Part shown: positions 1 to 60,540 of the stretch, piece after piece
Numbering within the stretch: the first letter of the stretch is position 1
How the letters are laid out: the number at the start of each line of letters is the position of its first letter
From: Paracoccus sp. (in: a-proteobacteria)
GTDB taxonomy: Bacteria > Pseudomonadota > Alphaproteobacteria > Rhodobacterales > Rhodobacteraceae
Length of the DNA stretch: 60,540 bases
Direction: 5' to 3'
NCBI GenBank assembly: GCA_030538425.1
Contig: JAUNTZ010000014.1
Span: 1 to 60,540, forward strand
Position numbers and translations under genes: made by a program
The notes under the pieces: generated by a model
What the model was told of the DNA's origin: nothing
Database searches by the model: none
What the model saw: only the letters and a program-made list of their open reading frames with translations

Positions 1-653
<653 letters not shown>

Positions 654-695
654 AGCCTGCCTATACAGGGGCGCAATCACCGCGAAAAGAGGGAT

Positions 696-1592
696 TTACG
701 ATCCGCCCGGCGGGATCGAGGCCAGCTTGCGCCGCCGCAATGCCGCCTCGCGCCACATCGCGAAGCCGCCCGCCGCCGCGATGATCGCGGCCCCGGTCAG
801 GGTCAGCGCATCGGGGCGTTCACCGAACAGCGTGACGCCAATCGCCAGGGCAAAGATCAGCCGCGTATAGCGGAAAGGCGCGATAACCGATGCCTCACCG
901 ATCCGGGTCGCGGTCACCAGCATCGTATAGGCCGCAACACCGCCAATCATGCCGCCGATCATCTGCCCGTAATTCAGCGCCGTGGGCCATTCCCAGCCTT
1001 GCCCAAAGGCCAGATCCATCGCGATTCCGGCCGGGATCAGCGCGCCGAAGGCGGAGGCGGACAGTTGGTTCGAGCGGATATGTTGCGGCACCCGCCGCGT
1101 TGCAATATCTCGCGCGGCAAGGCCTGCCACCCCGATCACGGCCAGAATCGACAGCGGCTCAAACCCGCTCATCCCCGGCTTGACGATCAGCAGCACGCCC
1201 ACAAAGCCCGCAGCGATGGCCAGCCACCGCCGCCAGCCGACGCTCTCGCCCAGAAACAGCCAGGCGCCCAGCATGATCATCAAGGGCGCGGCCTGAAGAA
1301 TGGCCGAGGTCGATGAAATATCGGTCAGCACAAGTGCCGAGACAAACCCCACCCCGCCGATCACCTCACCGGCATTGCGCACCAGCATGACCGGGCGCAG
1401 CAGGTCGCGGGTGAACAGCGCCCCGCCCTCGCGCCGAAGCTGGACCCAGAACACGACCATGCCCATCGCGCCCAACATCGCAAGGATCTGCCCGATGGGC
1501 AGCCGCGCCGAGAGCAGCTTGGTGAACATATCCTCGATCGCGAAAAGGGCCATCGCCAGAACCATCAGGACCGACGCGCGGTAGTTTTCCAA
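696..1592 (-). CDS. DMT-superfamily transporter (EamA-type, 10 TM)
   Basis: The product is about 298 aa, almost entirely hydrophobic with short charged loops, consistent with the ten-helix EamA drug/metabolite transporter fold and its two-fold internal repeat. The first helix (LMVLAMALFAIEDMFTKLL) and the glycine-rich helix pairs are typical. I prefer the TTG start at 1592 because it has a GGAG Shine-Dalgarno seven bases upstream and places the first helix at the very N-terminus; the frame stays open to another TTG at 1661 that has no such signal. Substrate is unknown. The charged C-terminus (REAALRRRKLA) would be cytoplasmic. Confidence 0.85.
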   Translation of the reverse strand: MENYRASVLMVLAMALFAIEDMFTKLLSARLPIGQILAMLGAMGMVVFWVQLRREGGALFTRDLLRPVMLVRNAGEVIGGVGFVSALVLTDISSTSAILQAAPLMIMLGAWLFLGESVGWRRWLAIAAGFVGVLLIVKPGMSGFEPLSILAVIGVAGLAARDIATRRVPQHIRSNQLSASAFGALIPAGIAMDLAFGQGWEWPTALNYGQMIGGMIGGVAAYTMLVTATRIGEASVIAPFRYTRLIFALAIGVTLFGERPDALTLTGAAIIAAAGGFAMWREAALRRRKLASIPPGGS

Positions 1593-1679
1593 AACAACGC
1601 TCCGTGAGAAAGGCGGGCTTGTGCCGCGGGCCAAGCTGAACAAAACTAGGCCAACTGTCAAAGCCGAAAAGAGGCCCAG

Positions 1680-1874
1680 ATGAGCACCGTCACATTAACC
1701 ATCCCCGACATGACCTGCGGCCATTGCGTGGCCTCGATCACGAAAATCATCGAGGCCGAGGGCGGCACCGCCCGCGCCGATCTCGACCGCCAGCAGGTCA
1801 GCCTGACCGGGATTGAGCAAGCCCGCGCCCTCGATCTGATTCGTGCGGCCGGGTTTTCGCCGGAACCTGTCTGA
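1680..1874 (+). CDS. Heavy-metal-associated (HMA) domain protein, CopZ-like copper chaperone
   Basis: A 64-residue single-domain protein with the metal-binding loop MTCGHC (CxxC) near residue 11 and the short beta-alpha-beta-beta-alpha-beta layout of CopZ/Atx1 chaperones. Proteins of this kind bind Cu(I) in the cytosol and hand it to P1B-type ATPases. No ATPase or CueR-type regulator is adjacent, so the partner must be elsewhere. It is divergent from the DMT transporter, with about 87 bp between them. The start ATG at 1680 sits just behind the AAAGAGG segment. Confidence 0.88.
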   Translation: MSTVTLTIPDMTCGHCVASITKIIEAEGGTARADLDRQQVSLTGIEQARALDLIRAAGFSPEPV

Positions 1875-2044
1875 CCGCCCGCGCGATCCGGCACACAAGA
1901 TCTTGACCCCGATGCCCGCCGATGCGCTAGTCTGACGCATCACGCGCTGATTGAGCCAAGTGTCGCAATTTGCTAGACTGCGCCGATAAATCACAAGACG
2001 CGGCATCAGGCCGCGCATCACGAAACCCGTTCGAGGAGACAGAG

Positions 2045-2347
2045 ATGAAACGCCTGATGATTGCTGCGGCCGCCATCGTTATGACCGCGCCGCTTGCCGT
2101 GGCCGGGCCGATTGACAGCGCCTGCGCCCGCTCGGAACGCGGCGCCCGCAATATCGCGCTGTGTGGCTGCATCCAGCAGGTCGCGGACATGACCCTCTCG
2201 CGCGCCGACCAACGCCGCGCCGCCACCTTCTTCCGCGACCCCCACCGCGCGCAAGAGGTCCGCGCCTCGCGCCGTCAGGACGATAACGCCTTCTGGGCGC
2301 GTTACCGCAACTTTACCAACACCGCCGAGGCTTATTGCCGCCGCTAG
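2045..2347 (+). CDS. Small exported protein of unknown function
   Basis: A 100-aa protein with a clear Sec signal peptide (MKRLMIAAAAIVMTAPLAVA, then GPID), so the mature ~80 residues should be periplasmic. The mature part is charged and mostly helical and carries four cysteines (one near the start, the LCGC pair, and one three residues from the end), suggesting disulfides. The ATG at 2045 has GAGGAGA upstream; the frame is open further 5' but without a better start. I do not recognise the family. It ends 4 bp before the Sir2-type gene and may be co-transcribed with it. Confidence 0.75.
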   Translation: MKRLMIAAAAIVMTAPLAVAGPIDSACARSERGARNIALCGCIQQVADMTLSRADQRRAATFFRDPHRAQEVRASRRQDDNAFWARYRNFTNTAEAYCRR

Positions 2348-2351
2348 AGCC

Positions 2352-3029
2352 ATGCGCATCGTGGTTCTGACCGGCGCGGGGATTTCCGCCGAAAGCGGCA
2401 TCCAGACCTTTCGCGCCGCAGCGGGCGGGCTCTGGGAAGATCACCGGGTCGAGGACGTGGCGACGCCCGAAGCCTTTGCCCGTGACCCCGCGCTTGTGCA
2501 TCGCTTTTACAATATGCGCCGGGCGTCGGCTGCACAGGCGCAGCCCAATGCCGCGCATCATGCGCTTGTCGATCTGGCCGCGCGGCATGAGCTCTTTCTG
2601 GTGACGCAGAATGTCGATGACCTGCATGAACGCGCGGGCTCACCCCATGTCACCCATATGCATGGCGCGCTGAGCGGCGCGCTTTGTGCCGCTTGCGGGC
2701 ATCACTGGCCAAGCCCGGCGCAGATGGACGTGACCACGCCCTGCCCGGCATGTGACGAAACAGCGGCCCGACCTGATATCGTCTGGTTCGGTGAAATGCC
2801 CTATCACATGCCCGAGATCTGGACCGCGCTTGAACAGGCCGATCTGTTCGCGGCCATCGGCACCTCCGGTCAGGTCTATCCGGCGGCAGGCTTTGCCCAA
2901 CATGCCGTGCGCCACGGCGTCGAATGCGTCGAGCTGAACCTTGAACCCTCGGCGGTCTCGCGAGACTTTCACCGCCATATCAGCGGCCCCGCCACGCGCA
3001 TCGTGCCGGACTGGGTGGCCGGGCTTTAA
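2352..3029 (+). CDS. cobB: NAD-dependent protein deacylase (Sir2/CobB, class III)
   Basis: A 225-aa sirtuin. Visible are the NAD-binding start GAGISAESGIQTFR (residues 8-21), the TQNVDDLHERAG segment, the catalytic His in HMHG (~104), and a zinc ribbon of Cys112, Cys115, Cys131 and Cys134. Tyr53-x-x-Arg56 matches the motif that marks SIRT5/CobB-type desuccinylase/deacylase activity. It removes acyl groups from lysines using NAD+. The gene is convergent with cysE and the two stop regions overlap by 4 bp. Confidence 0.95.
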   Translation: MRIVVLTGAGISAESGIQTFRAAAGGLWEDHRVEDVATPEAFARDPALVHRFYNMRRASAAQAQPNAAHHALVDLAARHELFLVTQNVDDLHERAGSPHVTHMHGALSGALCAACGHHWPSPAQMDVTTPCPACDETAARPDIVWFGEMPYHMPEIWTALEQADLFAAIGTSGQVYPAAGFAQHAVRHGVECVELNLEPSAVSRDFHRHISGPATRIVPDWVAGL

Positions 3030-3859
3030 CCCTGATCGACGCGGATGCGGTGATCCATCGCGAAGGCCGGATCTTCGCAGCCCGCATCCCCCACGATCCG
3101 CGCAGGCACGCCCGCGACCGTCTTGCACGGCGGCACCTCCTCCAGCACGACCGAACCGGCGGCGATGCGGCTGCAGTGACCAACGCGAATATTGCCCAGA
3201 ACCTTGGCCCCCGCGCCGATCAGCACGCCATTCCCGATCTTGGGGTGGCGGTCACCATCGGCCTTGCCGGTCCCGCCAAGCGTAACGGAATGCAGCATCG
3301 ACACATTGTCGCCCACCACCGCGGTTTCCCCGATCACGATGGAATGGGCGTGGTCGATCATCACCCCTTTGCCCACCCTTGCGGCGGGGTGAATATCGAC
3401 GCCAAACGCCTCGGAACAGCGCATCTGCACGAAATAGGCCATATCGCGCCGCCCCTCCTGCCAAAGCCAATGGCCCAGCCGATAGGCTTGGAGCGCCTGA
3501 AACCCCTTGAAGAACAACAGCGGCTGGATCAGCCGATGGGTGGCCGGGTCACGCTCTAACACCGCCAACAGATCGGCGGCGGCGGCATCGACCAGTTCGG
3601 GCTGCGCGTTATAGGCCGTGTCGGTGATCTCGCGCAGGATCTGCTCGCTCATCTCGCCCGAGGCCAGCTTCAGCGCGATCCGATAGGCAAGCGCCGATTT
3701 CAGATCCCGGTGATGCAGCAAACCGCCATGCACCAACGCGCCCAGCAACGGCTCATCGCGCACCGCCTCGGCGGCCTCTTCGCGAATGCGCGCCCAGATG
3801 GCGGCATCGCCCTTGGGCAGAACCTTGTCCTCCGCCCTGATACCCGTCTGCTTGTTCAT
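3026..3859 (-). CDS. cysE: Serine O-acetyltransferase
   Basis: A 277-aa CysE: an all-alpha N-terminal domain (residues ~10-150) followed by a left-handed parallel beta-helix made of hexapeptide repeats, including the segments around HPAARVGKGVMIDHAHSIVI and VSMLHSVTLGGTGK. It makes O-acetylserine from serine and acetyl-CoA, the first step of cysteine synthesis. The ATG at 3859 has AAAGGA upstream. It lies immediately downstream of the GTA cluster on the same strand, with a ~60-bp gap, so read-through from the GTA operon is possible. Confidence 0.96.
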   Translation of the reverse strand: MNKQTGIRAEDKVLPKGDAAIWARIREEAAEAVRDEPLLGALVHGGLLHHRDLKSALAYRIALKLASGEMSEQILREITDTAYNAQPELVDAAAADLLAVLERDPATHRLIQPLLFFKGFQALQAYRLGHWLWQEGRRDMAYFVQMRCSEAFGVDIHPAARVGKGVMIDHAHSIVIGETAVVGDNVSMLHSVTLGGTGKADGDRHPKIGNGVLIGAGAKVLGNIRVGHCSRIAAGSVVLEEVPPCKTVAGVPARIVGDAGCEDPAFAMDHRIRVDQG

Positions 3860-3918
3860 CGGCCCGTCCTTTCGCTAAGCCGCAGTCTAACCCAAGCAGA
3901 CGGGCGATAAAAGCGGGC

Positions 3919-4632
3919 CTAGCGCGGCAGGCGCAGCTCAAGCAGATGCACCGCCAGCCGCACCCTGCCGCCGGTGAAACTGCCGCCCTGCGCGGTCAGG
4001 ATGAGGGGCTGCGGCTGCCAATAGGTGACGGGCTGCGACAGCATCCCCCGCGCCCAGGCCCCCGCGCCCAGACCAAGCCCCTGCCCGAAACGGTCCGCCG
4101 CGCCCTCGGTGCCAAGCGACCAGGCCGAAAGACTGCCGGTGAGCGGCTCGACCACCCGCGCGGTCGCGCCGATCACCATGGCCGCATGGGGGATCACGAT
4201 GTCGGTTTCCTGCACGCTTCCTTCGCCGGGCTGCACCTCACCCTCGATCACGCGCGCGATCAGCCCCGAGCCATAGGGCGACAGCGTCAGCGCACCACTC
4301 ACCCATGTCTCACCATCAAAGAGCGCCGTCACGCCCTCATCGGCCACAAAGGCGCGCATCCCGGCTTGCGGCGCGGCAAAGATCCAGCCGCCATTGCCCG
4401 CCATGACGATCTGTCCGCCCTGCCCCGCCCAGTCGCCGCCCGCATGGGTCGGCACGGCAAAGCAGGCACCCGGAAGCACGGTTTCGGGCGGGGTGGCGCG
4501 GGTCACGCTTTGCAAGACCGGGTTCACCATCGCATCAAGCCGGGTCAGGGCCTCGTTCATGGTGACATGCTTTTGCGCCTGTGCCTGCTGGACAAAGGGC
4601 AGGCCCAAACGGGCGCTTGATTGCTCAGACAT
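3919..4632 (-). CDS. DUF2793 protein, probable GTA tail fibre
   Basis: A 237-aa protein starting MSEQSSARLGLPFVQQAQAQ; the conserved N-terminal segment followed by HVTMNEALTRLD is the DUF2793 signature found in phage and GTA fibre proteins. In R. capsulatus a DUF2793 tail-fibre gene (rcc00171) lies away from the main cluster; here it directly follows g15 and its start overlaps the g15 stop by 8 bp, so it is translationally coupled. The C-terminal ~100 residues are beta-rich and probably make the receptor-binding head. I chose the ATG at 4632 (GGA behind it) over an upstream in-frame start inside g15. Confidence 0.85.
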   Translation of the reverse strand: MSEQSSARLGLPFVQQAQAQKHVTMNEALTRLDAMVNPVLQSVTRATPPETVLPGACFAVPTHAGGDWAGQGGQIVMAGNGGWIFAAPQAGMRAFVADEGVTALFDGETWVSGALTLSPYGSGLIARVIEGEVQPGEGSVQETDIVIPHAAMVIGATARVVEPLTGSLSAWSLGTEGAADRFGQGLGLGAGAWARGMLSQPVTYWQPQPLILTAQGGSFTGGRVRLAVHLLELRLPR

Positions 4633-7600
4633 GGATTTTCCTTTCGGCAAACGGCCCGGGGCCGTAGGTTTCGGACAATTGCGCAACCGCAAGAGTGACA
4701 TCGCCGCCCGCGCGGGCACGATCCCAGACCGCTTGCGGGATCTGATAGGCCGGCACGCCGGTCTCAGCCTCGTGCAGCACGGCGCCGTCGCGGATCAGCC
4801 GCAGAAGATAGGCCTCGCGCGATTCCCCCAAAGGCACCTCACGCAGATCCCACCTGTCGCCGCCGATCCGGGTGCGGCGGACCCATGACGCCGCCCGCCC
4901 GTCAAGGCGCAGGTGACAGGGCGACAGCGGCCGCAGACCCTCACCCCGGAACAGCCGCGCGGTCTGGCGATAGCTGGGATCGTCGGGACCGCGCATCGCC
5001 GGGCCAATCCGCCAGAGCTGCGACTGACCGACGGCCTCGGGGGCCAGTCCGATCTGCTGCGCCGCCCCGTTCATCAGAACCACGGTCGAGCCCTGCGGCC
5101 AGATCTCGGGCATCAGCGCATCGCTGCCCGCCTGCCCGCGCAGCCGCAGCGACAGACCCCAACGGTTCGGCCCCAGCAACTCGGCGCGGGCGAACTGGAA
5201 CAGCTCCCACCGCGACTCGCTGCCGTCACCAATCGCCATCAGGTTCGCACCGGCCAGCAGATCGGCTTCATCCACACTGCTCAGCGTGCCACCGGCCAGC
5301 GTGATCTCCAGCATCGGGCCGCGATCCCACAGGCCCGGCATCGCAGCGCGCAGCGGCGTCAGCGTCCGCCCGATCACCGCAGGCGCGTCGATCAGCCGGT
5401 CAAGCGCAAGGCCAGCAGCACCCCCTTGGTAAACCGCAACCGCGCCGGGCCATGGCCGGGCGGCCACTGCCAGATGGGGCGCATGGGGCACCTCATCGCC
5501 GCGCATCAGGGGCAGGTCCAGAAAGACGGGCCAGACCGGCAATGGCGGGCGGTAGCGGCGCACGGAAAGCCCCTCATGCGCATCCGCAACCCCCGGCGCG
5601 TAGATCGACGGCTCGGTCCGGGTCGCATCGACGATCAGCGCGCCCGCCCGCTCAACCCGGTCGATCCGCCAGCGGCGCCCCTCAAGCGCGACCACATCGC
5701 CCGCCCCCAGATCCGCGCGTGACGGCGGCAGGGCAAAGCGCAGCACGTCGCGGGCTAGCCTTGCCTCAGACAGCCAGCGCGCGGCCATGTTGCGGCCCTC
5801 GGACGCGGTCAGAACCAGAGGGATCTCACTGTCGGAAACCGGGCCGGAGGGATCATCGGGCAGGCTCGCCTCGGCGGTGGCAGCAGCATAGGCGTCACCC
5901 TCAACCAGATGGGTGACGCGCAGGCGCCCGGCCAGTTCCGCGTCGGGCAGGCGCACCGCCTCAAACCCGCCCTCAACCCCCTCGGCCAGATCCTCGGCTG
6001 CCAGTTGTGCCACCGCGCGGCCATCGCGCATGACGAAGCGCAGCACGCCGTCACGCTCAACCGCATCAAAGCCATAAGCCAGCATCAGCGGTTGCAGCGC
6101 CGCCCGCGCCGTGGTGCCGCCTGGCGACGCATAGCCGCGCACCAGACCCGAGAGCCCGCTTGTGTCGTAATGCGAAACCCCCGCGGCGATGCACAGATCC
6201 GCCACCAACCCCGCCAAGGGCACCGCCCCTGCCCGCCCGTTCAGCCAATGGCCGCGCGACCATGCCGGGCCGTCGCTCCACAGATCGGAACGGCCCGGAA
6301 AGGCCGGATAGGGTCGCGCATCCCAGCACCAGACATGCGCCCGCGACATATCGACCATCGGCCCGCCATAGGCCCCGCGCGGATTGTGCGCGCCGTCCCC
6401 CCAATAGGCGGTCATCGCGCGGATATAGGCCGCCTGCACGACATCATCCCGCGCGCCGGTCGAGTAATGCGGCAGGGACGATTCCGAACTCATCACGTCC
6501 AGAAACTTGTTGGGCTGATTGGTGCCCTTGTCGATGGCGGCACAGCCCATCTCGGTGAACCAGAACGGTTTTGAGCCCGGCACCCATGCCGTCGGCTCCT
6601 CGGCGCGCAGCCCGTCCACGCGGTCATGATGCGCATTCGACCACCAGCCGCGCAGATCCTTGTAGCGCCAGACCCAATCCTCGCCATAGGCACCGTCGCG
6701 GATCGGGGTGCGGATCTGGGCCGCGCGATGCTCGGGCGCGGCGTAATACCAGTCGAACCCCTCACCGCCCGCGACATTGCTTTCCAGATAGCCCGGCGCG
6801 TCGATCCGCCGCCAATGCGCATCCAGATGCGCCTCGCCCTCGCGCCAATCCGACAGCGGCATGTAATTGTCGATGCCGATAAAGTCGATCTCGGGATGCG
6901 CCCAAAGCGGGTCCAGATGGAAATGCACATCGCCATTGCCCGGATGATAGCCGAAATATTCCGACCAATCGGCGGCATAGCTGATCTTGACCTTCGGCCC
7001 CAGAATCGCGCGCACCTCACCGGCCAGACGGCAAAGCTGCTCGACCGCCGGAAAGCGGCCCTCTTCGCCCATGATCTGCGTCAGCCCGCGCATTTCCGAG
7101 CCAATCAGAAAGCTGTCCACCCCCCCCGCAGCGGCACAAAGATGCGCATAATGCAGGATGAAGCGGCGATAGGACCACTCATCCGGCCCGTGATAGTGAA
7201 TCATCTCACCCTCACGGCTGAAATCTTCGGGCATGGCGGTGCCAAAGAACGCCTCAACCGCCAGCCGCGCGGCAGCGGTGCCATGCGGGCTGTTCGCACC
7301 CCCCGGCGCAATGGCCGAGGTGATCCGCCCGCGCCACGGCATGACGGGTTGCGCGTCACCGCCATAAGGATCAGGCAGGCGATTGCCGGGCAGTTGCTCC
7401 ATCAGGATGAACGGATAGAACACCGCCCGCTTGCCCGCCTTGTGCAGCGCGCGCAGCGCCTGCACCACAGAGGCATCGGCGGGCGAGCCGCCATAAATCG
7501 GTTTACCCTGATGGCGCGCGACCTGATCGGCCTCAGCCGCTGCAATCCCGCCCGCCCGCCAGGGCATCGAGCCGTCGCGACCCTTATGTTCGACCTTGGG

Positions 7601-8470
7601 ACGCAGCCGGCACTCACCCACGCGCAGATCGTCGCCAAACCACGACACCACCAGCGCCACCGAGCCAGTTCGCGGCAATTCACGACCCAGAATGTCCAGC
7701 GAGGCCAAAAAATCGCTCTCGGCCAACGGCAAGGCGGCATTGGCGGACTCAATCTCGCCCAGGCCCTTGTCATAGGTTACCATCTCGGTGGCCAGCGCAT
7801 ATTCGCCGGTGCCGGGGATCATCGCGACCGCCTCAACTTCGCGCGAGAGACCCCCACCCGACTGCGCGGGGCGCGTCACCTCAAAGGACAGCTGCGGCAG
7901 CCGGTTGCCCCATGGCTCAAGGTCCAGCTCATCCAGAACGACGTAAGCCGTGCCGCGATAGGCGGGCGCGTCCTCGCCCTCATGCGCAACGATCGAGGGG
8001 TCGGGCAACTGGTCGGCAGAACCCGGATAGACCCGCATGTTCAGATCGGCGGGCGCGATCTCCTCACCATCGGCCCAGACCCGGCCCACGCCCGCGATCT
8101 CACCCTCACAAAGCGCAATCGCCACGCTCAGCCGATAGCCGATCCGCGTCACCCGAGGCCGCCCCTTGCCGCCACCCTGCGTGCCGCGAAACTCGGTCAG
8201 CGGCGCGGCCCAGATCACATGGCCGGGCAGCCGCATCTGGCCCCAGACCTGCGCGATGGCCACGCCCTCACCCGCGCCTTGCAGACGCAGCCGGTCGATG
8301 CGCCCGGTCTCAACCGGCTGCGCACCACCGCCCAGCAGCCGCGCGTCAATGACCCGGCCCATCGTCGCGCCCACCGCACGACCGATCACCGCGCCCGACA
8401 GGCCCAGCACCGCGCCGCCAAAACCCGCACCGACCGAAGCGCCAACCGCGCCCAGCAGGATCGTCGCCAT
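4625..8470 (-). CDS. GTA g15: large tail fibre/baseplate protein with glycoside-hydrolase-like TIM barrel
   Basis: A 1281-aa protein, the largest of the cluster. The N-terminus carries two glycine-rich hydrophobic stretches (GAVGASVGAGFGGAVLGLSG). A central block (~residues 380-740) contains FDWYYAAPEH, WFTEMGCAAIDKG and DFIGIDNYMPLSDW, matching the GTA TIM-barrel glycoside-hydrolase-like domain. The C-terminal third resembles the phage-tail (gp37-like) module. In the RcGTA particle the homologue sits at the tail tip and is thought to help pass the cell wall. ATG 8470 has AAAGGAG upstream. No frameshift is seen. Confidence 0.95.
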   Translation of the reverse strand: MATILLGAVGASVGAGFGGAVLGLSGAVIGRAVGATMGRVIDARLLGGGAQPVETGRIDRLRLQGAGEGVAIAQVWGQMRLPGHVIWAAPLTEFRGTQGGGKGRPRVTRIGYRLSVAIALCEGEIAGVGRVWADGEEIAPADLNMRVYPGSADQLPDPSIVAHEGEDAPAYRGTAYVVLDELDLEPWGNRLPQLSFEVTRPAQSGGGLSREVEAVAMIPGTGEYALATEMVTYDKGLGEIESANAALPLAESDFLASLDILGRELPRTGSVALVVSWFGDDLRVGECRLRPKVEHKGRDGSMPWRAGGIAAAEADQVARHQGKPIYGGSPADASVVQALRALHKAGKRAVFYPFILMEQLPGNRLPDPYGGDAQPVMPWRGRITSAIAPGGANSPHGTAAARLAVEAFFGTAMPEDFSREGEMIHYHGPDEWSYRRFILHYAHLCAAAGGVDSFLIGSEMRGLTQIMGEEGRFPAVEQLCRLAGEVRAILGPKVKISYAADWSEYFGYHPGNGDVHFHLDPLWAHPEIDFIGIDNYMPLSDWREGEAHLDAHWRRIDAPGYLESNVAGGEGFDWYYAAPEHRAAQIRTPIRDGAYGEDWVWRYKDLRGWWSNAHHDRVDGLRAEEPTAWVPGSKPFWFTEMGCAAIDKGTNQPNKFLDVMSSESSLPHYSTGARDDVVQAAYIRAMTAYWGDGAHNPRGAYGGPMVDMSRAHVWCWDARPYPAFPGRSDLWSDGPAWSRGHWLNGRAGAVPLAGLVADLCIAAGVSHYDTSGLSGLVRGYASPGGTTARAALQPLMLAYGFDAVERDGVLRFVMRDGRAVAQLAAEDLAEGVEGGFEAVRLPDAELAGRLRVTHLVEGDAYAAATAEASLPDDPSGPVSDSEIPLVLTASEGRNMAARWLSEARLARDVLRFALPPSRADLGAGDVVALEGRRWRIDRVERAGALIVDATRTEPSIYAPGVADAHEGLSVRRYRPPLPVWPVFLDLPLMRGDEVPHAPHLAVAARPWPGAVAVYQGGAAGLALDRLIDAPAVIGRTLTPLRAAMPGLWDRGPMLEITLAGGTLSSVDEADLLAGANLMAIGDGSESRWELFQFARAELLGPNRWGLSLRLRGQAGSDALMPEIWPQGSTVVLMNGAAQQIGLAPEAVGQSQLWRIGPAMRGPDDPSYRQTARLFRGEGLRPLSPCHLRLDGRAASWVRRTRIGGDRWDLREVPLGESREAYLLRLIRDGAVLHEAETGVPAYQIPQAVWDRARAGGDVTLAVAQLSETYGPGPFAERKIHV

Positions 8471-8503
8471 GCCCTTCTCCTTTGTTGTTGAAATCGGCGC
8501 CCG

Positions 8504-8911
8504 TCAGTCGGGAAACCGGAACCGCGCGGCAATCCGCCGCCGCCATGGCAGCGACAGCGGCACCTCGACGACGCCATGCCGCTCTTGTGCGTGAATGAAA
8601 GTCGCAGCGCCTGAGATCAGCCCCAGATGCTTCGCCGCCCGGCCCTCACGCATCCGAAACAGCACGACCTGCCCCGGCGCCTCGCCCGCGCTTGGCCACA
8701 GCCAGCGCCGCAAAGCACGCTCAAGCGCATCGTCATCCTCACCCCAATCGGGCGTATAGGCGGGCAGGCGCCATGGCTCCGCCCCGTGCACCTCACGCCA
8801 GACGCCGCGCAGCAGGCCAAGGCAATCGGCGCCGGCACCCCGGCAACTCGCCTGATGCGCGTAAGGCGTGCCGATCCAGGCCCGCGCGGCGGCAATCACC
8901 CGCTCAGACAT
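8504..8911 (-). CDS. GTA g14: NlpC/P60-family cell-wall peptidase
   Basis: A 135-aa NlpC/P60 domain with the catalytic cysteine in GADCLGL (Cys30), a histidine in AKHLGL (His95) and a further His107. In RcGTA this tail-tip peptidase cuts peptidoglycan so that DNA can enter the recipient periplasm. Its start overlaps the end of g13 by 8 bp and its stop is 33 bp before g15, as in other Rhodobacterales clusters. Confidence 0.95.
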   Translation of the reverse strand: MSERVIAAARAWIGTPYAHQASCRGAGADCLGLLRGVWREVHGAEPWRLPAYTPDWGEDDDALERALRRWLWPSAGEAPGQVVLFRMREGRAAKHLGLISGAATFIHAQERHGVVEVPLSLPWRRRIAARFRFPD

Positions 8912-9779
8912 CGGGTAGCTCGGGCCGGGCCGCGATGCTTGCGGGCGCGCGCGGGCGTGGCTCGATCTGCGGGGCCATCAGCCAGTCTTCGCTTGGCAGA
9001 TGCGGAAAGCCGCGAAAATTCAGCGCGTTGCGAAATTTCAGCCGGCATGTCGCCATGGTCTTGTCACAGCCCGCAATCAGCCGGACACGATCACCAACCG
9101 CCGGCGTCAAGCCAAGCCCGGTCCAAAGCGCGACCTCACGCCCGCCGCCCGGCAAGGCGCTGTCCTGCCGGATCACGCCGCCCAGACCCTGCGCCGCGCC
9201 GTCCAGCATGACCAGCCTGCCATGATCGAACCAGCCACTGTCAAAGCCCGCGCCATCGTCGAACTCAAAGCGCTGCGCCTCGCTGACCCGCGCAATCGCC
9301 AGCTCGACGAAACGCCCCTCCGCCGCCAGATCGACGCCGCAATCAGGGTCGCCCAGAATCGCCGGACAGCGCGGGTGAAACACCCGCCCACGGCTTTGGT
9401 TCAGCGCCTCGGCCAGACCGCGCAGCTCAGCCCGAAAGGCGCCGCCCGCCCGCGTGATCTCGCCCAGATGGCCGCGAAACACCAGCCGGTGCTGGCTTGC
9501 GTCGCGCCAATCGATCTCATAAAGCGCGACCTCCGCCCCGTCCCAGCGACCGGCCAGAATATCCGCCTCGGTGATGGCCTCATCGCTCAGCGCCCCGGCG
9601 GCTTCCGTGTTATCGACCGCCAGCCCCGCGCTTTGCACCACCGCCCCCGCCGAGAGGCCGGTATCGGGGCGCAGCGTGACGCGCTGAAAGGTGAGCGGGC
9701 GGTCGTGATCGGTCAGCCCCAGCACCAGACCATCGGCGCGCCGGACGATCCAGCCGCGTGCAAGATAGCTCACGCTCAT
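8904..9779 (-). CDS. GTA g13: tail hub protein (DUF2163/BR0599 family)
   Basis: A 291-aa hub protein. Four cysteines, Cys138 and Cys147 (HPRCPAILGDPDCGVD) and Cys238 and Cys245 (GCDKTMATC), are the conserved set of the family; in RcGTA and in the lambda gpL tail-tip protein such cysteines hold an iron-sulfur cluster. The N-terminal DUF2163 half (YLARGWIVRRADG, LTDHDRPL) forms the ring that joins the tube to the tip. The start overlaps the g12 stop by 4 bp (ATGA). Confidence 0.94.
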   Translation of the reverse strand: MSVSYLARGWIVRRADGLVLGLTDHDRPLTFQRVTLRPDTGLSAGAVVQSAGLAVDNTEAAGALSDEAITEADILAGRWDGAEVALYEIDWRDASQHRLVFRGHLGEITRAGGAFRAELRGLAEALNQSRGRVFHPRCPAILGDPDCGVDLAAEGRFVELAIARVSEAQRFEFDDGAGFDSGWFDHGRLVMLDGAAQGLGGVIRQDSALPGGGREVALWTGLGLTPAVGDRVRLIAGCDKTMATCRLKFRNALNFRGFPHLPSEDWLMAPQIEPRPRAPASIAARPELPDV

Positions 9780-10408
9780 AGCCGCACCTCAACCACCGGG
9801 ATTTGCGGCAGGTTGCCCGCCTGAAATGACGCGACTGAGACCGCGATCCGGTCGGTATCGAACCGCACCGGCACGTCGAACTCGAACCCCGCCGTCACCG
9901 CAGCACCCCGACCGGGCGCCTCGGCCAGGCGGATCTCGCCGGTGGTCGTGTCCACCTCATAATCGACCCCCTCGCGGCGCGCGTCACCGCCCACGCCGAC
10001 CCGGACCGTGCCAAGCACCGGCTTGCTGATCGGGCGAAGATAGGCGGCAGGCCCCGAAGCATAGCGCTTCACCAGCCGGAACACGGTCTCGCGGCTGTCG
10101 CCCTGCCCGATCTGCTGATCAGTGAAGGCGGGCGCGGCGCTTGGCGCGCAGCTTTTGTAATCGGCCCAGTCCTTCCAGCGAAAGCCATGCAGCTGCCCCG
10201 CCCGCGCCTCGAAAAACGCGATCAGCGCCTCAACATCGTCCAGCGAGCGCAGCCCAAGCCCCGCATCATAATGCCTGCGCGAATGCGCCCAGGGGCTGTT
10301 GCGTTCCTCATGGCCGTTGGTGAGGGCCACGATCTCAGTGCGCCGCTCAGGCCCGCCAACCGATCCGAAGGACAGGTTGGCGGGGAAACGTATCTCGTGA
10401 AAGCTCAT
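9776..10408 (-). CDS. GTA g12: distal tail protein (DUF2460)
   Basis: A 210-aa DUF2460 (TIGR02217-type) protein. Typical segments are FHEIRFPANLSFGSVGGPER at the N-terminus, HSRRHYDAGLGLRSLDDVEA, and FRWKDWADYKSC. It forms the distal tail ring between tube and hub. ATG 10408 follows GAGGTGCC. Gene spacing to g11 is 9 bp. Confidence 0.94.
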   Translation of the reverse strand: MSFHEIRFPANLSFGSVGGPERRTEIVALTNGHEERNSPWAHSRRHYDAGLGLRSLDDVEALIAFFEARAGQLHGFRWKDWADYKSCAPSAAPAFTDQQIGQGDSRETVFRLVKRYASGPAAYLRPISKPVLGTVRVGVGGDARREGVDYEVDTTTGEIRLAEAPGRGAAVTAGFEFDVPVRFDTDRIAVSVASFQAGNLPQIPVVEVRL

Positions 10409-10417
10409 CTTGGCACC

Positions 10418-11059
10418 TCAGGCATTGCGTGCGCCGCGCGCCAGCAGGCGGTTCACCTGCGCGGCAATCTGGCTTTGGCTGCGGGCGAAACCCGCGACAT
10501 CGGGCGTCGAGACATTGATCGAGACGTTGACATGGCGCGCGCCGCCCTGCGCCTGCACGCCCAGCCGCCCGTCCGCGCCACGCATCAGCGGCATAATCGC
10601 CTCGGGGCCCGCCTCGCCCATCAGGCCCAGACCGCCGCGCATCGGGAAATGCGTGGGCGCGGTCACCACGCCGCCGCGCGCAAAGGCGGTGACGCGGCCC
10701 TGCGCAAAGGCGGCACCGTCAGCGAAGGGCGCGACCGCGCCCCCGATCCCCTGCGCCATCGCGCCCGCCACGGCCTGTTGCACGGGCTTCATCGCGATGG
10801 CCAGCATCGTGTCGGCCATCGCGCGGCCGACATGGCGCAGCGCATCGCCCAGCTTCATGCCGTCAAAGACCAGCCCGTCAAATGCGCGGCGCAGCCCGCT
10901 TTCAATCCCGCCCGCCAGCGTGCCAACTTCACGAGAGGTCAGCATCATCGACTGGCGCATCCGCTCCAGCTCGGCGGTGAAAGCCTGCACCATCGCCTGC
11001 GACTGGCGCATATTGGGGCCGCCATCCTCCCCGAACTCAAACCCGTTCCTGTCGGTCAT
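10418..11059 (-). CDS. GTA g11: tail tape measure protein
   Basis: About 213 aa, short for a tape measure but normal for the short-tailed GTA particle, since tape length scales with tail length. It is helical at the N-terminus (MRQSQAMVQAFTAELERMRQ) and has a glycine/alanine-rich hydrophobic middle (AVAGAMAQGIGGAVAPFADG). The GEAGPEAIMPLMRGADGRLG block is the conserved C-terminal tape-measure motif. I chose the ATG at 11059 (GGAG six bases upstream). It overlaps g10.1 by 23 bp. Confidence 0.92.
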   Translation of the reverse strand: MTDRNGFEFGEDGGPNMRQSQAMVQAFTAELERMRQSMMLTSREVGTLAGGIESGLRRAFDGLVFDGMKLGDALRHVGRAMADTMLAIAMKPVQQAVAGAMAQGIGGAVAPFADGAAFAQGRVTAFARGGVVTAPTHFPMRGGLGLMGEAGPEAIMPLMRGADGRLGVQAQGGARHVNVSINVSTPDVAGFARSQSQIAAQVNRLLARGARNA

Positions 11060-11255
11060 CCTCAACTCCTGTCTTGTCGGGCCAGCGCGCCGCCAGCGCG
11101 TCCAGCCGGGCGCGGGTCATCGGCGCCGCGCCCTGTTCGATCCCCAGCATCAGCGCCAGCTCAGCAGGCGTCAGCGACCAGAAGCATTCGGGCGTCAGGC
11201 CAAGCCCGCGCATCCCCGCCCGCATCAGGCCGGGCCAGTCCAGCCGCCCGCTCAT
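11037..11255 (-). CDS. GTA g10.1: small tail assembly chaperone-like protein
   Basis: A 72-aa protein with the segment FWSLTPAELALMLG, the conserved motif of the small phage tail-assembly chaperone family found between g10 and g11 in Rhodobacterales GTAs. Position, size and ATGA overlap with g10 all fit. It probably assists assembly of the tail tube around the tape measure and is not itself a major particle component. Confidence 0.88.
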   Translation of the reverse strand: MSGRLDWPGLMRAGMRGLGLTPECFWSLTPAELALMLGIEQGAAPMTRARLDALAARWPDKTGVEDDRQERV

Positions 11256-11563
11256 GGTGGCATCGCGAATGCCAGCGCCAGCAGCCGCGCTGCAGCCTGC
11301 GCCGCACCCACCGGGCCGCCCGCAATCTCGGCACTGGCCAGATCCAGCGCGGGCGCGCCCGCACCCGCCAGCCCCGCCTCCAGCACCGCCAGAACATCGG
11401 CGGCGCGAAAGCCCCCCGCCTCGAACCGCGCCGCCAGATCGGCCAGCGAATCCGCGCCCAGCCGCGTTTCAAGCGCGGCCAGCGCGCCCAGGCTCAGCCG
11501 CGCGGGATAGGCGATCCCGTCCACGACCAGTTCGACCTCGCCCCGCATCGGATTGACCATCAC
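11252..11563 (-). CDS. GTA g10: gene transfer agent family protein, tail assembly chaperone
   Basis: A 103-aa member of the GTA gp10 family (VELVVDGIAYPARLSLGALA, then TRLGADSLADLAARFEAGG). In tailed phages the pair of small genes between tail tube and tape measure act as tail chaperones, and g10/g10.1 occupy that place. The start overlaps the g9 stop by 4 bp. Confidence 0.9.
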   Translation of the reverse strand: MMVNPMRGEVELVVDGIAYPARLSLGALAALETRLGADSLADLAARFEAGGFRAADVLAVLEAGLAGAGAPALDLASAEIAGGPVGAAQAAARLLALAFAMPP

Positions 11564-11973
11564 AGCGGGGTAAAGCGCAGCGCGCCCGCACTGGCCAGCG
11601 CGATCTCATAGGTGGCCTCGCCGTTATGGCTGCCCGAATATTCCAGCGACGTGATCTGGAACGGCCCCTCGATGATGCCGAAATCGGGCACGATCACCTG
11701 GCAATCGGGCACCTCGCCGTCAAAGAACACCTGACGCGCGCGCCCGTCCGTGTCCGCATCGCGAAACACCCCCGAACCCGAGACCGAGGCCGAGCGCACG
11801 CCCGCGCCCCCCAGCAACTCGCGCCAGCGGCCCTCGCTTTCAAGCGAGGTGACATCCACCGTCTCGGCGTTGAAGCCGATGCGGGTGGCCCGCAGCCCGG
11901 CAATGGTCTCGAACTGGCCTGCGCCATTCATATCCATCTTGATCAGCAGATCCCGTCCGTTCTGAACCGCCAT
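11560..11973 (-). CDS. GTA g9: major tail (tube) protein
   Basis: A 137-aa TP901-1-type major tail protein. Recognisable segments are MAVQNGRDLLIKMDMNG at the start, FNAETVDVTSLESEGRWREL and TSLEYSGSHNGEATYEIALA near the end. It polymerises as hexamer rings to form the tail tube. The ATG at 11973 follows GGAG. Confidence 0.94.
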   Translation of the reverse strand: MAVQNGRDLLIKMDMNGAGQFETIAGLRATRIGFNAETVDVTSLESEGRWRELLGGAGVRSASVSGSGVFRDADTDGRARQVFFDGEVPDCQVIVPDFGIIEGPFQITSLEYSGSHNGEATYEIALASAGALRFTPL

Positions 11974-11985
11974 GTCCTCATCTCC

Positions 11986-12405
11986 TCAATTGTGATCCAG
12001 CAGCGCCCGAAAGGTCAGATCGACCCGCCGCGCCGCACCGTTTTCCGACCTGCGCGCCCGCGCGCGCAGAAACCAAAGCCCAGCCAGGCGGCCCTGACCC
12101 GTGACCAGATCGGCGGCCTCAAGCGCGTGACAGACCGCGCCCGCCACCTGCTTGACCGTGCCGAAACCGCTGTCGCCATCGCGCCCGGCCACCACCGAGA
12201 CGACGAAATCATGCCGCGCCGCGCGCCCCGTTGCGTCCGAGGCGTCGCGCACATCCTCAGGGCCAAGCGCGATATGCGGCCCGGCAGGCGGCGGCACCGG
12301 CACCGCGTCATAGACCGCATCCCCGACCAGATCGGCAATCGCGGCATCCTCGCGCAGCCGCGCATAAACCGCCCCCTGAAGGGGAGCTGCAAAATGATAG
12401 CTCAT
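11986..12405 (-). CDS. GTA g8: tail terminator (DUF3168)
   Basis: A 139-aa DUF3168 protein (PLQGAVYARLREDAAIADLV; DFVVSVVAGRDGDSGFGTVK). This family caps the head-proximal end of the tail and joins it to the connector. The start overlaps the g7 stop by 4 bp. Confidence 0.93.
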   Translation of the reverse strand: MSYHFAAPLQGAVYARLREDAAIADLVGDAVYDAVPVPPPAGPHIALGPEDVRDASDATGRAARHDFVVSVVAGRDGDSGFGTVKQVAGAVCHALEAADLVTGQGRLAGLWFLRARARRSENGAARRVDLTFRALLDHN

Positions 12406-12740
12406 GGCAAGACCTCTTCGGTTGCGCGTGATTGCAGGTAACGGCCGCCGGGCCCGAACTCGGCCACGGCCTCGATGCGCAGAAGCCGCGCGCCCATGCG
12501 GAACCGCTGGCCGGGCTGCGGACGGCGCGGATCACCCGCGCGAAAGGCCCGCGTCAGCACCCGCCAGTCCAGACGCGGCATCTGCCCGGTCTGACCCGCG
12601 ACCTCACGCGCGGCGGCGGGGCGCAATTCGGCGTAAAGCACGCCCAAAGCACGCCACTCGATCCTCGCCCCACCCATCCCGTCCGCGACCCGCTCGGGCG
12701 CCTCAAGCGTCAGGGCCACGTTCAGCACAGGCAGGCTCAT
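12402..12740 (-). CDS. GTA g7: head-tail joining/stopper protein
   Basis: A 112-aa protein of the SPP1 gp16-like head-tail adaptor family, with the segments LEAPERVADGMGG, YAELRPAAAREV and [19 protein letters not shown]. It closes the connector below the g6 adaptor. It overlaps g6 by 4 bp at its 5' end. Confidence 0.92.
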   Translation of the reverse strand: MSLPVLNVALTLEAPERVADGMGGARIEWRALGVLYAELRPAAAREVAGQTGQMPRLDWRVLTRAFRAGDPRRPQPGQRFRMGARLLRIEAVAEFGPGGRYLQSRATEEVLP

Positions 12741-13342
12741 CGCGCACCCCGCCCGCCCAGGATACGCACCGCTCGCCAGCGCTCGATCATCGCGCTGACC
12801 TGCGAGGGCAGAAGGCCCGGCACCTGATCCTGACCGCGATCCTCATAATAGCGCCCGGCCAGCATGATTGCCGCCTGCGCCAGATCGGCGGGAATATCGG
12901 CCCAATCATCGCCAAACCCCGCGACAAAGCGCACCGTCACCCGGCCCAGCCTCGGCACATGCGGCAGCATGGCCGAACGCGGGCGCAGCAAAGGCCGCTG
13001 CGCGTCGCCCACAAGGTCATAGCGGTCCGCCGCAAGCTCGGTTTCGCGGCCTGCGCCATCCTCGATCACCACGCCCGTGATCCGCTCGACCGGGGCCAGC
13101 GGCAGGGGCTGCGCCATGCGGTCGCGCCAGTCGTCCAGCACCATGCGATAGGCGCGGCGCAGCAAGACCTTGCCGGTCCGCCCCTCAATCACCGCAATCG
13201 CGGCCCGCAGGAACCCCTCCAGCGCGCGCATCTCGGCGGCATCCTCTGCCAGCTCGAACCCGGTGCCCAGCCGCAGCCAGTCGCGCAGGGCGGCGACCGG
13301 CAGGGCATCGGCCCCCGGTTGTGTTTCCTCGACAAGTATCAT
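12737..13342 (-). CDS. GTA g6: head-tail adaptor (gp6-like connector)
   Basis: About 201 aa when started at the ATG at 13342, which has GGGAGG eight bases upstream; the open frame runs on to 13477, but that stretch is non-coding structured leader. The body matches phage connector proteins of the gp6 type (DWRDRMAQPLPLAPVERITG; VRFVAGFGDDWADIPADLAQ). It binds the portal ring. The 146-bp space between g5 and g6 is the largest in the cluster and folds into a strong RNA structure (13400-13471). Confidence 0.92.
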   Translation of the reverse strand: MILVEETQPGADALPVAALRDWLRLGTGFELAEDAAEMRALEGFLRAAIAVIEGRTGKVLLRRAYRMVLDDWRDRMAQPLPLAPVERITGVVIEDGAGRETELAADRYDLVGDAQRPLLRPRSAMLPHVPRLGRVTVRFVAGFGDDWADIPADLAQAAIMLAGRYYEDRGQDQVPGLLPSQVSAMIERWRAVRILGGRGAR

Positions 13343-13399
13343 TCCCGAACCTCCCGTCCAAAGCGGCCCGGACGGGCCGAAAGCATCACTGAAAAGGTA

Positions 13400-13471
13400 G
13401 GCTGCGCCGCCCGCGCCCGGCCGGGCCTGCGCGGACAAAGCTGCCAGCGACCAAGGTCGCGCGGCGCAGCC
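13400..13471 (-). other. Three-way-junction-like RNA element between capsid gene g5 and g6
   Basis: Read on the minus strand, an 11-bp perfect stem (GGCTGCGCCGC with GCGGCGCAGCC) encloses two inner hairpins: GCGACC-tt-GGTCGC and CCGCGC...GCGCGG. It starts 18 bases after the g5 stop and ends 58 bases before the g6 ATG. It has only a short C/T tail (CCTTTTC), so it is not a textbook terminator. It may protect the capsid mRNA 3' end or attenuate downstream genes; that role is inferred. Confidence 0.65.
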
Positions 13472-13488
13472 CTTCAAGGCCCGAAGGA

Positions 13489-14643
13489 TCAGGCCGTGAA
13501 GCTCAGGACTTTGACGGCACGGCTGTCAACCAAAGCGCCGCCAATGCGCTTGGTGGCATAGAACAGCACATGCGGCTTGGCCGAGAACGGGTCGCGCAGC
13601 ACGCGCAGTTCGGGGCGTTCAGCGATGGTGTAGGCGGTCTTGAAATCACCGAACGCGATGGCCGCGCCGTCGGCCATGTCGGGCATATCCTCAAGCACCA
13701 GAACCGGATAGCCCAGAAGGCGCGACGGCTCACCGGCGGCCAGGCTGTCAGTCCACAGGAACCGGCCGTCATTGTCGCGCAGCTTGCGAATGGTCGCGGC
13801 GGTTTTCGAGTTCATCAGGAAATGCGCATTGGCCCGGTTCTGCGCAGGCAGCGCATAGACCAGATCAATCAGCTGGCCCGCCGGATCATGGCCGAAGCCG
13901 CCATCGACCCCGGTCCTGATCGCGCCGATCTGGCCCTGCTGGGCCTCGATCCCGTCGGCCAGAGGATAGTCCAGCAGCCCGGTCGGCTTGTCATTGCCAT
14001 CGCCCCCGATGAACGCCGCCGCCTCGGCGCGGGCAAAGCGGTCAGCGATGCGCTCGGCCAGCCATTCCTCGACATCGAAGGCGGCATCATCCAGCAGGCG
14101 CTGCGTGGCCTTGGGCATGGCCGACAGCTCATGGAGGCGCACGATCACGCGCTCGGCGCGGGGCGTCTGGGTCGCCGCGACGCTGGCTTCGTCCGACCAT
14201 GCGGTGCCAAGTTCCTCGCTGTCGATCAGCACTTCATAAGTGGCCGATTCGACCTGCACCACATTGGCCACCGCGCGAAGCGAGTTATATTGGCCAAGCC
14301 CGGTCTTGACCGTGTCCATGATCTGCGGCGCGGCCAGAAAGCCCGCATCGGCACTGCTCAGCCCCTTGGTCTCGACCGCAAGGCCGCGCAGCGCGCTGTC
14401 ATCGCCGTGGCGAAGATAGGCGTTGAACGCCTTTTGATGGGGTGCCGCAGCGTCGGCCTCGGCCGAGAGGGGGGCGCGGTTGCGCAAAGCGGTCTTGCGT
14501 TCAAACATGGTCATGCGGTTGTCCTGTGCCTCGATTTTGGTCTGGATGTCCTGCCGAAAGCCCTTGAGTTCCTCGACGAACCCAAGCAGCGCCGTCTTCA
14601 ATTCGCCGGGCGCGCCCGCGCCCGCCTGTTTCACCTCGGTCAT
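13489..14643 (-). CDS. GTA g5: major capsid protein (HK97 fold)
   Basis: A 384-aa HK97-type capsid precursor. The N-terminal ~100 residues are charged and coiled-coil-like (LLGFVEELKGFRQDIQTKIE), the scaffold-like delta domain expected to be cut off by the g4 protease. The conserved shell domain follows (SADAGFLAAPQIMDTVKTGL; ERIADRFARAEAAAFIGGDG; LGYPVLVLEDMPD). ATG 14643 has AAGGAGA upstream. Strong stem-loops flank the gene on both sides, possibly giving its mRNA extra stability. Confidence 0.96.
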   Translation of the reverse strand: MTEVKQAGAGAPGELKTALLGFVEELKGFRQDIQTKIEAQDNRMTMFERKTALRNRAPLSAEADAAAPHQKAFNAYLRHGDDSALRGLAVETKGLSSADAGFLAAPQIMDTVKTGLGQYNSLRAVANVVQVESATYEVLIDSEELGTAWSDEASVAATQTPRAERVIVRLHELSAMPKATQRLLDDAAFDVEEWLAERIADRFARAEAAAFIGGDGNDKPTGLLDYPLADGIEAQQGQIGAIRTGVDGGFGHDPAGQLIDLVYALPAQNRANAHFLMNSKTAATIRKLRDNDGRFLWTDSLAAGEPSRLLGYPVLVLEDMPDMADGAAIAFGDFKTAYTIAERPELRVLRDPFSAKPHVLFYATKRIGGALVDSRAVKVLSFTA

Positions 14644-14673
14644 CCTTGTCTCCTTCTGGTTAAGCCTGTCTTT

Positions 14674-14740
14674 GGGGCGCGCACCCCGTCATTGCGGCAA
14701 GGCCCGCGCCCTGCCGCTTCGCCGCGCCGCCCGGGCGCGG
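14674..14740 (-). other. Cluster of three stem-loops in the g4-g5 gap (capsid 5' region)
   Basis: The 105-bp gap upstream of the capsid gene holds, in minus-strand order, CCGCGCC-loop-GGCGCGG (14740-14722), a 10-bp hairpin with GCGG loop and stem start GCGGCAGGGC (14717-14694), and GGGG-tgcgcg-CCCC (14687-14674). None is followed by a T run, so termination is unlikely. Rhodobacter is known to use intercistronic hairpins (puf operon) for differential mRNA stability; a similar role here is inference. Confidence 0.6.
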
Positions 14741-14748
14741 GGAAACCG

Positions 14749-15267
14749 TCAGCCGCGCAGCACGGCGGCGGCATCGCGCAAAGCCGCCGCCATCGCCTGT
14801 TCGTCGCTTGATTTGCCGCTGATCCGGGCCTCGCCCAGCATCGGAAATGTCACCAGCGACACCTCCCACAGCGCCAGCTCGGCAAGCTGGCGCAGCCCGC
14901 CGGGCCCGCGTTCGGCGCGGATCGTGCGATACCCGATCGACAGCCCGTCCAGCGCCCCCGCCGCGACCAGCGCCATCGCCTCACGGGCCTGTGCGATCTC
15001 GGGCAAAAGCCGCCCCTTGACCCACAGCCCGGTGGCATCCTCGCGGATCTCATCCCAGACGCCAATCGGCTGCGCCGGGTCATGCTGCCACAGCATCCGC
15101 ACCCGTTCGCCCTTTGCCGCAAGCCCCGCCAGCGAGGCGCGAAACGCGCCCGGCATCACCACATCGCCGCCCTGATCGGCCAGCCCGAACCGGCTGGCAT
15201 AGCCCGAGATCACACAGCCATCGGCGATCTTCGGCGCCCCGGCGACATATTTGCGTTCCAGTTCCAT
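14749..15267 (-). CDS. GTA g4: HK97-family prohead protease
   Basis: A 172-aa serine protease of the U35/HK97 prohead family. Visible motifs are ISGYASRFGLADQGGDVVMP, MLWQHDPAQPIGVWDEI (catalytic His in QHD) and LDGLSIGYRT (catalytic Ser in GLSIGY). It matures the capsid by removing the g5 N-terminal domain. I chose ATG 15267 with AAGGGGG upstream; the start sits just after the g3.5 stop. Confidence 0.95.
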   Translation of the reverse strand: MELERKYVAGAPKIADGCVISGYASRFGLADQGGDVVMPGAFRASLAGLAAKGERVRMLWQHDPAQPIGVWDEIREDATGLWVKGRLLPEIAQAREAMALVAAGALDGLSIGYRTIRAERGPGGLRQLAELALWEVSLVTFPMLGEARISGKSSDEQAMAAALRDAAAVLRG

Positions 15268-15268
15268 C

Positions 15269-15496
15269 TCATACCCCCTTTGGCGCATATTCGATCAGCG
15301 ATTGCACCGCCTGCGTGAGGATCACGCCGACCACGCCGTAAACCGTCATCCAGAGCCGCTTTTCCAAGCCCTCGATCATCGTCTCGATCCGCTCCAGCCG
15401 CTTTTCGACGGCGCCGAATTGCAGCGCCATGACGCGCTCCTGCGCCTCAAAGCGGTGGTGGTGCAGATCGAATTGCGCCCCATGCGCGCGCTCCAT
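15269..15496 (-). CDS. GTA g3.5: small transmembrane protein
   Basis: A 75-aa protein with an amphipathic/coiled N-terminal half (FGAVEKRLERIETMIEGLEK) and one C-terminal transmembrane helix (MTVYGVVGVILTQAVQSLIE). It lies in the canonical place between portal and protease, 4 bp after the g3 stop. Its exact role in GTA production is not established. The N-terminal start at 15496 is the only reasonable ATG; the longer open frame overlaps the portal gene. Confidence 0.85.
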   Translation of the reverse strand: MERAHGAQFDLHHHRFEAQERVMALQFGAVEKRLERIETMIEGLEKRLWMTVYGVVGVILTQAVQSLIEYAPKGV

Positions 15497-15500
15497 CGGC

Positions 15501-16682
15501 CTAGCCTTCGGCCATGGGGGCCAGCCCCAGCAGCGCGCGCTTTTCCCCGTCGCTGAGGAAATCCGCCGCACCGACGCGCCGCCACAACTGGTCCCGTTCC
15601 TCGGCCAGTGCCGGGATCTGGTCGGGGTCGGGCCGCAATGAGACCTCGGCGCCCAGATGCTCGGACAGCCACCACGCGACCGAGGCCGCCACCCGGCTCA
15701 CCAGAGGCAGCACGGTGAGGCGGTAAAACGCCCGATGCGCCTCAGCATAATTGGCATAGGTCGCATCGCCCTGAATCCCGATCAGCATCGGCGGCACGCC
15801 AAAGGCCTGCGCAATCTCGCGCGCGGCGGCCTGTTTGGTGGCGTGAAACTCCATATCCGAGGGGCTGAACCCCATCGGTTTCCAGTCCAGCCCGCCCTCC
15901 AGCAGCATCGGACGGCCCGCATTGCGCGCGCCCTGATGGTGGCTCTCCATCTCGCCGACAAGCCGGTCATATTGTTCGGGCGACAGGTTGCCATGCCCAT
16001 CCGGGCCCTTGTAGATGATCGCCCCCGAAGGCCGCGCCGCATTGTCCAACAGAGCCTTGGACCAGGCGCTTGCACTGTTATGGACATCCACCGCCACGGC
16101 GGCGGCCTGCAAGGGCGACAGGCCGTAATGGTCGTCGCTGGGATGGAAGGACCGGATATGACAGACCGGATCGGGACTTCCGGTCATGTCAAAGCGATGC
16201 CTGACCCCGCCCACTGTATATTCATAGGCGACCGGCCAGCCATCCTTGCCCGGCACCACCGCCATCCGGTCCGAGCGCAGCACATGGATCTCATCCGGCA
16301 GCCCGTCCTCGCGCAGCCCCGCCGCCTCAAGATAGCCATTCCCGGTCAGCAGGATCTGGCCGAACAGAGCCTCGAACAGTTCCGCCCGCCCCTGCGCGGG
16401 GTTCGGGCGGCGCAGCAGGTCCAGCACCGGATGGCTCTCATAGCGATGATCGCAATCGGCACAGACCAGCGGCACCGCCGCCGCGGCCTCGGCAATCAGC
16501 CGCACCGCGCGAAACCCCACCGGATTGCCGATGAACCCGCCCTGGGTCAGACTCGCATGATCCCTCGGCGACCAGATCACCCGCCCGCCGCTTGCGGCCA
16601 AAGCCGCGACACGGCCCGGCAATCCGGCCTTGCGTTCCGTTTGCGGCGCGGATTTCGCGCGCCCGAACCATTGCAACCGCAT
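15501..16682 (-). CDS. GTA g3: portal protein (HK97 family)
   Basis: A 393-aa portal. Family segments include TQGGFIGNPVGFRAVRLIAE, LLRRPNPAQGRAELFEALFG, LLTGNGYLEA and GVPPMLIGIQGDATYANYAE. The dodecameric portal is the entry/exit pore for DNA and the docking site of the terminase. ATG 16682 has GGAGGGA upstream and is preferred over the frame-internal upstream start at 16703, which would include the terminator tail of the g2/g3 gap. Confidence 0.96.
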   Translation of the reverse strand: MRLQWFGRAKSAPQTERKAGLPGRVAALAASGGRVIWSPRDHASLTQGGFIGNPVGFRAVRLIAEAAAAVPLVCADCDHRYESHPVLDLLRRPNPAQGRAELFEALFGQILLTGNGYLEAAGLREDGLPDEIHVLRSDRMAVVPGKDGWPVAYEYTVGGVRHRFDMTGSPDPVCHIRSFHPSDDHYGLSPLQAAAVAVDVHNSASAWSKALLDNAARPSGAIIYKGPDGHGNLSPEQYDRLVGEMESHHQGARNAGRPMLLEGGLDWKPMGFSPSDMEFHATKQAAAREIAQAFGVPPMLIGIQGDATYANYAEAHRAFYRLTVLPLVSRVAASVAWWLSEHLGAEVSLRPDPDQIPALAEERDQLWRRVGAADFLSDGEKRALLGLAPMAEG

Positions 16683-16704
16683 GGTATCCCTCCGTTTTGC
16701 CACG

Positions 16705-16732
16705 AAAAAGGGCCGCTCCTGACGGGCGGCCC
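16705..16732 (-). terminator. Intrinsic terminator between terminase gene g2 and portal gene g3
   Basis: On the minus strand: GGGCCGC, a 9-base loop, GCGGCCC, then TTTTT. This is a perfect 7-bp GC stem with a five-T tail, 22 bases after the g2 stop and 22 bases before the g3 start. It is a textbook rho-independent terminator placed inside the GTA operon. Confidence 0.8.
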
Positions 16733-16754
16733 TGTGCTGTTCTTTGTCAAAGCC

Positions 16755-18125
16755 CTACAGGCTGCGCATCTGCGGCCTGCGCCAAAGTGCTGCGGGCGCA
16801 ATCATCAATTCATGGATCGCCCAGACCATCGCATCCAGCCGATCGGGACTGCCCGAGCCGCGATATCCCGCAAGGCTCATCCGACACATCTGATCCTCCA
16901 GCGCGCCAAGTCCCCGCAGATGCCGCACCCGCCCCTGTTCATACAGCGCCGCCACCGGCTCAGCCCGCAGCGCCTTGCCACGTGCCGCCCGCAAGGCACG
17001 AAACGGCACCAGCGGATCGACCTGCCGCAAGACCTGCTCAACCAGATCACCGCCTTGGTTCACCTCGGCCACCAGCCGCTCGGCCTTGTGGCGGTCCATC
17101 GCGGCAATCGCGGCCCGCGCCCAGTCGGCGGGACTGCCCCGCATGGTCGCATCCTCGATCACATAGGCGCGCCAGTTCTCAGGCGGCCCTGCGGTCACCA
17201 CACCGGCCACCACGATCCCGCATTCGTCGCTACCCGAGCCGCCGCTCACCGCCGGGTCCAGCGCCACCACAACCCGGTCCAGCGCAGGCAGCGTATCCAC
17301 CCGGCACCCCTCGATCATCGCCGTGGACCACAGCGCGCCCTCGACATCCTCCAGCAGCAGCCCGTCCAGCTCCTGCCGCCCCAGCCGCGTGCCGCCATAG
17401 CGCGCCTCGACCTCGGCCATGAAGCTCTCGGCCAGATAGGCGCGATTGGCCTCGGTCGGCGCATGGGTTGTCACGGTCGAGGCATTGCCCAGAATCCGCT
17501 TCAGCACCGGCAGATTGCGCGGCGTGGTGGTGACGACCTGCTGCGGGTTATCGCCCAGCCGCAAGGCGAATTGCAGCATATCCCAGGTCTCCTCGGCCTT
17601 TTTCCACTTGGCCAGCTCATCCACCCAAGCCGCATCGAATTGCGGCCCGCGCAGCGCCTCGGGCTCATGGGCGCTGTAAACCGTCGCGGTCGCGCCATTG
17701 GCCCAGACCAGCCTGCGCCGCCCCGCCTCCCAGACCGGGCGGCGATCCGGGGGCGAACAGGCCAAGATCCCGCTATCACCCATCACCATGACCTCGCGCG
17801 CCTGATCGAAGGTCTCACCGACCAAAGCCACGCGGCGGCAGGCCCCCGGCGCACCCGCCACCGGCCCCTCGACCATGCGGCGCACCCATTCGGCTCCGGC
17901 GCGGGTCTTGCCCGCACCGCGCCCGCCCATGATCACCCAGCTTTTCCAGTCACCCTCAGGGGGCAACTGATGCGGCAAGGCCCAGAACTCGAACAGAAAA
18001 GGCAAGGCGGCCAAAGCGTTATCGCTGAGGCCGCCCAGAAACTCATCCACTTCCCTTTGCCCGGCGCAGGCAAGCCAGTCGGCGCCCGATCTCATCGCGC
18101 GCGGCGTCAAGGTCAAGCGCGCCAT
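16755..18125 (-). CDS. GTA g2: terminase large subunit
   Basis: About 456 aa from ATG 18125. Walker A is GGRGAGKT (residues ~67-74), Walker B is in AAWVDELAKW, the coupling motif is TTTPRN, and the nuclease acidic residues are in VVALDPAVSGG and SPDRLDAMVWA. It packages donor DNA by a headful mechanism, ~4 kb in R. capsulatus. The start is uncertain: a GTG at 18050 overlaps the g1 stop by only 8 bp and begins near the conserved region, while ATG 18125 overlaps g1 by 83 bp. The stop is certain. Confidence 0.93.
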   Translation of the reverse strand: MARLTLTPRAMRSGADWLACAGQREVDEFLGGLSDNALAALPFLFEFWALPHQLPPEGDWKSWVIMGGRGAGKTRAGAEWVRRMVEGPVAGAPGACRRVALVGETFDQAREVMVMGDSGILACSPPDRRPVWEAGRRRLVWANGATATVYSAHEPEALRGPQFDAAWVDELAKWKKAEETWDMLQFALRLGDNPQQVVTTTPRNLPVLKRILGNASTVTTHAPTEANRAYLAESFMAEVEARYGGTRLGRQELDGLLLEDVEGALWSTAMIEGCRVDTLPALDRVVVALDPAVSGGSGSDECGIVVAGVVTAGPPENWRAYVIEDATMRGSPADWARAAIAAMDRHKAERLVAEVNQGGDLVEQVLRQVDPLVPFRALRAARGKALRAEPVAALYEQGRVRHLRGLGALEDQMCRMSLAGYRGSGSPDRLDAMVWAIHELMIAPAALWRRPQMRSL

Positions 18126-18402
18126 GTCCGACGACCCCGGCAATATCCTTGCGAAGTTTGTCAACCTTGTTCCTTTCCTCAAGCATGAGCTGCGCCGCCG
18201 AGCGCAATTCCCGCGCCAGCTTCACGGCATCTTTCAGCCCCTCGGTATCGCCTGCCTGCAATTGCCCGCGCAGGCGGACCAGATCCTCGGCACAGCCCCG
18301 CAAAAGCTGCCCCGCGATCTCGACATCCTCCAGCGCCGCAGCCTCCTGTTCGGCCTCGACCGCGCCTTCGCGCAGGCTGTCCCAATCGAAATTCAATGTC
18401 AT
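18043..18402 (-). CDS. GTA g1: terminase small subunit
   Basis: A 119-aa, highly charged helical protein (LNFDWDSLREGAVEAEQEAA; LVRLRGQLQAGDTEGLKDAV) in the first place of the cluster. In R. capsulatus g1 has been shown to act as a small terminase that binds the large subunit with little DNA sequence specificity, fitting random packaging of host DNA. The ATG at 18402 overlaps the stop of a possible 33-codon leader ORF. Confidence 0.88.
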   Translation of the reverse strand: MTLNFDWDSLREGAVEAEQEAAALEDVEIAGQLLRGCAEDLVRLRGQLQAGDTEGLKDAVKLARELRSAAQLMLEERNKVDKLRKDIAGVVGHGALDLDAARDEIGRRLACLRRAKGSG

Positions 18403-18500
18403 TCAACCATGCCCCGCCTCGTGTTCTGTCCGCACGAGCCAAGAGACGCAAAAAGCGGCGCGGGGTCGCCCCCCGGCCGCTTGCCCATCTCTCCCAGCAT
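18399..18500 (-). CDS. Possible 33-codon leader ORF overlapping GTA g1
   Basis: Reading the minus strand from ATG 18500 gives MLGEMGKRPGGDPAPLFASL and 13 more residues before a TGA that overlaps the g1 ATG (ATGA). The ATG coincides with the expected transcription start of the promoter at 18507-18535, so it would be leaderless; a second in-frame ATG has GGGAG very close. It spans the leader hairpin, so translation could melt that structure. Whether it is translated is unknown, and the peptide matches no family I know. Confidence 0.3.
   Translation of the reverse strand: MLGEMGKRPGGDPAPLFASLGSCGQNTRRGMVE
18450..18480 (-). terminator. Terminator-like hairpin in the GTA leader, before g1
   Basis: Minus strand: GCGGCCGGGG, loop ggcga, CCCCG-c-GCCGC with one bulged base, then TTTTT. 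It lies downstream of the likely promoter and 48 bases before g1. mltG upstream has its own hairpin at 18659-18687, so this element is more likely a GTA attenuator than the mltG terminator, though the latter cannot be excluded. Confidence 0.65.
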
Positions 18501-18506
18501 GAGAAA

Positions 18507-18535
18507 GTTCTACCTTAGGCCGTTCGCAAAGTCAA
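18507..18535 (-). promoter_or_regulatory. Likely GTA operon promoter
   Basis: Minus strand TTGACT (18535-18530), 17-base spacer, TAGAAC (18512-18507): a good sigma-70-type -35 and an acceptable -10. It is the best such pair between mltG and g1. About 45 bp further upstream lies an inverted repeat, TAAC-5-GTTA (18581-18593), a candidate site for an activator such as GafA or another regulator; the actual GafA site was not identified here. Confidence 0.5.
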
Positions 18536-18658
18536 TTCGGCAATCTTCGGTTGTGCTGCGGGTCGATATTTTCCGCATCATAACAAAGCGTTACACCGCG
18601 CAACACCCCGCCGCCCGCATCGCGCAACAGCCGCCAGAATCACCCCGCACAAAGCCGC

Positions 18659-18687
18659 GCGGCGCATGAGCTCACCCCATGCGCCGC
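18659..18687 (-). terminator. Hairpin just after mltG
   Basis: Minus strand GCGGCGCATG, nine-base loop, CATGCGCCGC: a perfect 10-bp stem 6 bases after the mltG stop. The following T run is weak (GCGGCTTTG), so it may be a 3'-end stabiliser or a poor terminator for the fabF-mltG transcript. Confidence 0.5.
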
Positions 18688-18692
18688 CGCAC

Positions 18693-19877
18693 TCAGTTCC
18701 CCTCAGGCGTTGCCGCCGCCTCAGCCGCCGCCGCGCGTTCGGCCTCGATCACCCGCCAGCGGGCGACCGCCGCGTTATGTTCCTCCAGCGTGCGGGTGAA
18801 CTCATGCCCGCCGGTCCCGTCCGCCACAAAGAACAGATATTCGGTCTCATCCGGGTTCAGCGCCGCCTCAATCGAGGCCCGCCCCGGATTGGCAATCGGC
18901 GTCTTCGGCAAGCCGTCAATCTGGTAAGTGTTCCAATCCGTCCGCGTGTCCAGCTCCGAGCGCCGCAAGCCGCGATCCAGAATCCCGCGCCCCTCGGTCA
19001 CGCCATAAATCACCGTCGGGTCGGTTTGCAGCCGCATCCCCTGTTCCAGCCGGTTCACAAAGACGCTGGCCACCTGCCGCCGCTCGGACGGCACGCCGGT
19101 CTCTTTCTCGATGATCGAGGCCATGATCAGAACCTCCTCGGGCGAGGCATAGGGCAGCCCGAAATCACGGCTTTCCCAGGCGGCATTCAGGATATTGCTC
19201 TGCCGCCGCGCCATCTCATTAATCAGGGTCTGCCGATCCGCGCCCGCGCTCACCTCATAGCTGTCCGGCGCAAGCGAGCCCTCAGCCGGCACACCCGCCA
19301 CATCGCCCGACATGAAGCCCGCGCGCTTCAGCCCCTCAACGATCTGCCAGCTGGTCACGCCCTCGGCCACGGCAATGCGCAGCCGCGCATCGGGGCGGGC
19401 CATCGCATCGGCAATCGGCTGCGGCGCGGCGCCCTCTGCCGGGTTGTAATTCGCGCGTTCCTCATAGCGCCCGGTCTCGGGGTTGATATCGCGCAACACC
19501 ACGCTGTCGGCACGCACGCCCACCCGGTAAATCACCTCAAGCCCGCAGGTCGAGGGGCCGCCCGCCGTGATCACATCGACGATCTCTTCCATGCTGGCAC
19601 CCGGCTGCACGAGGAACGAGCCGAATTTCAGATCCCGCGCCTTGCCGTCATAATCGGCCCCGGTGCGGAAGATGTAAGCGTTTGAAATCACACCCTGATC
19701 GGCCAGCTGATTGCTGACCGCCGTCAGGCTGGCCCCGGGCGCGACCTGCACGCATTGCGCAATCGCGCTTGGCCCCGGCCCGCTATATTGCGACCGCCCC
19801 CAGGACACCGCCACCGCCAGCGCGATCAGCAGCACCACGCTCAGCGTCAGAAAGCTGGATGCGATATTACGCCACAT
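18693..19877 (-). CDS. mltG: Endolytic murein transglycosylase
   Basis: A 394-aa MltG/YceG protein: one N-terminal membrane anchor (FLTLSVVLLIALAVAVSW), a LysM-like segment, and the catalytic domain with the conserved glutamate in MASIIEKETG and the segment QTDPTVIYGV. It cleaves nascent glycan strands at the inner membrane and sets their length. The start overlaps the fabF stop by 11 bp, so the two are co-transcribed. It directly precedes the GTA leader. Confidence 0.95.
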   Translation of the reverse strand: MWRNIASSFLTLSVVLLIALAVAVSWGRSQYSGPGPSAIAQCVQVAPGASLTAVSNQLADQGVISNAYIFRTGADYDGKARDLKFGSFLVQPGASMEEIVDVITAGGPSTCGLEVIYRVGVRADSVVLRDINPETGRYEERANYNPAEGAAPQPIADAMARPDARLRIAVAEGVTSWQIVEGLKRAGFMSGDVAGVPAEGSLAPDSYEVSAGADRQTLINEMARRQSNILNAAWESRDFGLPYASPEEVLIMASIIEKETGVPSERRQVASVFVNRLEQGMRLQTDPTVIYGVTEGRGILDRGLRRSELDTRTDWNTYQIDGLPKTPIANPGRASIEAALNPDETEYLFFVADGTGGHEFTRTLEEHNAAVARWRVIEAERAAAAEAAATPEGN

Positions 19878-21132
19878 CGGGCTTGCCCATGATCAGCGTC
19901 GCGTTCGTGCCGCCGAAGCCAAAGCTGTTGGACAGCGCCACGTCGATCTTTCGGCGCACCGCCGCATTGGCGGCCAGATCAATCGCGGTTTCCGCTGCCG
20001 GATTGTCCAGATTGATCGTCGGCGGCGCGATCTGGTCGCGCAGCGCCAGAATACAGAAAATCGCCTCAACCGCGCCAGCCGCACCCAACAGATGCCCGAT
20101 GCTCGACTTGGTGGACGACATGGTGACATTCCCGGCATGATCCCCAAGCAGCCGTTCCACCGCGCCAAGCTCGATCGTGTCGGCCATGGTCGAGGTGCCA
20201 TGCGCGTTGATATAGTCAATCGCCGCAGGCTCCAGCCCCGCATTGCGCAGCGCGTTCTTCATCGCCCGGAACCCGCCATCGCCATCCTCCGACGGCGCGG
20301 TGATATGATAGGCATCGCCCGACAGCCCATAACCCAGCACTTCGGCATAGATCTTCGCACCCCGCGCGCGGGCATGTTCATATTCCTCCAGCACGACGAC
20401 GCCCGCACCCTCACCCATCACGAAACCGTCGCGATCGGCGTCATAAGGGCGGCTGGCGGATTTGGGATCATCCTCGCGCTTGGTGGACAGCGCCTTGCAG
20501 GCGTTGAACCCGGCAATCCCGATCTCGGAGATCGGGCTTTCCGCGCCGCCCGCCACCATCACATCCGCATCACCAAGCGCGATCAGCCGCGCCGCATCGC
20601 CAATCGCGTGCGCGCCGGTGCTGCACGCCGTCACAACCGCATGGTTCGGCCCCTTGAAGCCGAAACGGATGCTCACCTGCCCGGAAACAAGGTTAATCAG
20701 CGCGCCGGGAATAAAGAAGGGCGAAACCCGCTTCGGCCCGCGCTCCTTGATCAAAACGGCGGTTTCGGCAATCGAGGTCAGCCCGCCAATCCCCGATCCG
20801 ATCATGACGCCGGTGCGCTCACGATCCTCATCGCTTTCGGGCTGCCAACCGCTGTCACGCACCGCCTGTTCAGCGGCGGCCATGCCATAGAGAATGAAAT
20901 CATCGACCTTGCGGCGGTCCTTCGGCTCCATCCACGCGTCGGGGTTGAAGCTGCCATCCGATCCATCGCCAAACGGAATCTCGCAGGCATATTTCGTCAC
21001 AACATCCTTGGCATCGAACCGCGTGATCGGCCCCGCGCCGGATTCGCCCTTCAAAAGACGCTCCCATGTGGTCTCTACGCCCGAACCCAGCGGTGTGACC
21101 ATCCCAAGCCCGGTGACGACAACTCTGCGCAT
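19867..21132 (-). CDS. fabF: Beta-ketoacyl-ACP synthase II
   Basis: A 421-aa KAS II. The nucleophile cysteine is in VVTACSTGAHAIG, the catalytic histidines in NAHGTSTMADTIE and SSTKSSIGHLLGAAG, and the glycine-rich end is FGFGGTNATLI. It elongates fatty acids with malonyl-ACP and is temperature-sensitive in the C16 to C18 step in many bacteria. The start MRRVVVTGLGMVTPLGSG at 21132 is standard; the longer frame upstream is ignored. It forms a unit with mltG. Confidence 0.96.
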   Translation of the reverse strand: MRRVVVTGLGMVTPLGSGVETTWERLLKGESGAGPITRFDAKDVVTKYACEIPFGDGSDGSFNPDAWMEPKDRRKVDDFILYGMAAAEQAVRDSGWQPESDEDRERTGVMIGSGIGGLTSIAETAVLIKERGPKRVSPFFIPGALINLVSGQVSIRFGFKGPNHAVVTACSTGAHAIGDAARLIALGDADVMVAGGAESPISEIGIAGFNACKALSTKREDDPKSASRPYDADRDGFVMGEGAGVVVLEEYEHARARGAKIYAEVLGYGLSGDAYHITAPSEDGDGGFRAMKNALRNAGLEPAAIDYINAHGTSTMADTIELGAVERLLGDHAGNVTMSSTKSSIGHLLGAAGAVEAIFCILALRDQIAPPTINLDNPAAETAIDLAANAAVRRKIDVALSNSFGFGGTNATLIMGKPDVA

Positions 21133-21223
21133 CGCAATATCCTGTTCTGCCCGTTTAATTGCGGCGGTGATACATGACGCCTGCCTGTGGCGCAATCTTC
21201 ACCCGCCAAACGGCGCGGCCAAA

Positions 21224-21257
21224 TGAAAAAGCGGCCGCCCCCGTCAGGGGACAGCCG
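21224..21257 (-). terminator. Intrinsic terminator after the peroxiredoxin gene
   Basis: Minus strand GCGGCTGTCCCC-tga-CGGGGGCGGCCGC followed by TTTTT, about 25 bases past the peroxiredoxin stop. It separates that gene from fabF. Confidence 0.75.
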
Positions 21258-21281
21258 CCATGCGCTCAGATCAAGCCAGCC

Positions 21282-21821
21282 TCAGGCCGCCTTGTTATCT
21301 TCCAGCCATTCCAGCACTTTTTCGGGCGCCGATTCGCCGTAAGGGTCCTCGGGGCAGTCGTCGATGCGGCCCGGCTCTTCGAACCATGCCTCGACCACGC
21401 CGTCATTCACAATCGCGGCATAGCGCCAGCTGCGCGGCCCAAAGCCCAGATTGTCCTTGCGCACCAGCATATCCACGCCCTTGGTGAACTCACCCGAGCC
21501 ATCCGGGATCACCTTGACGTTCTGGAGACCCTGCGCCTCGGCCCATTTGTTCATCACAAAGCTGTCATTGACCGACAGGCAATAGATCTCATCCACGCCC
21601 AGATCGCGCATCCGGTCGGCGTTTTTCTCAAAACCCGGCAGCTGATAGGTCGAACAAGTCGGCGTGAACGCCCCGGGAAGCGAGAACAGGACGACGCGCT
21701 TGCCCTTGAAGTAATCGTCCGAGGTCAACTGCTCCCAACGATAGGGGTTGGGGCCTTCGACGCTTTCGTCACGCACACGGGTCTGGAACTTCACCTGGGG
21801 AACTTTATCACCGATTTTCAT
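21282..21821 (-). CDS. Peroxiredoxin (Prx5-like, thiol/glutaredoxin-dependent)
   Basis: A 179-aa redoxin with the peroxidatic cysteine in PGAFTPTCSTYQLPGF, the Prx5 signature. The C-terminus carries a second cysteine (DDCPEDPYGES) that may resolve the disulfide. It reduces H2O2 and alkyl hydroperoxides in the cytosol. ATG 21821 has GGAG upstream; the longer open frame up to 22028 overlaps lipA and is not used. It is divergent from lipA, with ~135 bp between them. Confidence 0.93.
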   Translation of the reverse strand: MKIGDKVPQVKFQTRVRDESVEGPNPYRWEQLTSDDYFKGKRVVLFSLPGAFTPTCSTYQLPGFEKNADRMRDLGVDEIYCLSVNDSFVMNKWAEAQGLQNVKVIPDGSGEFTKGVDMLVRKDNLGFGPRSWRYAAIVNDGVVEAWFEEPGRIDDCPEDPYGESAPEKVLEWLEDNKAA

Positions 21822-21956
21822 CTGCCGGTCTCCTTTCGATGGTTGAGGGGGCATGCCGCGATGCAGCACGATATTGCGGCACCATGTGGCAATTGCGGAA
21901 AGATTGATCAAGGCCCCAAAAGAGCCTAAATGTCGCATATCAGCCAAGGATTGCCG

Positions 21957-22994
21957 ATGACCGAGACGCCCCGCGACCAAGCCGAGATCCTGCCCGCCAT
22001 GGGCCATAACAACCCGCCCGTGGAGCATCAGCCGGACAATCAGCCGCCCGCGCTACGGGCCGCCCGCGCGCGCCATCCCGAAAAGGCGCATCGCCCCGAT
22101 CAGGCGCAGCCCAAAAAGCCCGACTGGATCCGCGTCAAGGCCCCGACCAGCCAAGGCTATAAGGACACCCGCAACATTCTGCGCGAAAACCGCCTCTCGA
22201 CCGTCTGCGAAGAGGCCGGTTGCCCCAATGTCGGCGAATGCTGGAGCCAAGGCCACGCCACCATGATGATCATGGGTGAGATCTGCACGCGCGGCTGTTC
22301 CTTCTGCAATGTGATCACAGGCAAGCCCGACGCGCTCGACCCGTTCGAGCCGGGCCGCGTCGCCCATGCGGTCGCCAAGCTGGGCCTCAAGCATGTTGTG
22401 ATCACATCCGTGGACCGCGATGATCTGGACGATGGCGGGGCCGCGCATTTCGCGCAGGTGATCCGCGCGATCCGCCACCGCTCGCCCGGCTCGACCATTG
22501 AGGTCCTGACCCCCGATTTTCTGAAATGTGGCCCAGAAGCCCTTGAAACCGTTGTCGAAGCTCGCCCCGACGTGTTCAACCACAATCTGGAGACCGTGCC
22601 CGGCCTTTATCCGACCGTTCGCCCCGGCGCGCGCTATTTCCACTCACTGCGGCTGTTGCAGCGCGTGAAGGAACTCGACCCAAGCATGTTCACGAAATCC
22701 GGCATCATGGTGGGTCTGGGTGAGGATCGTCAGGGCGTCTTGCAGGTCATGGACGACATGCGCGCCGCCGAGATCGACTTCATCACCATCGGCCAATATC
22801 TTCAGCCCACGCCCAAGCACCACCGCGTGGACCGTTTCGTCACCCCCGACGAGTTCAAGGGCTACGAAAAATCCGCCTATGGCAAGGGCTTCCTGATGGT
22901 CTCGGCCACGCCCCTGACCCGGTCGAGCTACCACGCCGGCGACGACTTCGCCCGTCTGCGCGCCGCGCGACTGGAAAAACTGGGCCGCGCCTAG
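21957..22994 (+). CDS. lipA: Lipoyl synthase
   Basis: A 345-aa radical-SAM enzyme. The auxiliary cluster motif [12 protein letters not shown] and the radical-SAM motif CTRGCSFC are intact, and the C-terminal [10 protein letters not shown] supplies the serine ligand. It inserts two sulfurs into octanoyl groups on 2-oxo-acid dehydrogenase subunits. ATG 21957 (AAGGA six bases upstream) is preferred over ATG 21930. The extreme 3' end (ctggaaaaactggg) is copied twice in the downstream tandem array. Confidence 0.96.
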
Positions 22995-23003
22995 CGGCCT
23001 AGT

Positions 23004-23276
23004 CTAGCGGGCTGCGCCGTCCGGGCTCCACCCCTCGGCGGCCCAACGCTCGGCAATCTGACCAAGCATCTGCATCGCATCATGCAGCTCTCGCCCGCGC
23101 GGGGTCAGCGAATAGCTGACCTGAGGCGGGATCGTCGCGGCCTGCGCCCGGTCGATCAGCCCGGCCCGCTCCAGCATCCGCAGCCGGTCGGTCAGAACCT
23201 TGGTCAAGATTCGCGGCATATGCCGCTGCAACGCCCCGAATCGCAACGTGCCATGGCTGGCCAGCGTGTAAATCAA
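23004..23276 (-). pseudogene. HxlR-type regulator, truncated copy A
   Basis: About 90 codons matching residues ~34-123 of the intact HxlR gene at 23648-24019, missing the N-terminal helix and the conserved cysteine. The recognition helix (TKVLTDRLRMLERAGL) and wing (QVSYSLTPRG) are intact. In the core it differs from the intact copy at about 14 bases, but only one change alters a residue (Ser to Leu in RISTK). The first possible start is TTG 23276. It lies in the same frame as copy B, just past copy B's stop. I list it as a pseudogene for lack of a convincing start, but the silent-change bias argues for function. Confidence 0.6.
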
Positions 23277-23345
23277 GTAAGGCAGCCGGAGAAACTGGGA
23301 CGCACCTAGCGGGCGGGTCTGGCGGTCTGGGCCTGTTGGCCTAGT

Positions 23346-23690
23346 CTAGCGGGCTGCGTCGTCCGGCGTCCGCCCCTCAGCGGCCCAACGCTCGGCAATC
23401 TGCCCCAGCATCTGCATCGCGTCATGCAACTCACGCCCGCGCAGGGTCAGCGAATAGCTGACCTGCGGCGGGATCGTCGCGGCCTGCGCCCGGTCGATCA
23501 GCCCCGCCCGCTCCAGCATCCGCAGCCGGTCGGTCAGAACCTTGGTCGAGATTCGCGGCATATGCCGCTGCAACGCCCCGAAGCGCAACGTGCCATGGCT
23601 TGCCAGCGTGTAAATCAGGTAAGGCAGCTGGAAAAACTGGGCGGCGCTTAGGCGCGCATGCCGTCCGGGCTCCACCCCTCGGCGGCCCAA
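23346..23690 (-). pseudogene. HxlR-type regulator, truncated copy B
   Basis: A second partial copy of the HxlR coding sequence. From PYLIYTL onward it matches the intact gene; upstream the frame runs into fused lipA-tail sequence (SAAQFFQL) and the shifted 3' end of copy C. In the core there are about a dozen base differences from the intact copy and one amino-acid change (Pro to Leu in SLTLRG), plus a divergent C-terminus (EGRTPDDAAR). Starts are only TTG or GTG. Function is uncertain, as for copy A. Confidence 0.6.
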
Positions 23691-24019
23691 CGCTCGGCGA
23701 TCTGACCCAGCATCTGCATCGCGTCATGCAACTCACGCCCACGCGGGGTCAGCGAATAGCTGACTTGAGGCGGGATCGTCGCGGCCTGCGCGCGGTCAAT
23801 CAACCCCGCCCGCTCCAGCATCCGCAGCCGGTCGGTCAGAACCTTAGTCGAGATTCGCGGCATATGCCGCTGCAACGCCCCGAATCGCAACGTGCCATGG
23901 CTGGCCAGCGTGTAAATCAGGTAAGGCGTCCACGCCCCCGCCACCACCGAGAACAGATTTTCGACCGGACAAACTTCACGATCATGCATTTCCGTGCCTG
24001 CGGTAACTGGCTTTCTCAT
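23648..24019 (-). CDS. HxlR-family winged-helix transcriptional regulator (intact copy C)
   Basis: A 123-aa regulator with the family cysteine in REVCPVENLFSVV, the GAWTPYLIYTL helix, the recognition helix in TKVLTDRLRMLERAGL and the wing. HxlR proteins often sense electrophiles or oxidants through that cysteine and repress a neighbouring oxidoreductase. Here a flavodoxin-like gene is divergent 68 bp away, the classic arrangement. ATG 24019 has GGAAAG upstream. Its 3' two-thirds are repeated in copies A and B. Confidence 0.9.
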   Translation of the reverse strand: MRKPVTAGTEMHDREVCPVENLFSVVAGAWTPYLIYTLASHGTLRFGALQRHMPRISTKVLTDRLRMLERAGLIDRAQAATIPPQVSYSLTPRGRELHDAMQMLGQIAERWAAEGWSPDGMRA

Positions 24020-24048
24020 CGGTAAGCACTTTCCTTTCCAAAGCGACT

Positions 24049-24059
24049 GTAGTTTACAC
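24049..24059. promoter_or_regulatory. Candidate HxlR operator
   Basis: TGTAGTTTACA, a short inverted repeat (TGTA-3-TACA) in the 68-bp gap between the divergent HxlR gene and the flavodoxin-like gene. HxlR proteins bind short palindromes in such gaps; assignment here is by position and symmetry only. Confidence 0.4.
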
Positions 24060-24087
24060 CGCCACAATCAAATGGAAAGAGGTTCCC

Positions 24088-24651
24088 ATGTCCAAGATTG
24101 CCATTGTCTATTTCAGCGGCTACGGCCACACCGTTTCCGCCGCCGATGCCATCGCCGCAGGCGCCCGCGAGGCAGGCGCCACGGTTGAAGTCATCCGCAT
24201 CTCCGAAAACGGTGAGATCACCGATGCCGACTGGGCCACGCTTGAGGCCGCATCCGCCATCGTTTACGGCAGCCCCACCTATATGGGCGGCCCCGCATGG
24301 CAGTTCAAACGCTTTGCCGACGCCTCATCGAAGGCATGGTTTGAGCAGAAATGGCTCGACAAGCTGGCGGCAGGCTTCACCGTCTCCGCCTCGACCATCG
24401 GCGACAAGGGCGAGACGCTGAACTACTTCCAGACCCTTGCAAGCCAGCATGGCCAGCTTTGGGTGTCGCTGGCCCTCGCCTCCAGCAATTCCGAGGCCCA
24501 CACGCCTGCGGACATCAACTGGAGCGGCAATTTCGCCGGTCTCGCCGCGATCAAGCGCGCCGACGCCCCCGCCGCGCCGCTCGCCGCAGGCGACGAGGCC
24601 GCCGCCCGCCATTACGGCGCCCGCATCGCCACTTTGGCTGCGCGGATCTAG
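24088..24651 (+). CDS. Flavodoxin-family NAD(P)H-dependent oxidoreductase (WrbA/NQO-like)
   Basis: A 187-aa flavodoxin-fold protein. The FMN phosphate loop is YFSGYGHT (residues 8-15), followed by the YGSPTYMGGPAWQFKRF segment typical of WrbA-like quinone reductases. It probably performs two-electron reduction of quinones, avoiding semiquinone radicals. It is divergent from the HxlR regulator, which most likely controls it. ATG 24088 has GAAAGAGG upstream. Confidence 0.88.
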   Translation: MSKIAIVYFSGYGHTVSAADAIAAGAREAGATVEVIRISENGEITDADWATLEAASAIVYGSPTYMGGPAWQFKRFADASSKAWFEQKWLDKLAAGFTVSASTIGDKGETLNYFQTLASQHGQLWVSLALASSNSEAHTPADINWSGNFAGLAAIKRADAPAAPLAAGDEAAARHYGARIATLAARI

Positions 24652-24732
24652 TCCGGTCTCCGGTCTCCGGTAAGGGGCGTCACAATCAAATCGCGCAGTC
24701 AACCCTTTCATCGTGATCGCGCGACTTGCCCC

Positions 24733-24761
24733 TTGCCCAAGCGACAGAGCATCTGTAATGC
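24733..24761 (+). promoter_or_regulatory. Likely tRNA-Leu promoter
   Basis: TTGCCC (24733-24738), 17-base spacer, TAATGC (24756-24761), with the mature tRNA starting 11 bases further on. This fits a housekeeping sigma promoter. Confidence 0.5.
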
Positions 24762-24772
24762 GGGACGGCAAG

Positions 24773-24856
24773 GCCCGAGTGGCGGAATGGTAGACGCAGC
24801 GGATTCAAAATCCGCCGCCGCAAGGCATGTCGGTTCGAGTCCGACCTCGGGTACCA
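24773..24856 (+). tRNA. tRNA-Leu (anticodon CAA)
   Basis: An 84-nt gene. The acceptor stem GCCCGAG pairs with CTCGGGT, the anticodon stem-loop is GCGGA-TTCAAAA-TCCGC giving anticodon CAA (reads UUG), the T arm is GTCGG-TTCGAGT-CCGAC, and a variable arm is present as expected for a class II tRNA. The CCA end is encoded. Confidence 0.96.
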
Positions 24857-25412
24857 GCCTTCCCTGTGATTTTGTGTGCCGTGACGTGGTTGCCCTACGG
24901 AAAAGCCGCCATGTCATGCGCAAGATCGGCTGGCACAAGCCTATGACCGCCCGCTTTCCCGCGCGTTAACAAAGGCTTCTGAACACGCCTCGCCCGGCGA
25001 CGGCGACATCAGCCGCCGCGCCACTCTACTACGGCTGGCCTGCACTCCCACCCGGCACGCACCCTTTCGGGCCGGTCATTCTGCACTTTTCACCAGCGTC
25101 TTTTTACCACCTTCGCCACCAATCCCATACCGCGAGAACACACCTCCCCAATCCCATACCCCTTAGGACAAGGCTCACCTAAGGACATATCCGCCACGCC
25201 CAAGCTGCGCGCCTGCAAAAACCCATCCACCGCCAGTCGGCGTGATCGAAACATCGGCCTCGCCTTGTCTCGCCCTAGACTATCACCCAGCAGACGACAC
25301 GCCCTCCTACCCCAAACGCCCTCAACCAAACCAACACGCACCCACAAACCATCCCACCACGCGATGTCAGTTTGCGGTTGCACCCTCTCACCGCCTCGCC
25401 CAAAACAACGCC
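24857..25412. other. Gene-poor stretch after tRNA-Leu
   Basis: About 556 bases with no convincing gene. Composition is less GC-rich and less codon-like than the surroundings. A 124-codon minus-strand frame (25464-25090) and a plus-strand frame (from 25242) exist but lack ribosome sites and family features. A short direct repeat (caatcccatacc, near 25118 and 25151) is the only structure seen. The tRNA end makes it a plausible old insertion site, but no integrase or attachment duplication is visible. Confidence 0.5.
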
Positions 25413-25835
25413 ATGACCCTGCCGCGCACCCGATCCGTCCCGCTGCTGGCCGCCATCGCGGCAAGCCTTGCCGTTTCTGGCTGCGCGGATCGGGCGACCG
25501 ACTACCCGGCGCTTGCCCCCACGGCCGAGCTGTTGGCGCCTCCCGCCATCCCCGGCCATGCGCAAATCGCCGCCGACAGCCCCGATCAGGTCGTCACCGA
25601 TCTGACCCAGGCCGGGCAGTCGCTGGCGGTCTCATCGGCGGAACTGACCGCCGCGCCGACCTCAGGCGATGCGCTAACAGCGCGCGCCGACCGGCTGCGT
25701 AACCGCACCGCAGAACCCGCGCGCGCTGATGACAGCCTTGAAAGCCGCGCCGCGCGGCTGCGCGCGCGCCTCTGCGATGAGGCCGCCGCCGACCCCGCAG
25801 CACCCATGCCCGGCCACTGCACCGGCCAAAGCTGA
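25413..25835 (+). CDS. Small lipoprotein of unknown function
   Basis: A 140-aa protein with a lipoprotein signal (LLAAIAASLAVSGC; lipobox AVSGC), so it should be lipid-anchored. The mature part is Ala/Arg-rich and helical with repeated heptad-like segments (ALTARADRLRNRT and SLESRAARLRARL). Two C-terminal cysteines may form a disulfide. ATG 25413 is chosen because it gives a proper signal peptide, although no strong ribosome site precedes it. Confidence 0.72.
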   Translation: MTLPRTRSVPLLAAIAASLAVSGCADRATDYPALAPTAELLAPPAIPGHAQIAADSPDQVVTDLTQAGQSLAVSSAELTAAPTSGDALTARADRLRNRTAEPARADDSLESRAARLRARLCDEAAADPAAPMPGHCTGQS

Positions 25836-25925
25836 GCGGCACCGCGCCATTCGCCGCAATCAGGTCATTGAAACCGCCGCCGACCTTCGCCAAGATCACC
25901 CTATTCAAACGAAAAAGGGTATCAC

Positions 25926-27089
25926 ATGGCCGCTGTCACCTGCATTGAGGATCTCAAGGAGATGCACCGGCGGCGCACGCCCCGGATGTTCTATGACTAC
26001 GCCGAAAGCGGCTCTTATACCGAGCAGACCTTCCGCGAGAATGTCACCGATTTCGACAAGATCCGCCTGCGCCAGAAGGTTGCGGTCGATATGTCGAATC
26101 GCTCGACCTCCTCGACGATGATCGGGCAGCCGGTCACGATGCCGGTCAGCCTTGCGCCGGTCGGCCTCACAGGGATGCAATGCGCCGATGGCGAGATCAA
26201 GGCGGCGCGCGCGGCTGAAAAATTCGGAGTTCCATATTGCCTCTCCACCATGTCCATCTGTTCGATCGAGGACGTGGCCGCCCACACGACCAAGCCCTTC
26301 TGGTTCCAACTGTATGTCATGAAGGATGAAGAATTCGTTGATTCCGCCCTCGAACGCGCAAAAAAAGCGGGCTGTTCGGCGCTTGTCCTGACCCTTGATC
26401 TGCAAATTCTGGGGCAGCGGCACAAGGATCTGAAAAACGGGCTCTCGGCGCCGCCGAAACTGACCCTGCCGGTGCTGCTGGATCTGGCGACGAAATGGCG
26501 CTGGGGCCTTGAAATGCTGGGCACCAAGCGGCGCGGTTTCGGCAATATCGTCGGCCACGCAAAGCAGGTCGGCGACACGTCGAGCCTGATGAGCTGGACC
26601 GCAGAACAGTTCGATGAGCGGCTCGACTGGTCGAAAATCGCCCGCATCCGCGACCAATGGGGCGGAAAACTCATCCTCAAGGGCATTCTGGACGCCGATG
26701 ATGCCCGGATTGCCGCGGATTTCGGCGCCGATGCGATTGTGGTGTCGAACCATGGCGGGCGTCAGCTAGACGGTGCCCTATCCTCGATCCGCATCCTGCC
26801 GCAGATCGTCGAGGCCGTCGGAAAAAGCACCGAGATTCATATAGATAGCGGCATCCGTTCGGGTCAGGACGTGCTCAAGGCGCTTGCGCTTGGCGCCCAT
26901 GCGGCCTCCATCGGGCGGGCCTATATCTACGGGCTTGGCGCGATGGGTGAGGCGGGCGTGACCCGCGCGCTTGAGATCATCCGCAAGGAGCTCGATATCA
27001 GCATGGCGCTGTGTGGTGAGCGCGATATCCACAATCTCAGCCGCGAAAATCTGCTGATCCCGCAAGGTTTCTTTGAGGAATATAGCTGA
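25926..27089 (+). CDS. lldD: FMN-dependent alpha-hydroxy-acid dehydrogenase (L-lactate dehydrogenase LldD-like)
   Basis: A 387-aa enzyme of the glycolate oxidase/L-lactate dehydrogenase family. Visible are YDYAESGSYTEQTFREN, the FMN-binding PVSLAPVGLTG, and the catalytic histidine/arginine motif SNHGGRQLDGA; the end LCGERDIHNLSREN is typical. It oxidises L-lactate or a related 2-hydroxy acid and feeds electrons to the respiratory chain. ATG 25926 has AAAGGG upstream. The exact substrate cannot be read from sequence. Confidence 0.9.
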   Translation: MAAVTCIEDLKEMHRRRTPRMFYDYAESGSYTEQTFRENVTDFDKIRLRQKVAVDMSNRSTSSTMIGQPVTMPVSLAPVGLTGMQCADGEIKAARAAEKFGVPYCLSTMSICSIEDVAAHTTKPFWFQLYVMKDEEFVDSALERAKKAGCSALVLTLDLQILGQRHKDLKNGLSAPPKLTLPVLLDLATKWRWGLEMLGTKRRGFGNIVGHAKQVGDTSSLMSWTAEQFDERLDWSKIARIRDQWGGKLILKGILDADDARIAADFGADAIVVSNHGGRQLDGALSSIRILPQIVEAVGKSTEIHIDSGIRSGQDVLKALALGAHAASIGRAYIYGLGAMGEAGVTRALEIIRKELDISMALCGERDIHNLSRENLLIPQGFFEEYS

Positions 27090-27188
27090 TTTCCCCTTCC
27101 CATCGCGGGGTTTTCACGCTATAGGCGCACGCTCTCGGCCATGCACCCTTGGAGGATGGCCGTTAACCATAACCAAAGGAATAGACTC

Positions 27189-27821
27189 ATGGCCAAAGAG
27201 ATCCCTGATCTGGTGGCAGAGGCTCGCACGGGGACAGGCAAGGGGGCCGCCCGTCAAGCTCGCCGCGAGGGCAAAGTGCCCGGCATCGTATACGGTGACG
27301 GCAAAGACCCGACCCCGGTTGCCTTTAACTTCAACGAGTTGCTGACCAAACTTCGCGCAGGTCGATTCATGTCGACGCTGTGGAACCTGAAGGTCGAAGG
27401 TCAGGATGACGTGCGCGTCATCTGCCGCGCCGTCCAGAAGGATGTCGTGAAAGACCTGCCGACGCATATCGACTTCATGCGCCTGCGCCGCACCTCGAAG
27501 GTTAACCTGTATATCCCGGTCGAGTTCATCAATGAGGACAAATGCCCCGGCCTCAAGCGCGGCGGCACCCTTGTCACCGTCCGCAACGAGGTTGAGCTGA
27601 TCGTGACCGCGGGCGAGATCCCCGATCACATCACCGTTGATCTTGAGGGCCATAATATCGGCGATACGATCCACATCAATGACGTGGAACTGCCTGCCGG
27701 TGCCAAGCCGACCGTGGATCGCAATTTCGTGATCGCGAATATTGCCGCGCCCTCGGCCCTGCGTTCGGATGATGACGCAGAGGATGCCGGCGAGGCAACC
27801 GAACCCGCTGCCGAGGAATAA
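27189..27821 (+). CDS. rplY: 50S ribosomal protein L25/general stress protein CTC
   Basis: A 210-aa two-domain L25 (TL5/CTC type): an N-terminal 5S-rRNA-binding domain ([20 protein letters not shown]) followed by the beta-rich CTC domain and an acidic tail ([15 protein letters not shown]). The start [13 protein letters not shown] at 27189 follows AAAGGAA. pth, its usual alphaproteobacterial neighbour, is not here. A terminator follows. Confidence 0.94.
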
Positions 27822-27846
27822 GCCCGGCAGTTGCGCGCAACAGATT

Positions 27847-27873
27847 GGGCGGGGCCTTGGTCTCGCCCTTTTT
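27847..27873 (+). terminator. Intrinsic terminator after rplY
   Basis: GGGCGGGGCC-tt-GGTCTCGCCC with two G-T pairs, then CTTTTTCG, 26 bases after the rplY stop and just before the convergent Fe-S scaffold gene. Confidence 0.65.
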
Positions 27874-27880
27874 CGTTTGA

Positions 27881-28318
27881 TTACGGGGCGTTAGCCTCAT
27901 CAATCGCATCAATCGCCGCCTGCCAGGCCAGCATGATCGAGGCGTGACGATTCGGATAATCACGCGCCGGGCGCAACACCTCCAGCCCCTCAAAAGGCGC
28001 GGCGGGCGCGGCGCCGCCCTCTTTCAGCATCGCCTCAAGCTCAGTCGCGGCGCGCTCCAGCTCAGCCCGGTCGCGGCCAATCACTGCCTGCCCCAGCACC
28101 GAGGCCGAGGCCTGCCCAAGCGCGCAGGCCCGCACCTCTTGCGCGAAATCGCTGATGCGCCCGTCCTTTATCCGCACGAATGCCGTCACCGAAGACCCGC
28201 ATTGCGGTGAGCGGCGCATCGCCTGACCCTGGGCATCGTCAAGCCGCCCCAGATGCGGGATGTCGCTGGCAAGGGCCAGGATTCGCTTCGAATAAAGCTC
28301 GATCAGACTGTCGGACAT
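27881..28318 (-). CDS. Iron-sulfur cluster assembly scaffold-like protein (SufU/NifU-N type)
   Basis: A 145-aa protein with conserved cysteines in SPQCGSSVT and RACALGQASASVL, the pattern of NifU-N/SufU scaffolds in Rhodobacterales, plus a third ligand region near the C-terminus (NRHASIMLAW). It may hold or transfer Fe-S clusters; some members of the family act as sulfur-transfer proteins instead. ATG 28318 gives the conserved start (SDSLIELYSKRILALA). It is divergent from hisI, 63 bp away. Confidence 0.8.
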   Translation of the reverse strand: MSDSLIELYSKRILALASDIPHLGRLDDAQGQAMRRSPQCGSSVTAFVRIKDGRISDFAQEVRACALGQASASVLGQAVIGRDRAELERAATELEAMLKEGGAAPAAPFEGLEVLRPARDYPNRHASIMLAWQAAIDAIDEANAP

Positions 28319-28381
28319 GCGCATCTTTCCGTTTCGCAGGCTTGGCGCTAGATAAGAGGCCGCACCGCGAAAGGAAAGCCC

Positions 28382-28735
28382 ATGTTCGACCCCGAGAGCC
28401 TGACCTATGATGCCAACGGCCTGATCCCCGCCATCGCGCAGGATCACGCGAGTGGCGAGGTTCTGATGATGGCCTGGATGAATGCCGATGCGGTTCGCAA
28501 AACGCTTGAGGAATCGCGTGTAACCTATTGGTCAAGATCAAGGAAATCATTCTGGACCAAGGGCGAGACCTCGGGCCACACGCAGCGCCTGATCGAGATG
28601 CGGGTGGATTGCGACCGCGACTGCCTGTTGCTTTTGGTCGAACAGACGGGCCCGGCCTGCCATACCAACCGCCGCTCCTGCTTTTACACCGCGATCCGCG
28701 ACGGCGCCGAGGTCCAGATCTCAGAGCCCGAGTAA
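28382..28735 (+). CDS. hisI: Phosphoribosyl-AMP cyclohydrolase
   Basis: A 117-aa HisI without a HisE domain. Motifs are MMAWMNADAVRKTLE, TYWSRSRKSFWTKGETSG, the metal-binding MRVDCDRDCLLLLVEQTG and CHTNRRSCFY. It opens the purine ring of PR-AMP in histidine synthesis. It is convergent with gluQ, with a 15-bp overlap at the 3' ends. Confidence 0.96.
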   Translation: MFDPESLTYDANGLIPAIAQDHASGEVLMMAWMNADAVRKTLEESRVTYWSRSRKSFWTKGETSGHTQRLIEMRVDCDRDCLLLLVEQTGPACHTNRRSCFYTAIRDGAEVQISEPE

Positions 28736-29575
28736 GGCGCGAATATCCGCAGGCGAGGCCCCCGCCGCCCGCAGTTCACGCAGCGAGCGGGCATCGTCGC
28801 GCTTGGCCAAACGCTTGCCCGCCGCATCGCGGATCAGCCGGTGGTGGTGATAGCGCGGGGCGGACAGACCCAGAAGTTCCTGAAGAAGCCGGTGTATCCA
28901 TGTGGAATCAAAGAGATCTTTCCCGCGCGTCACAAGGGTGACGCCCTGCGCCGCATCATCGACGACAACCGCCAGATGATATGAGCCGCCCATGCCGCGC
29001 CGTTCCAGAACAATGTCGCCAATGCCGGTCAGGAAATCCTCGGCCTTCAGGATATGCTCTTGATCTGGCGTGATATTTTCATCGACAAAGCCGATCCGGT
29101 CGCGGCCCAGACGGGCAAAGGCGCGCGCGGCGTCAAGGCGGATCACGTCACCCTCGCGCAGGCTCTCCATCGAACGCCCGCGACAGGTGCCGGGATAGAT
29201 CAGACCGTCGGGCCCGTGCAGGGGCGCGCCCTCTTGCGGGGCCGACAAAGCGGCGCGGATATCGCCGCGACGGCAGGAACAGGGATAGCAAACGCCCATC
29301 GCCGCCAGATGATCAAGCGCCGCGCGATAGGCCGCAAGGCGGTCGGACTGGCGCATGACCGGCACCGGCCAATCCAACCCAAGCCACTGAAGATCCTCAT
29401 AAATCGCCGCCTCATATTCCGGGCGGCAACGGCTTTGGTCGATATCCTCGATGCGCAGCAGAAAGCCGCCGGGGCCTGCTAAGCGGGCCGCCACAAGCGC
29501 CGCATAGGCGTGGCCCAGATGCAGAAACCCGGTCGGCGAGGGCGCGAAACGGGTGCGGTTCAGCCCGCCAGCCAT
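28721..29575 (-). CDS. gluQ: Glutamyl-queuosine tRNA(Asp) synthetase
   Basis: A 284-aa GluQ-RS, i.e. a glutamyl-tRNA synthetase catalytic core without the anticodon-binding domain. The HIGH-like motif is [13 protein letters not shown], the zinc cysteines are in [10 protein letters not shown], and the KMSKS-like motif is [12 protein letters not shown]. It attaches glutamate to queuosine in tRNA-Asp. The start overlaps the trmFO stop by 16 bp, so the pair forms a tRNA-modification unit. Confidence 0.95.
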
Positions 29576-30891
29576 GCCCGGAAATCCGCCTTGGCGCGCT
29601 CGGTATAGGCGGGGTAGCGCTGCTTGCGGCCACGCCGCCCGCCCTTGGCATCAATCGGCGGAAAGAGGCCAAAGTTCACATTCATCGGCTGGAATGTCTT
29701 GACATCCGCGCCCCCGGTGATGTGATGGATCAGCGCGCCCATGGCGGTGGTGCCGGGGGGCGCGTCAAGCTGGTTGCCCCGCGCCTCGGCCGCAGCCATC
29801 CGCCCCGCCAAAAGGCCCATCGCGGCGCTTTCGACATAGCCCTCAACCCCCGTCACCTGCCCGGCAAAGCGCAGGTTCGGCCGCGCCCGCAGCCGCATCT
29901 GCGCATCAAGAAGACGCGGCGAGTTCAGGAAGGAGTTGCGATGGATACCGCCCAGCCGCGCAAAGCCCGCTTGCTCCAGACCGGGGATGCGGCGGAACAC
30001 CTCTGTCTGCGCGCCATATTTCATCTTGGTCTGAAATCCGACGATATTATACAGCGTTCCCAAGGCGTTATCCCGGCGAAGCTGGACGACCGCATAGGGC
30101 TTTTCCTCGGGCCGATGCGCGTTGGTGAGGCCCACCGGCTTCATCGGGCCATGGCGCAGTGTATCGCGCCCGCGCTCAGCCATGACCTCAATCGGCAGGC
30201 AGCCGTCGAAGTAGCCGGCGGTCTCACCCTCATGGAACTCGGTCTTGTCGGCGGCCAGAAGCGCGTCGATAAACCCTTCATATTGCTCACGATTCATCGG
30301 GCAGTTGATGTAAGCCGTGCGCTCTTCCTCGGTCTCGCCCTTGTCGTAGCGCGACTGCCGCCAGGCCACATCCATGTCGATCGTGTCAGCATAGACGATG
30401 GGCGCAATCGCGTCGAAAAAGGCCAGCGAATCGGTGCCGGTCTCCGCCCGGATCGCATCGCCCAAGGCCGCCGAAGTGAGCGGGCCGGTCGCGATGATCC
30501 ACAGGCCGTCACGCGGCAATTCGCGGATCTCGCCCGGCTGGAAGGTCACCAGAGGATGCGCCCGCAGCGCGTCGGTCACCGATTGCGCGAAGGCGTCGCG
30601 ATCCACCGCAAGCGCGCCGCCCGCGGGCAGTTTGTGGCGGTCGGCCATCGCCATGATCAGCCCGTCCGCCGCCCGCATTTCCCAATGAAGCTGGCCCACG
30701 GCATTGTTTTCGTCATCATCCGAACGAAAACTGTTCGAACAGACCATCTCGGCGCAAAGCCCGGTGCGATGGGCGAAGGTCTCGACCCCCGGGCGCATTT
30801 CGTGAACCGTGACCGGCAGCCCCGCGCGGGCGATCTGCCAAGCCGCCTCTGAACCGGCCAGACCGGCGCCAATGATGTGAATATTCTGCAT
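29560..30891 (-). CDS. trmFO: Methylenetetrahydrofolate-tRNA-(uracil-54-C5)-methyltransferase
   Basis: A 443-aa flavoprotein. The N-terminal FAD loop is [20 protein letters not shown], then [17 protein letters not shown] with the catalytic-region cysteine, and further family segments [16 protein letters not shown] and PPTTAMG-like [14 protein letters not shown]. It makes T54 in tRNA using folate and FADH2. It is transcribed toward gluQ. Confidence 0.96.
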
Positions 30892-30932
30892 AGCGCGCAG
30901 CTAACAACGCGGAAGGCCCAGTGCAAGGGCGC

Positions 30933-30963
30933 AAAAAAGGGGGGCAGTTTGCCGCCGCCCCCC
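30933..30963 (-). terminator. Intrinsic terminator for the small membrane protein gene
   Basis: Minus strand GGGGGGC, loop, GCCCCCC followed by TTTTTT, 51 bases past the stop of the 36-aa membrane protein gene and upstream of trmFO. Confidence 0.85.
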
Positions 30964-31013
30964 AGTCATGACCATGCGCGAAAACAGGGACAGAGCGCGA
31001 GGTCAGGCAGAGA

Positions 31014-31124
31014 TCAGGCCGCAAGGATGCCAGGCAGCCACAAAACCACGACCGTTGTCACGGTCAGCGCGGCAATCCCCAGAGCATCGGCAACCAGTTC
31101 TTTCGTCGAATGTTCGAATTTCAT
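31014..31124 (-). CDS. 36-aa single-pass membrane protein
   Basis: A tiny ORF with a near-perfect Shine-Dalgarno (AAGGAGG, 5 bases before ATG 31124) and its own strong terminator downstream, so it is very likely expressed. The N-terminal third is charged (MKFEHSTKELVADA), the rest a single transmembrane helix (ALTVTTVVVLWLPGILA). No family recognised. It sits between recG and trmFO on the same strand, in its own unit. Confidence 0.78.
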   Translation of the reverse strand: MKFEHSTKELVADALGIAALTVTTVVVLWLPGILAA

Positions 31125-31195
31125 AGCAACCTCCTTGCGAGTTGCTGGTTTGTTCTCATATTCCGGCAGTGCTGTAAAGAACTTTTTAAGAACAT

Positions 31196-36227
<5,032 letters not shown>

Positions 36228-36271
36228 TCCGGTCCCTCAAATTGTTCTTTGGCCAGCATCGCGGCAAAAAG

Positions 36272-36286
36272 TTAATATCCGGTTAC
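36272..36286. promoter_or_regulatory. Putative CtrA box upstream of ctrA
   Basis: TTAA-tatccgg-TTAC, one base off the consensus TTAA-N7-TTAA, about 45 bp before the ctrA start. It suggests self-regulation as in Caulobacter. Confidence 0.5.
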
Positions 36287-36313
36287 TCTGCTTAAAATTG
36301 TCGTCTTCGCAAC

Positions 36314-36589
36314 CTAAAGTTGTCGATATTTCTGCAATGCGGTGCTGCGCAGCGCCGCCTGCCCATGGCGCAAATAGGCATTCTGCCACGAATCAAGCTC
36401 TTCTTCGCTGAGCCCGTAGCGGGTCAGCACCTCATCACGCGAAATCAACCCGCAGGCCACCGCCTTGACCACCACGGCCTTGCGCCGCGCGATCCATCTT
36501 GTATCGACGGGCGGCAGGTCGGCAAGGCTCAGCACGCTGCCATCGGGCAGGGTCGCGACCCGCTTTGGGTCGTGGTTTTCGATACACAT
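36314..36589 (-). CDS. sciP: SciP-type CtrA inhibitor (DUF1153)
   Basis: A 91-aa DUF1153 protein with the conserved core VDTRWIARRKAVVVKAVACG, LISRDEVLTRYGLSEEEL and YLRHGQAALRSTALQKYRQL. In Caulobacter SciP binds CtrA on DNA and blocks it. It lies upstream of ctrA on the same strand with an 86-bp gap containing the CtrA box. The symbol is by family; a role in GTA control here is inference. Confidence 0.88.
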   Translation of the reverse strand: MCIENHDPKRVATLPDGSVLSLADLPPVDTRWIARRKAVVVKAVACGLISRDEVLTRYGLSEEELDSWQNAYLRHGQAALRSTALQKYRQL

Positions 36590-36634
36590 GCGGCACCCTC
36601 ATTCAGTTCCCCCTCAGCTTTACTCCCCAAGAGT

Positions 36635-36649
36635 TTAACATCACGTCAA
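36635..36649. promoter_or_regulatory. Putative CtrA-type site upstream of sciP
   Basis: TTAA-catcacg-TCAA, two half-sites 7 bases apart with one mismatch, in the sciP/mnmA gap, 46 bp from the sciP start. Confidence 0.35.
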
Positions 36650-36747
36650 CGCATGGCAGTTTTGCGCGGCCTCGCCCTTGAGAACAGCCGCAAAATTCCT
36701 ATAATTTTAATCAAATTTGCCGTATCTGCCCGGCGAAAGGATGATCC

Positions 36748-37908
36748 ATGACATTGGCCACCACCGCGCCGCGCGAAGATGCGCGGGATAACAGTTTGAA
36801 TTCGCTGGGCTTTGCTAAGCCGCCTTCGGAAACGCGGGTGGTCGTGGCGATGTCGGGGGGCGTTGACAGTTCGGTCGTGGCGGCGGTTCTGGCCGATCAG
36901 GGCTATGATGTCGTGGGCGTCACGCTGCAGCTTTATGACCATGGCGCGGCGCTTGCGAAAAAGGGCGCCTGCTGCGCGGGGCAGGACATTCACGACGCGC
37001 GCCGGGTCGCTGAACGTCTGGGATTCCCGCATTATGTGCTTGATTATGAAAACAAGTTTCGCGAATCGGTGATCGACGAATTTGCCGATGCCTATCTGGC
37101 GGGCGCGACCCCGGTGCCCTGCATCCGCTGTAACGAACGCGTCAAGTTCCGCGATCTGCTGGAGACCGCGCGCGATCTGGATGCCGATTGCATGGCGACC
37201 GGGCATTATATTCAGCGCAAACTCGGGCCTGCGGGGGCGGAACTGCATATGGCCGCCGATCCGAACCGGGATCAAAGCTATTTCCTCTTCTCGACCACGC
37301 AGGAACAGCTTGATTTCCTGCGCTTTCCTTTGGGCCATCTGGAATCCAAGGCCGAGACGCGGGCACTTGCGGCGCGGTTCGGGCTGTCGGTCGCGGACAA
37401 GCCCGATTCGCAGGATATCTGCTTTGTTCCGAACGGAAATTACGCCGCCGTGATCGAGAAGCTGCGCCCCGGTGCCGCCGATCCGGGCGAGATCGTGGAT
37501 CTCGACGGCAATGTTCTGGGCAGCCATCGCGGCGTGATCCATTACACGATCGGGCAGCGGCGCGGGCTTGGCATCGGCGGGCTTGGCGACCCGCTTTATG
37601 TGGTGAAGCTGGACCCCGAAACGCGGCGCGTGATCGTCGGCCCGAAAGAGGCATTGGCCACGCGGATCGTGCCGGTCTCTGAGGTCAACTGGATCGGCGG
37701 GGGCGCGTTCGAGGGCCCCGCGCGTGAGATCGCGGTGCGCATCCGCTCAACCCGCCCGCCCGCGCCCGCCATCCTGCGCCCGACCGGGCCGCGCAGCGCC
37801 GAGGTCGAGTTGCTGACTCCCGAGGAAGGCGTCAGCCCCGGTCAGGCCTGTGTGTTCTATCAACCGGACGGGACGCGGGTTCTGGGCGGCGGCTGGATCA
37901 CCCGCTGA
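36748..37908 (+). CDS. mnmA: tRNA 2-thiouridylase MnmA
   Basis: A 386-aa MnmA. P-loop MSGGVDSS, nucleophile cysteine in [14 protein letters not shown], second catalytic cysteine in [13 protein letters not shown], then the C-terminal beta-barrel domains. It adds sulfur at U34 of Glu/Gln/Lys tRNAs. ATG 36748 follows GAAAGGA. Its 3' end overlaps the convergent lpxB by 11 bp. Confidence 0.96.
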
Positions 37909-39106
37909 TCCGGGCGATTGCCGCCTGCACCGAGCGCGCGGCGCGCAGCCCCGGCGGCTCGCCACCCGCGCCAAGCCGGGTCATGGTTAACGCCATGGCG
38001 CGGCGCTGTGCGTCGGCGAAGGCGGGGATCGTGGCCAGTTCATGCAGCGCAGGGGCCATGTTTTCGGGCTGACAGGCGCGGCCCAGAAACTCAGGCACGG
38101 CCTGGGTTTCGCTGACCAGATTAACCAAAGTCACCGTGCGCACCCGCAGCAGACGGCGGATAATAAAGCGCGAGACCGGCGCCATGTCATAGCCGATCAC
38201 CATCGGCACATCATTGGCGGCGAGTTCGAGACTGACCGTCCCCGAGGCCGCAAGCGACAGATCGGCAGCGGCGAAGGCCGCGCGCTTGTCCTGCGGATCG
38301 GTGATGATCCGGGCGGGGATGGGCCAGTCGAGCGCGGTAAGGCTCTCCTCCAGATGCGGCAGGGTCGGCAGCACCACGCGCAGATCGGGCAGATCACGCG
38401 ACAGCAGGCCAAGGGTCTGCGCAAAACGGGGGGCGAGCCGGGCGATCTCTCCGCGCCGCGAGCCGGGCAGGCAAAGGATCAGGGGGCCGCCGTCCACGGG
38501 CGCGCGAAAGGCGTCTTGATGGCTATCGGGCGGATCGACCGGGGCTTGCGGCCCGCCGCACATGCGCGCGCGGAAGGCGTCAGCCTCAGCCTCGGTCGCG
38601 CGCGGCTCGGTGACGACGGGGTGGCCCACGAAATCGCAGCTCATCCCTGTGGCCTCCATCAAGGGCGGCTCAAAGGGCAGGATGGCCAGAACGTGATCAA
38701 CCCAACGCGCCATTTTCGCCGCACGGCCCGGACGCCATGCCCAGACCGAGGGCGCGACATAATGGATGATCGGCAGGCGCAGCCCGGCCTCACGCACCAG
38801 ACGCGCGACGCGCAGGCAGAAATCGGGGCTGTCAATTGTGATAAGCGCATCGGGCCGGGTTGTAATTACCGCCTGCGCGGTCTCTCGGATCAGCCGCTTG
38901 AGGTCGAAATAGCGCGGCAGCACCTCGGCAATCCCCATCACCGAGAGCTCTTCCATCGCAAAGCGGCTGGTGAGCCCCTGGGCCTGCATTGCAGCCCCGC
39001 CCACCCCGTCGAACTGGGCGCGCGCGTCCAGTTCGCGCAATCCGGCCATGAGCGCGCCGCCCAGACGGTCGCCCGAAGCCTCACCCGCGATCAGGAAATA
39101 GCGCAT
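37898..39106 (-). CDS. lpxB: Lipid-A-disaccharide synthase
   Basis: A 402-aa GT-B glycosyltransferase of the LpxB family: start [18 protein letters not shown], then [15 protein letters not shown]-like [36 protein letters not shown] and [15 protein letters not shown]. It condenses UDP-2,3-diacylglucosamine with lipid X. ATG 39106 is the conserved start; the frame continues 5' into the repeat array, which is not coding. It is the last gene of the fabZ-lpxA-lpxI-lpxB block. Confidence 0.95.
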
Positions 39107-39149
39107 CTTATATCCACTATGCCGCGTCTTTTTACACAGATGAAACCGC

Positions 39150-39500
39150 TGGCGGGGTCTGGCCTGTTCCGTGCCAAGATACTCATGCCCCCGCGCGCAG
39201 GGAAGAGACCCACCTCTTGGGTGCAAAGAACGAAACCCGGCGCGCAATATGGCGTCCTTTGTGCTACAATGCTCATGCCTCGCGCGCCCAAATGAACAGG
39301 CGCGCCTGCGCGAGGCGGCGAAAGAACCCCGGCGCGGGATTTGGCTTCTTCTGTGCCAAAATACTCATGCCGCGCGCGCCGACCGAAACAGGCCGCTTTG
39401 CTCGGCACGTTGCAGGAAACCCGGCGCGGGATTCGGCGGTTTTTGTGTCAAGATACTCATGCCTCGCGCGCCCAAACGAACAGGCCCGCCTGCTCGGCGT
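39150..39500 (-). repeat. Tandem repeat of the lpxI 3' end, ~91-bp units x4
   Basis: Four units aligned on the motif actcatgcc at 39181, 39271 (gctcatgcc), 39363 and 39455; spacings 90, 92, 92. The last unit is the native end of lpxI and contains its stop codon. The copies repeat the last codons of lpxI (for example ARLFIWAREA-stop in the unit near 39271) plus downstream sequence. They fill the space between lpxI and lpxB, in which I see no other gene. Units have diverged by substitutions and small indels. Confidence 0.85.
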
Positions 39501-40236
39501 GGCGGATGGTTTCGTCGCGGTCCAGCACGATCACCCCGCCCGCCTCAAAGGCGATGCCCGAAAGGCCCGCGCGGGCGGCCTGATCGACCGTGTCGGGGCC
39601 AATGGTCGGCAGGTCGATGCGGCGGTCCTGCCCAGGCTTCGGGGCTTTGTAGAACACTCCGCCGCGCCCGCCATGGTGCGCGACAAAGGACAGCATCGCC
39701 TCGGTTCCGGGCAGGGTCTCAACGGCAAGGCAGAGCCCGCCCGCCACCACCGCGCCCTGCCCCAGATCAAGCGCGCCAAGCCCGCTCACGATCTGCGCGG
39801 CGCGGGCCGCGTCAGCTTCGGCTGCGGGGGTGGGCGCGCCCGCAAGGATGCCCGCGCCGGGGATCAGGTCGGGGGCAAGCGTAGCCACGCCCTCGACCGC
39901 GAAACCCGCCTCTTCGAAAATCGCGATCACCTCGCGCAGCGCGCCGTCATCGCCCTGCCCCATCGCCGCCAGGATGCGCGGAACAAGGGCGGCGGTGCGG
40001 GCATCGAAGGCCTCGGGGTCAAGGCGCGGGCGCTGCACCGCACCGGCAAAGCAGACCCGCGTCACGCCCTGATCCTCCAGCCAGTCAAGGAACGGGACCA
40101 GCCGCTCCAGCCGGAAGGGCTGATGTGGCAGATCGGGGGCAAAGCCTTCAAGCGCGGCCACCACGGGCGCGTCAAGGCGGCGCGCCAGTTCGGGCGCAAG
40201 CAGGCCGGTGCCCGCGATGATGGCAATGCGGCTCAT
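39457..40236 (-). CDS. lpxI: UDP-2,3-diacylglucosamine diphosphatase LpxI
   Basis: A 259-aa LpxI (DUF1009): N-terminal IAIIAGTGLLAPELARRL, middle GAVVAGGLCLAVETLPGTEA and GVFYKAPKPGQDRRIDLPTI, all conserved in the family. It hydrolyses UDP-2,3-diacylglucosamine to lipid X and replaces LpxH in alphaproteobacteria. The start overlaps lpxA by 4 bp. Its last ~13 codons are embedded in the repeat array downstream. Confidence 0.94.
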   Translation of the reverse strand: MSRIAIIAGTGLLAPELARRLDAPVVAALEGFAPDLPHQPFRLERLVPFLDWLEDQGVTRVCFAGAVQRPRLDPEAFDARTAALVPRILAAMGQGDDGALREVIAIFEEAGFAVEGVATLAPDLIPGAGILAGAPTPAAEADAARAAQIVSGLGALDLGQGAVVAGGLCLAVETLPGTEAMLSFVAHHGGRGGVFYKAPKPGQDRRIDLPTIGPDTVDQAARAGLSGIAFEAGGVIVLDRDETIRHAEQAGLFVWAREA

Positions 40237-41024
40237 CTGGCGGGGTGCGGCGCGAGGAAAGAGCGGTCGGACGGCCCGAGGATGAAGTCCAGCATCTCGC
40301 GCTCCATCGCGGAAACCTCACCCGCTGCACGCGCCCGAGCCGTCTCGCGCAGGCTCCCGCCGCCAAGCGCCCCCAACAGGTCGCGCAGCGCTGCAATGTC
40401 GGCACGGCTTGCCCCACGGCGTTTGAGCCCGACAAGGTTCAGCCCGTCCAGATGCCCGCGCGGCCCCTGCACCAGACCGTAAGGCAGCACATCCGCCGTC
40501 ACCATCGTGACCGCGCCGATCATCGCGCCGCGACCGATGCGCACGAATTGATGCACGCCCGAGAGCCCGCCGACGATCACGTCATCGCCCAGCACGCAAT
40601 GCCCCGCGACCGAGGCATTGTTGACCAGAATGACCCGGTCGCCGATCATGCAGTCATGCGCGACATGCGCGCCCGCCATGAACAGCCCGTCATCGCCAAC
40701 CCGGGTCAGACCGCCGCCGCCCTCGGTGCCGGGATTCATCGTCACATATTCGCGGATCCGGTTGCGCGCGCCGATCTCAAGCCGGGTCCGTTCGCCCTGA
40801 AACTTGAGATCCTGCGGCGCGGCGCCGATCGAGGCGAAAGGATAGATCTCACTCCCCTCGCCCACCGAGGTGTCGCCGGTGATCGCGACATGGGAATGAA
40901 GCACCACGCCCGCGCCCAGCCGCACCTGCGGGCCGATCACGCAAAACGGGCCGATCCGCGCGCCTGCGCCGATCTGCGCGCCATCCTCGATCACGCTTGA
41001 GGGGTGGATCAGGGCCTCAGCCAT
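40233..41024 (-). CDS. lpxA: Acyl-ACP-UDP-N-acetylglucosamine O-acyltransferase
   Basis: A 263-aa left-handed beta-helix enzyme built of hexapeptide repeats, with the catalytic histidine in [13 protein letters not shown] and a C-terminal helical domain. It performs the first step of lipid A synthesis. The start overlaps the fabZ stop by 8 bp. Confidence 0.96.
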
Positions 41025-41517
41025 TGGCGCCCATATCCATCATCGCGGTAAACTCGGCCTCGCAGGCCAGTTCGCCCCCAACCGTGGCGCGGCCCTCGAA
41101 TTTCCAGATCTTGCCGCCGCCGCGTTTCACCGTGACCGCCAGTTCCAGCACATCGCCCGGAACCACCATGCGGCGGAACTTCACCTTGTCGATGGCCATG
41201 AAATAGACCAGCATGTTCTTGTCGGCCAGATCGAGGCTGACCCCCACCACGACCGCCGCAGTCTGGGCCATCGCCTCGACGATGGTGACGCCGGGCATGA
41301 CCGGCTTGCCGGGGAAATGGCCTTGAAAATGCGGCTCGTTGAAGGTTACGTTCTTGATGCCGACCCCGCTTTGATGCGGCACGATGTCTTGCACGCGGTC
41401 GATCAACAGGAACGGGTAACGATGCGGAATAATGCGCTGAATCAGGCTGATATCGGCTTTTGTCGGAATATCGGCCTCGGGCGTGGCGGCCTGTCCGGTG
41501 GTGGTCTGATCGCTCAT
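41017..41517 (-). CDS. fabZ: 3-hydroxyacyl-ACP dehydratase FabZ
   Basis: A 166-aa hot-dog-fold dehydratase. Active-site histidine in [13 protein letters not shown] and glutamate in [10 protein letters not shown]. An ~25-residue hydrophilic N-terminal extension precedes the conserved [15 protein letters not shown]. lpxD, often directly upstream in alphaproteobacteria, is missing here; the neighbour is a divergent protease gene. Confidence 0.95.
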
Positions 41518-42927
41518 GGCGGGATCCTTTGCTCTGTTGCTAAATGCCTAGCAACGGGGGGCAGGCTTGGCAAGCAAGCGGCCCTTTGCCTTGCGCTTGG
41601 GCTGGCTCTGCCGCTGTCGGCGGGTATGGCTGCGGCGCAGGAGGTGCAGACCGGGCTTTATGATGCTTTCGATGCCCGCCCGCTGGACCGTCAGGAAAAG
41701 CTGGGCCTTCAGGCGGCACTGGCCTGGGCGGGCGATTATGCGGGCGCGCTTGACGGGCTTTGGGGCCCCGCGACGCAGGCCGCGATCGAAGCCTGGGCGG
41801 CGCGGTCCGAGGGGCGCGCGCCGTTCAACCGCGATGTGGCGCGGCTCTTGGGTGAATTCGCCGAGGCCGCCACGCGCGACGGCTGGGAATGGGTCGATCC
41901 GCTGGATCAGGACGTGCCCCTGCTGCTGCCGCGGGCCCGGATGGAGCAGGACGGCGCGCTCTGGCGCGATGCGGGCGGGTTGAGCGTGGCGCAACGCGCG
42001 GTCGCGCCGGAGGAGAGCGCGGCGCGGCATGAGATGATGGGGGCGCAGGGGCTGACGGGGCGGGCCCGGATCAGCACCGCGCGCCGGCAGGGCGCTTTCG
42101 TCTGGCTGCGCAGCGACCCGCGCGGCGCGGTGGTGATCGACACCGAGATCAGTGGGCCCGAGGACCCCCGCCAGACCGGCCGGATGCTGATTGCCGCGAG
42201 CGTCGGCCTGACGGAGCAGCCCCAGATCGGCATCACGCCGGGCGGTCAGGCCGAAAGCTGGATTGCCGCAGCCGCAGCAAGCCCCGCGCAGCCTCTGCCC
42301 AGATCCTCGGGCAGCGGCTTTCGCATCACGGCGCAGGGCGCGGTGCTGACCAGTCGGCATGTGATCGGCGATTGCGCCGAGGTAACGGTCGATGGCACGC
42401 CCGCCGAGAGGCTGGCCATCAGCGAGACCAGCGATATGGCGCTGATCGCGGGCCCGCCGGGCGGTTATCTGGCGCTTGCGCAGGGTCAGGCCGCGCTCAA
42501 CAGCGATGTGACGGTGGCGGGCTTTCCGCTCAACGGCTTGCTTGGCGGGCTGAACGTGACACGCGGCGCGGTCTCGGCCGAGCGCGGGATCGAGGGCAAC
42601 GCGACCCAGTTCCAGTTCTCGGCCCCGATCCAGCCGGGCAGTTCGGGCGGGCCTGTGGTCGATGCGATGGGCCATGTGACCGGCATCGTTCTGGCCAAGC
42701 TGGACGACATGCTGACCGCCGCCGAATGGGGGATCATCGCGCAAAACGTGAATTTCGGCCTGCATATCGCGCCCGCCCGCGATCTTTTGGCTGAGGCGGG
42801 CCTCAGCCCCCCCGACGCCCCCGCGCCCCCTGAAAGCCCCGAGGCGATGGGCGCGTTGTTGCAATCCGCAACGGTGCTGATCGAATGCGCCGATCCGCCG
42901 ATCTGGCCCTCGCCGCTGACGCCGTGA
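41422..42927 (+). CDS. Exported trypsin-like serine protease (start unclear, possible frameshift)
   Basis: The mature protein has a short peptidoglycan-binding-like region ([20 protein letters not shown]) and a C-terminal trypsin-like domain with His in [10 protein letters not shown], Asp in [10 protein letters not shown] and Ser in [11 protein letters not shown] signal peptide is seen ([19 protein letters not shown]), but no ATG, GTG or TTG lies in frame just before it; the nearest is ATG 41422, inside antisense fabZ. An ATG at 41543 would join the frame if the G6 run at 41556-41561 had one base fewer. It is probably a periplasmic protease; its target is unknown. Confidence 0.8.
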
Positions 42928-42947
42928 GGATGTGCGGTGTGCGCGGC

Positions 42948-43920
42948 ACTCAGAGGCGGTGGCCTTCGAATAGCGCGCCAACAGCGCCGCTGAGACCAAC
43001 CCGAGCCACGCCCTGACCCGCCGCAGAACAGCGCGCATATCACAGGCGACAGCTTTCGGACGACCGGCCCGCCAACACTCTCATCAAGATCAGCCCCAAC
43101 CACGCCCAACCGGCCATCAGCGGCCAGGGCCGCAGCGCCGTCACCACCTCGGCGCCGCGCGGGGTCACGGCGATCCAGTCGCCGGACAGGCGCTCCCCCG
43201 CCAAAGGACGCAAGCCTCACAAACGGCGACGCCCTTCCGCCAGCCACCCTTCAAGCTTCATCGCCGAGACCAACCACAACCACGCCCAGCCGGGCATCAG
43301 TGACTAGCGGCGCAGTTCGATCACGGCCTCCGCGCCGCGTGGGGTCACCGAGATCCGGTTCCCGGACATGCTGTGACCCGCAGAACGTAAGCCTCACAAA
43401 CGATGACGCCCTTCCGCCAACCACCCCGCCAGCACCACCACCTCGATCAGACCCAACCAAGCCCAGCCGGGCATCAGCGGCTGGCGGCGCAAAGCGGTCA
43501 CCGCCTCGGGGTCGCGCAGTATGACTGCGATCCAGTTCTCCGACAGGCACTTACCCGCCGCAGGCCAGGCGGGCCGTTGCAGGCGGCGGCCTTCACACAA
43601 ACAATTCGCCAACATAACCGCCACGACCAGCCTGCGCCGCGCATCGCGGCTGACGGCGCTGCGCGGTCACGGCCTCGGCCCCGCGTGGGGTCATGGCCCG
43701 CAAGTCCACGGCGACACCCTGACCCACCGAAGGAGGAGAGCATCACAGGCAAGCGCGGCCTTTAACAATTAGCCCACCAGCATCACTGCCGAGGTTAGCC
43801 CAGCCACGCCCAGGCGGGCATCAGTGGCTAGCGGCGCAGCGCGGTCGCGGCCTCGGCACTGCGCGCGGTGACGGCGATCCAGTTGTCGGACAGACGCTCC
43901 CCCGCCACAGGACGCAAGGC
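42948..43920 (-). repeat. Array of decayed copies of the 3' end of the 690-codon gene, ~177-bp units
   Basis: Copies begin (stop-codon side, tcac) at 43040, 43217, 43394, 43593 and 43743, with a shortened one from ~42948; the native end is at 43921. Spacings are 177, 177, 199, 150 and 178. Each minus-strand copy encodes variants of NWIAVTPRGAEAVTALRR and a transmembrane tail GWAWLG...LAGWLAEG with its own stop. The copy ending at 43394 is nearly intact; others carry stops and frameshifts. No other gene is seen in this ~990-base stretch. Confidence 0.9.
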
Positions 43921-45993
43921 TCACAACCGGCGACGCCCCTCCGCCAACCACCCCGCCAGCATGACCACCGCAATCACCCCCAGCCACGCCCATCCCGGCA
44001 TCAGCGGTTGGCGGCGCAGGGCGGTGACAGCCTCAGCGCCGCGCGGCGTTACCGCGATCCAGTTGCCGCCCAGACCCTGACCCGCCGCAGGCCGGCCCGG
44101 CGGGACGATGCGCAGATCGGGGATGCCGTCCGAGAGATGCGTGATTGTGCCGCCGCTGGCCTCGGTCAGGGGCGCGAAGGCGGCGCCATCGGCCACCACG
44201 CGCTGAAACTCGCGCGGGCTGGGCGGGCCGATGGCGAAGCTGCGCCGCAGCCCGTCCTGTTCGGCGATATAAAGCCCCGGCCCCGGCGCCTGCCAGTCGA
44301 CCGCAAAGCGGCCCGGGCCGGTGGGCTCCATATCGAGCTTGGCGGCGCCACCGGCGGGGCTGTCGATACGCAGCCCGCCGACCGTCTGCGAGAGACTGCG
44401 CCGGGTGAGGGTCACCTGTTCGCCCCGAACTGACACCGAGAGCGCGTCCTCTTCCAGCTCGGGCTCTTTCATCGACCAATGCGCGATGCGGCGCAGCAGA
44501 TCGAGCTGCGGGCCGCCGCCCTCAAAGCCGCGCCCCCAGAGCCAGACCTGATCCGAGGCCAGCAGCGCCACGCGACCCTCACCCACACGGCGCAGCATCA
44601 AGAGGGGGTCGCCGCCCGCCTCCATGACCACCTCGGCCCCGGGCTCAGGCGTCATTTCGGAATGGCTCAGCCACCGCCCCCAATCGGGCGGGTCGGCCGC
44701 CGCACCCTCAAGCCCAGAGGTCACCGGGTGGCGGCGCCCGGCCTCGGTAAGCTCGGGCCGGAACGGCGCCTCGATCACGCGGCCCGTGGGCTGCGCAGGC
44801 AGGATCGGCCCCAGAGGCGAGAGCGCAAGCGAATCGACGGTCGCGATCTCTGGCCCTGCCGAGACCAGAATCGCCCCGCCCTCCTCGACGTAACGCCTTA
44901 TATTGGCGTAATATTCCGGCATCAGGATACCGCGCACGCGGTAGCGGTCAAAGATGATCAGGTCGAAATCCGAGATCCGCTCCATGAACAGCTCATGGGT
45001 CGGAAAGGGGATCAGCGACATTTCCTCAACCGGCACGCCATCGGATTTTTCGGGCGGGCGGAGGATGGTGAAGTGGATCAGGTCCACCGCCGCATCGGAT
45101 TTGAGCAGGTTGCGCCATGAGCGCGCGCCGGGGTTGGGCTCACCCGAGACCAGCAGCACGCGCAGCCGGTCGCGCAAGCCGTTCACGCCCAGGGCGGCGG
45201 CGTTGTTAAGCCCGGTCAGCTCACCCGGCTGATCGGGGGTCGAGACCCAGAACAGGTTCTCGCCCAGATTTTCCAGGGTGACCGGCAGGGTGAACGCCTG
45301 CCCCGGCATCGCCGAGGACGAAAACACCAGCTCACCCCCCATGCGCAATTCGACCGTGGCGGGGCGTCCGGCGATGCTCTCGGGGACGGCGCCCTGATCC
45401 TCGATGCGCAGCCGGAAGCTGACCTCTTGGCCAATCAGCCCAAAGCCCGGCGCCTCGTCGATGATCAGCCGGCGGTCCCAGTCGCCGGGCTGACCGGAAA
45501 GCAGGATATGGACCGGCGCGGGGGCCTCACCCGGGATCAGCGCAGGATCATGCGCCAGCCCGTCGCTAAGCGCGATCACGCCCGCCAGCCGCGCCTCGGG
45601 CTCTGACGCGATGGCGCGGGCGAGGGCGGCACCCAGCAGGCTGCCGTCCGGGGCGTCCTCGACGGTGACGCGGCGCAGTTCTGTCGCGGGCAAGGCCGCG
45701 ATCCGTGCGGCAAGCGCGTCAAGCGCGGCATCGGTCTGGGCTGTGCGGTTACCGATGCGGTTGCTGGCGCTGCGATCATCCAGCAGCAGCACGATATCGG
45801 ACAGGGCCTGCGTGGTGGCGCGTTCGACGCCCGGACCGGCAAGCGCCGCCGCGATCAGGGCAAGCGTCGCCACCCGCCACGCCCAGCCCCGCAGCCGCGT
45901 AAAGACCGCCACCGCGCCCGCCAGCACGGCGATGCCAAGCACCGCCCAGACCGGCCACCAACCCAGCCATGGATCAAAGCCAAGCGCGGTCAT
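43921..45993 (-). CDS. Membrane protein of the MoxR-associated operon (glutamine amidotransferase-like domain)
   Basis: A 690-aa protein: two N-terminal TM helices (AVLGIAVLAGAVAVF; VATLALIAAALAGPG), a vWA-like part (SDIVLLLDDRSASN; GVIALSDGL), a class I GATase-like fold without clear catalytic residues (RVLLVSGEPNPGARSWRNLL; IIFDRYRVRGILMPEYYANI; GGAILVSAGPEIA) and a C-terminal TM tail (LGVIAVVMLAGWLAEGRRRL). It is the last gene of the moxR operon and overlaps the previous gene by 4 bp. Its function is not established; such proteins probably act in envelope assembly. Its 3' end is the source of the downstream array. Confidence 0.85.
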   Translation of the reverse strand: MTALGFDPWLGWWPVWAVLGIAVLAGAVAVFTRLRGWAWRVATLALIAAALAGPGVERATTQALSDIVLLLDDRSASNRIGNRTAQTDAALDALAARIAALPATELRRVTVEDAPDGSLLGAALARAIASEPEARLAGVIALSDGLAHDPALIPGEAPAPVHILLSGQPGDWDRRLIIDEAPGFGLIGQEVSFRLRIEDQGAVPESIAGRPATVELRMGGELVFSSSAMPGQAFTLPVTLENLGENLFWVSTPDQPGELTGLNNAAALGVNGLRDRLRVLLVSGEPNPGARSWRNLLKSDAAVDLIHFTILRPPEKSDGVPVEEMSLIPFPTHELFMERISDFDLIIFDRYRVRGILMPEYYANIRRYVEEGGAILVSAGPEIATVDSLALSPLGPILPAQPTGRVIEAPFRPELTEAGRRHPVTSGLEGAAADPPDWGRWLSHSEMTPEPGAEVVMEAGGDPLLMLRRVGEGRVALLASDQVWLWGRGFEGGGPQLDLLRRIAHWSMKEPELEEDALSVSVRGEQVTLTRRSLSQTVGGLRIDSPAGGAAKLDMEPTGPGRFAVDWQAPGPGLYIAEQDGLRRSFAIGPPSPREFQRVVADGAAFAPLTEASGGTITHLSDGIPDLRIVPPGRPAAGQGLGGNWIAVTPRGAEAVTALRRQPLMPGWAWLGVIAVVMLAGWLAEGRRRL

Positions 45994-48746
45994 GGCGCGG
46001 CCTCTTCCAGCCGAAGCCTTTCGAGGATACGGGGGATATGCACCTGATCTGATTTGTAATTTCCGGTCAGCACATACATGATGAGATTGACGCCAAAGCG
46101 GTTCGCCATCTCACGCTGACGTTCCCCCTCAAACCCGGTGCCGACCGGGTAGCGCGGCAGGCCGCGCCCGTCCAGAGCCCATGCCTCGGCCCAGGCATTG
46201 CCGCCGATCACGATGGGCGAGACGCCGTCATTGAGATTGCTGCCCTCAGCATCGGTGGCCACGGCCTCAACCCAGACCGGGTTCCCCTGATAGCGGCCCG
46301 GAAAATCGCTCAGCAGATAATAGGCGCGGGCCAGCACATGGTCGCGCGGAACCTGTTCCAAGGGCGGCAGGTCCAGCCCCGAGGCGAGCCTGCGCAGATC
46401 AGCCGAGCCGGTCGCTGCCGAGAGGCCAGAAACATCGCCGTCGCGCGTGTCGAACAGGATCATGCCGCCCGAGGCCAGATAGCGGTTCAGGCGCTGATAG
46501 GCTTGGGGTGAGAGCATCGGCTGGCTGGCGGTGACCGGCCAATAGAGAAAGCTGAGCAGCGCGATATCGTCGCGTTCCAGATCGACGGCGACGGGGGCCG
46601 AGGGCTCAACCGTGGTGCGCTCAAACAGGATGCGGCTGATGCCGTCAAGGCCCGCGCGTGAGGTCTCATCAATCGCGGCATCGCCGGTCACGACATAGGC
46701 CAGCGCGAATTCGCGCGCGGCCCGCATCAGCTCATCCGAGGGGTCTTGCGCGGCCTCCGTCACATGAGTTTGCGCTTGCCCCTCGCCAGTCATCGGCAGA
46801 AGCGCGACGGCCACCGCCAGCGCCGCAATGCGTCGCCCGCCACCGCGCATCACCCAGCCCGAGCCAAGCGCATCCAGCAGCAACAAAACCGCCCCCGCCA
46901 GCAGCAGCCAGCCGCCAAAGGCCACACCCTGCGCGAGCGCCTCGGCGGAGATGATGTTCGCCCCGCCCCATGTCGCAAGGCCCGGGCGGTGCCCCGCATT
47001 CAGCGCGATATGGCGATTGCCCGCGCGATAAAGCCCGGCGGGCACACCCGGCGCCACGCCGCGCGCCACCGCCTCAGCATCAATCGCCGCCGTAGCGTCA
47101 GCGGGCGCGGCCTGACCGAAGCCGTCAAGCACCAGTTCCGGCGTCCAGACCGGGGCCAGTTGGTCATCGGCGGGGCTCTCTTGCGGCAGAGCTGCGGTCG
47201 CGACCAGCCGCGCCAGCATCTGCGTGAACAGCCCCGACAGAGGCAGCGAGGACCACTCGGCATTGGCGCCGATATGGAACAGCACGACCTGCCCCTGCCC
47301 CATCGCGCTGCGCGTGATCAGCGGCGTGCCGTCAGAGAGGCTGGCGATGGTGGCGCGGGTCAGATCGGGGCCGGGCTGCGGCAAAAGCTGGGCGCGCACG
47401 ACGACCTCGGGCGGGATGGCCAGCCCCGCGAAGGGGCCGTCAGTGGCGAACTCGGCCAGATCGCGCGGCGCCCCCCAGCTGAGCGCGCCGCCCACATCGC
47501 GCCCCCCCGGACGCAGGCGGACCGGCAGCAGCGGCTCTGCCTCAAGCCCCGCGGCCGCCGCCATGCGCGGCCCGGCAAAACGGATCAGCAGCCCGCCCTG
47601 CTGCACGAAATCAGCCAGCGGACCTTGCGGATCAAGCCCCGCCTCATCGACCAGAATCACCACATCGGGCCGCGCCTCAAGCACGTCACCCAAGCCCCCC
47701 TCGATCAGATCGGTTTGGACCCGCAGCGCCTCGCGGACATAATGGCCGGGCAGCAAAAGCGGCTGCGCCTCACGCGCGCGGGCGGCGCCGACAAGGCCAA
47801 CCTTGCGGCGGCGCAGCGCGTCATCGCCCAGAACCACCGCCGCCGCCGAGGCGACGCCGTCAAGCTGAAAGCGGGTGACGCGGTTGCGCAGCTCAACCGG
47901 AAGCTCGATCCGGGTCAGCCGCTCAGTCACGCCGCCATCGGTGCGCGGCGGCCCCTGCACCAGACGCGCCAATTCGCGCGGCACGCCCTGCGGATCTGGG
48001 CCAAGCGCCAGAATATCGGGCGCGGCCCCGGCATCAAGCGCGTGAAAGATCAGCGCGGGCACATCGCCGCCGGTCAGGCCAAGGCTCATGGCGGGACGCG
48101 CGGGCAGGCTGACGCGCAGATCGGCGAGGGGCGCCAATGCGGCCAGCCAATCGGCGCGGCCCGGATGCTCGGCCCCGTCGGCCAGCCACAGCACGTCCAG
48201 CCGCCCCTCGGGCGCAGCGTCCAGCCAGCCCTGAGGGTCCGGGGGATAGGCGCCGGGCCATGCGCGGGGCGTGGCCGCCCGCAGGCGGGCCGCCACCGTG
48301 TCACCCGTGGCAAAGACCGGCGCGGGTTCTTGCCCGTCGGCCAGCAAAAGCGCGACCGGACGGCCTGCGGCGGAGGCCTGCCCGATCTCACGCAGGGCCA
48401 GCCGCTCTGCCTCGGCCCAGCCGGGCGCGGCGGTTGCGCCCGCATCCATCACCACCAGCAGCGGGCCCTCTGCCGCGACCGGCGGGGCCGGACGCCAGAC
48501 CGGACCGGCCAGAGCGACGATCACCGCAGCCGCCGCCAGCATCCGCAGCAGCATCAGCCACCATGGCGTGCGTTGGGCCTGCATCCGCGCATCGCGCAGC
48601 CCCAGCAAAAGCGCGGTGCCCGGAAAGCTGATCCGGCGCGGCGCGGGCGGCATGGCGCGCAAGATCACCCACAGCAGCGGCAGCGCAATCAGCCCGCCCA
48701 AGAGCCAGGGCGTCGCAAATCCTATCGGGCCAAGCGTCCACATCAA
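45990..48746 (-). CDS. DUF4159 protein with BatA-type N-terminus
   Basis: A 918-aa membrane protein. Residues ~1-90 match the BatA N-terminal domain (TPWLLGGLIALPLLWVILRA; ISFPGTALLLGLRDARMQAQ); a long middle region has vWA/GATase-like folds; two further TM helices lie around residue 640; the C-terminal ~200 residues are DUF4159 (LLSFLYWPVTASQPMLSPQA; GGMILFDTRDGD). It overlaps both neighbours by 4 bp. Probably part of a membrane complex with the MoxR chaperone. Confidence 0.9.
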   Translation of the reverse strand: MMWTLGPIGFATPWLLGGLIALPLLWVILRAMPPAPRRISFPGTALLLGLRDARMQAQRTPWWLMLLRMLAAAAVIVALAGPVWRPAPPVAAEGPLLVVMDAGATAAPGWAEAERLALREIGQASAAGRPVALLLADGQEPAPVFATGDTVAARLRAATPRAWPGAYPPDPQGWLDAAPEGRLDVLWLADGAEHPGRADWLAALAPLADLRVSLPARPAMSLGLTGGDVPALIFHALDAGAAPDILALGPDPQGVPRELARLVQGPPRTDGGVTERLTRIELPVELRNRVTRFQLDGVASAAAVVLGDDALRRRKVGLVGAARAREAQPLLLPGHYVREALRVQTDLIEGGLGDVLEARPDVVILVDEAGLDPQGPLADFVQQGGLLIRFAGPRMAAAAGLEAEPLLPVRLRPGGRDVGGALSWGAPRDLAEFATDGPFAGLAIPPEVVVRAQLLPQPGPDLTRATIASLSDGTPLITRSAMGQGQVVLFHIGANAEWSSLPLSGLFTQMLARLVATAALPQESPADDQLAPVWTPELVLDGFGQAAPADATAAIDAEAVARGVAPGVPAGLYRAGNRHIALNAGHRPGLATWGGANIISAEALAQGVAFGGWLLLAGAVLLLLDALGSGWVMRGGGRRIAALAVAVALLPMTGEGQAQTHVTEAAQDPSDELMRAAREFALAYVVTGDAAIDETSRAGLDGISRILFERTTVEPSAPVAVDLERDDIALLSFLYWPVTASQPMLSPQAYQRLNRYLASGGMILFDTRDGDVSGLSAATGSADLRRLASGLDLPPLEQVPRDHVLARAYYLLSDFPGRYQGNPVWVEAVATDAEGSNLNDGVSPIVIGGNAWAEAWALDGRGLPRYPVGTGFEGERQREMANRFGVNLIMYVLTGNYKSDQVHIPRILERLRLEEAAP

Positions 48747-49636
48747 AGCGTCAGCGCCCCGTAGATCTGTTCCAACCCCCGCGCGGGTGCCACGTCAAGC
48801 CGGTGGGTGACAAAGCGCCAGCCCGCCCCCGCCGCCAGTCGCGCAAGCTGATCGCGCCGCGCGCCCAGACGCGCGCGGTAGGCCGCGCGCAGCCCGCCCG
48901 CATCGCGGGTCTCAAAGCGTGACGCGCCCCCCGGCGCCTCAAATCGCAGCGCGCCGTCGAAGGGGAAATCCTCTTCATCGGGGTGCAGCACCTGCACAAG
49001 CACACCCCCTGCGCCAAGCGCCGAGGCGCGCTGCAAGCAGGTCTCAAACCCGCTCAGATCGCCCAGAAAATCGCCGATCAGCAGATGGCTTACGCCCGGG
49101 CGGATCTGTGCCGGGTCGGGGCTGGCGGGGTCGGAACGATTGTCAGCAGAGCTGCGGGCGGCATGGCTGGCGGGTTGCAGCATGGCGCGGGCCATCGCCT
49201 CGGCGCGCTGCATCCCCTGACGCGGGGTCTCGCCCAGAAGCGCGGCGCGTTCACCGGCGCGCAAGGCCATGATCGCCGCGCCAAGCGCCAGCAGACGGGC
49301 GCGGGCGGCCTTGCTTTCGCCGCCGCCTTGGCCCGCATAATCCATGCCCGCATCGCCCGCGACCCAGACGCCCAAGGCGCGGGCATTCTGGCGTTCCCTC
49401 TCGCGCACGAAACGCGCGTCCGAGCGGGCGGAACGGCGCCAATCGATCTGCCGCGCGCCGTCGCTGTCATGGGCGGGGCGGTATTGCCAGAAATCCTCAC
49501 CCTGACCGCTGCGGCGCAACCCATGGGCGCCCGGCGCGACCGCCTGCGCAAGGCGTTCGGCGGCCAGCATCAGGGCCGGAAGCCCCGCCGCGAGTTCTGC
49601 GGCCTGAGCATGGATCTGCCGGGGCGAGAGGCTCAC
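48743..49636 (-). CDS. DUF58 domain protein
   Basis: A 297-aa DUF58 protein (DFWQYRPAHDSDGARQIDWR, RRSARSDARFVRERERQNAR), a degenerate vWA relative always found next to MoxR ATPases. It likely recruits the ATPase to the membrane proteins encoded downstream. 4-bp overlaps on both sides show tight coupling. Confidence 0.94.
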   Translation of the reverse strand: MSLSPRQIHAQAAELAAGLPALMLAAERLAQAVAPGAHGLRRSGQGEDFWQYRPAHDSDGARQIDWRRSARSDARFVRERERQNARALGVWVAGDAGMDYAGQGGGESKAARARLLALGAAIMALRAGERAALLGETPRQGMQRAEAMARAMLQPASHAARSSADNRSDPASPDPAQIRPGVSHLLIGDFLGDLSGFETCLQRASALGAGGVLVQVLHPDEEDFPFDGALRFEAPGGASRFETRDAGGLRAAYRARLGARRDQLARLAAGAGWRFVTHRLDVAPARGLEQIYGALTL

Positions 49637-50634
49637 GCCGCGTCCCGGAACTGCCGCTCGACCACCCGCGAGATCAGCGCATCGACCGTCTCACCCTGCG
49701 CCCTTGCGCTGAAACTCAACGCCATGCGGTGGCGCAAGACAGGTGCGGCCATCGCCGCCACATCGTCCAGCGTCGGCGCAAAGCGCCCGTTCAGCACCGC
49801 CCGCGCCCGGGTCACCAGCATCAGCGCTTGCGCGGCGCGCGGGCCGGGGCCCCAGTTGAGGAACTCAGCCGCCCAAGGCTCGGCCTCCGCCTCACCGGGG
49901 CGCAGGGCGCGGACCAGATCGAGGATGGCGGCGACAACCGATTCGCCCACCGGCATGCGGCGGACCAGCTGTTGCGCGGCAATCAGGCCCGGCGCGTCCA
50001 GAACGGCATGGGGCGCGTCCTGCGCCACGCCGGTGGTCGACAGCAGGATCTGACGCTCGGTGTCGCGGTCGGGATAGGTCACGTCCACCTGAAGCAAAAA
50101 ACGGTCAAGCTGCGCCTCGGGCAGTGGATAGGTGCCTTCCTGCTCAATCGGGTTTTGCGTGGCAAGGACGTGGAACGGGCGGCCAAGCGGGCGATGCGCG
50201 CCGCCGACCGTCACCTGCTGTTCAGCCATCGCCTGCAACAGCGCCGATTGTGTGCGCGGGCTGGCGCGGTTGATCTCATCGGCCATCAGAAGCTGGGTAA
50301 AGACCGGCCCCTCGACAAAGCGGAAGGCGCGACTGCCATCTGCGGCCTGATCGAGGATCTCCGAGCCCAGAATATCGGCGGGCATCAGGTCGGGCGTGAA
50401 CTGGATGCGCGCATCGTCAAGCCCCAGAACCGTGGCCAGCGTATCGACCAGCATCGTCTTGCCAAGCCCCGGCTGGCCGACCAGCAGCGCGTGACCGCCC
50501 GACAGGATCGCGGCCAAGACCTGCTCAACCACCTCATGCTGACCGACAAAGCGCCGCTCGACCGAGGCGCGGGCCTCGCCCAGCCGCCCGGCCAGTGTCA
50601 GGATTTCGCTGACCAGTTCTGAATCGCCGACCAT
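49633..50634 (-). CDS. moxR: MoxR-family AAA+ ATPase
   Basis: A 333-aa AAA_3 ATPase: Walker A GQPGLGKT (residues ~53-60), Walker B LLMADEINRA, sensor 1 FHVLATQNPIEQEG. MoxR proteins are chaperone-like and assist maturation of vWA or membrane complexes. ATG 50634 has AAGGG upstream. First gene of the four-gene operon; the symbol denotes the family. Confidence 0.93.
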   Translation of the reverse strand: MVGDSELVSEILTLAGRLGEARASVERRFVGQHEVVEQVLAAILSGGHALLVGQPGLGKTMLVDTLATVLGLDDARIQFTPDLMPADILGSEILDQAADGSRAFRFVEGPVFTQLLMADEINRASPRTQSALLQAMAEQQVTVGGAHRPLGRPFHVLATQNPIEQEGTYPLPEAQLDRFLLQVDVTYPDRDTERQILLSTTGVAQDAPHAVLDAPGLIAAQQLVRRMPVGESVVAAILDLVRALRPGEAEAEPWAAEFLNWGPGPRAAQALMLVTRARAVLNGRFAPTLDDVAAMAAPVLRHRMALSFSARAQGETVDALISRVVERQFRDAA

Positions 50635-50690
50635 GACAAGCCCTTCTTTCTGTTCTACGACATATAAGACACGGAAACGGGCCGGATAAA

Positions 50691-51257
50691 ATGGGCAAAC
50701 CGAATGACAATGAGTTGAACCCCGCTCAGGCGGGGGATCGCGCATCGGCGCTGATCGAGGCGGCGCGTGCCGCAGGCGGGCGCGGGCCTGCGCCGGTCCA
50801 TCTGTGGAACCCCGAATATTGCGGAGATCTGGATATGGAGATCCGCGCCGACGGGACATGGTTCTATCAGGGCAGCCCGATCGGGCGCGAGGCGATGGTG
50901 CGGCTGTTCGCCACGATCCTGAAATATGAGGACGGAAAGCACTATCTGGTCACGCCGGTCGAAAAGGTGGGCATCCGGGTTGAGGACGCGCCCTTCGTCG
51001 CCGTGGATGCAGAGCCCGGCGCGGACGGCATCGCCTTTGTCACCAATCTGGGTGAGGCGGTGCTGGCGGGGCCGGATCATCCGATCATCCTGCGCGGCAC
51101 GCGTGATGCGCCGCGGCCTTATGTCGAGATCCGGGGCGGCCTTCTGGCGCGCATCGACCGCAAGACCTTTTACCGACTGGCCGATCTGGCGCAGCCCGGC
51201 GCGGATGGCCGGGCCGGGGTCGTGTCGGGCGGGCAGTTTTTCCCGCTGGAGGTCTGA
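50691..51257 (+). CDS. DUF1285 domain protein
   Basis: A 188-aa DUF1285 protein (PVHLWNPEYCGDLDMEIRAD, GTWFYQGSPIGREAMVRLFA; DGKHYLVTPVEKVGI). The fold is known, the function is not. It is divergent from moxR (56 bp) and ends 3 bp before the isomerase gene. Confidence 0.9.
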   Translation: MGKPNDNELNPAQAGDRASALIEAARAAGGRGPAPVHLWNPEYCGDLDMEIRADGTWFYQGSPIGREAMVRLFATILKYEDGKHYLVTPVEKVGIRVEDAPFVAVDAEPGADGIAFVTNLGEAVLAGPDHPIILRGTRDAPRPYVEIRGGLLARIDRKTFYRLADLAQPGADGRAGVVSGGQFFPLEV

Positions 51258-51260
51258 GCC

Positions 51261-52019
51261 ATGGCCAAATTCGCCGCCAACCTGACCTTTCTGTTCACCG
51301 AATTGCCGATCCTCGAACGGTTCCGCGCGGCCAAGCAGGCGGGGTTTCAGGGGGTCGAGATCCTGTTTCCCTATGATCTCGCGCCCTCTGAGCTGCGCCT
51401 TGCCGCCCGCGCGGCGGATACAGAGATCGTGCTGATGAACTGCCCGCCGCCGAACTGGGCGGGGGGCCCGCGCGGATTTGCCGCCGTGCCGGGGCTGGAG
51501 GACCGCTTTCGCACCGATTTCGGCCGCGCGCTGCGCTATGCTCAGGCGCTTCATGCGCGGCATATCCATATCATGGCCGGACGTGCTGAGGGGGATGAGG
51601 CGCAGGCCACCTTCATCGCGAACCTCAAATGGGCGGCCAAGCGCGCGCCCCATACCAGCCTCACGATCGAGCCGATCAACCAGACCGATATGCCGGGCTA
51701 TTTTCTGTCCGACTATGATCTGGCGGCACAGATCATTGCGGCGGTCGATGCGCCCAATCTGGGGCTGCAATTCGACGCCTATCACGCCCATCTGATCACC
51801 GGCGACGTCTTGGCCACATGGCAGGCCCATGCGGCCCTGGTGCGCCATATCCAGATCGCGGGCGCCCCCGACCGCCATGAGCCGCGCGAGGGAGAGATCG
51901 ACTATCCGGCCTTTTTCCGCGCCGTCGATGCCGCGGGCTATCGCGGCTGGGTCAGCGCGGAATACAACCCGCGCTCAACCACCGAGGCCGGGCTTCGCTG
52001 GCTGGCGGGTGAGCCATGA
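51261..52019 (+). CDS. Hydroxypyruvate isomerase-family sugar isomerase
   Basis: A 252-aa TIM-barrel protein of the xylose-isomerase-like AP-endonuclease-2 superfamily. Metal/active-site glutamates are in LTIEPINQTDMPGYFL and WVSAEYNPR, with GLQFDAYHAHLITGD between them. Closest by motif to Hyi/OtnI-type isomerases. It overlaps the next gene by 4 bp. Confidence 0.88.
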   Translation: MAKFAANLTFLFTELPILERFRAAKQAGFQGVEILFPYDLAPSELRLAARAADTEIVLMNCPPPNWAGGPRGFAAVPGLEDRFRTDFGRALRYAQALHARHIHIMAGRAEGDEAQATFIANLKWAAKRAPHTSLTIEPINQTDMPGYFLSDYDLAAQIIAAVDAPNLGLQFDAYHAHLITGDVLATWQAHAALVRHIQIAGAPDRHEPREGEIDYPAFFRAVDAAGYRGWVSAEYNPRSTTEAGLRWLAGEP

Positions 52020-52720
52020 TCGACGGCCCACAGGCGATCTCGCCCCTGATCGACGCCCCGCCTCTGGTTCTGTTCGGCATGGATATGGCGGCGGCCACCA
52101 TCTTTGCGGCGACCGGCGCGCTTGCCGCCTCGCGCAGGCAGATGGATGTGGTGGGCTTTATCTGGCTGGCCATCGCCACCGGCGTGGGCGGCGGCACGGT
52201 GCGCGACCTGATCCTTGACGTGCCGGTCTTCTGGGTGGTGAACCCGGCCCATATCATCGCCTGCGTGACCACCGCGATCATCGTGCATTTCGGCGCCCAT
52301 CTGATCGAGCGGCGCTTTGTCGCTCTGTTGTGGCTGGATGCGCTTGGCATGGCTCTGGTGACGGTGGCGGGGACCTCGAAAGGACTGTCGGTCGGTGCGG
52401 CGCCGCTGATTGCGGTGACGATGGGGGTGTTCACCGCATCCGTGGGCGGGATCATCCGCGATGTGCTGACCCAAGAACCCTCCATCATCATGCGCCGAGA
52501 GATCTATGTGACCGCCGCCCTTGCGGGCGCGGTCAGCTATGTCATCGCGGTGCAGCTTGGCGCGGGCAAGCTGGGCGCTGCGGGCGCGGGCTTTGGGGTG
52601 GCGGCCAGCCTGCGCATGGCGGCCTTGGCCTTTGGCTGGTCCATGCCCGCATACCGCCCCCGTGCCGCGCGCGACTATCCGATTACCGACCAGACCCCGC
52701 CGCCCGACCGCGAGGGTTAG
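52016..52720 (+). CDS. TRIC-type cation channel family protein (UPF0126/YicG-like)
   Basis: A 234-aa membrane protein with the two UPF0126 repeats: FGMDMAAATIFAATGALAAS and later MALVTVAGTSKGLSVG, each followed by GxGGGxxRD-type loops (GVGGGTVRDLILD; SVGGIIRDVLT). About seven helices. Bacterial members form trimeric cation channels. A strong hairpin follows the stop. Confidence 0.9.
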   Translation: MIDGPQAISPLIDAPPLVLFGMDMAAATIFAATGALAASRRQMDVVGFIWLAIATGVGGGTVRDLILDVPVFWVVNPAHIIACVTTAIIVHFGAHLIERRFVALLWLDALGMALVTVAGTSKGLSVGAAPLIAVTMGVFTASVGGIIRDVLTQEPSIIMRREIYVTAALAGAVSYVIAVQLGAGKLGAAGAGFGVAASLRMAALAFGWSMPAYRPRAARDYPITDQTPPPDREG

Positions 52721-52736
52721 GGGCGCTGCCCCCCCC

Positions 52737-52789
52737 GGATATTTGAGGACAAAAGACCGCGCAAAGCGTCTTTTGTCCCCTAAATATCC
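52737..52789. terminator. Long inverted repeat/bidirectional terminator after the TRIC-type gene
   Basis: GGATATTTGAGGACAAAAGAC, 10-base loop, GTCTTTTGTCCcctAAATATCC. The stem is about 20 bp with a small bulge, 17 bases after the stop. The right arm is also the first motif of the tandem array that follows. Confidence 0.7.
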
Positions 52790-53220
52790 CCGCCGGAGGC
52801 GCATCTTGCAGCGCGCGCCCAGGCCTGCGCATAAAAAGACAGCACAAGCACCCTGCGCGGTCTCTTGTCCCCAAGTATCCCCGCCGGAGGCGCATCTTTC
52901 AGCCCACGCCATGGCCCGAGCGCATAAAAAAGGACAGCACAAGGCGCCCTGCTTCTGCTGTCCCGCAAATATCCCCGCCCGAGGCGCATCTTGCAGCCCA
53001 CGCCATGGCCCGAGCGCATAAAAAAGGACAGCACAAGGCGCCCTGCTTCTGCTGTCCCGCAAATATCCCGCCCGAGGCGCATCTTTCAGCCCACGCCATG
53101 GCCCTCGCATAAAAAACCGCAGACCGCGCAAAGCACCCTGAGTCTCTTGTCCCGCAAATATCCCCGCCCGAGGCGCATCTTGCAGCCCTCGCCCCGGCCC
53201 GAGCGCATGAAAAAGACCGG
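52782..53220 (-). repeat. Tandem array of ~94-bp units each carrying a minus-strand terminator-like hairpin
   Basis: The motif aaatatccccgcc (aagtat in one copy) occurs at 52782, 52873, 52967, 53061 and 53156: spacings 91, 94, 94, 95. The third and fourth units are almost identical. Each unit contains, on the minus strand, a hairpin such as GGACAGCA...TGCTGTCC followed by TTTTTT. The array lies between two convergent genes; the 540-base gap holds no gene. A 438-codon open frame through it is judged non-coding. Confidence 0.88.
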
Positions 53221-53246
53221 CAAGCCCGCGCCTGCCGGTCCAGTCC
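53211..53246 (-). terminator. Intrinsic terminator after the 5'-nucleotidase gene
   Basis: Minus strand GACCGGCA, loop ggcgcgggct, TGCCGGTC, TTTTTC, about 20-45 bases past the stop codon at 53261. Confidence 0.8.
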
Positions 53247-53260
53247 TTTGGCAAAGGCGC

Positions 53261-54862
53261 TCAGTTCACCGTGATGCGGCCATCGGTTTCAGGCGCGAAA
53301 TCGGCGCCTTTCTCGGCCAGATAGTCGGCCAGCACATCGGCCAGATCGGGGCCGAAATCATAGGCGTTCTGGCCATGCGCCTTGAACATCGCATAACCGT
53401 CGCCGCCATTGCGCATGAAGTTGTTCGACACCACGCCATAAACCCGCTCGGGGTCCAGAGCCTCCCATGCGCCGTTCTCCTCAACCTCGACATCCGAGAT
53501 CCGGCTGCCAGCGGGCGCTGCGGGGTCGATGGTATAGCGCAGACCGGCGACCTGCGCGAAACGCCCGCCGCCTTCCTCGATCTGGCTGGCGCCGTTCTCC
53601 AACGCCTCAAGCACATATTCGCCGCCAAGCTGGAAGGTCGCCAGCGTGTTCTGGAAGGGAAGCACGGCCAGAACCTCGCCCATGGTGATCGGGCCCTGAT
53701 CAATCGCCGCGCGCAGCCCGCCGCCATTCTGAATGGCAATCTGGATGCCCTGATCGCGGACCCGCTCCAGCATCGCATCGGCCACAAGCGAGCCCATCAC
53801 ACATTCGCGCGCCCGGCAATCGGCACGATCCGCGCCGATCTCGGTATTGGTCTGGGCCACGACGCGGTTTTTCAGCTCCTCGATAGGCTCGGCCATCTCA
53901 GTCACACGAGCCGCCACCGCAGCGTCCGGGGTCACCGAGGCATCCAGCAGGATCGGCTGCCCCTCGGCCCCGGTCAGGTTGCCCTCATCGTCAAATGTCA
54001 GCACCAGATGGCCCAGATATTTCGAATAGGCATAGGCCTGCACCACCGGCACATCGCGCCCATCCGCGCCCGAAACCATGGTCGGATAGGGGCCCTCGGC
54101 CCCCTCCATGTCACCCAGCAGCGTGTGCGAATGACCGCCCACGACCGCATCCAGCCCCGGCACGGCGGCGGCCAGTTCCTGATCGTGCAGATAACCGATA
54201 TGGTTCAGCGCGATGATCTTGGTCACGCCCTGTTCGGTCAGCGCCTCGATATCGGCCCGCAGCGCCTCGACCGGATCGGTGAAGATCACGCTGTCCGAGG
54301 GGCTGGCAATCTCCACCGTGTCGGGCGTCAGCGCCGAGACGATGCCGATCTTTTCACCGCCCACCTCAAGGATGGCATAGCTGTCCACCAGACCTTGCAG
54401 GCGGTTGTTCTGGCTCAGATCCAGATTGCTGGCCAGAACCGGAAAATCGACGCCTTCGGCCAGCAGCGCCAGCCCGTCATCGCCATCGTCGAATTCGTGA
54501 TTGCCCACCGCCATGGCGTCAAAGCCGAGCCGGTTCATGAACTCGACGACCTCTTCGCCGCGATAATGGGTGTAGAACAGGCTGCCCTGATACTGGTCGC
54601 CGGAATCGAGCAGGATCACGTTCTGGCCGTCCAGTTCAGCGCGCAGCTCGGCCAGTTTGGTGGCAAGCCGGGCGACCCCGCCAAAGCATTCGCCATTCGC
54701 CTCGGTCTCGGCATCGCAGGTCGAATCGAAGCGGTTGATCGGCTCGATGCGGCTGTGGAAGTCATTGATATGCAGGACATTCAGCACATATTCGGCCTGC
54801 GCCGCACCGGCGGTCAGCGAGATGGCGGCGGCGGTGGCCAGAAGGCGGGTCTTGATGGACAT
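53261..54862 (-). CDS. Bifunctional metallophosphatase/5'-nucleotidase (UshA-like), periplasmic
   Basis: A 533-aa exported enzyme: signal peptide cleaved after AQA (residue ~23), metal-binding HINDFHSRIEP, DSGDQYQGSLF, VGNHEFDDG, NHIGYLHD and GGHSHT, then the C-terminal substrate-binding domain (NNFMRNGGDGYAMF). It hydrolyses extracellular nucleotides. ATG 54862 with AAAGGAGA is chosen; an upstream in-frame start would spoil the signal peptide. Confidence 0.94.
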   Translation of the reverse strand: MSIKTRLLATAAAISLTAGAAQAEYVLNVLHINDFHSRIEPINRFDSTCDAETEANGECFGGVARLATKLAELRAELDGQNVILLDSGDQYQGSLFYTHYRGEEVVEFMNRLGFDAMAVGNHEFDDGDDGLALLAEGVDFPVLASNLDLSQNNRLQGLVDSYAILEVGGEKIGIVSALTPDTVEIASPSDSVIFTDPVEALRADIEALTEQGVTKIIALNHIGYLHDQELAAAVPGLDAVVGGHSHTLLGDMEGAEGPYPTMVSGADGRDVPVVQAYAYSKYLGHLVLTFDDEGNLTGAEGQPILLDASVTPDAAVAARVTEMAEPIEELKNRVVAQTNTEIGADRADCRARECVMGSLVADAMLERVRDQGIQIAIQNGGGLRAAIDQGPITMGEVLAVLPFQNTLATFQLGGEYVLEALENGASQIEEGGGRFAQVAGLRYTIDPAAPAGSRISDVEVEENGAWEALDPERVYGVVSNNFMRNGGDGYAMFKAHGQNAYDFGPDLADVLADYLAEKGADFAPETDGRITVN

Positions 54863-55119
54863 GGGTTCTCCTTTGGTGGGATGCGCGCCTTTGCTGGAAC
54901 GCTCGGCGCGCATGGTGCCAGCTTCACGCGGATAGCCCGGCACCGCAACAGACCCGTGACAGCCCGGCGATTTCCTGCCGCGCTTAACGATTTGTTGGGG
55001 CTTTGGGGGTTAGTCTGGGGATCAGCGGCGATTCGGTTACACGGGGGATGCGATGATGAACGGATGATGCGACAGCGCGGTGTCTTGACCGCGCCCGCGC
55101 TTCGGGCAAAGACAGGGCC

Positions 55120-55443
55120 ATGCTGGTTTACAAGATCTTTCGCGCGGATGAATATGCAGCCTTCGTCGATGCCGGGCGCAGCGATGGCGCGCCGGTCGAT
55201 CTGGCCGATGGATATATTCATCTGTCCACCGCCGCGCAGGCTGCGGAGACCCTTGTGAAGCATTTCGCGGGTGAGGATGGGTTATGGCTGCTGGCCTTGG
55301 ACAGCGCGGCGCTTGATCCGCTGCGATGGGAGCCCTCGCGCGGGGGGGCGCTGTTCCCGCATCTTTACCGCGAATTGCGGGCCGAGGATGTGCTCTGGTC
55401 GCGCGAGATTGCGGCAGAGGACCGGCTGGAGGATCTGGCATGA
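55120..55443 (+). CDS. DUF952 domain protein
   Basis: A 107-aa DUF952 protein ([51 protein letters not shown]). The family is thought to resemble glutathione-related or ART-like folds; function unknown. Its TGA overlaps the ATG of the duplicated pyrD start (ATGA). Confidence 0.92.
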
Positions 55444-55719
55444 GCGCCGAGAGCAAGACGCAACAGGACAAGCCAAGCCTGATCGAGCGCGCGGGTCTGG
55501 CCGTGCTCCACCGTCTGGACCCCGAGCGGGCGCATGACCTGTCGCTGCGCGCGCTTGCGGCGGGGGTTGTGCCGGAGGATCTGGCATGAGCGCCGAGAGC
55601 AAAACGCAACAGGACAAGCCAAGCCTGATCGAGCGCGCGGGTCTGGCCGTGCTCCACCGTCTGGACCCCGAGCGGGCGCATGACCTGTCGCTGCGCGCGC
55701 TTGCGGCGGGGGTCGTGCC
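55428..55719 (+). repeat. 146-bp tandem duplication at the DUF952/pyrD junction
   Basis: ggaggatctggcatgagcgc and what follows occurs at 55428 and again at 55574. The two 146-bp copies differ at only about two positions (gcaag/gcaaa, gggtt/gggtc). The second copy runs into full-length pyrD. Confidence 0.95.
55440..55589 (+). CDS. 49-codon mini-ORF: pyrD N-terminus fused to a second copy of the DUF952 tail
   Basis: Produced by the 146-bp duplication. It encodes the first 45 residues of PyrD ([20 protein letters not shown] onward) followed by EDLA and stop. Both its start (with the DUF952 stop) and its stop (with the pyrD ATG at 55586) keep the ATGA overlap, so ribosomes can still step through to pyrD. 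As a protein it lacks any catalytic part; it could be a relay for translational coupling or may simply be young debris. Confidence 0.6.
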
Positions 55720-56680
55720 GCTGCCGGGCGGGCCGGTCACGGGGCCGCGGCTGGCCACGCGGATTGCGGGGCTGGATCTGGCAAATCCGGTCGGGCTGGC
55801 GGCGGGCTATGACAAGAATGCCCGCGCGGTGGGGCCGCTGATGCGGGCGGGGTTCGGCTTTGTGGAACTCGGCGCGGCGACGCCACGCCCGCAGCCCGGC
55901 AACCCCAAGCCGCGCCTGTTCCGGCTTTCGGGCGAGCGCGCGATCATCAACCGCTTTGGCTTTAACAATGAAGGCGCGGCGGCGATTGCCGCGCGCATGG
56001 CCGCGCGGCCTGCGGGCATCCCGGTCGGCCTCAATATCGGCGCCAACAAGGACAGCGCCGACCGCGCGGCGGATTTCGCCGAGGTGGTGCGGGTGGCCGG
56101 GATGGCGGCGGATTTCCTGACCGTCAACGTGTCCTCACCCAACACCGAAAAGCTGCGTGATCTGCAAGGCGCAGCGGCGCTGCGCGCCCTGCTGGCGGGC
56201 GTGCTTGAGGCGCGCGACGCCCTTCCCGAACGCCGCCCGGTCTTTCTGAAAATCGCCCCTGATCTGGACGAGGCGGGGCTGGACGACATTGCGGCAATTG
56301 CGCTCGACAGCGGCATTGACGCGGTGATCGCGACCAATACCACGCTCTCGCGCGACGGTCTGCGCGATGCGCAGCGCGGTCAGGCGGGCGGCCTGTCCGG
56401 CGCGCCCCTGTTCGAGCGTTCAACGCGGGTTCTCGCCCGGCTTTATCGCGCGACCGAGGGCCGCGTGCCCCTGATCGGCGTCGGCGGGATCTCATCACCC
56501 GAGGACGCCTGGCAAAAGATCCGCGCCGGGGCCTCGGCGGTGCAGATCTATTCGGCACTGATCTATCAGGGCTTTTCGCTGGCCGCCCATATCGCGCGCG
56601 AATTGGACGCCCGCGCCGAACGCGAAGGGCTGAGGAATATCAGCGCCTTGACCGGAACCGGCGCCGGTGAATGGTCATGA
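55586..56680 (+). CDS. pyrD: Dihydroorotate dehydrogenase (quinone), class 2
   Basis: A 364-aa class 2 enzyme: N-terminal membrane-association helices ([20 protein letters not shown]), then [31 protein letters not shown] with the catalytic serine, [12 protein letters not shown] and [13 protein letters not shown]. It oxidises dihydroorotate and passes electrons to ubiquinone in the inner membrane. ATGA-coupled to the mini-ORF upstream. Confidence 0.96.
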
Positions 56681-56684
56681 GCGC

Positions 56685-56705
56685 GCAGCCCGCTGTTCGG
56701 GCTGC
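56685..56705 (+). terminator. Hairpin after pyrD
   Basis: GCAGCCCG-ctgtt-CGGGCTGC, perfect 8-bp stem 4 bases past the stop, followed by a weak T run (ATCCTTTAAA). Probable terminator. Confidence 0.55.
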
Positions 56706-56772
56706 ATCCTTTAAATCACCGCCGCTCCGCTGATCTGGCCGGACCAGCAGGACGCCGTAAGAGGAGGTCGTT

Positions 56773-57789
56773 TTGAGCCAGAATTCGATCCACGACCCGG
56801 GCGACACCCTGCCGGGCGACTATCACGAAACCCGGCTTGACGTTGCTGCGGCACTGAGCCTGCTGCGCGAGGTCTGGCCCTCAAACTATGGCAAGACCGG
56901 CTGCATTGATTTCACGCCCGATCTGCTTGGCTGGCTTTATGGCGGCCCGGACGCGCCGCGCCATATCCTGCGCGCGATCCGCCATGATGACGGGCGCGTG
57001 GTCGGGTGCAGCGCGCTGTTATATCGCGCGCTGTCGATCGGCTCGCGCCGCGTGGCGGGCTATATCTCAACCCATCTCACCGTGCGCCCCGAGCTGGAGG
57101 ACGGCACGCGCCGCCAGATCGTGCGCGTGCTGACCCGTCCCCTTCCGCTTTTGTCGGATGAAAACGCCGTGATCCTGGCCTGGCATGAAACCGGCAAGCG
57201 CGTGATCGAGGCAGCCCGGCGCGGGGCGGCGCGCTATGGCGTCTCGCTTGCGACACGCAGTCTGCGGCAGGCGGTGATCAATCCGCGCCGCCTGTCGATG
57301 GCCGAAAGCGCGGGGGGTGAGACGACAATTCGTCCCGCGACCAGACAGGACATGGCCGAGATCCTAAGGCTGGCGGACCGGCGCGCGGGCGCGATTGTCT
57401 GGCGGCCCAGTGCTGACATGCTGTTCCATCACCTCAGCGCCGCGCCATCCGCGTTTTTCCGCGTGGCGGAGCGTGACGGTGCGATTGTGGGCTCTATCGG
57501 CTGCTACAATCTGGGCTGGCAGCGCGGGGATGCGGTGACCGCGATGACCATCTGTGAATATCTCGACGCCGCTGACCCGCCCACCGCCAACGCACTGATG
57601 CGCGAGGCGATGAGCGTGGCAAAGGCGTCTGGCACGCGCGGCATCGTCATTGAAAACAGCGATTCTGTGGCGCCCGAGATCGCCAAAGGCTGCGGCATCC
57701 TGCCCGCGCCGCGCGGGATGGAACTGATGATCCGCAGCGCCGGCGCGCTGTCGCTTGGCGGCGCTGCGGTGATGTGCGACGTGAAATAG
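56773..57789 (+). CDS. GNAT-like acetyltransferase-fold protein
   Basis: A 338-aa protein with two GNAT-like halves: residues ~25-170 (LREVWPSNYGK; GYISTHLTVRPELEDGTRRQ) and ~180-320 (TIRPATRQDMAEILRLADRR; MREAMSVAKASGTRGIVIEN). It starts with TTG at 56773 after GAGGAGG. Substrate unknown. It is convergent with ppk2, with 7 bp between the stops. Confidence 0.7.
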   Translation: MSQNSIHDPGDTLPGDYHETRLDVAAALSLLREVWPSNYGKTGCIDFTPDLLGWLYGGPDAPRHILRAIRHDDGRVVGCSALLYRALSIGSRRVAGYISTHLTVRPELEDGTRRQIVRVLTRPLPLLSDENAVILAWHETGKRVIEAARRGAARYGVSLATRSLRQAVINPRRLSMAESAGGETTIRPATRQDMAEILRLADRRAGAIVWRPSADMLFHHLSAAPSAFFRVAERDGAIVGSIGCYNLGWQRGDAVTAMTICEYLDAADPPTANALMREAMSVAKASGTRGIVIENSDSVAPEIAKGCGILPAPRGMELMIRSAGALSLGGAAVMCDVK

Positions 57790-57796
57790 CCGCGCC

Positions 57797-58855
57797 TTAC
57801 GCGCCCGGTTTGCCCCGCCGCGCGGCCACGGGCTTCGCGGCCCCGGCATCCTCCGCACGACCCGCCCGCTTCGCCTCCGGATGCACCGATGCGTCCAGAA
57901 TATGCGCCATGCCATGGACCACATGGCTCGCATGGCCCACGATCAGCGGGTCGGGGATGCCGACCACCGCGTGGTCCTTGTCGGGATAGTCCAGCGTCGA
58001 CAGGAAATGGCGCATACAGTTCAGCCGGGCGCGTTTTTTGTCGTTGGATTTCACGATCACCCAAGGCGCGTCGGCAGTGTCGGTGTAGAAGAACATCGCC
58101 TCTTTCGCCTCAGTGTAATCGTCCCATTTGCCAAGGCTCGCCTTGTCGATGGGCGAGAGTTTCCACTGTTTCAGCGGGTCGGTCTCACGCGCCTTGAAGC
58201 GCGCGCGCTGTTCCTCACGCGTGACCGAGAACCAGTATTTGTAAAGCCGGATGCCCGAGCGCACCAGCATCCGTTCGAACTCGGGCGCCTGACGCATGAA
58301 TTCCAGATATTCGGTGGGCGTGCAAAAGCCCATCACCCGCTCAACCCCTGCGCGGTTATACCAGCTGCGGTCGTAGAAGGTCATCTCGCCGCCGGTGGGC
58401 AAATGGCTGACATAGCGTTGAAAATACCACTGGCCGCGTTCCTCATCGGTCGGTTTGTTCAGCGCGACGACGCGGGCAAAGCGCGGGTTGAGATGTTCGG
58501 TGAACCGCTTGATCGTGCCGCCCTTGCCCGCCGCATCGCGGCCCTCGAACAGGATCACGAATTTCTGGCCGGTCTCCTGCGCCCATTTCTGCACCTTGAG
58601 CAATTCGGCCTGAAGCAGCGCCTTTTCGGTCTCATAATTGCGGCGCGCCATGCGGCGGGGGTAAGGGTAGCGCCCCGTCTCAAACGCGGCGCGGACCTGA
58701 TCGGGGGTTACATTGGGGAAGCTTTGCGGGCCTGCCGCGCGGGCGGCGACCACGACTTGCGGCGCATCGCCTTGCGAGGGCGCGGCCTCCGTCGCGGCGG
58801 TGCTGATCGCCTGCGCGGCATCGGCCTTTGGCTCGGGGCGGGTCGAATCGGTCAT
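57797..58855 (-). CDS. ppk2: Polyphosphate kinase 2
   Basis: A 352-aa class I PPK2: Walker A EGRDAAGKGG (residues ~104-113), the PFTEHLNPR-type segment RFTEHLNPRFARVVALNKPT, Walker B TFYDRSWYNRAGVERVMGFC and the lid region (LYKYWFSVTREEQRARFKAR). It makes NTPs from NDPs with polyphosphate. The first ~45 and last ~25 residues are low-complexity Ala/Lys-rich extensions. ATG 58855 follows AGGAG. Confidence 0.95.
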   Translation of the reverse strand: MTDSTRPEPKADAAQAISTAATEAAPSQGDAPQVVVAARAAGPQSFPNVTPDQVRAAFETGRYPYPRRMARRNYETEKALLQAELLKVQKWAQETGQKFVILFEGRDAAGKGGTIKRFTEHLNPRFARVVALNKPTDEERGQWYFQRYVSHLPTGGEMTFYDRSWYNRAGVERVMGFCTPTEYLEFMRQAPEFERMLVRSGIRLYKYWFSVTREEQRARFKARETDPLKQWKLSPIDKASLGKWDDYTEAKEAMFFYTDTADAPWVIVKSNDKKRARLNCMRHFLSTLDYPDKDHAVVGIPDPLIVGHASHVVHGMAHILDASVHPEAKRAGRAEDAGAAKPVAARRGKPGA

Positions 58856-59013
58856 GTGCTTCTCCTGTTCGTGATTCGACAAAAGGTAACCGTTTTCTGA
58901 CAGGCCCCGGTTTGCGCAGGATCAAATTGAACATATTTGCGTGATCCTTTCCCGGCTCTGGTGCTTTTTCGCGACAGGCCCTAGCCTTGGCGCAACGCAA
59001 AGCGGAGAAAACC

Positions 59014-59658
59014 ATGCTGACCATTCACGGCGTCACCCGTTCGCGGGCCTCGCGCATCATCTGGCTGTGCCATGAGATCGGGCTGGAGTTCCGGCAGGTG
59101 CCGGTGATCCAGGCTTACCGGCTGGCCGATCCCGATGCGGCGGGCGCGCCGATGAACACCCATTCGCCGGGCTTTCTGCGCCTTTCGCCTGCGGGCGCGG
59201 TTCCTGTGATCGAGGATGAGGGGTTGGTTCTGTCCGAATCCATGGCTTGCACCATGTATCTGGCCCGCAAGCATGGCCAGCCGTTCGGGCCTGCCGATGC
59301 GACCGAGGATGCGCTGATGCTGCAATGGTCGTTCTATGCGGCGACCTCGATTGAGCCTGACGCGCTGACCATCCTGTTCCTGCACGGGCGCGGCGATGAT
59401 GCGGCGATGGTCGAAAACGCCGCCGAGCGTCTGGCCCGCCCGCTGCGCGTGGTTGAGGATCATCTGTCGGCGCATGGCTATATGGTCGGCGGGCGCTTTA
59501 CCGTCGCGGACATCAATATGGCCGAGGTCATCCGCTATGCCCAGGCGCATGAGGCGCTGATGCACGACTATCCGGCGATTCGCGAATGGCTGGCCGCCTG
59601 CCAGTCGCGCCCCGCCTTCCGCAAGATGTGGGAGCAGCGGCTGTCCGAGCCGGAGTAG
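59014..59658 (+). CDS. Glutathione S-transferase family protein
   Basis: A 214-aa GST: thioredoxin-like N-terminal domain (MLTIHGVTRSRASRIIWLCH; GAVPVIEDEGLVLSESMA) and an all-alpha C-terminal domain (MVGGRFTVADINMAEVIRYA). Likely detoxification or redox repair. ATG 59014 has GGAG upstream. It is divergent from ppk2. Confidence 0.9.
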   Translation: MLTIHGVTRSRASRIIWLCHEIGLEFRQVPVIQAYRLADPDAAGAPMNTHSPGFLRLSPAGAVPVIEDEGLVLSESMACTMYLARKHGQPFGPADATEDALMLQWSFYAATSIEPDALTILFLHGRGDDAAMVENAAERLARPLRVVEDHLSAHGYMVGGRFTVADINMAEVIRYAQAHEALMHDYPAIREWLAACQSRPAFRKMWEQRLSEPE

Positions 59659-59667
59659 CGCGGGCGG

Positions 59668-59705
59668 GCATTGAAATATGCGTTGAGATGTGCAATATTG
59701 AATGC
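59668..59705. promoter_or_regulatory. Candidate operator of the Phd/Doc operon
   Basis: GCATTGAAATATGC (59668-59681) and GCAATATTGAATGC (59692-59705) form an imperfect inverted repeat just upstream of the antitoxin ATG at 59724. Phd-type antitoxins usually autorepress through such sites. Confidence 0.45.
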
Positions 59706-59723
59706 AAGCGAAAGGATATTGCC

Positions 59724-59969
59724 ATGACCCGCCTGCTGACCAACCATATCTGCACGATCACCGAACTGCGTGAGCCGCAAAAGGTGCTGGACCGCTCGGG
59801 CGGGAAACCCGTGGCGGTGCTGAAGAATTCTCAGGTCGTCGCTTATCTGGTCCCAGAAGAGGCCACGCAGGCCAATCATCGCTATGCGACGATGGATGAG
59901 GTGATGGCGGTGTTGAAACGCACCCGCGCCGAGGCGCAGCCGGTTCTGGATTACCTGAAAGACAAGTGA
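59724..59969 (+). CDS. Antitoxin, Phd/YefM family
   Basis: An 81-aa antitoxin: N-terminal DNA-binding half (TRLLTNHICTITELREPQKV, then GKPVAVLKNSQVVAYLVPEE) and a charged C-terminal tail for binding Doc. Overlaps the toxin by 1 base (TGATG). AAAGGA precedes the ATG. Confidence 0.88.
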   Translation: MTRLLTNHICTITELREPQKVLDRSGGKPVAVLKNSQVVAYLVPEEATQANHRYATMDEVMAVLKRTRAEAQPVLDYLKDK

Positions 59970-60346
59970 TGGATTTCATGCTGCTGACCGCCGAGATGGT
60001 CGAGGCGATCCATGATGAGGTTCTGAACCCCGGTGAGCTGACCGGACGGGCGCGTGACAAATCGCTGGAATCGACGCTTGCGCGGGTGGAGAACCACATC
60101 GCTTATGGGATGGTGCGCGACATTTTTGAGCTCGCCGCGCTTTATGCGATGGCTGTTGCGCGCGGGCATTGCTTTAATGATGCGAACAAGCGGACCGCCT
60201 ATCGCAGCATGCAGGTCGTGCTGGAGTTGAACGGCCGCCATGCGCCGCGTGTCTCGCCCGACGAAATCGGCCCGCAGATCATCGCGCTTGCCCAAGGCGC
60301 GATTGATGACGGGCAGCTTGCCGACTGGCTGCGTGACCGCTGTTAG
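59969..60346 (+). CDS. doc: Doc-type (Fic-fold) toxin
   Basis: A 125-aa Doc toxin with the motif HCFNDANKRT (residues 67-76), i.e. the Doc form HxFxDANKR, which phosphorylates EF-Tu instead of AMPylating. The catalytic His and Lys/Arg are intact, so the toxin should be active. A chromosomal TA pair directly upstream of parE. Confidence 0.92.
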   Translation: MDFMLLTAEMVEAIHDEVLNPGELTGRARDKSLESTLARVENHIAYGMVRDIFELAALYAMAVARGHCFNDANKRTAYRSMQVVLELNGRHAPRVSPDEIGPQIIALAQGAIDDGQLADWLRDRC

Positions 60347-60406
60347 CGGGCTTGCCCGCCCGGCGCCGCTTGTGAGATAAGCCGGCACGCAAAACGAAAG
60401 AGACCT

Positions 60407-60540
60407 ATGGCCGACGATCTTTTCCCCGCCGCCGACAAGGCCAGCGACAGCTATTCCGCCTCCTCGATCGAGGTGCTGGAGGGGTTGGAGCCGGTGCGCA
60501 AACGCCCCGGCATGTATATCGGCGGCACCGATGAGCGCGC
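60407..60540 (+). CDS. parE: DNA topoisomerase IV subunit B, N-terminal part
   Basis: The first 44 codons: [20 protein letters not shown], then [20 protein letters not shown] and TDERA, the start of the GHKL ATPase domain of ParE. The TDERA form after MYIGG points to ParE rather than GyrB. The gene continues beyond the window. Confidence 0.92.

Follow-up and report, generated by a model that had tools for sequence, protein, structure and literature searches.

The stretch of DNA analysed here (the window) is 60,540 nt long and carries exactly five tandem arrays (TRF, period at least 50, overlapping rows merged). All five lie where an initial annotation had placed them, and the positions and unit sizes that it gave were confirmed by TRF and an ungapped repeat search; the latter supplied the copy numbers of arrays A, B, C and D and the extended limits of B and C. 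Its claim that a full-length gene is retained beside each array also holds: lipA, hxlR, lpxB, lpxI, a 690-aa gene, a glycine-transporter gene, a 5′-nucleotidase gene, DUF952 and pyrD are all complete.

Array A (22996..23927; TRF period 342/302) has three copies of a ~300-bp unit across the tail-to-tail junction of lipA (lipoyl synthase; 21930..22994, + strand) and hxlR (HxlR-type regulator; 23648..24067, − strand). The 3′ part of hxlR is repeated in the array, so that two truncated copies (23004-23276 and 23346-23675, − strand) lie between the intact genes. Array B (39142..39504; TRF 39228-39493, period 92) has four copies of a ~92-bp unit at the 3′ end of lpxI (39457..40236, −) and the 5′ side of lpxB (37898..39106, −, with the gene caller's start; the longest open reading frame begins at 39247). 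Array C (43021..44101, −; TRF 43087-43559, period 177) consists of decayed repeats of the 3′ end of the 690-aa gene (43921..45993, −), taking in its final ~60 codons and the stop region; the gene has a GATase1_like match below cut-off. Its six copies of an 88-nt core are spaced 169-180 bp apart, five of them outside the gene and some with stop codons, and an additional 39-nt partial copy lies at 42988. Array D (52754..53245; TRF 52766-53215, period 94), five copies of a ~94-bp unit, separates the upstream glycine-transporter-family gene (52016..52720, +) from the convergent 5′-nucleotidase-family gene (53261..54943, −). Array E (55428..55720, +) has two copies of a 146-bp unit, 98% identical, over the ATGA stop/start overlap of DUF952 (55120..55443, +) and pyrD (55586..56680, +). 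A gene transfer agent cluster is also present in the window.

Four of the five junctions could be compared in relatives, most of which show a compact single copy. The 3′ ends of lipA and hxlR are −10 to +20 bp apart in eight of nine relative loci (seven of eight genomes; G125 occurs twice) and 653 bp apart here. The lpxI-lpxB gap is −10 to 141 bp (median 68) in all 38 relative loci from 30 genomes and 350 bp here; both gaps were measured between tblastn matches extended to the query ends, not from checked stop codons. DUF952 and pyrD have a stop/start overlap in 98 of 124 cases compared in relatives. A search of 124 other genomes of the genus found no close strain.

Genome-wide excess of non-coding arrays

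The window belongs to a draft Paracoccus-like genome (G000; 92 contigs, 86.6% complete), the one genome on which the excess described here was established. Outside the window, 819,945 bp of G000 were sampled, about a third of the genome and mostly contig starts, which may be richer in repeats than other regions. In this sample TRF detected 13 arrays that cross or lie outside genes (~16 per Mb). The genus controls (1,094,325 bp from 27 other genomes and 531,686 bp in 130 small loci) gave 1 and 0 (P=6.5e-6). Sensitive self-blastn gave 32 non-CDS repeats outside the window, 28 with an offset of 400 or less, against 3 and 0 in the same controls (P=1.3e-12). These totals and P values treat as independent control stretches that partly are not, several genomes being represented twice (G121 in L200 and L317; G125 in L261 and L341). 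Gene calls were home-made, and one array (L191, period 60) may be coding DNA missed by the caller. Repeats inside genes show no excess (11 in 0.82 Mb of G000 vs 17 in 1.09 Mb of genus stretches). The coding fraction is 0.881 in the G000 sample, 0.902 in the control stretches and 0.925 in the small genus loci.

The feature is rare elsewhere in Rhodobacterales, though present. Named loci from this order (1.51 Mb) contain 16 sensitive non-CDS self-repeats, 4 with an offset of 400 or less. The other 12 have offsets >400; most overlap two adjacent same-strand genes and look like paralogue pairs, and one (L033) is an assembly-gap artefact with N in the middle.

Placement and sequence of the units

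The initial annotation proposed comparing gene-end enrichment with random placement. The G000 sample and the window were compared in this way: 18 of 24 arrays lie across or outside genes, where 6.1 ± 2.1 are expected, and 2,000 simulated placements of the same units gave at most 13 boundary arrays. The arrays are thus far above both the genus norm and random placement. The remaining six lie inside called genes and were set apart. Repeat-protein genes, with in-frame repeats in one open reading frame and a period that is a multiple of 3, do not account for the 18 arrays that are not within a called gene.

Junction type was assigned to 30 of the 37 sensitive non-CDS regions of G000 and the window, after dropping four with an offset >400 and three at piece edges. 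Convergent junctions make up 9 of the 30 as typed by script, against a baseline of 13.9% (P=0.03), or 10 with array A corrected by hand. Divergent promoters are not hot spots, at 2 of 30 and no different from baseline. The convergent excess is compatible with both a targeted mechanism and survival. A bias towards boundaries is expected from survival alone, because duplication of a gene end keeps the full gene and duplication within a gene usually breaks it. A mechanism directed at gene ends is therefore not needed to explain the placement.

The units are unrelated at the base level, as had been claimed for those in the window: blastn (E 0.01) found no cross matches among 18 non-coding units, the five window arrays included. 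A mobile or dispersed repeat (REP, MITE or IS) would require shared sequence at many sites, and the 18 units have none in common, so no mobile element is involved. Nor is a known structured RNA array present in the window, where Rfam at the gathering threshold returned just a tRNA (24773-24853). Arrays B and D might have had a gene-end motif in common, but the pattern searched (GGGGATATTT and two variants) is not particular to this genome: it matches 13 times in G000 (14.8 per Mb), 2 times in the genus stretches (1.8 per Mb) and 16 times in the Rhodobacterales loci (10.6 per Mb), and some of the G000 matches are array D copies.

Breakpoints are readable in four arrays, and the exact bases in common number 1 (array E), 1 (L187), 3 (L190b) and 0 (L179). 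The L190b breakpoint also has an imperfect ~13-nt similarity, as judged by eye; joining is therefore not always homology-free. Loss of recA or mutS, the two repair genes examined, is not the cause, as both are full length and above cut-off in G000.

Divergence of the copies

The arrays differ in age, as previously suggested: copy identities in G000 run from 98% down to 66%. The pyrD array is indeed young (array E, 98%), and the 135 duplicated nucleotides of pyrD differ at two sites, both synonymous. The heavy decay noted at 43 kb is borne out by the copies of array C, some with stop codons, for which copy-copy pN/pS is 0.51-0.97. Another old array, L289, gives 0.62-1.16.

Altogether 21 gene ends entered the pN/pS comparison, two of them without a copy (L291 gene 1 and L131) and one badly aligned (L186 gene 2). 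The copies of array A (pN/pS 0.03-0.16) are unlike decaying fragments. In the other young arrays the summed copy-to-intact pN/pS is ~0.4 (16 rows, omitting array A and the L186 gene-2 row). Constraint is thus not general among the fragments: C and L289 are near neutral, with array A as an exception.

Mini-ORFs at overlapping operon junctions

In array E the duplicated pyrD start is fused in frame to the second DUF952 tail, opening a mini-ORF of 49 codons (55440..55589, + strand) that ends in the ATGA of intact pyrD. The same arrangement is found in all six arrays at overlapping junctions (array E, L114, L186, two in L190, and L131). In each, the duplicated start opens a mini-ORF of 44-62 codons, which ends at the next start or four bases before it. 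The duplications lengthen the distance between the coupled genes by 133-280 nt, a stretch across which one or two mini-ORFs maintain the stop/start chain. At every step in all six, stop and start overlap or lie within ~10 nt, as for termination-reinitiation. The joint null probability of six kept frames is 0.0022; three of the cases prompted the coupling idea, and the other three alone give 0.06. A scan for duplicated co-directional junctions found 5 among 245 gene pairs in G000 and 0 among 328 in controls; L131 was not among these five; it was found by sensitive self-blastn and has a mini-ORF still open at 66% identity.

The available text of one study reports that coupling at overlapping gene pairs is nearly abolished by larger spacing (22-23 nt in Haloferax volcanii, 38 nt in E. 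coli; PMC10666635). The reading frames indicate that translational coupling can continue through the mini-ORFs, which would have to be translated. The result fits a survival filter.

Discussion

What has to be explained is an excess of arrays, their restriction to gene boundaries, units that are unrelated, readable breakpoints that are near-blunt, the lack of arrays at most of the junctions compared in relatives, and stop/start chains that are unbroken in six of six cases. We consider it reasonably probable that a high net rate of short tandem duplications, combined with selective survival at gene ends and junctions, accounts for the arrays. Once losses are subtracted from formation, the lineage would have a high net rate of tandem duplication, in units of ~60-340 bp. 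The initial joining would involve hardly any homology, as happens when replication slips or switches template, and extra copies could then be added by unequal exchange or slippage between repeats. Selection would remove any duplication that breaks a gene or operon; those at gene ends and junctions, which leave each gene present in full, would survive. At overlapping junctions the survivors would be those whose additional copy creates a mini-ORF extending to the following stop/start overlap, which keeps the downstream gene within reach of ribosomes. Additional copies would mostly decay afterwards, and the process may be ongoing. The pattern suggests that the persistence of a duplication depends on natural selection. 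Of the continuing gene-end mechanism that the initial annotation envisaged, the genome-wide process and the many ages of its arrays are supported; the targeting of gene ends by the mechanism is not supported.

Could the duplications instead be made at gene ends, for example by transcription termination, R-loops or head-on transcription at convergent genes? Such targeting would suit the 18 of 24 arrays at boundaries, the unraised in-gene repeats and the convergent junctions (9 of 30, or 10 by hand, vs 13.9%). However, survival of complete genes predicts identical placement, the units have no common sequence, and some arrays lie at overlapping junctions of co-directional genes, which should have no terminator; we regard targeting as unlikely. 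It is likewise improbable that the copies are kept for function, as extra terminators or small RNAs in the intergenic arrays or as useful microproteins from fragments and mini-ORFs. The hxlR fragments of array A do have few amino-acid changes (pN/pS 0.03-0.16), the L131 mini-ORF is open at 66% identity, and the gene-side copy of L297 resembles, by eye, a hairpin and T-run terminator. Yet the units are unrelated to one another, Rfam found nothing in the window beyond one tRNA, stop codons and near-neutral pN/pS occur in C, L289 and others, and the arrays are absent from the compared junctions of relatives.

The arrays might also stem from recombination with a sister strain. DNA taken in by transformation or from a gene transfer agent would pair through one end, and its other end would be joined illegitimately; next to the resident copy there would then be a partial one that has diverged. 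The copies of array A differ mostly at synonymous sites, like the orthologues of two strains, and the window has a gene transfer agent cluster, though such agents are common in Rhodobacterales anyway. This origin is quite improbable, because the pN/pS of ~0.4 in the other young arrays matches a pair in which one copy is functional and the other is free, and arrays of 3-7 copies or 98% identity require local duplication. We give still less credence to an artefact in which strain variants of one locus were joined head to tail. The assembly is a 92-contig draft, and the L033 control array in Rhodobacterales is a gap artefact with N in its middle. Against this, there are arrays of 3-7 copies whose divergence is graded, with the flanking genes preserved and the frames kept; artefacts arising at random should also produce an excess inside genes, and none is seen; and sampled stretches of other draft genus genomes lack such a rate.

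Under the preferred reading, duplication followed by selective survival, the new element is the outcome at overlapping operon junctions, where mini-ORFs allow continued coupling. Among the literature matches listed for junction duplication, partial gene duplication and coupling, judged by titles and abstract starts, none describes such an outcome. The duplications seen are those that rebuild the stop/start chain, which makes them a natural experiment on the importance of translational coupling in living operons. Tentatively, and with some doubt, we suggest that junction duplication may also be a route of gene birth. A single step would create a chimeric microgene (gene 2 start and gene 1 tail) with its own start site and coupling, and selection on coupling could keep microgenes open despite divergence, as in L131 at 66%. 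If so, the genome holds a standing stock of coupled microprotein chains, some of which may gain function, and chimeric small genes would have a simple origin. The genome also offers a setting in which to ask why other bacteria have so few short tandem duplications.

The nearest known case is that of the non-coding tandem repeats of Ehrlichia ruminantium, reportedly the work of Collins (2005) and Frutos (2006). G000 matches it in a genome-wide excess of long-period non-coding repeats over relatives. The available text of PMC10710844 describes many such repeats and an active expansion/contraction process in this alphaproteobacterium, with a coding ratio of ~64%, whereas ~88% of the G000 sample is coding. 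Moreover, E. ruminantium is an obligate intracellular parasite, and the host here is Paracoccus-like. Overlapping gene pairs coupled by termination-reinitiation (described in the available texts of PMC10666635 and PMC6728339) resemble the present junctions in their ATGA/TGATG overlaps; known pairs lose coupling at ~20 nt of extra spacing (PMC10666635). Here, by contrast, natural duplications add 133-280 nt and the chain is bridged by mini-ORFs, as read from sequence evidence. Spontaneous short-homology tandem duplications of bacterial chromosomes have units of kilobases. The arrays resemble them in joining with little or no homology and differ in that their units are 60-340 bp, some old enough for 66% identity.

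Results

The genome to which the window belongs (G000, a 2.69-Mb draft of 92 contigs, 86.6% complete, with the window as its contig C38) carries an excess of tandem arrays across or outside its called genes (non-CDS arrays). We scanned the window and 60 further pieces of G000 that begin at contig ends (819,945 bp; 880,485 bp with the window), using Tandem Repeats Finder (TRF) at identical settings throughout (period at least 50) and home-made gene calls from a simple hexamer method. Three control sets, which share some material, comprised 60 stretches from 27 genus genomes (1,094,325 bp), 130 small genus loci (531,686 bp) and 80 named Rhodobacterales loci (1,513,327 bp). G000 gave 24 arrays, 6 within genes and 18 non-CDS, 13 of the latter beyond the window. 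The genus stretches gave eight (seven within genes, one outside), the small loci one, within a gene, and the Rhodobacterales loci three, two of them within genes; the third is an assembly gap containing N. With the window excluded, the non-CDS counts are 13 versus 1 versus 0 for G000, genus stretches and small loci (p 6.5e-6), an excess seen in the assembled sequence of one draft genome.

By a more sensitive self-comparison, G000 outside the window (0.82 Mb) has 32 non-CDS regions, against 3 in the genus stretches (1.09 Mb) and none in the small loci (0.53 Mb; p 1.3e-12). Limiting the offset to 400 or less leaves 28 of the 32; the Rhodobacterales loci gave 16, four of them within that limit. 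Repeats within genes were not in excess by this method (11 in 0.82 Mb of G000 versus 17 in 1.09 Mb of the genus). One 1078-aa G000 gene holds three in-frame repeat blocks of 54, 81 and 108 bp (piece L284, 574-1482).

The trait may reach a little past G000, because the genus controls yielded a single non-CDS TRF array (control stretch L326, 15304-15652; 119-bp unit, 2.9 copies, 96%, downstream of a gene), and it belongs to G121, which is among the closest relatives and gives the top match to a 3.7-kb window stretch. That stretch found no close relative among 124 other genus genomes: long matches reach at best 76% identity, and short ones at best 81%, over 635 bp in G122. The best five named matches of the window PyrD are Paracoccus species at 75–79% identity.

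All five arrays that the initial annotation had described in the window were recovered in place by repeat searches, each at a gene end or junction and each beside complete genes, as it had claimed. Array A (22996-23927; units of ~300/342 bp) lies where lipA and hxlR meet tail to tail, array B (39142-39504; ~92 bp) at the lpxI/lpxB junction, array C (43021-44101, minus strand; ~177 bp) at the 3′ end of a 690-aa gene, array D (52754-53245; ~94 bp) where a glycine-transporter gene faces a 5′-nucleotidase gene, and array E (55428-55720, plus strand; ~146 bp) at the ATGA overlap of a DUF952 gene with pyrD. By eye, the words GACAAAAGAC and GTCTTTTGTC make up an inverted repeat where array D begins (window 52720-52790). 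Within 80 nt downstream of stops, GACAAAAGAC, GTCTTTTGTC and GGGCGCTGCC recur at 16, 10 and 10 of the 874 called genes of the G000 sample. The window also holds a structural cluster of a gene transfer agent (GTA; 4625-18050, minus strand) encoding a GTA 'megatron' baseplate protein, baseplate hub, connector, HK97 capsid, portal and terminase.

Comparison with relatives was feasible at four window junctions (A, B, C and E), which are mostly compact elsewhere and longer in the window. The lipA and hxlR ends lie −10 to +20 bp apart in eight of nine relative loci (G125 counted twice; the exception is 797 bp) and 653 bp apart in the window. Between lpxI and lpxB, 38 loci (30 genomes) have a gap of −10 to 141 bp, against 350 bp here. 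From the 690-aa gene to lpxI, 47 relative loci measure 1308–1416 bp and the window ∼3.7 kb; the extra ∼2.3 kb (41517-43920), between the 690-aa gene and a 166-aa ORF (41017-41517) upstream of lpxI, contains array C and most of a Trypsin_2 ORF (plus strand, 41317-42927) and is missing from all 47, judged by gene spacing. The DUF952/pyrD stop/start overlap is present in 98 of 124 relative loci. No counterpart of the array D junction was found among the fetched relative loci. The compared arrays therefore most likely arose on this lineage.

The proposed enrichment at gene boundaries is present: 18 of 24 arrays lie across or outside genes against 6.1 ± 2.1 expected, and random placement of equally long units never gave more than 13 of 24 in 2000 trials, a somewhat loose comparison in which observed arrays are scored whole and the copies themselves enlarge non-coding DNA. 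Scripted typing of 30 junctions gave 19 co-directional, 9 convergent and 2 divergent, on baseline shares of 73%, 14% and 13% (convergent excess, p 0.03). Typed by hand, array A is convergent, for a total of 10 of 30; the script called it co-directional because hxlR itself falls inside the array. A long decayed array of ∼170-bp units (piece L297, 3184-4402) ends next to a gene, and its gene-side unit resembles, by eye, a hairpin then T-run terminator.

Six arrays duplicate a junction with overlapping stop and start: E, L114 (CobU/DBI_PRT), L186 (NQRA-like/NQR2_RnfD_RnfE), two in L190 (PTA_PTB/acetate kinase, and a weak Lactamase_B_2 match/ATP-dependent ligase) and L131 (ABC transporter). Each of them contains a short frame that opens at the duplicated gene-2 start and runs into the repeated gene-1 tail. 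This mini-ORF ends at the next stop/start overlap in five; the L114 frame is shifted near its end by a 1-bp difference and stops 4 bases short of the next start. L186 and L190a, with two extra copies each, make the chain twice. Random duplication at the six junctions would keep coupling with probabilities of 0.34, 0.59, 0.33, 0.32, 0.31 and 0.34, a joint chance of 0.0022; the idea was formed on E, L186 and L190b, and the three cases checked later give a product of 0.06 alone. A separate scan found duplicated co-directional junctions at 5 of 245 pairs in G000 and at none of the 328 pairs from the genus stretches; L131, under its threshold, came from the sensitive self-comparison.

Discussion

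Boundary placement stands, and a mechanism aimed at gene ends, which the initial annotation had suggested, is not required for it. Any tandem duplication that spans a gene end leaves one intact copy of that gene, and one that spans a junction does so for both genes. The unusual features are the net rate of duplications and the stop/start chain kept at six of six overlapping junctions. Huber et al. 2023 (PMC10666635) measured coupling as nearly gone at ∼20 nt spacing, from pairs at 22–23 nt in H. volcanii and 38 nt in E. coli; a duplication that did not rebuild the chain should therefore lower gene-2 expression. The nearest known case is Ehrlichia ruminantium, whose non-coding tandem repeats are described as actively expanding and contracting (PMC10710844).

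Old copies are nearly neutral, with copy–copy pN/pS of 0.51–0.97 in array C and 0.62–1.16 in L289, and some stop codons. Array A differs: its two truncated hxlR copies (23004-23675, minus strand) have a pN/pS of 0.03–0.16, low for their DNA divergence. Against intact hxlR they show 13.0:1.0 and 12.5:4.5 synonymous to nonsynonymous changes, and against each other 11.5 and 4.5. These fragments could be produced and retained as protein, could swap sequence with the intact gene, or could derive from another strain.

The units are unrelated, as had largely been claimed for the five window arrays: 18 from G000 gave no blastn match to one another at E 0.01. At the four arrays with readable ends, breakpoints have 1 (E), 1 (L187), 3 (L190b, with additional imperfect similarity over ∼13 nt by eye) and 0 (L179) exact bases in common; L114 and L122 extend beyond two copies, and their ends do not allow this reading. 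The two repair genes examined, recA and mutS, are intact in G000. Elsewhere, the matches to recA of G003 (G003:C7:91442-92343) and mutS of G013 (G013:C1:985493-988101) are each split into two separate pieces in the assembly.
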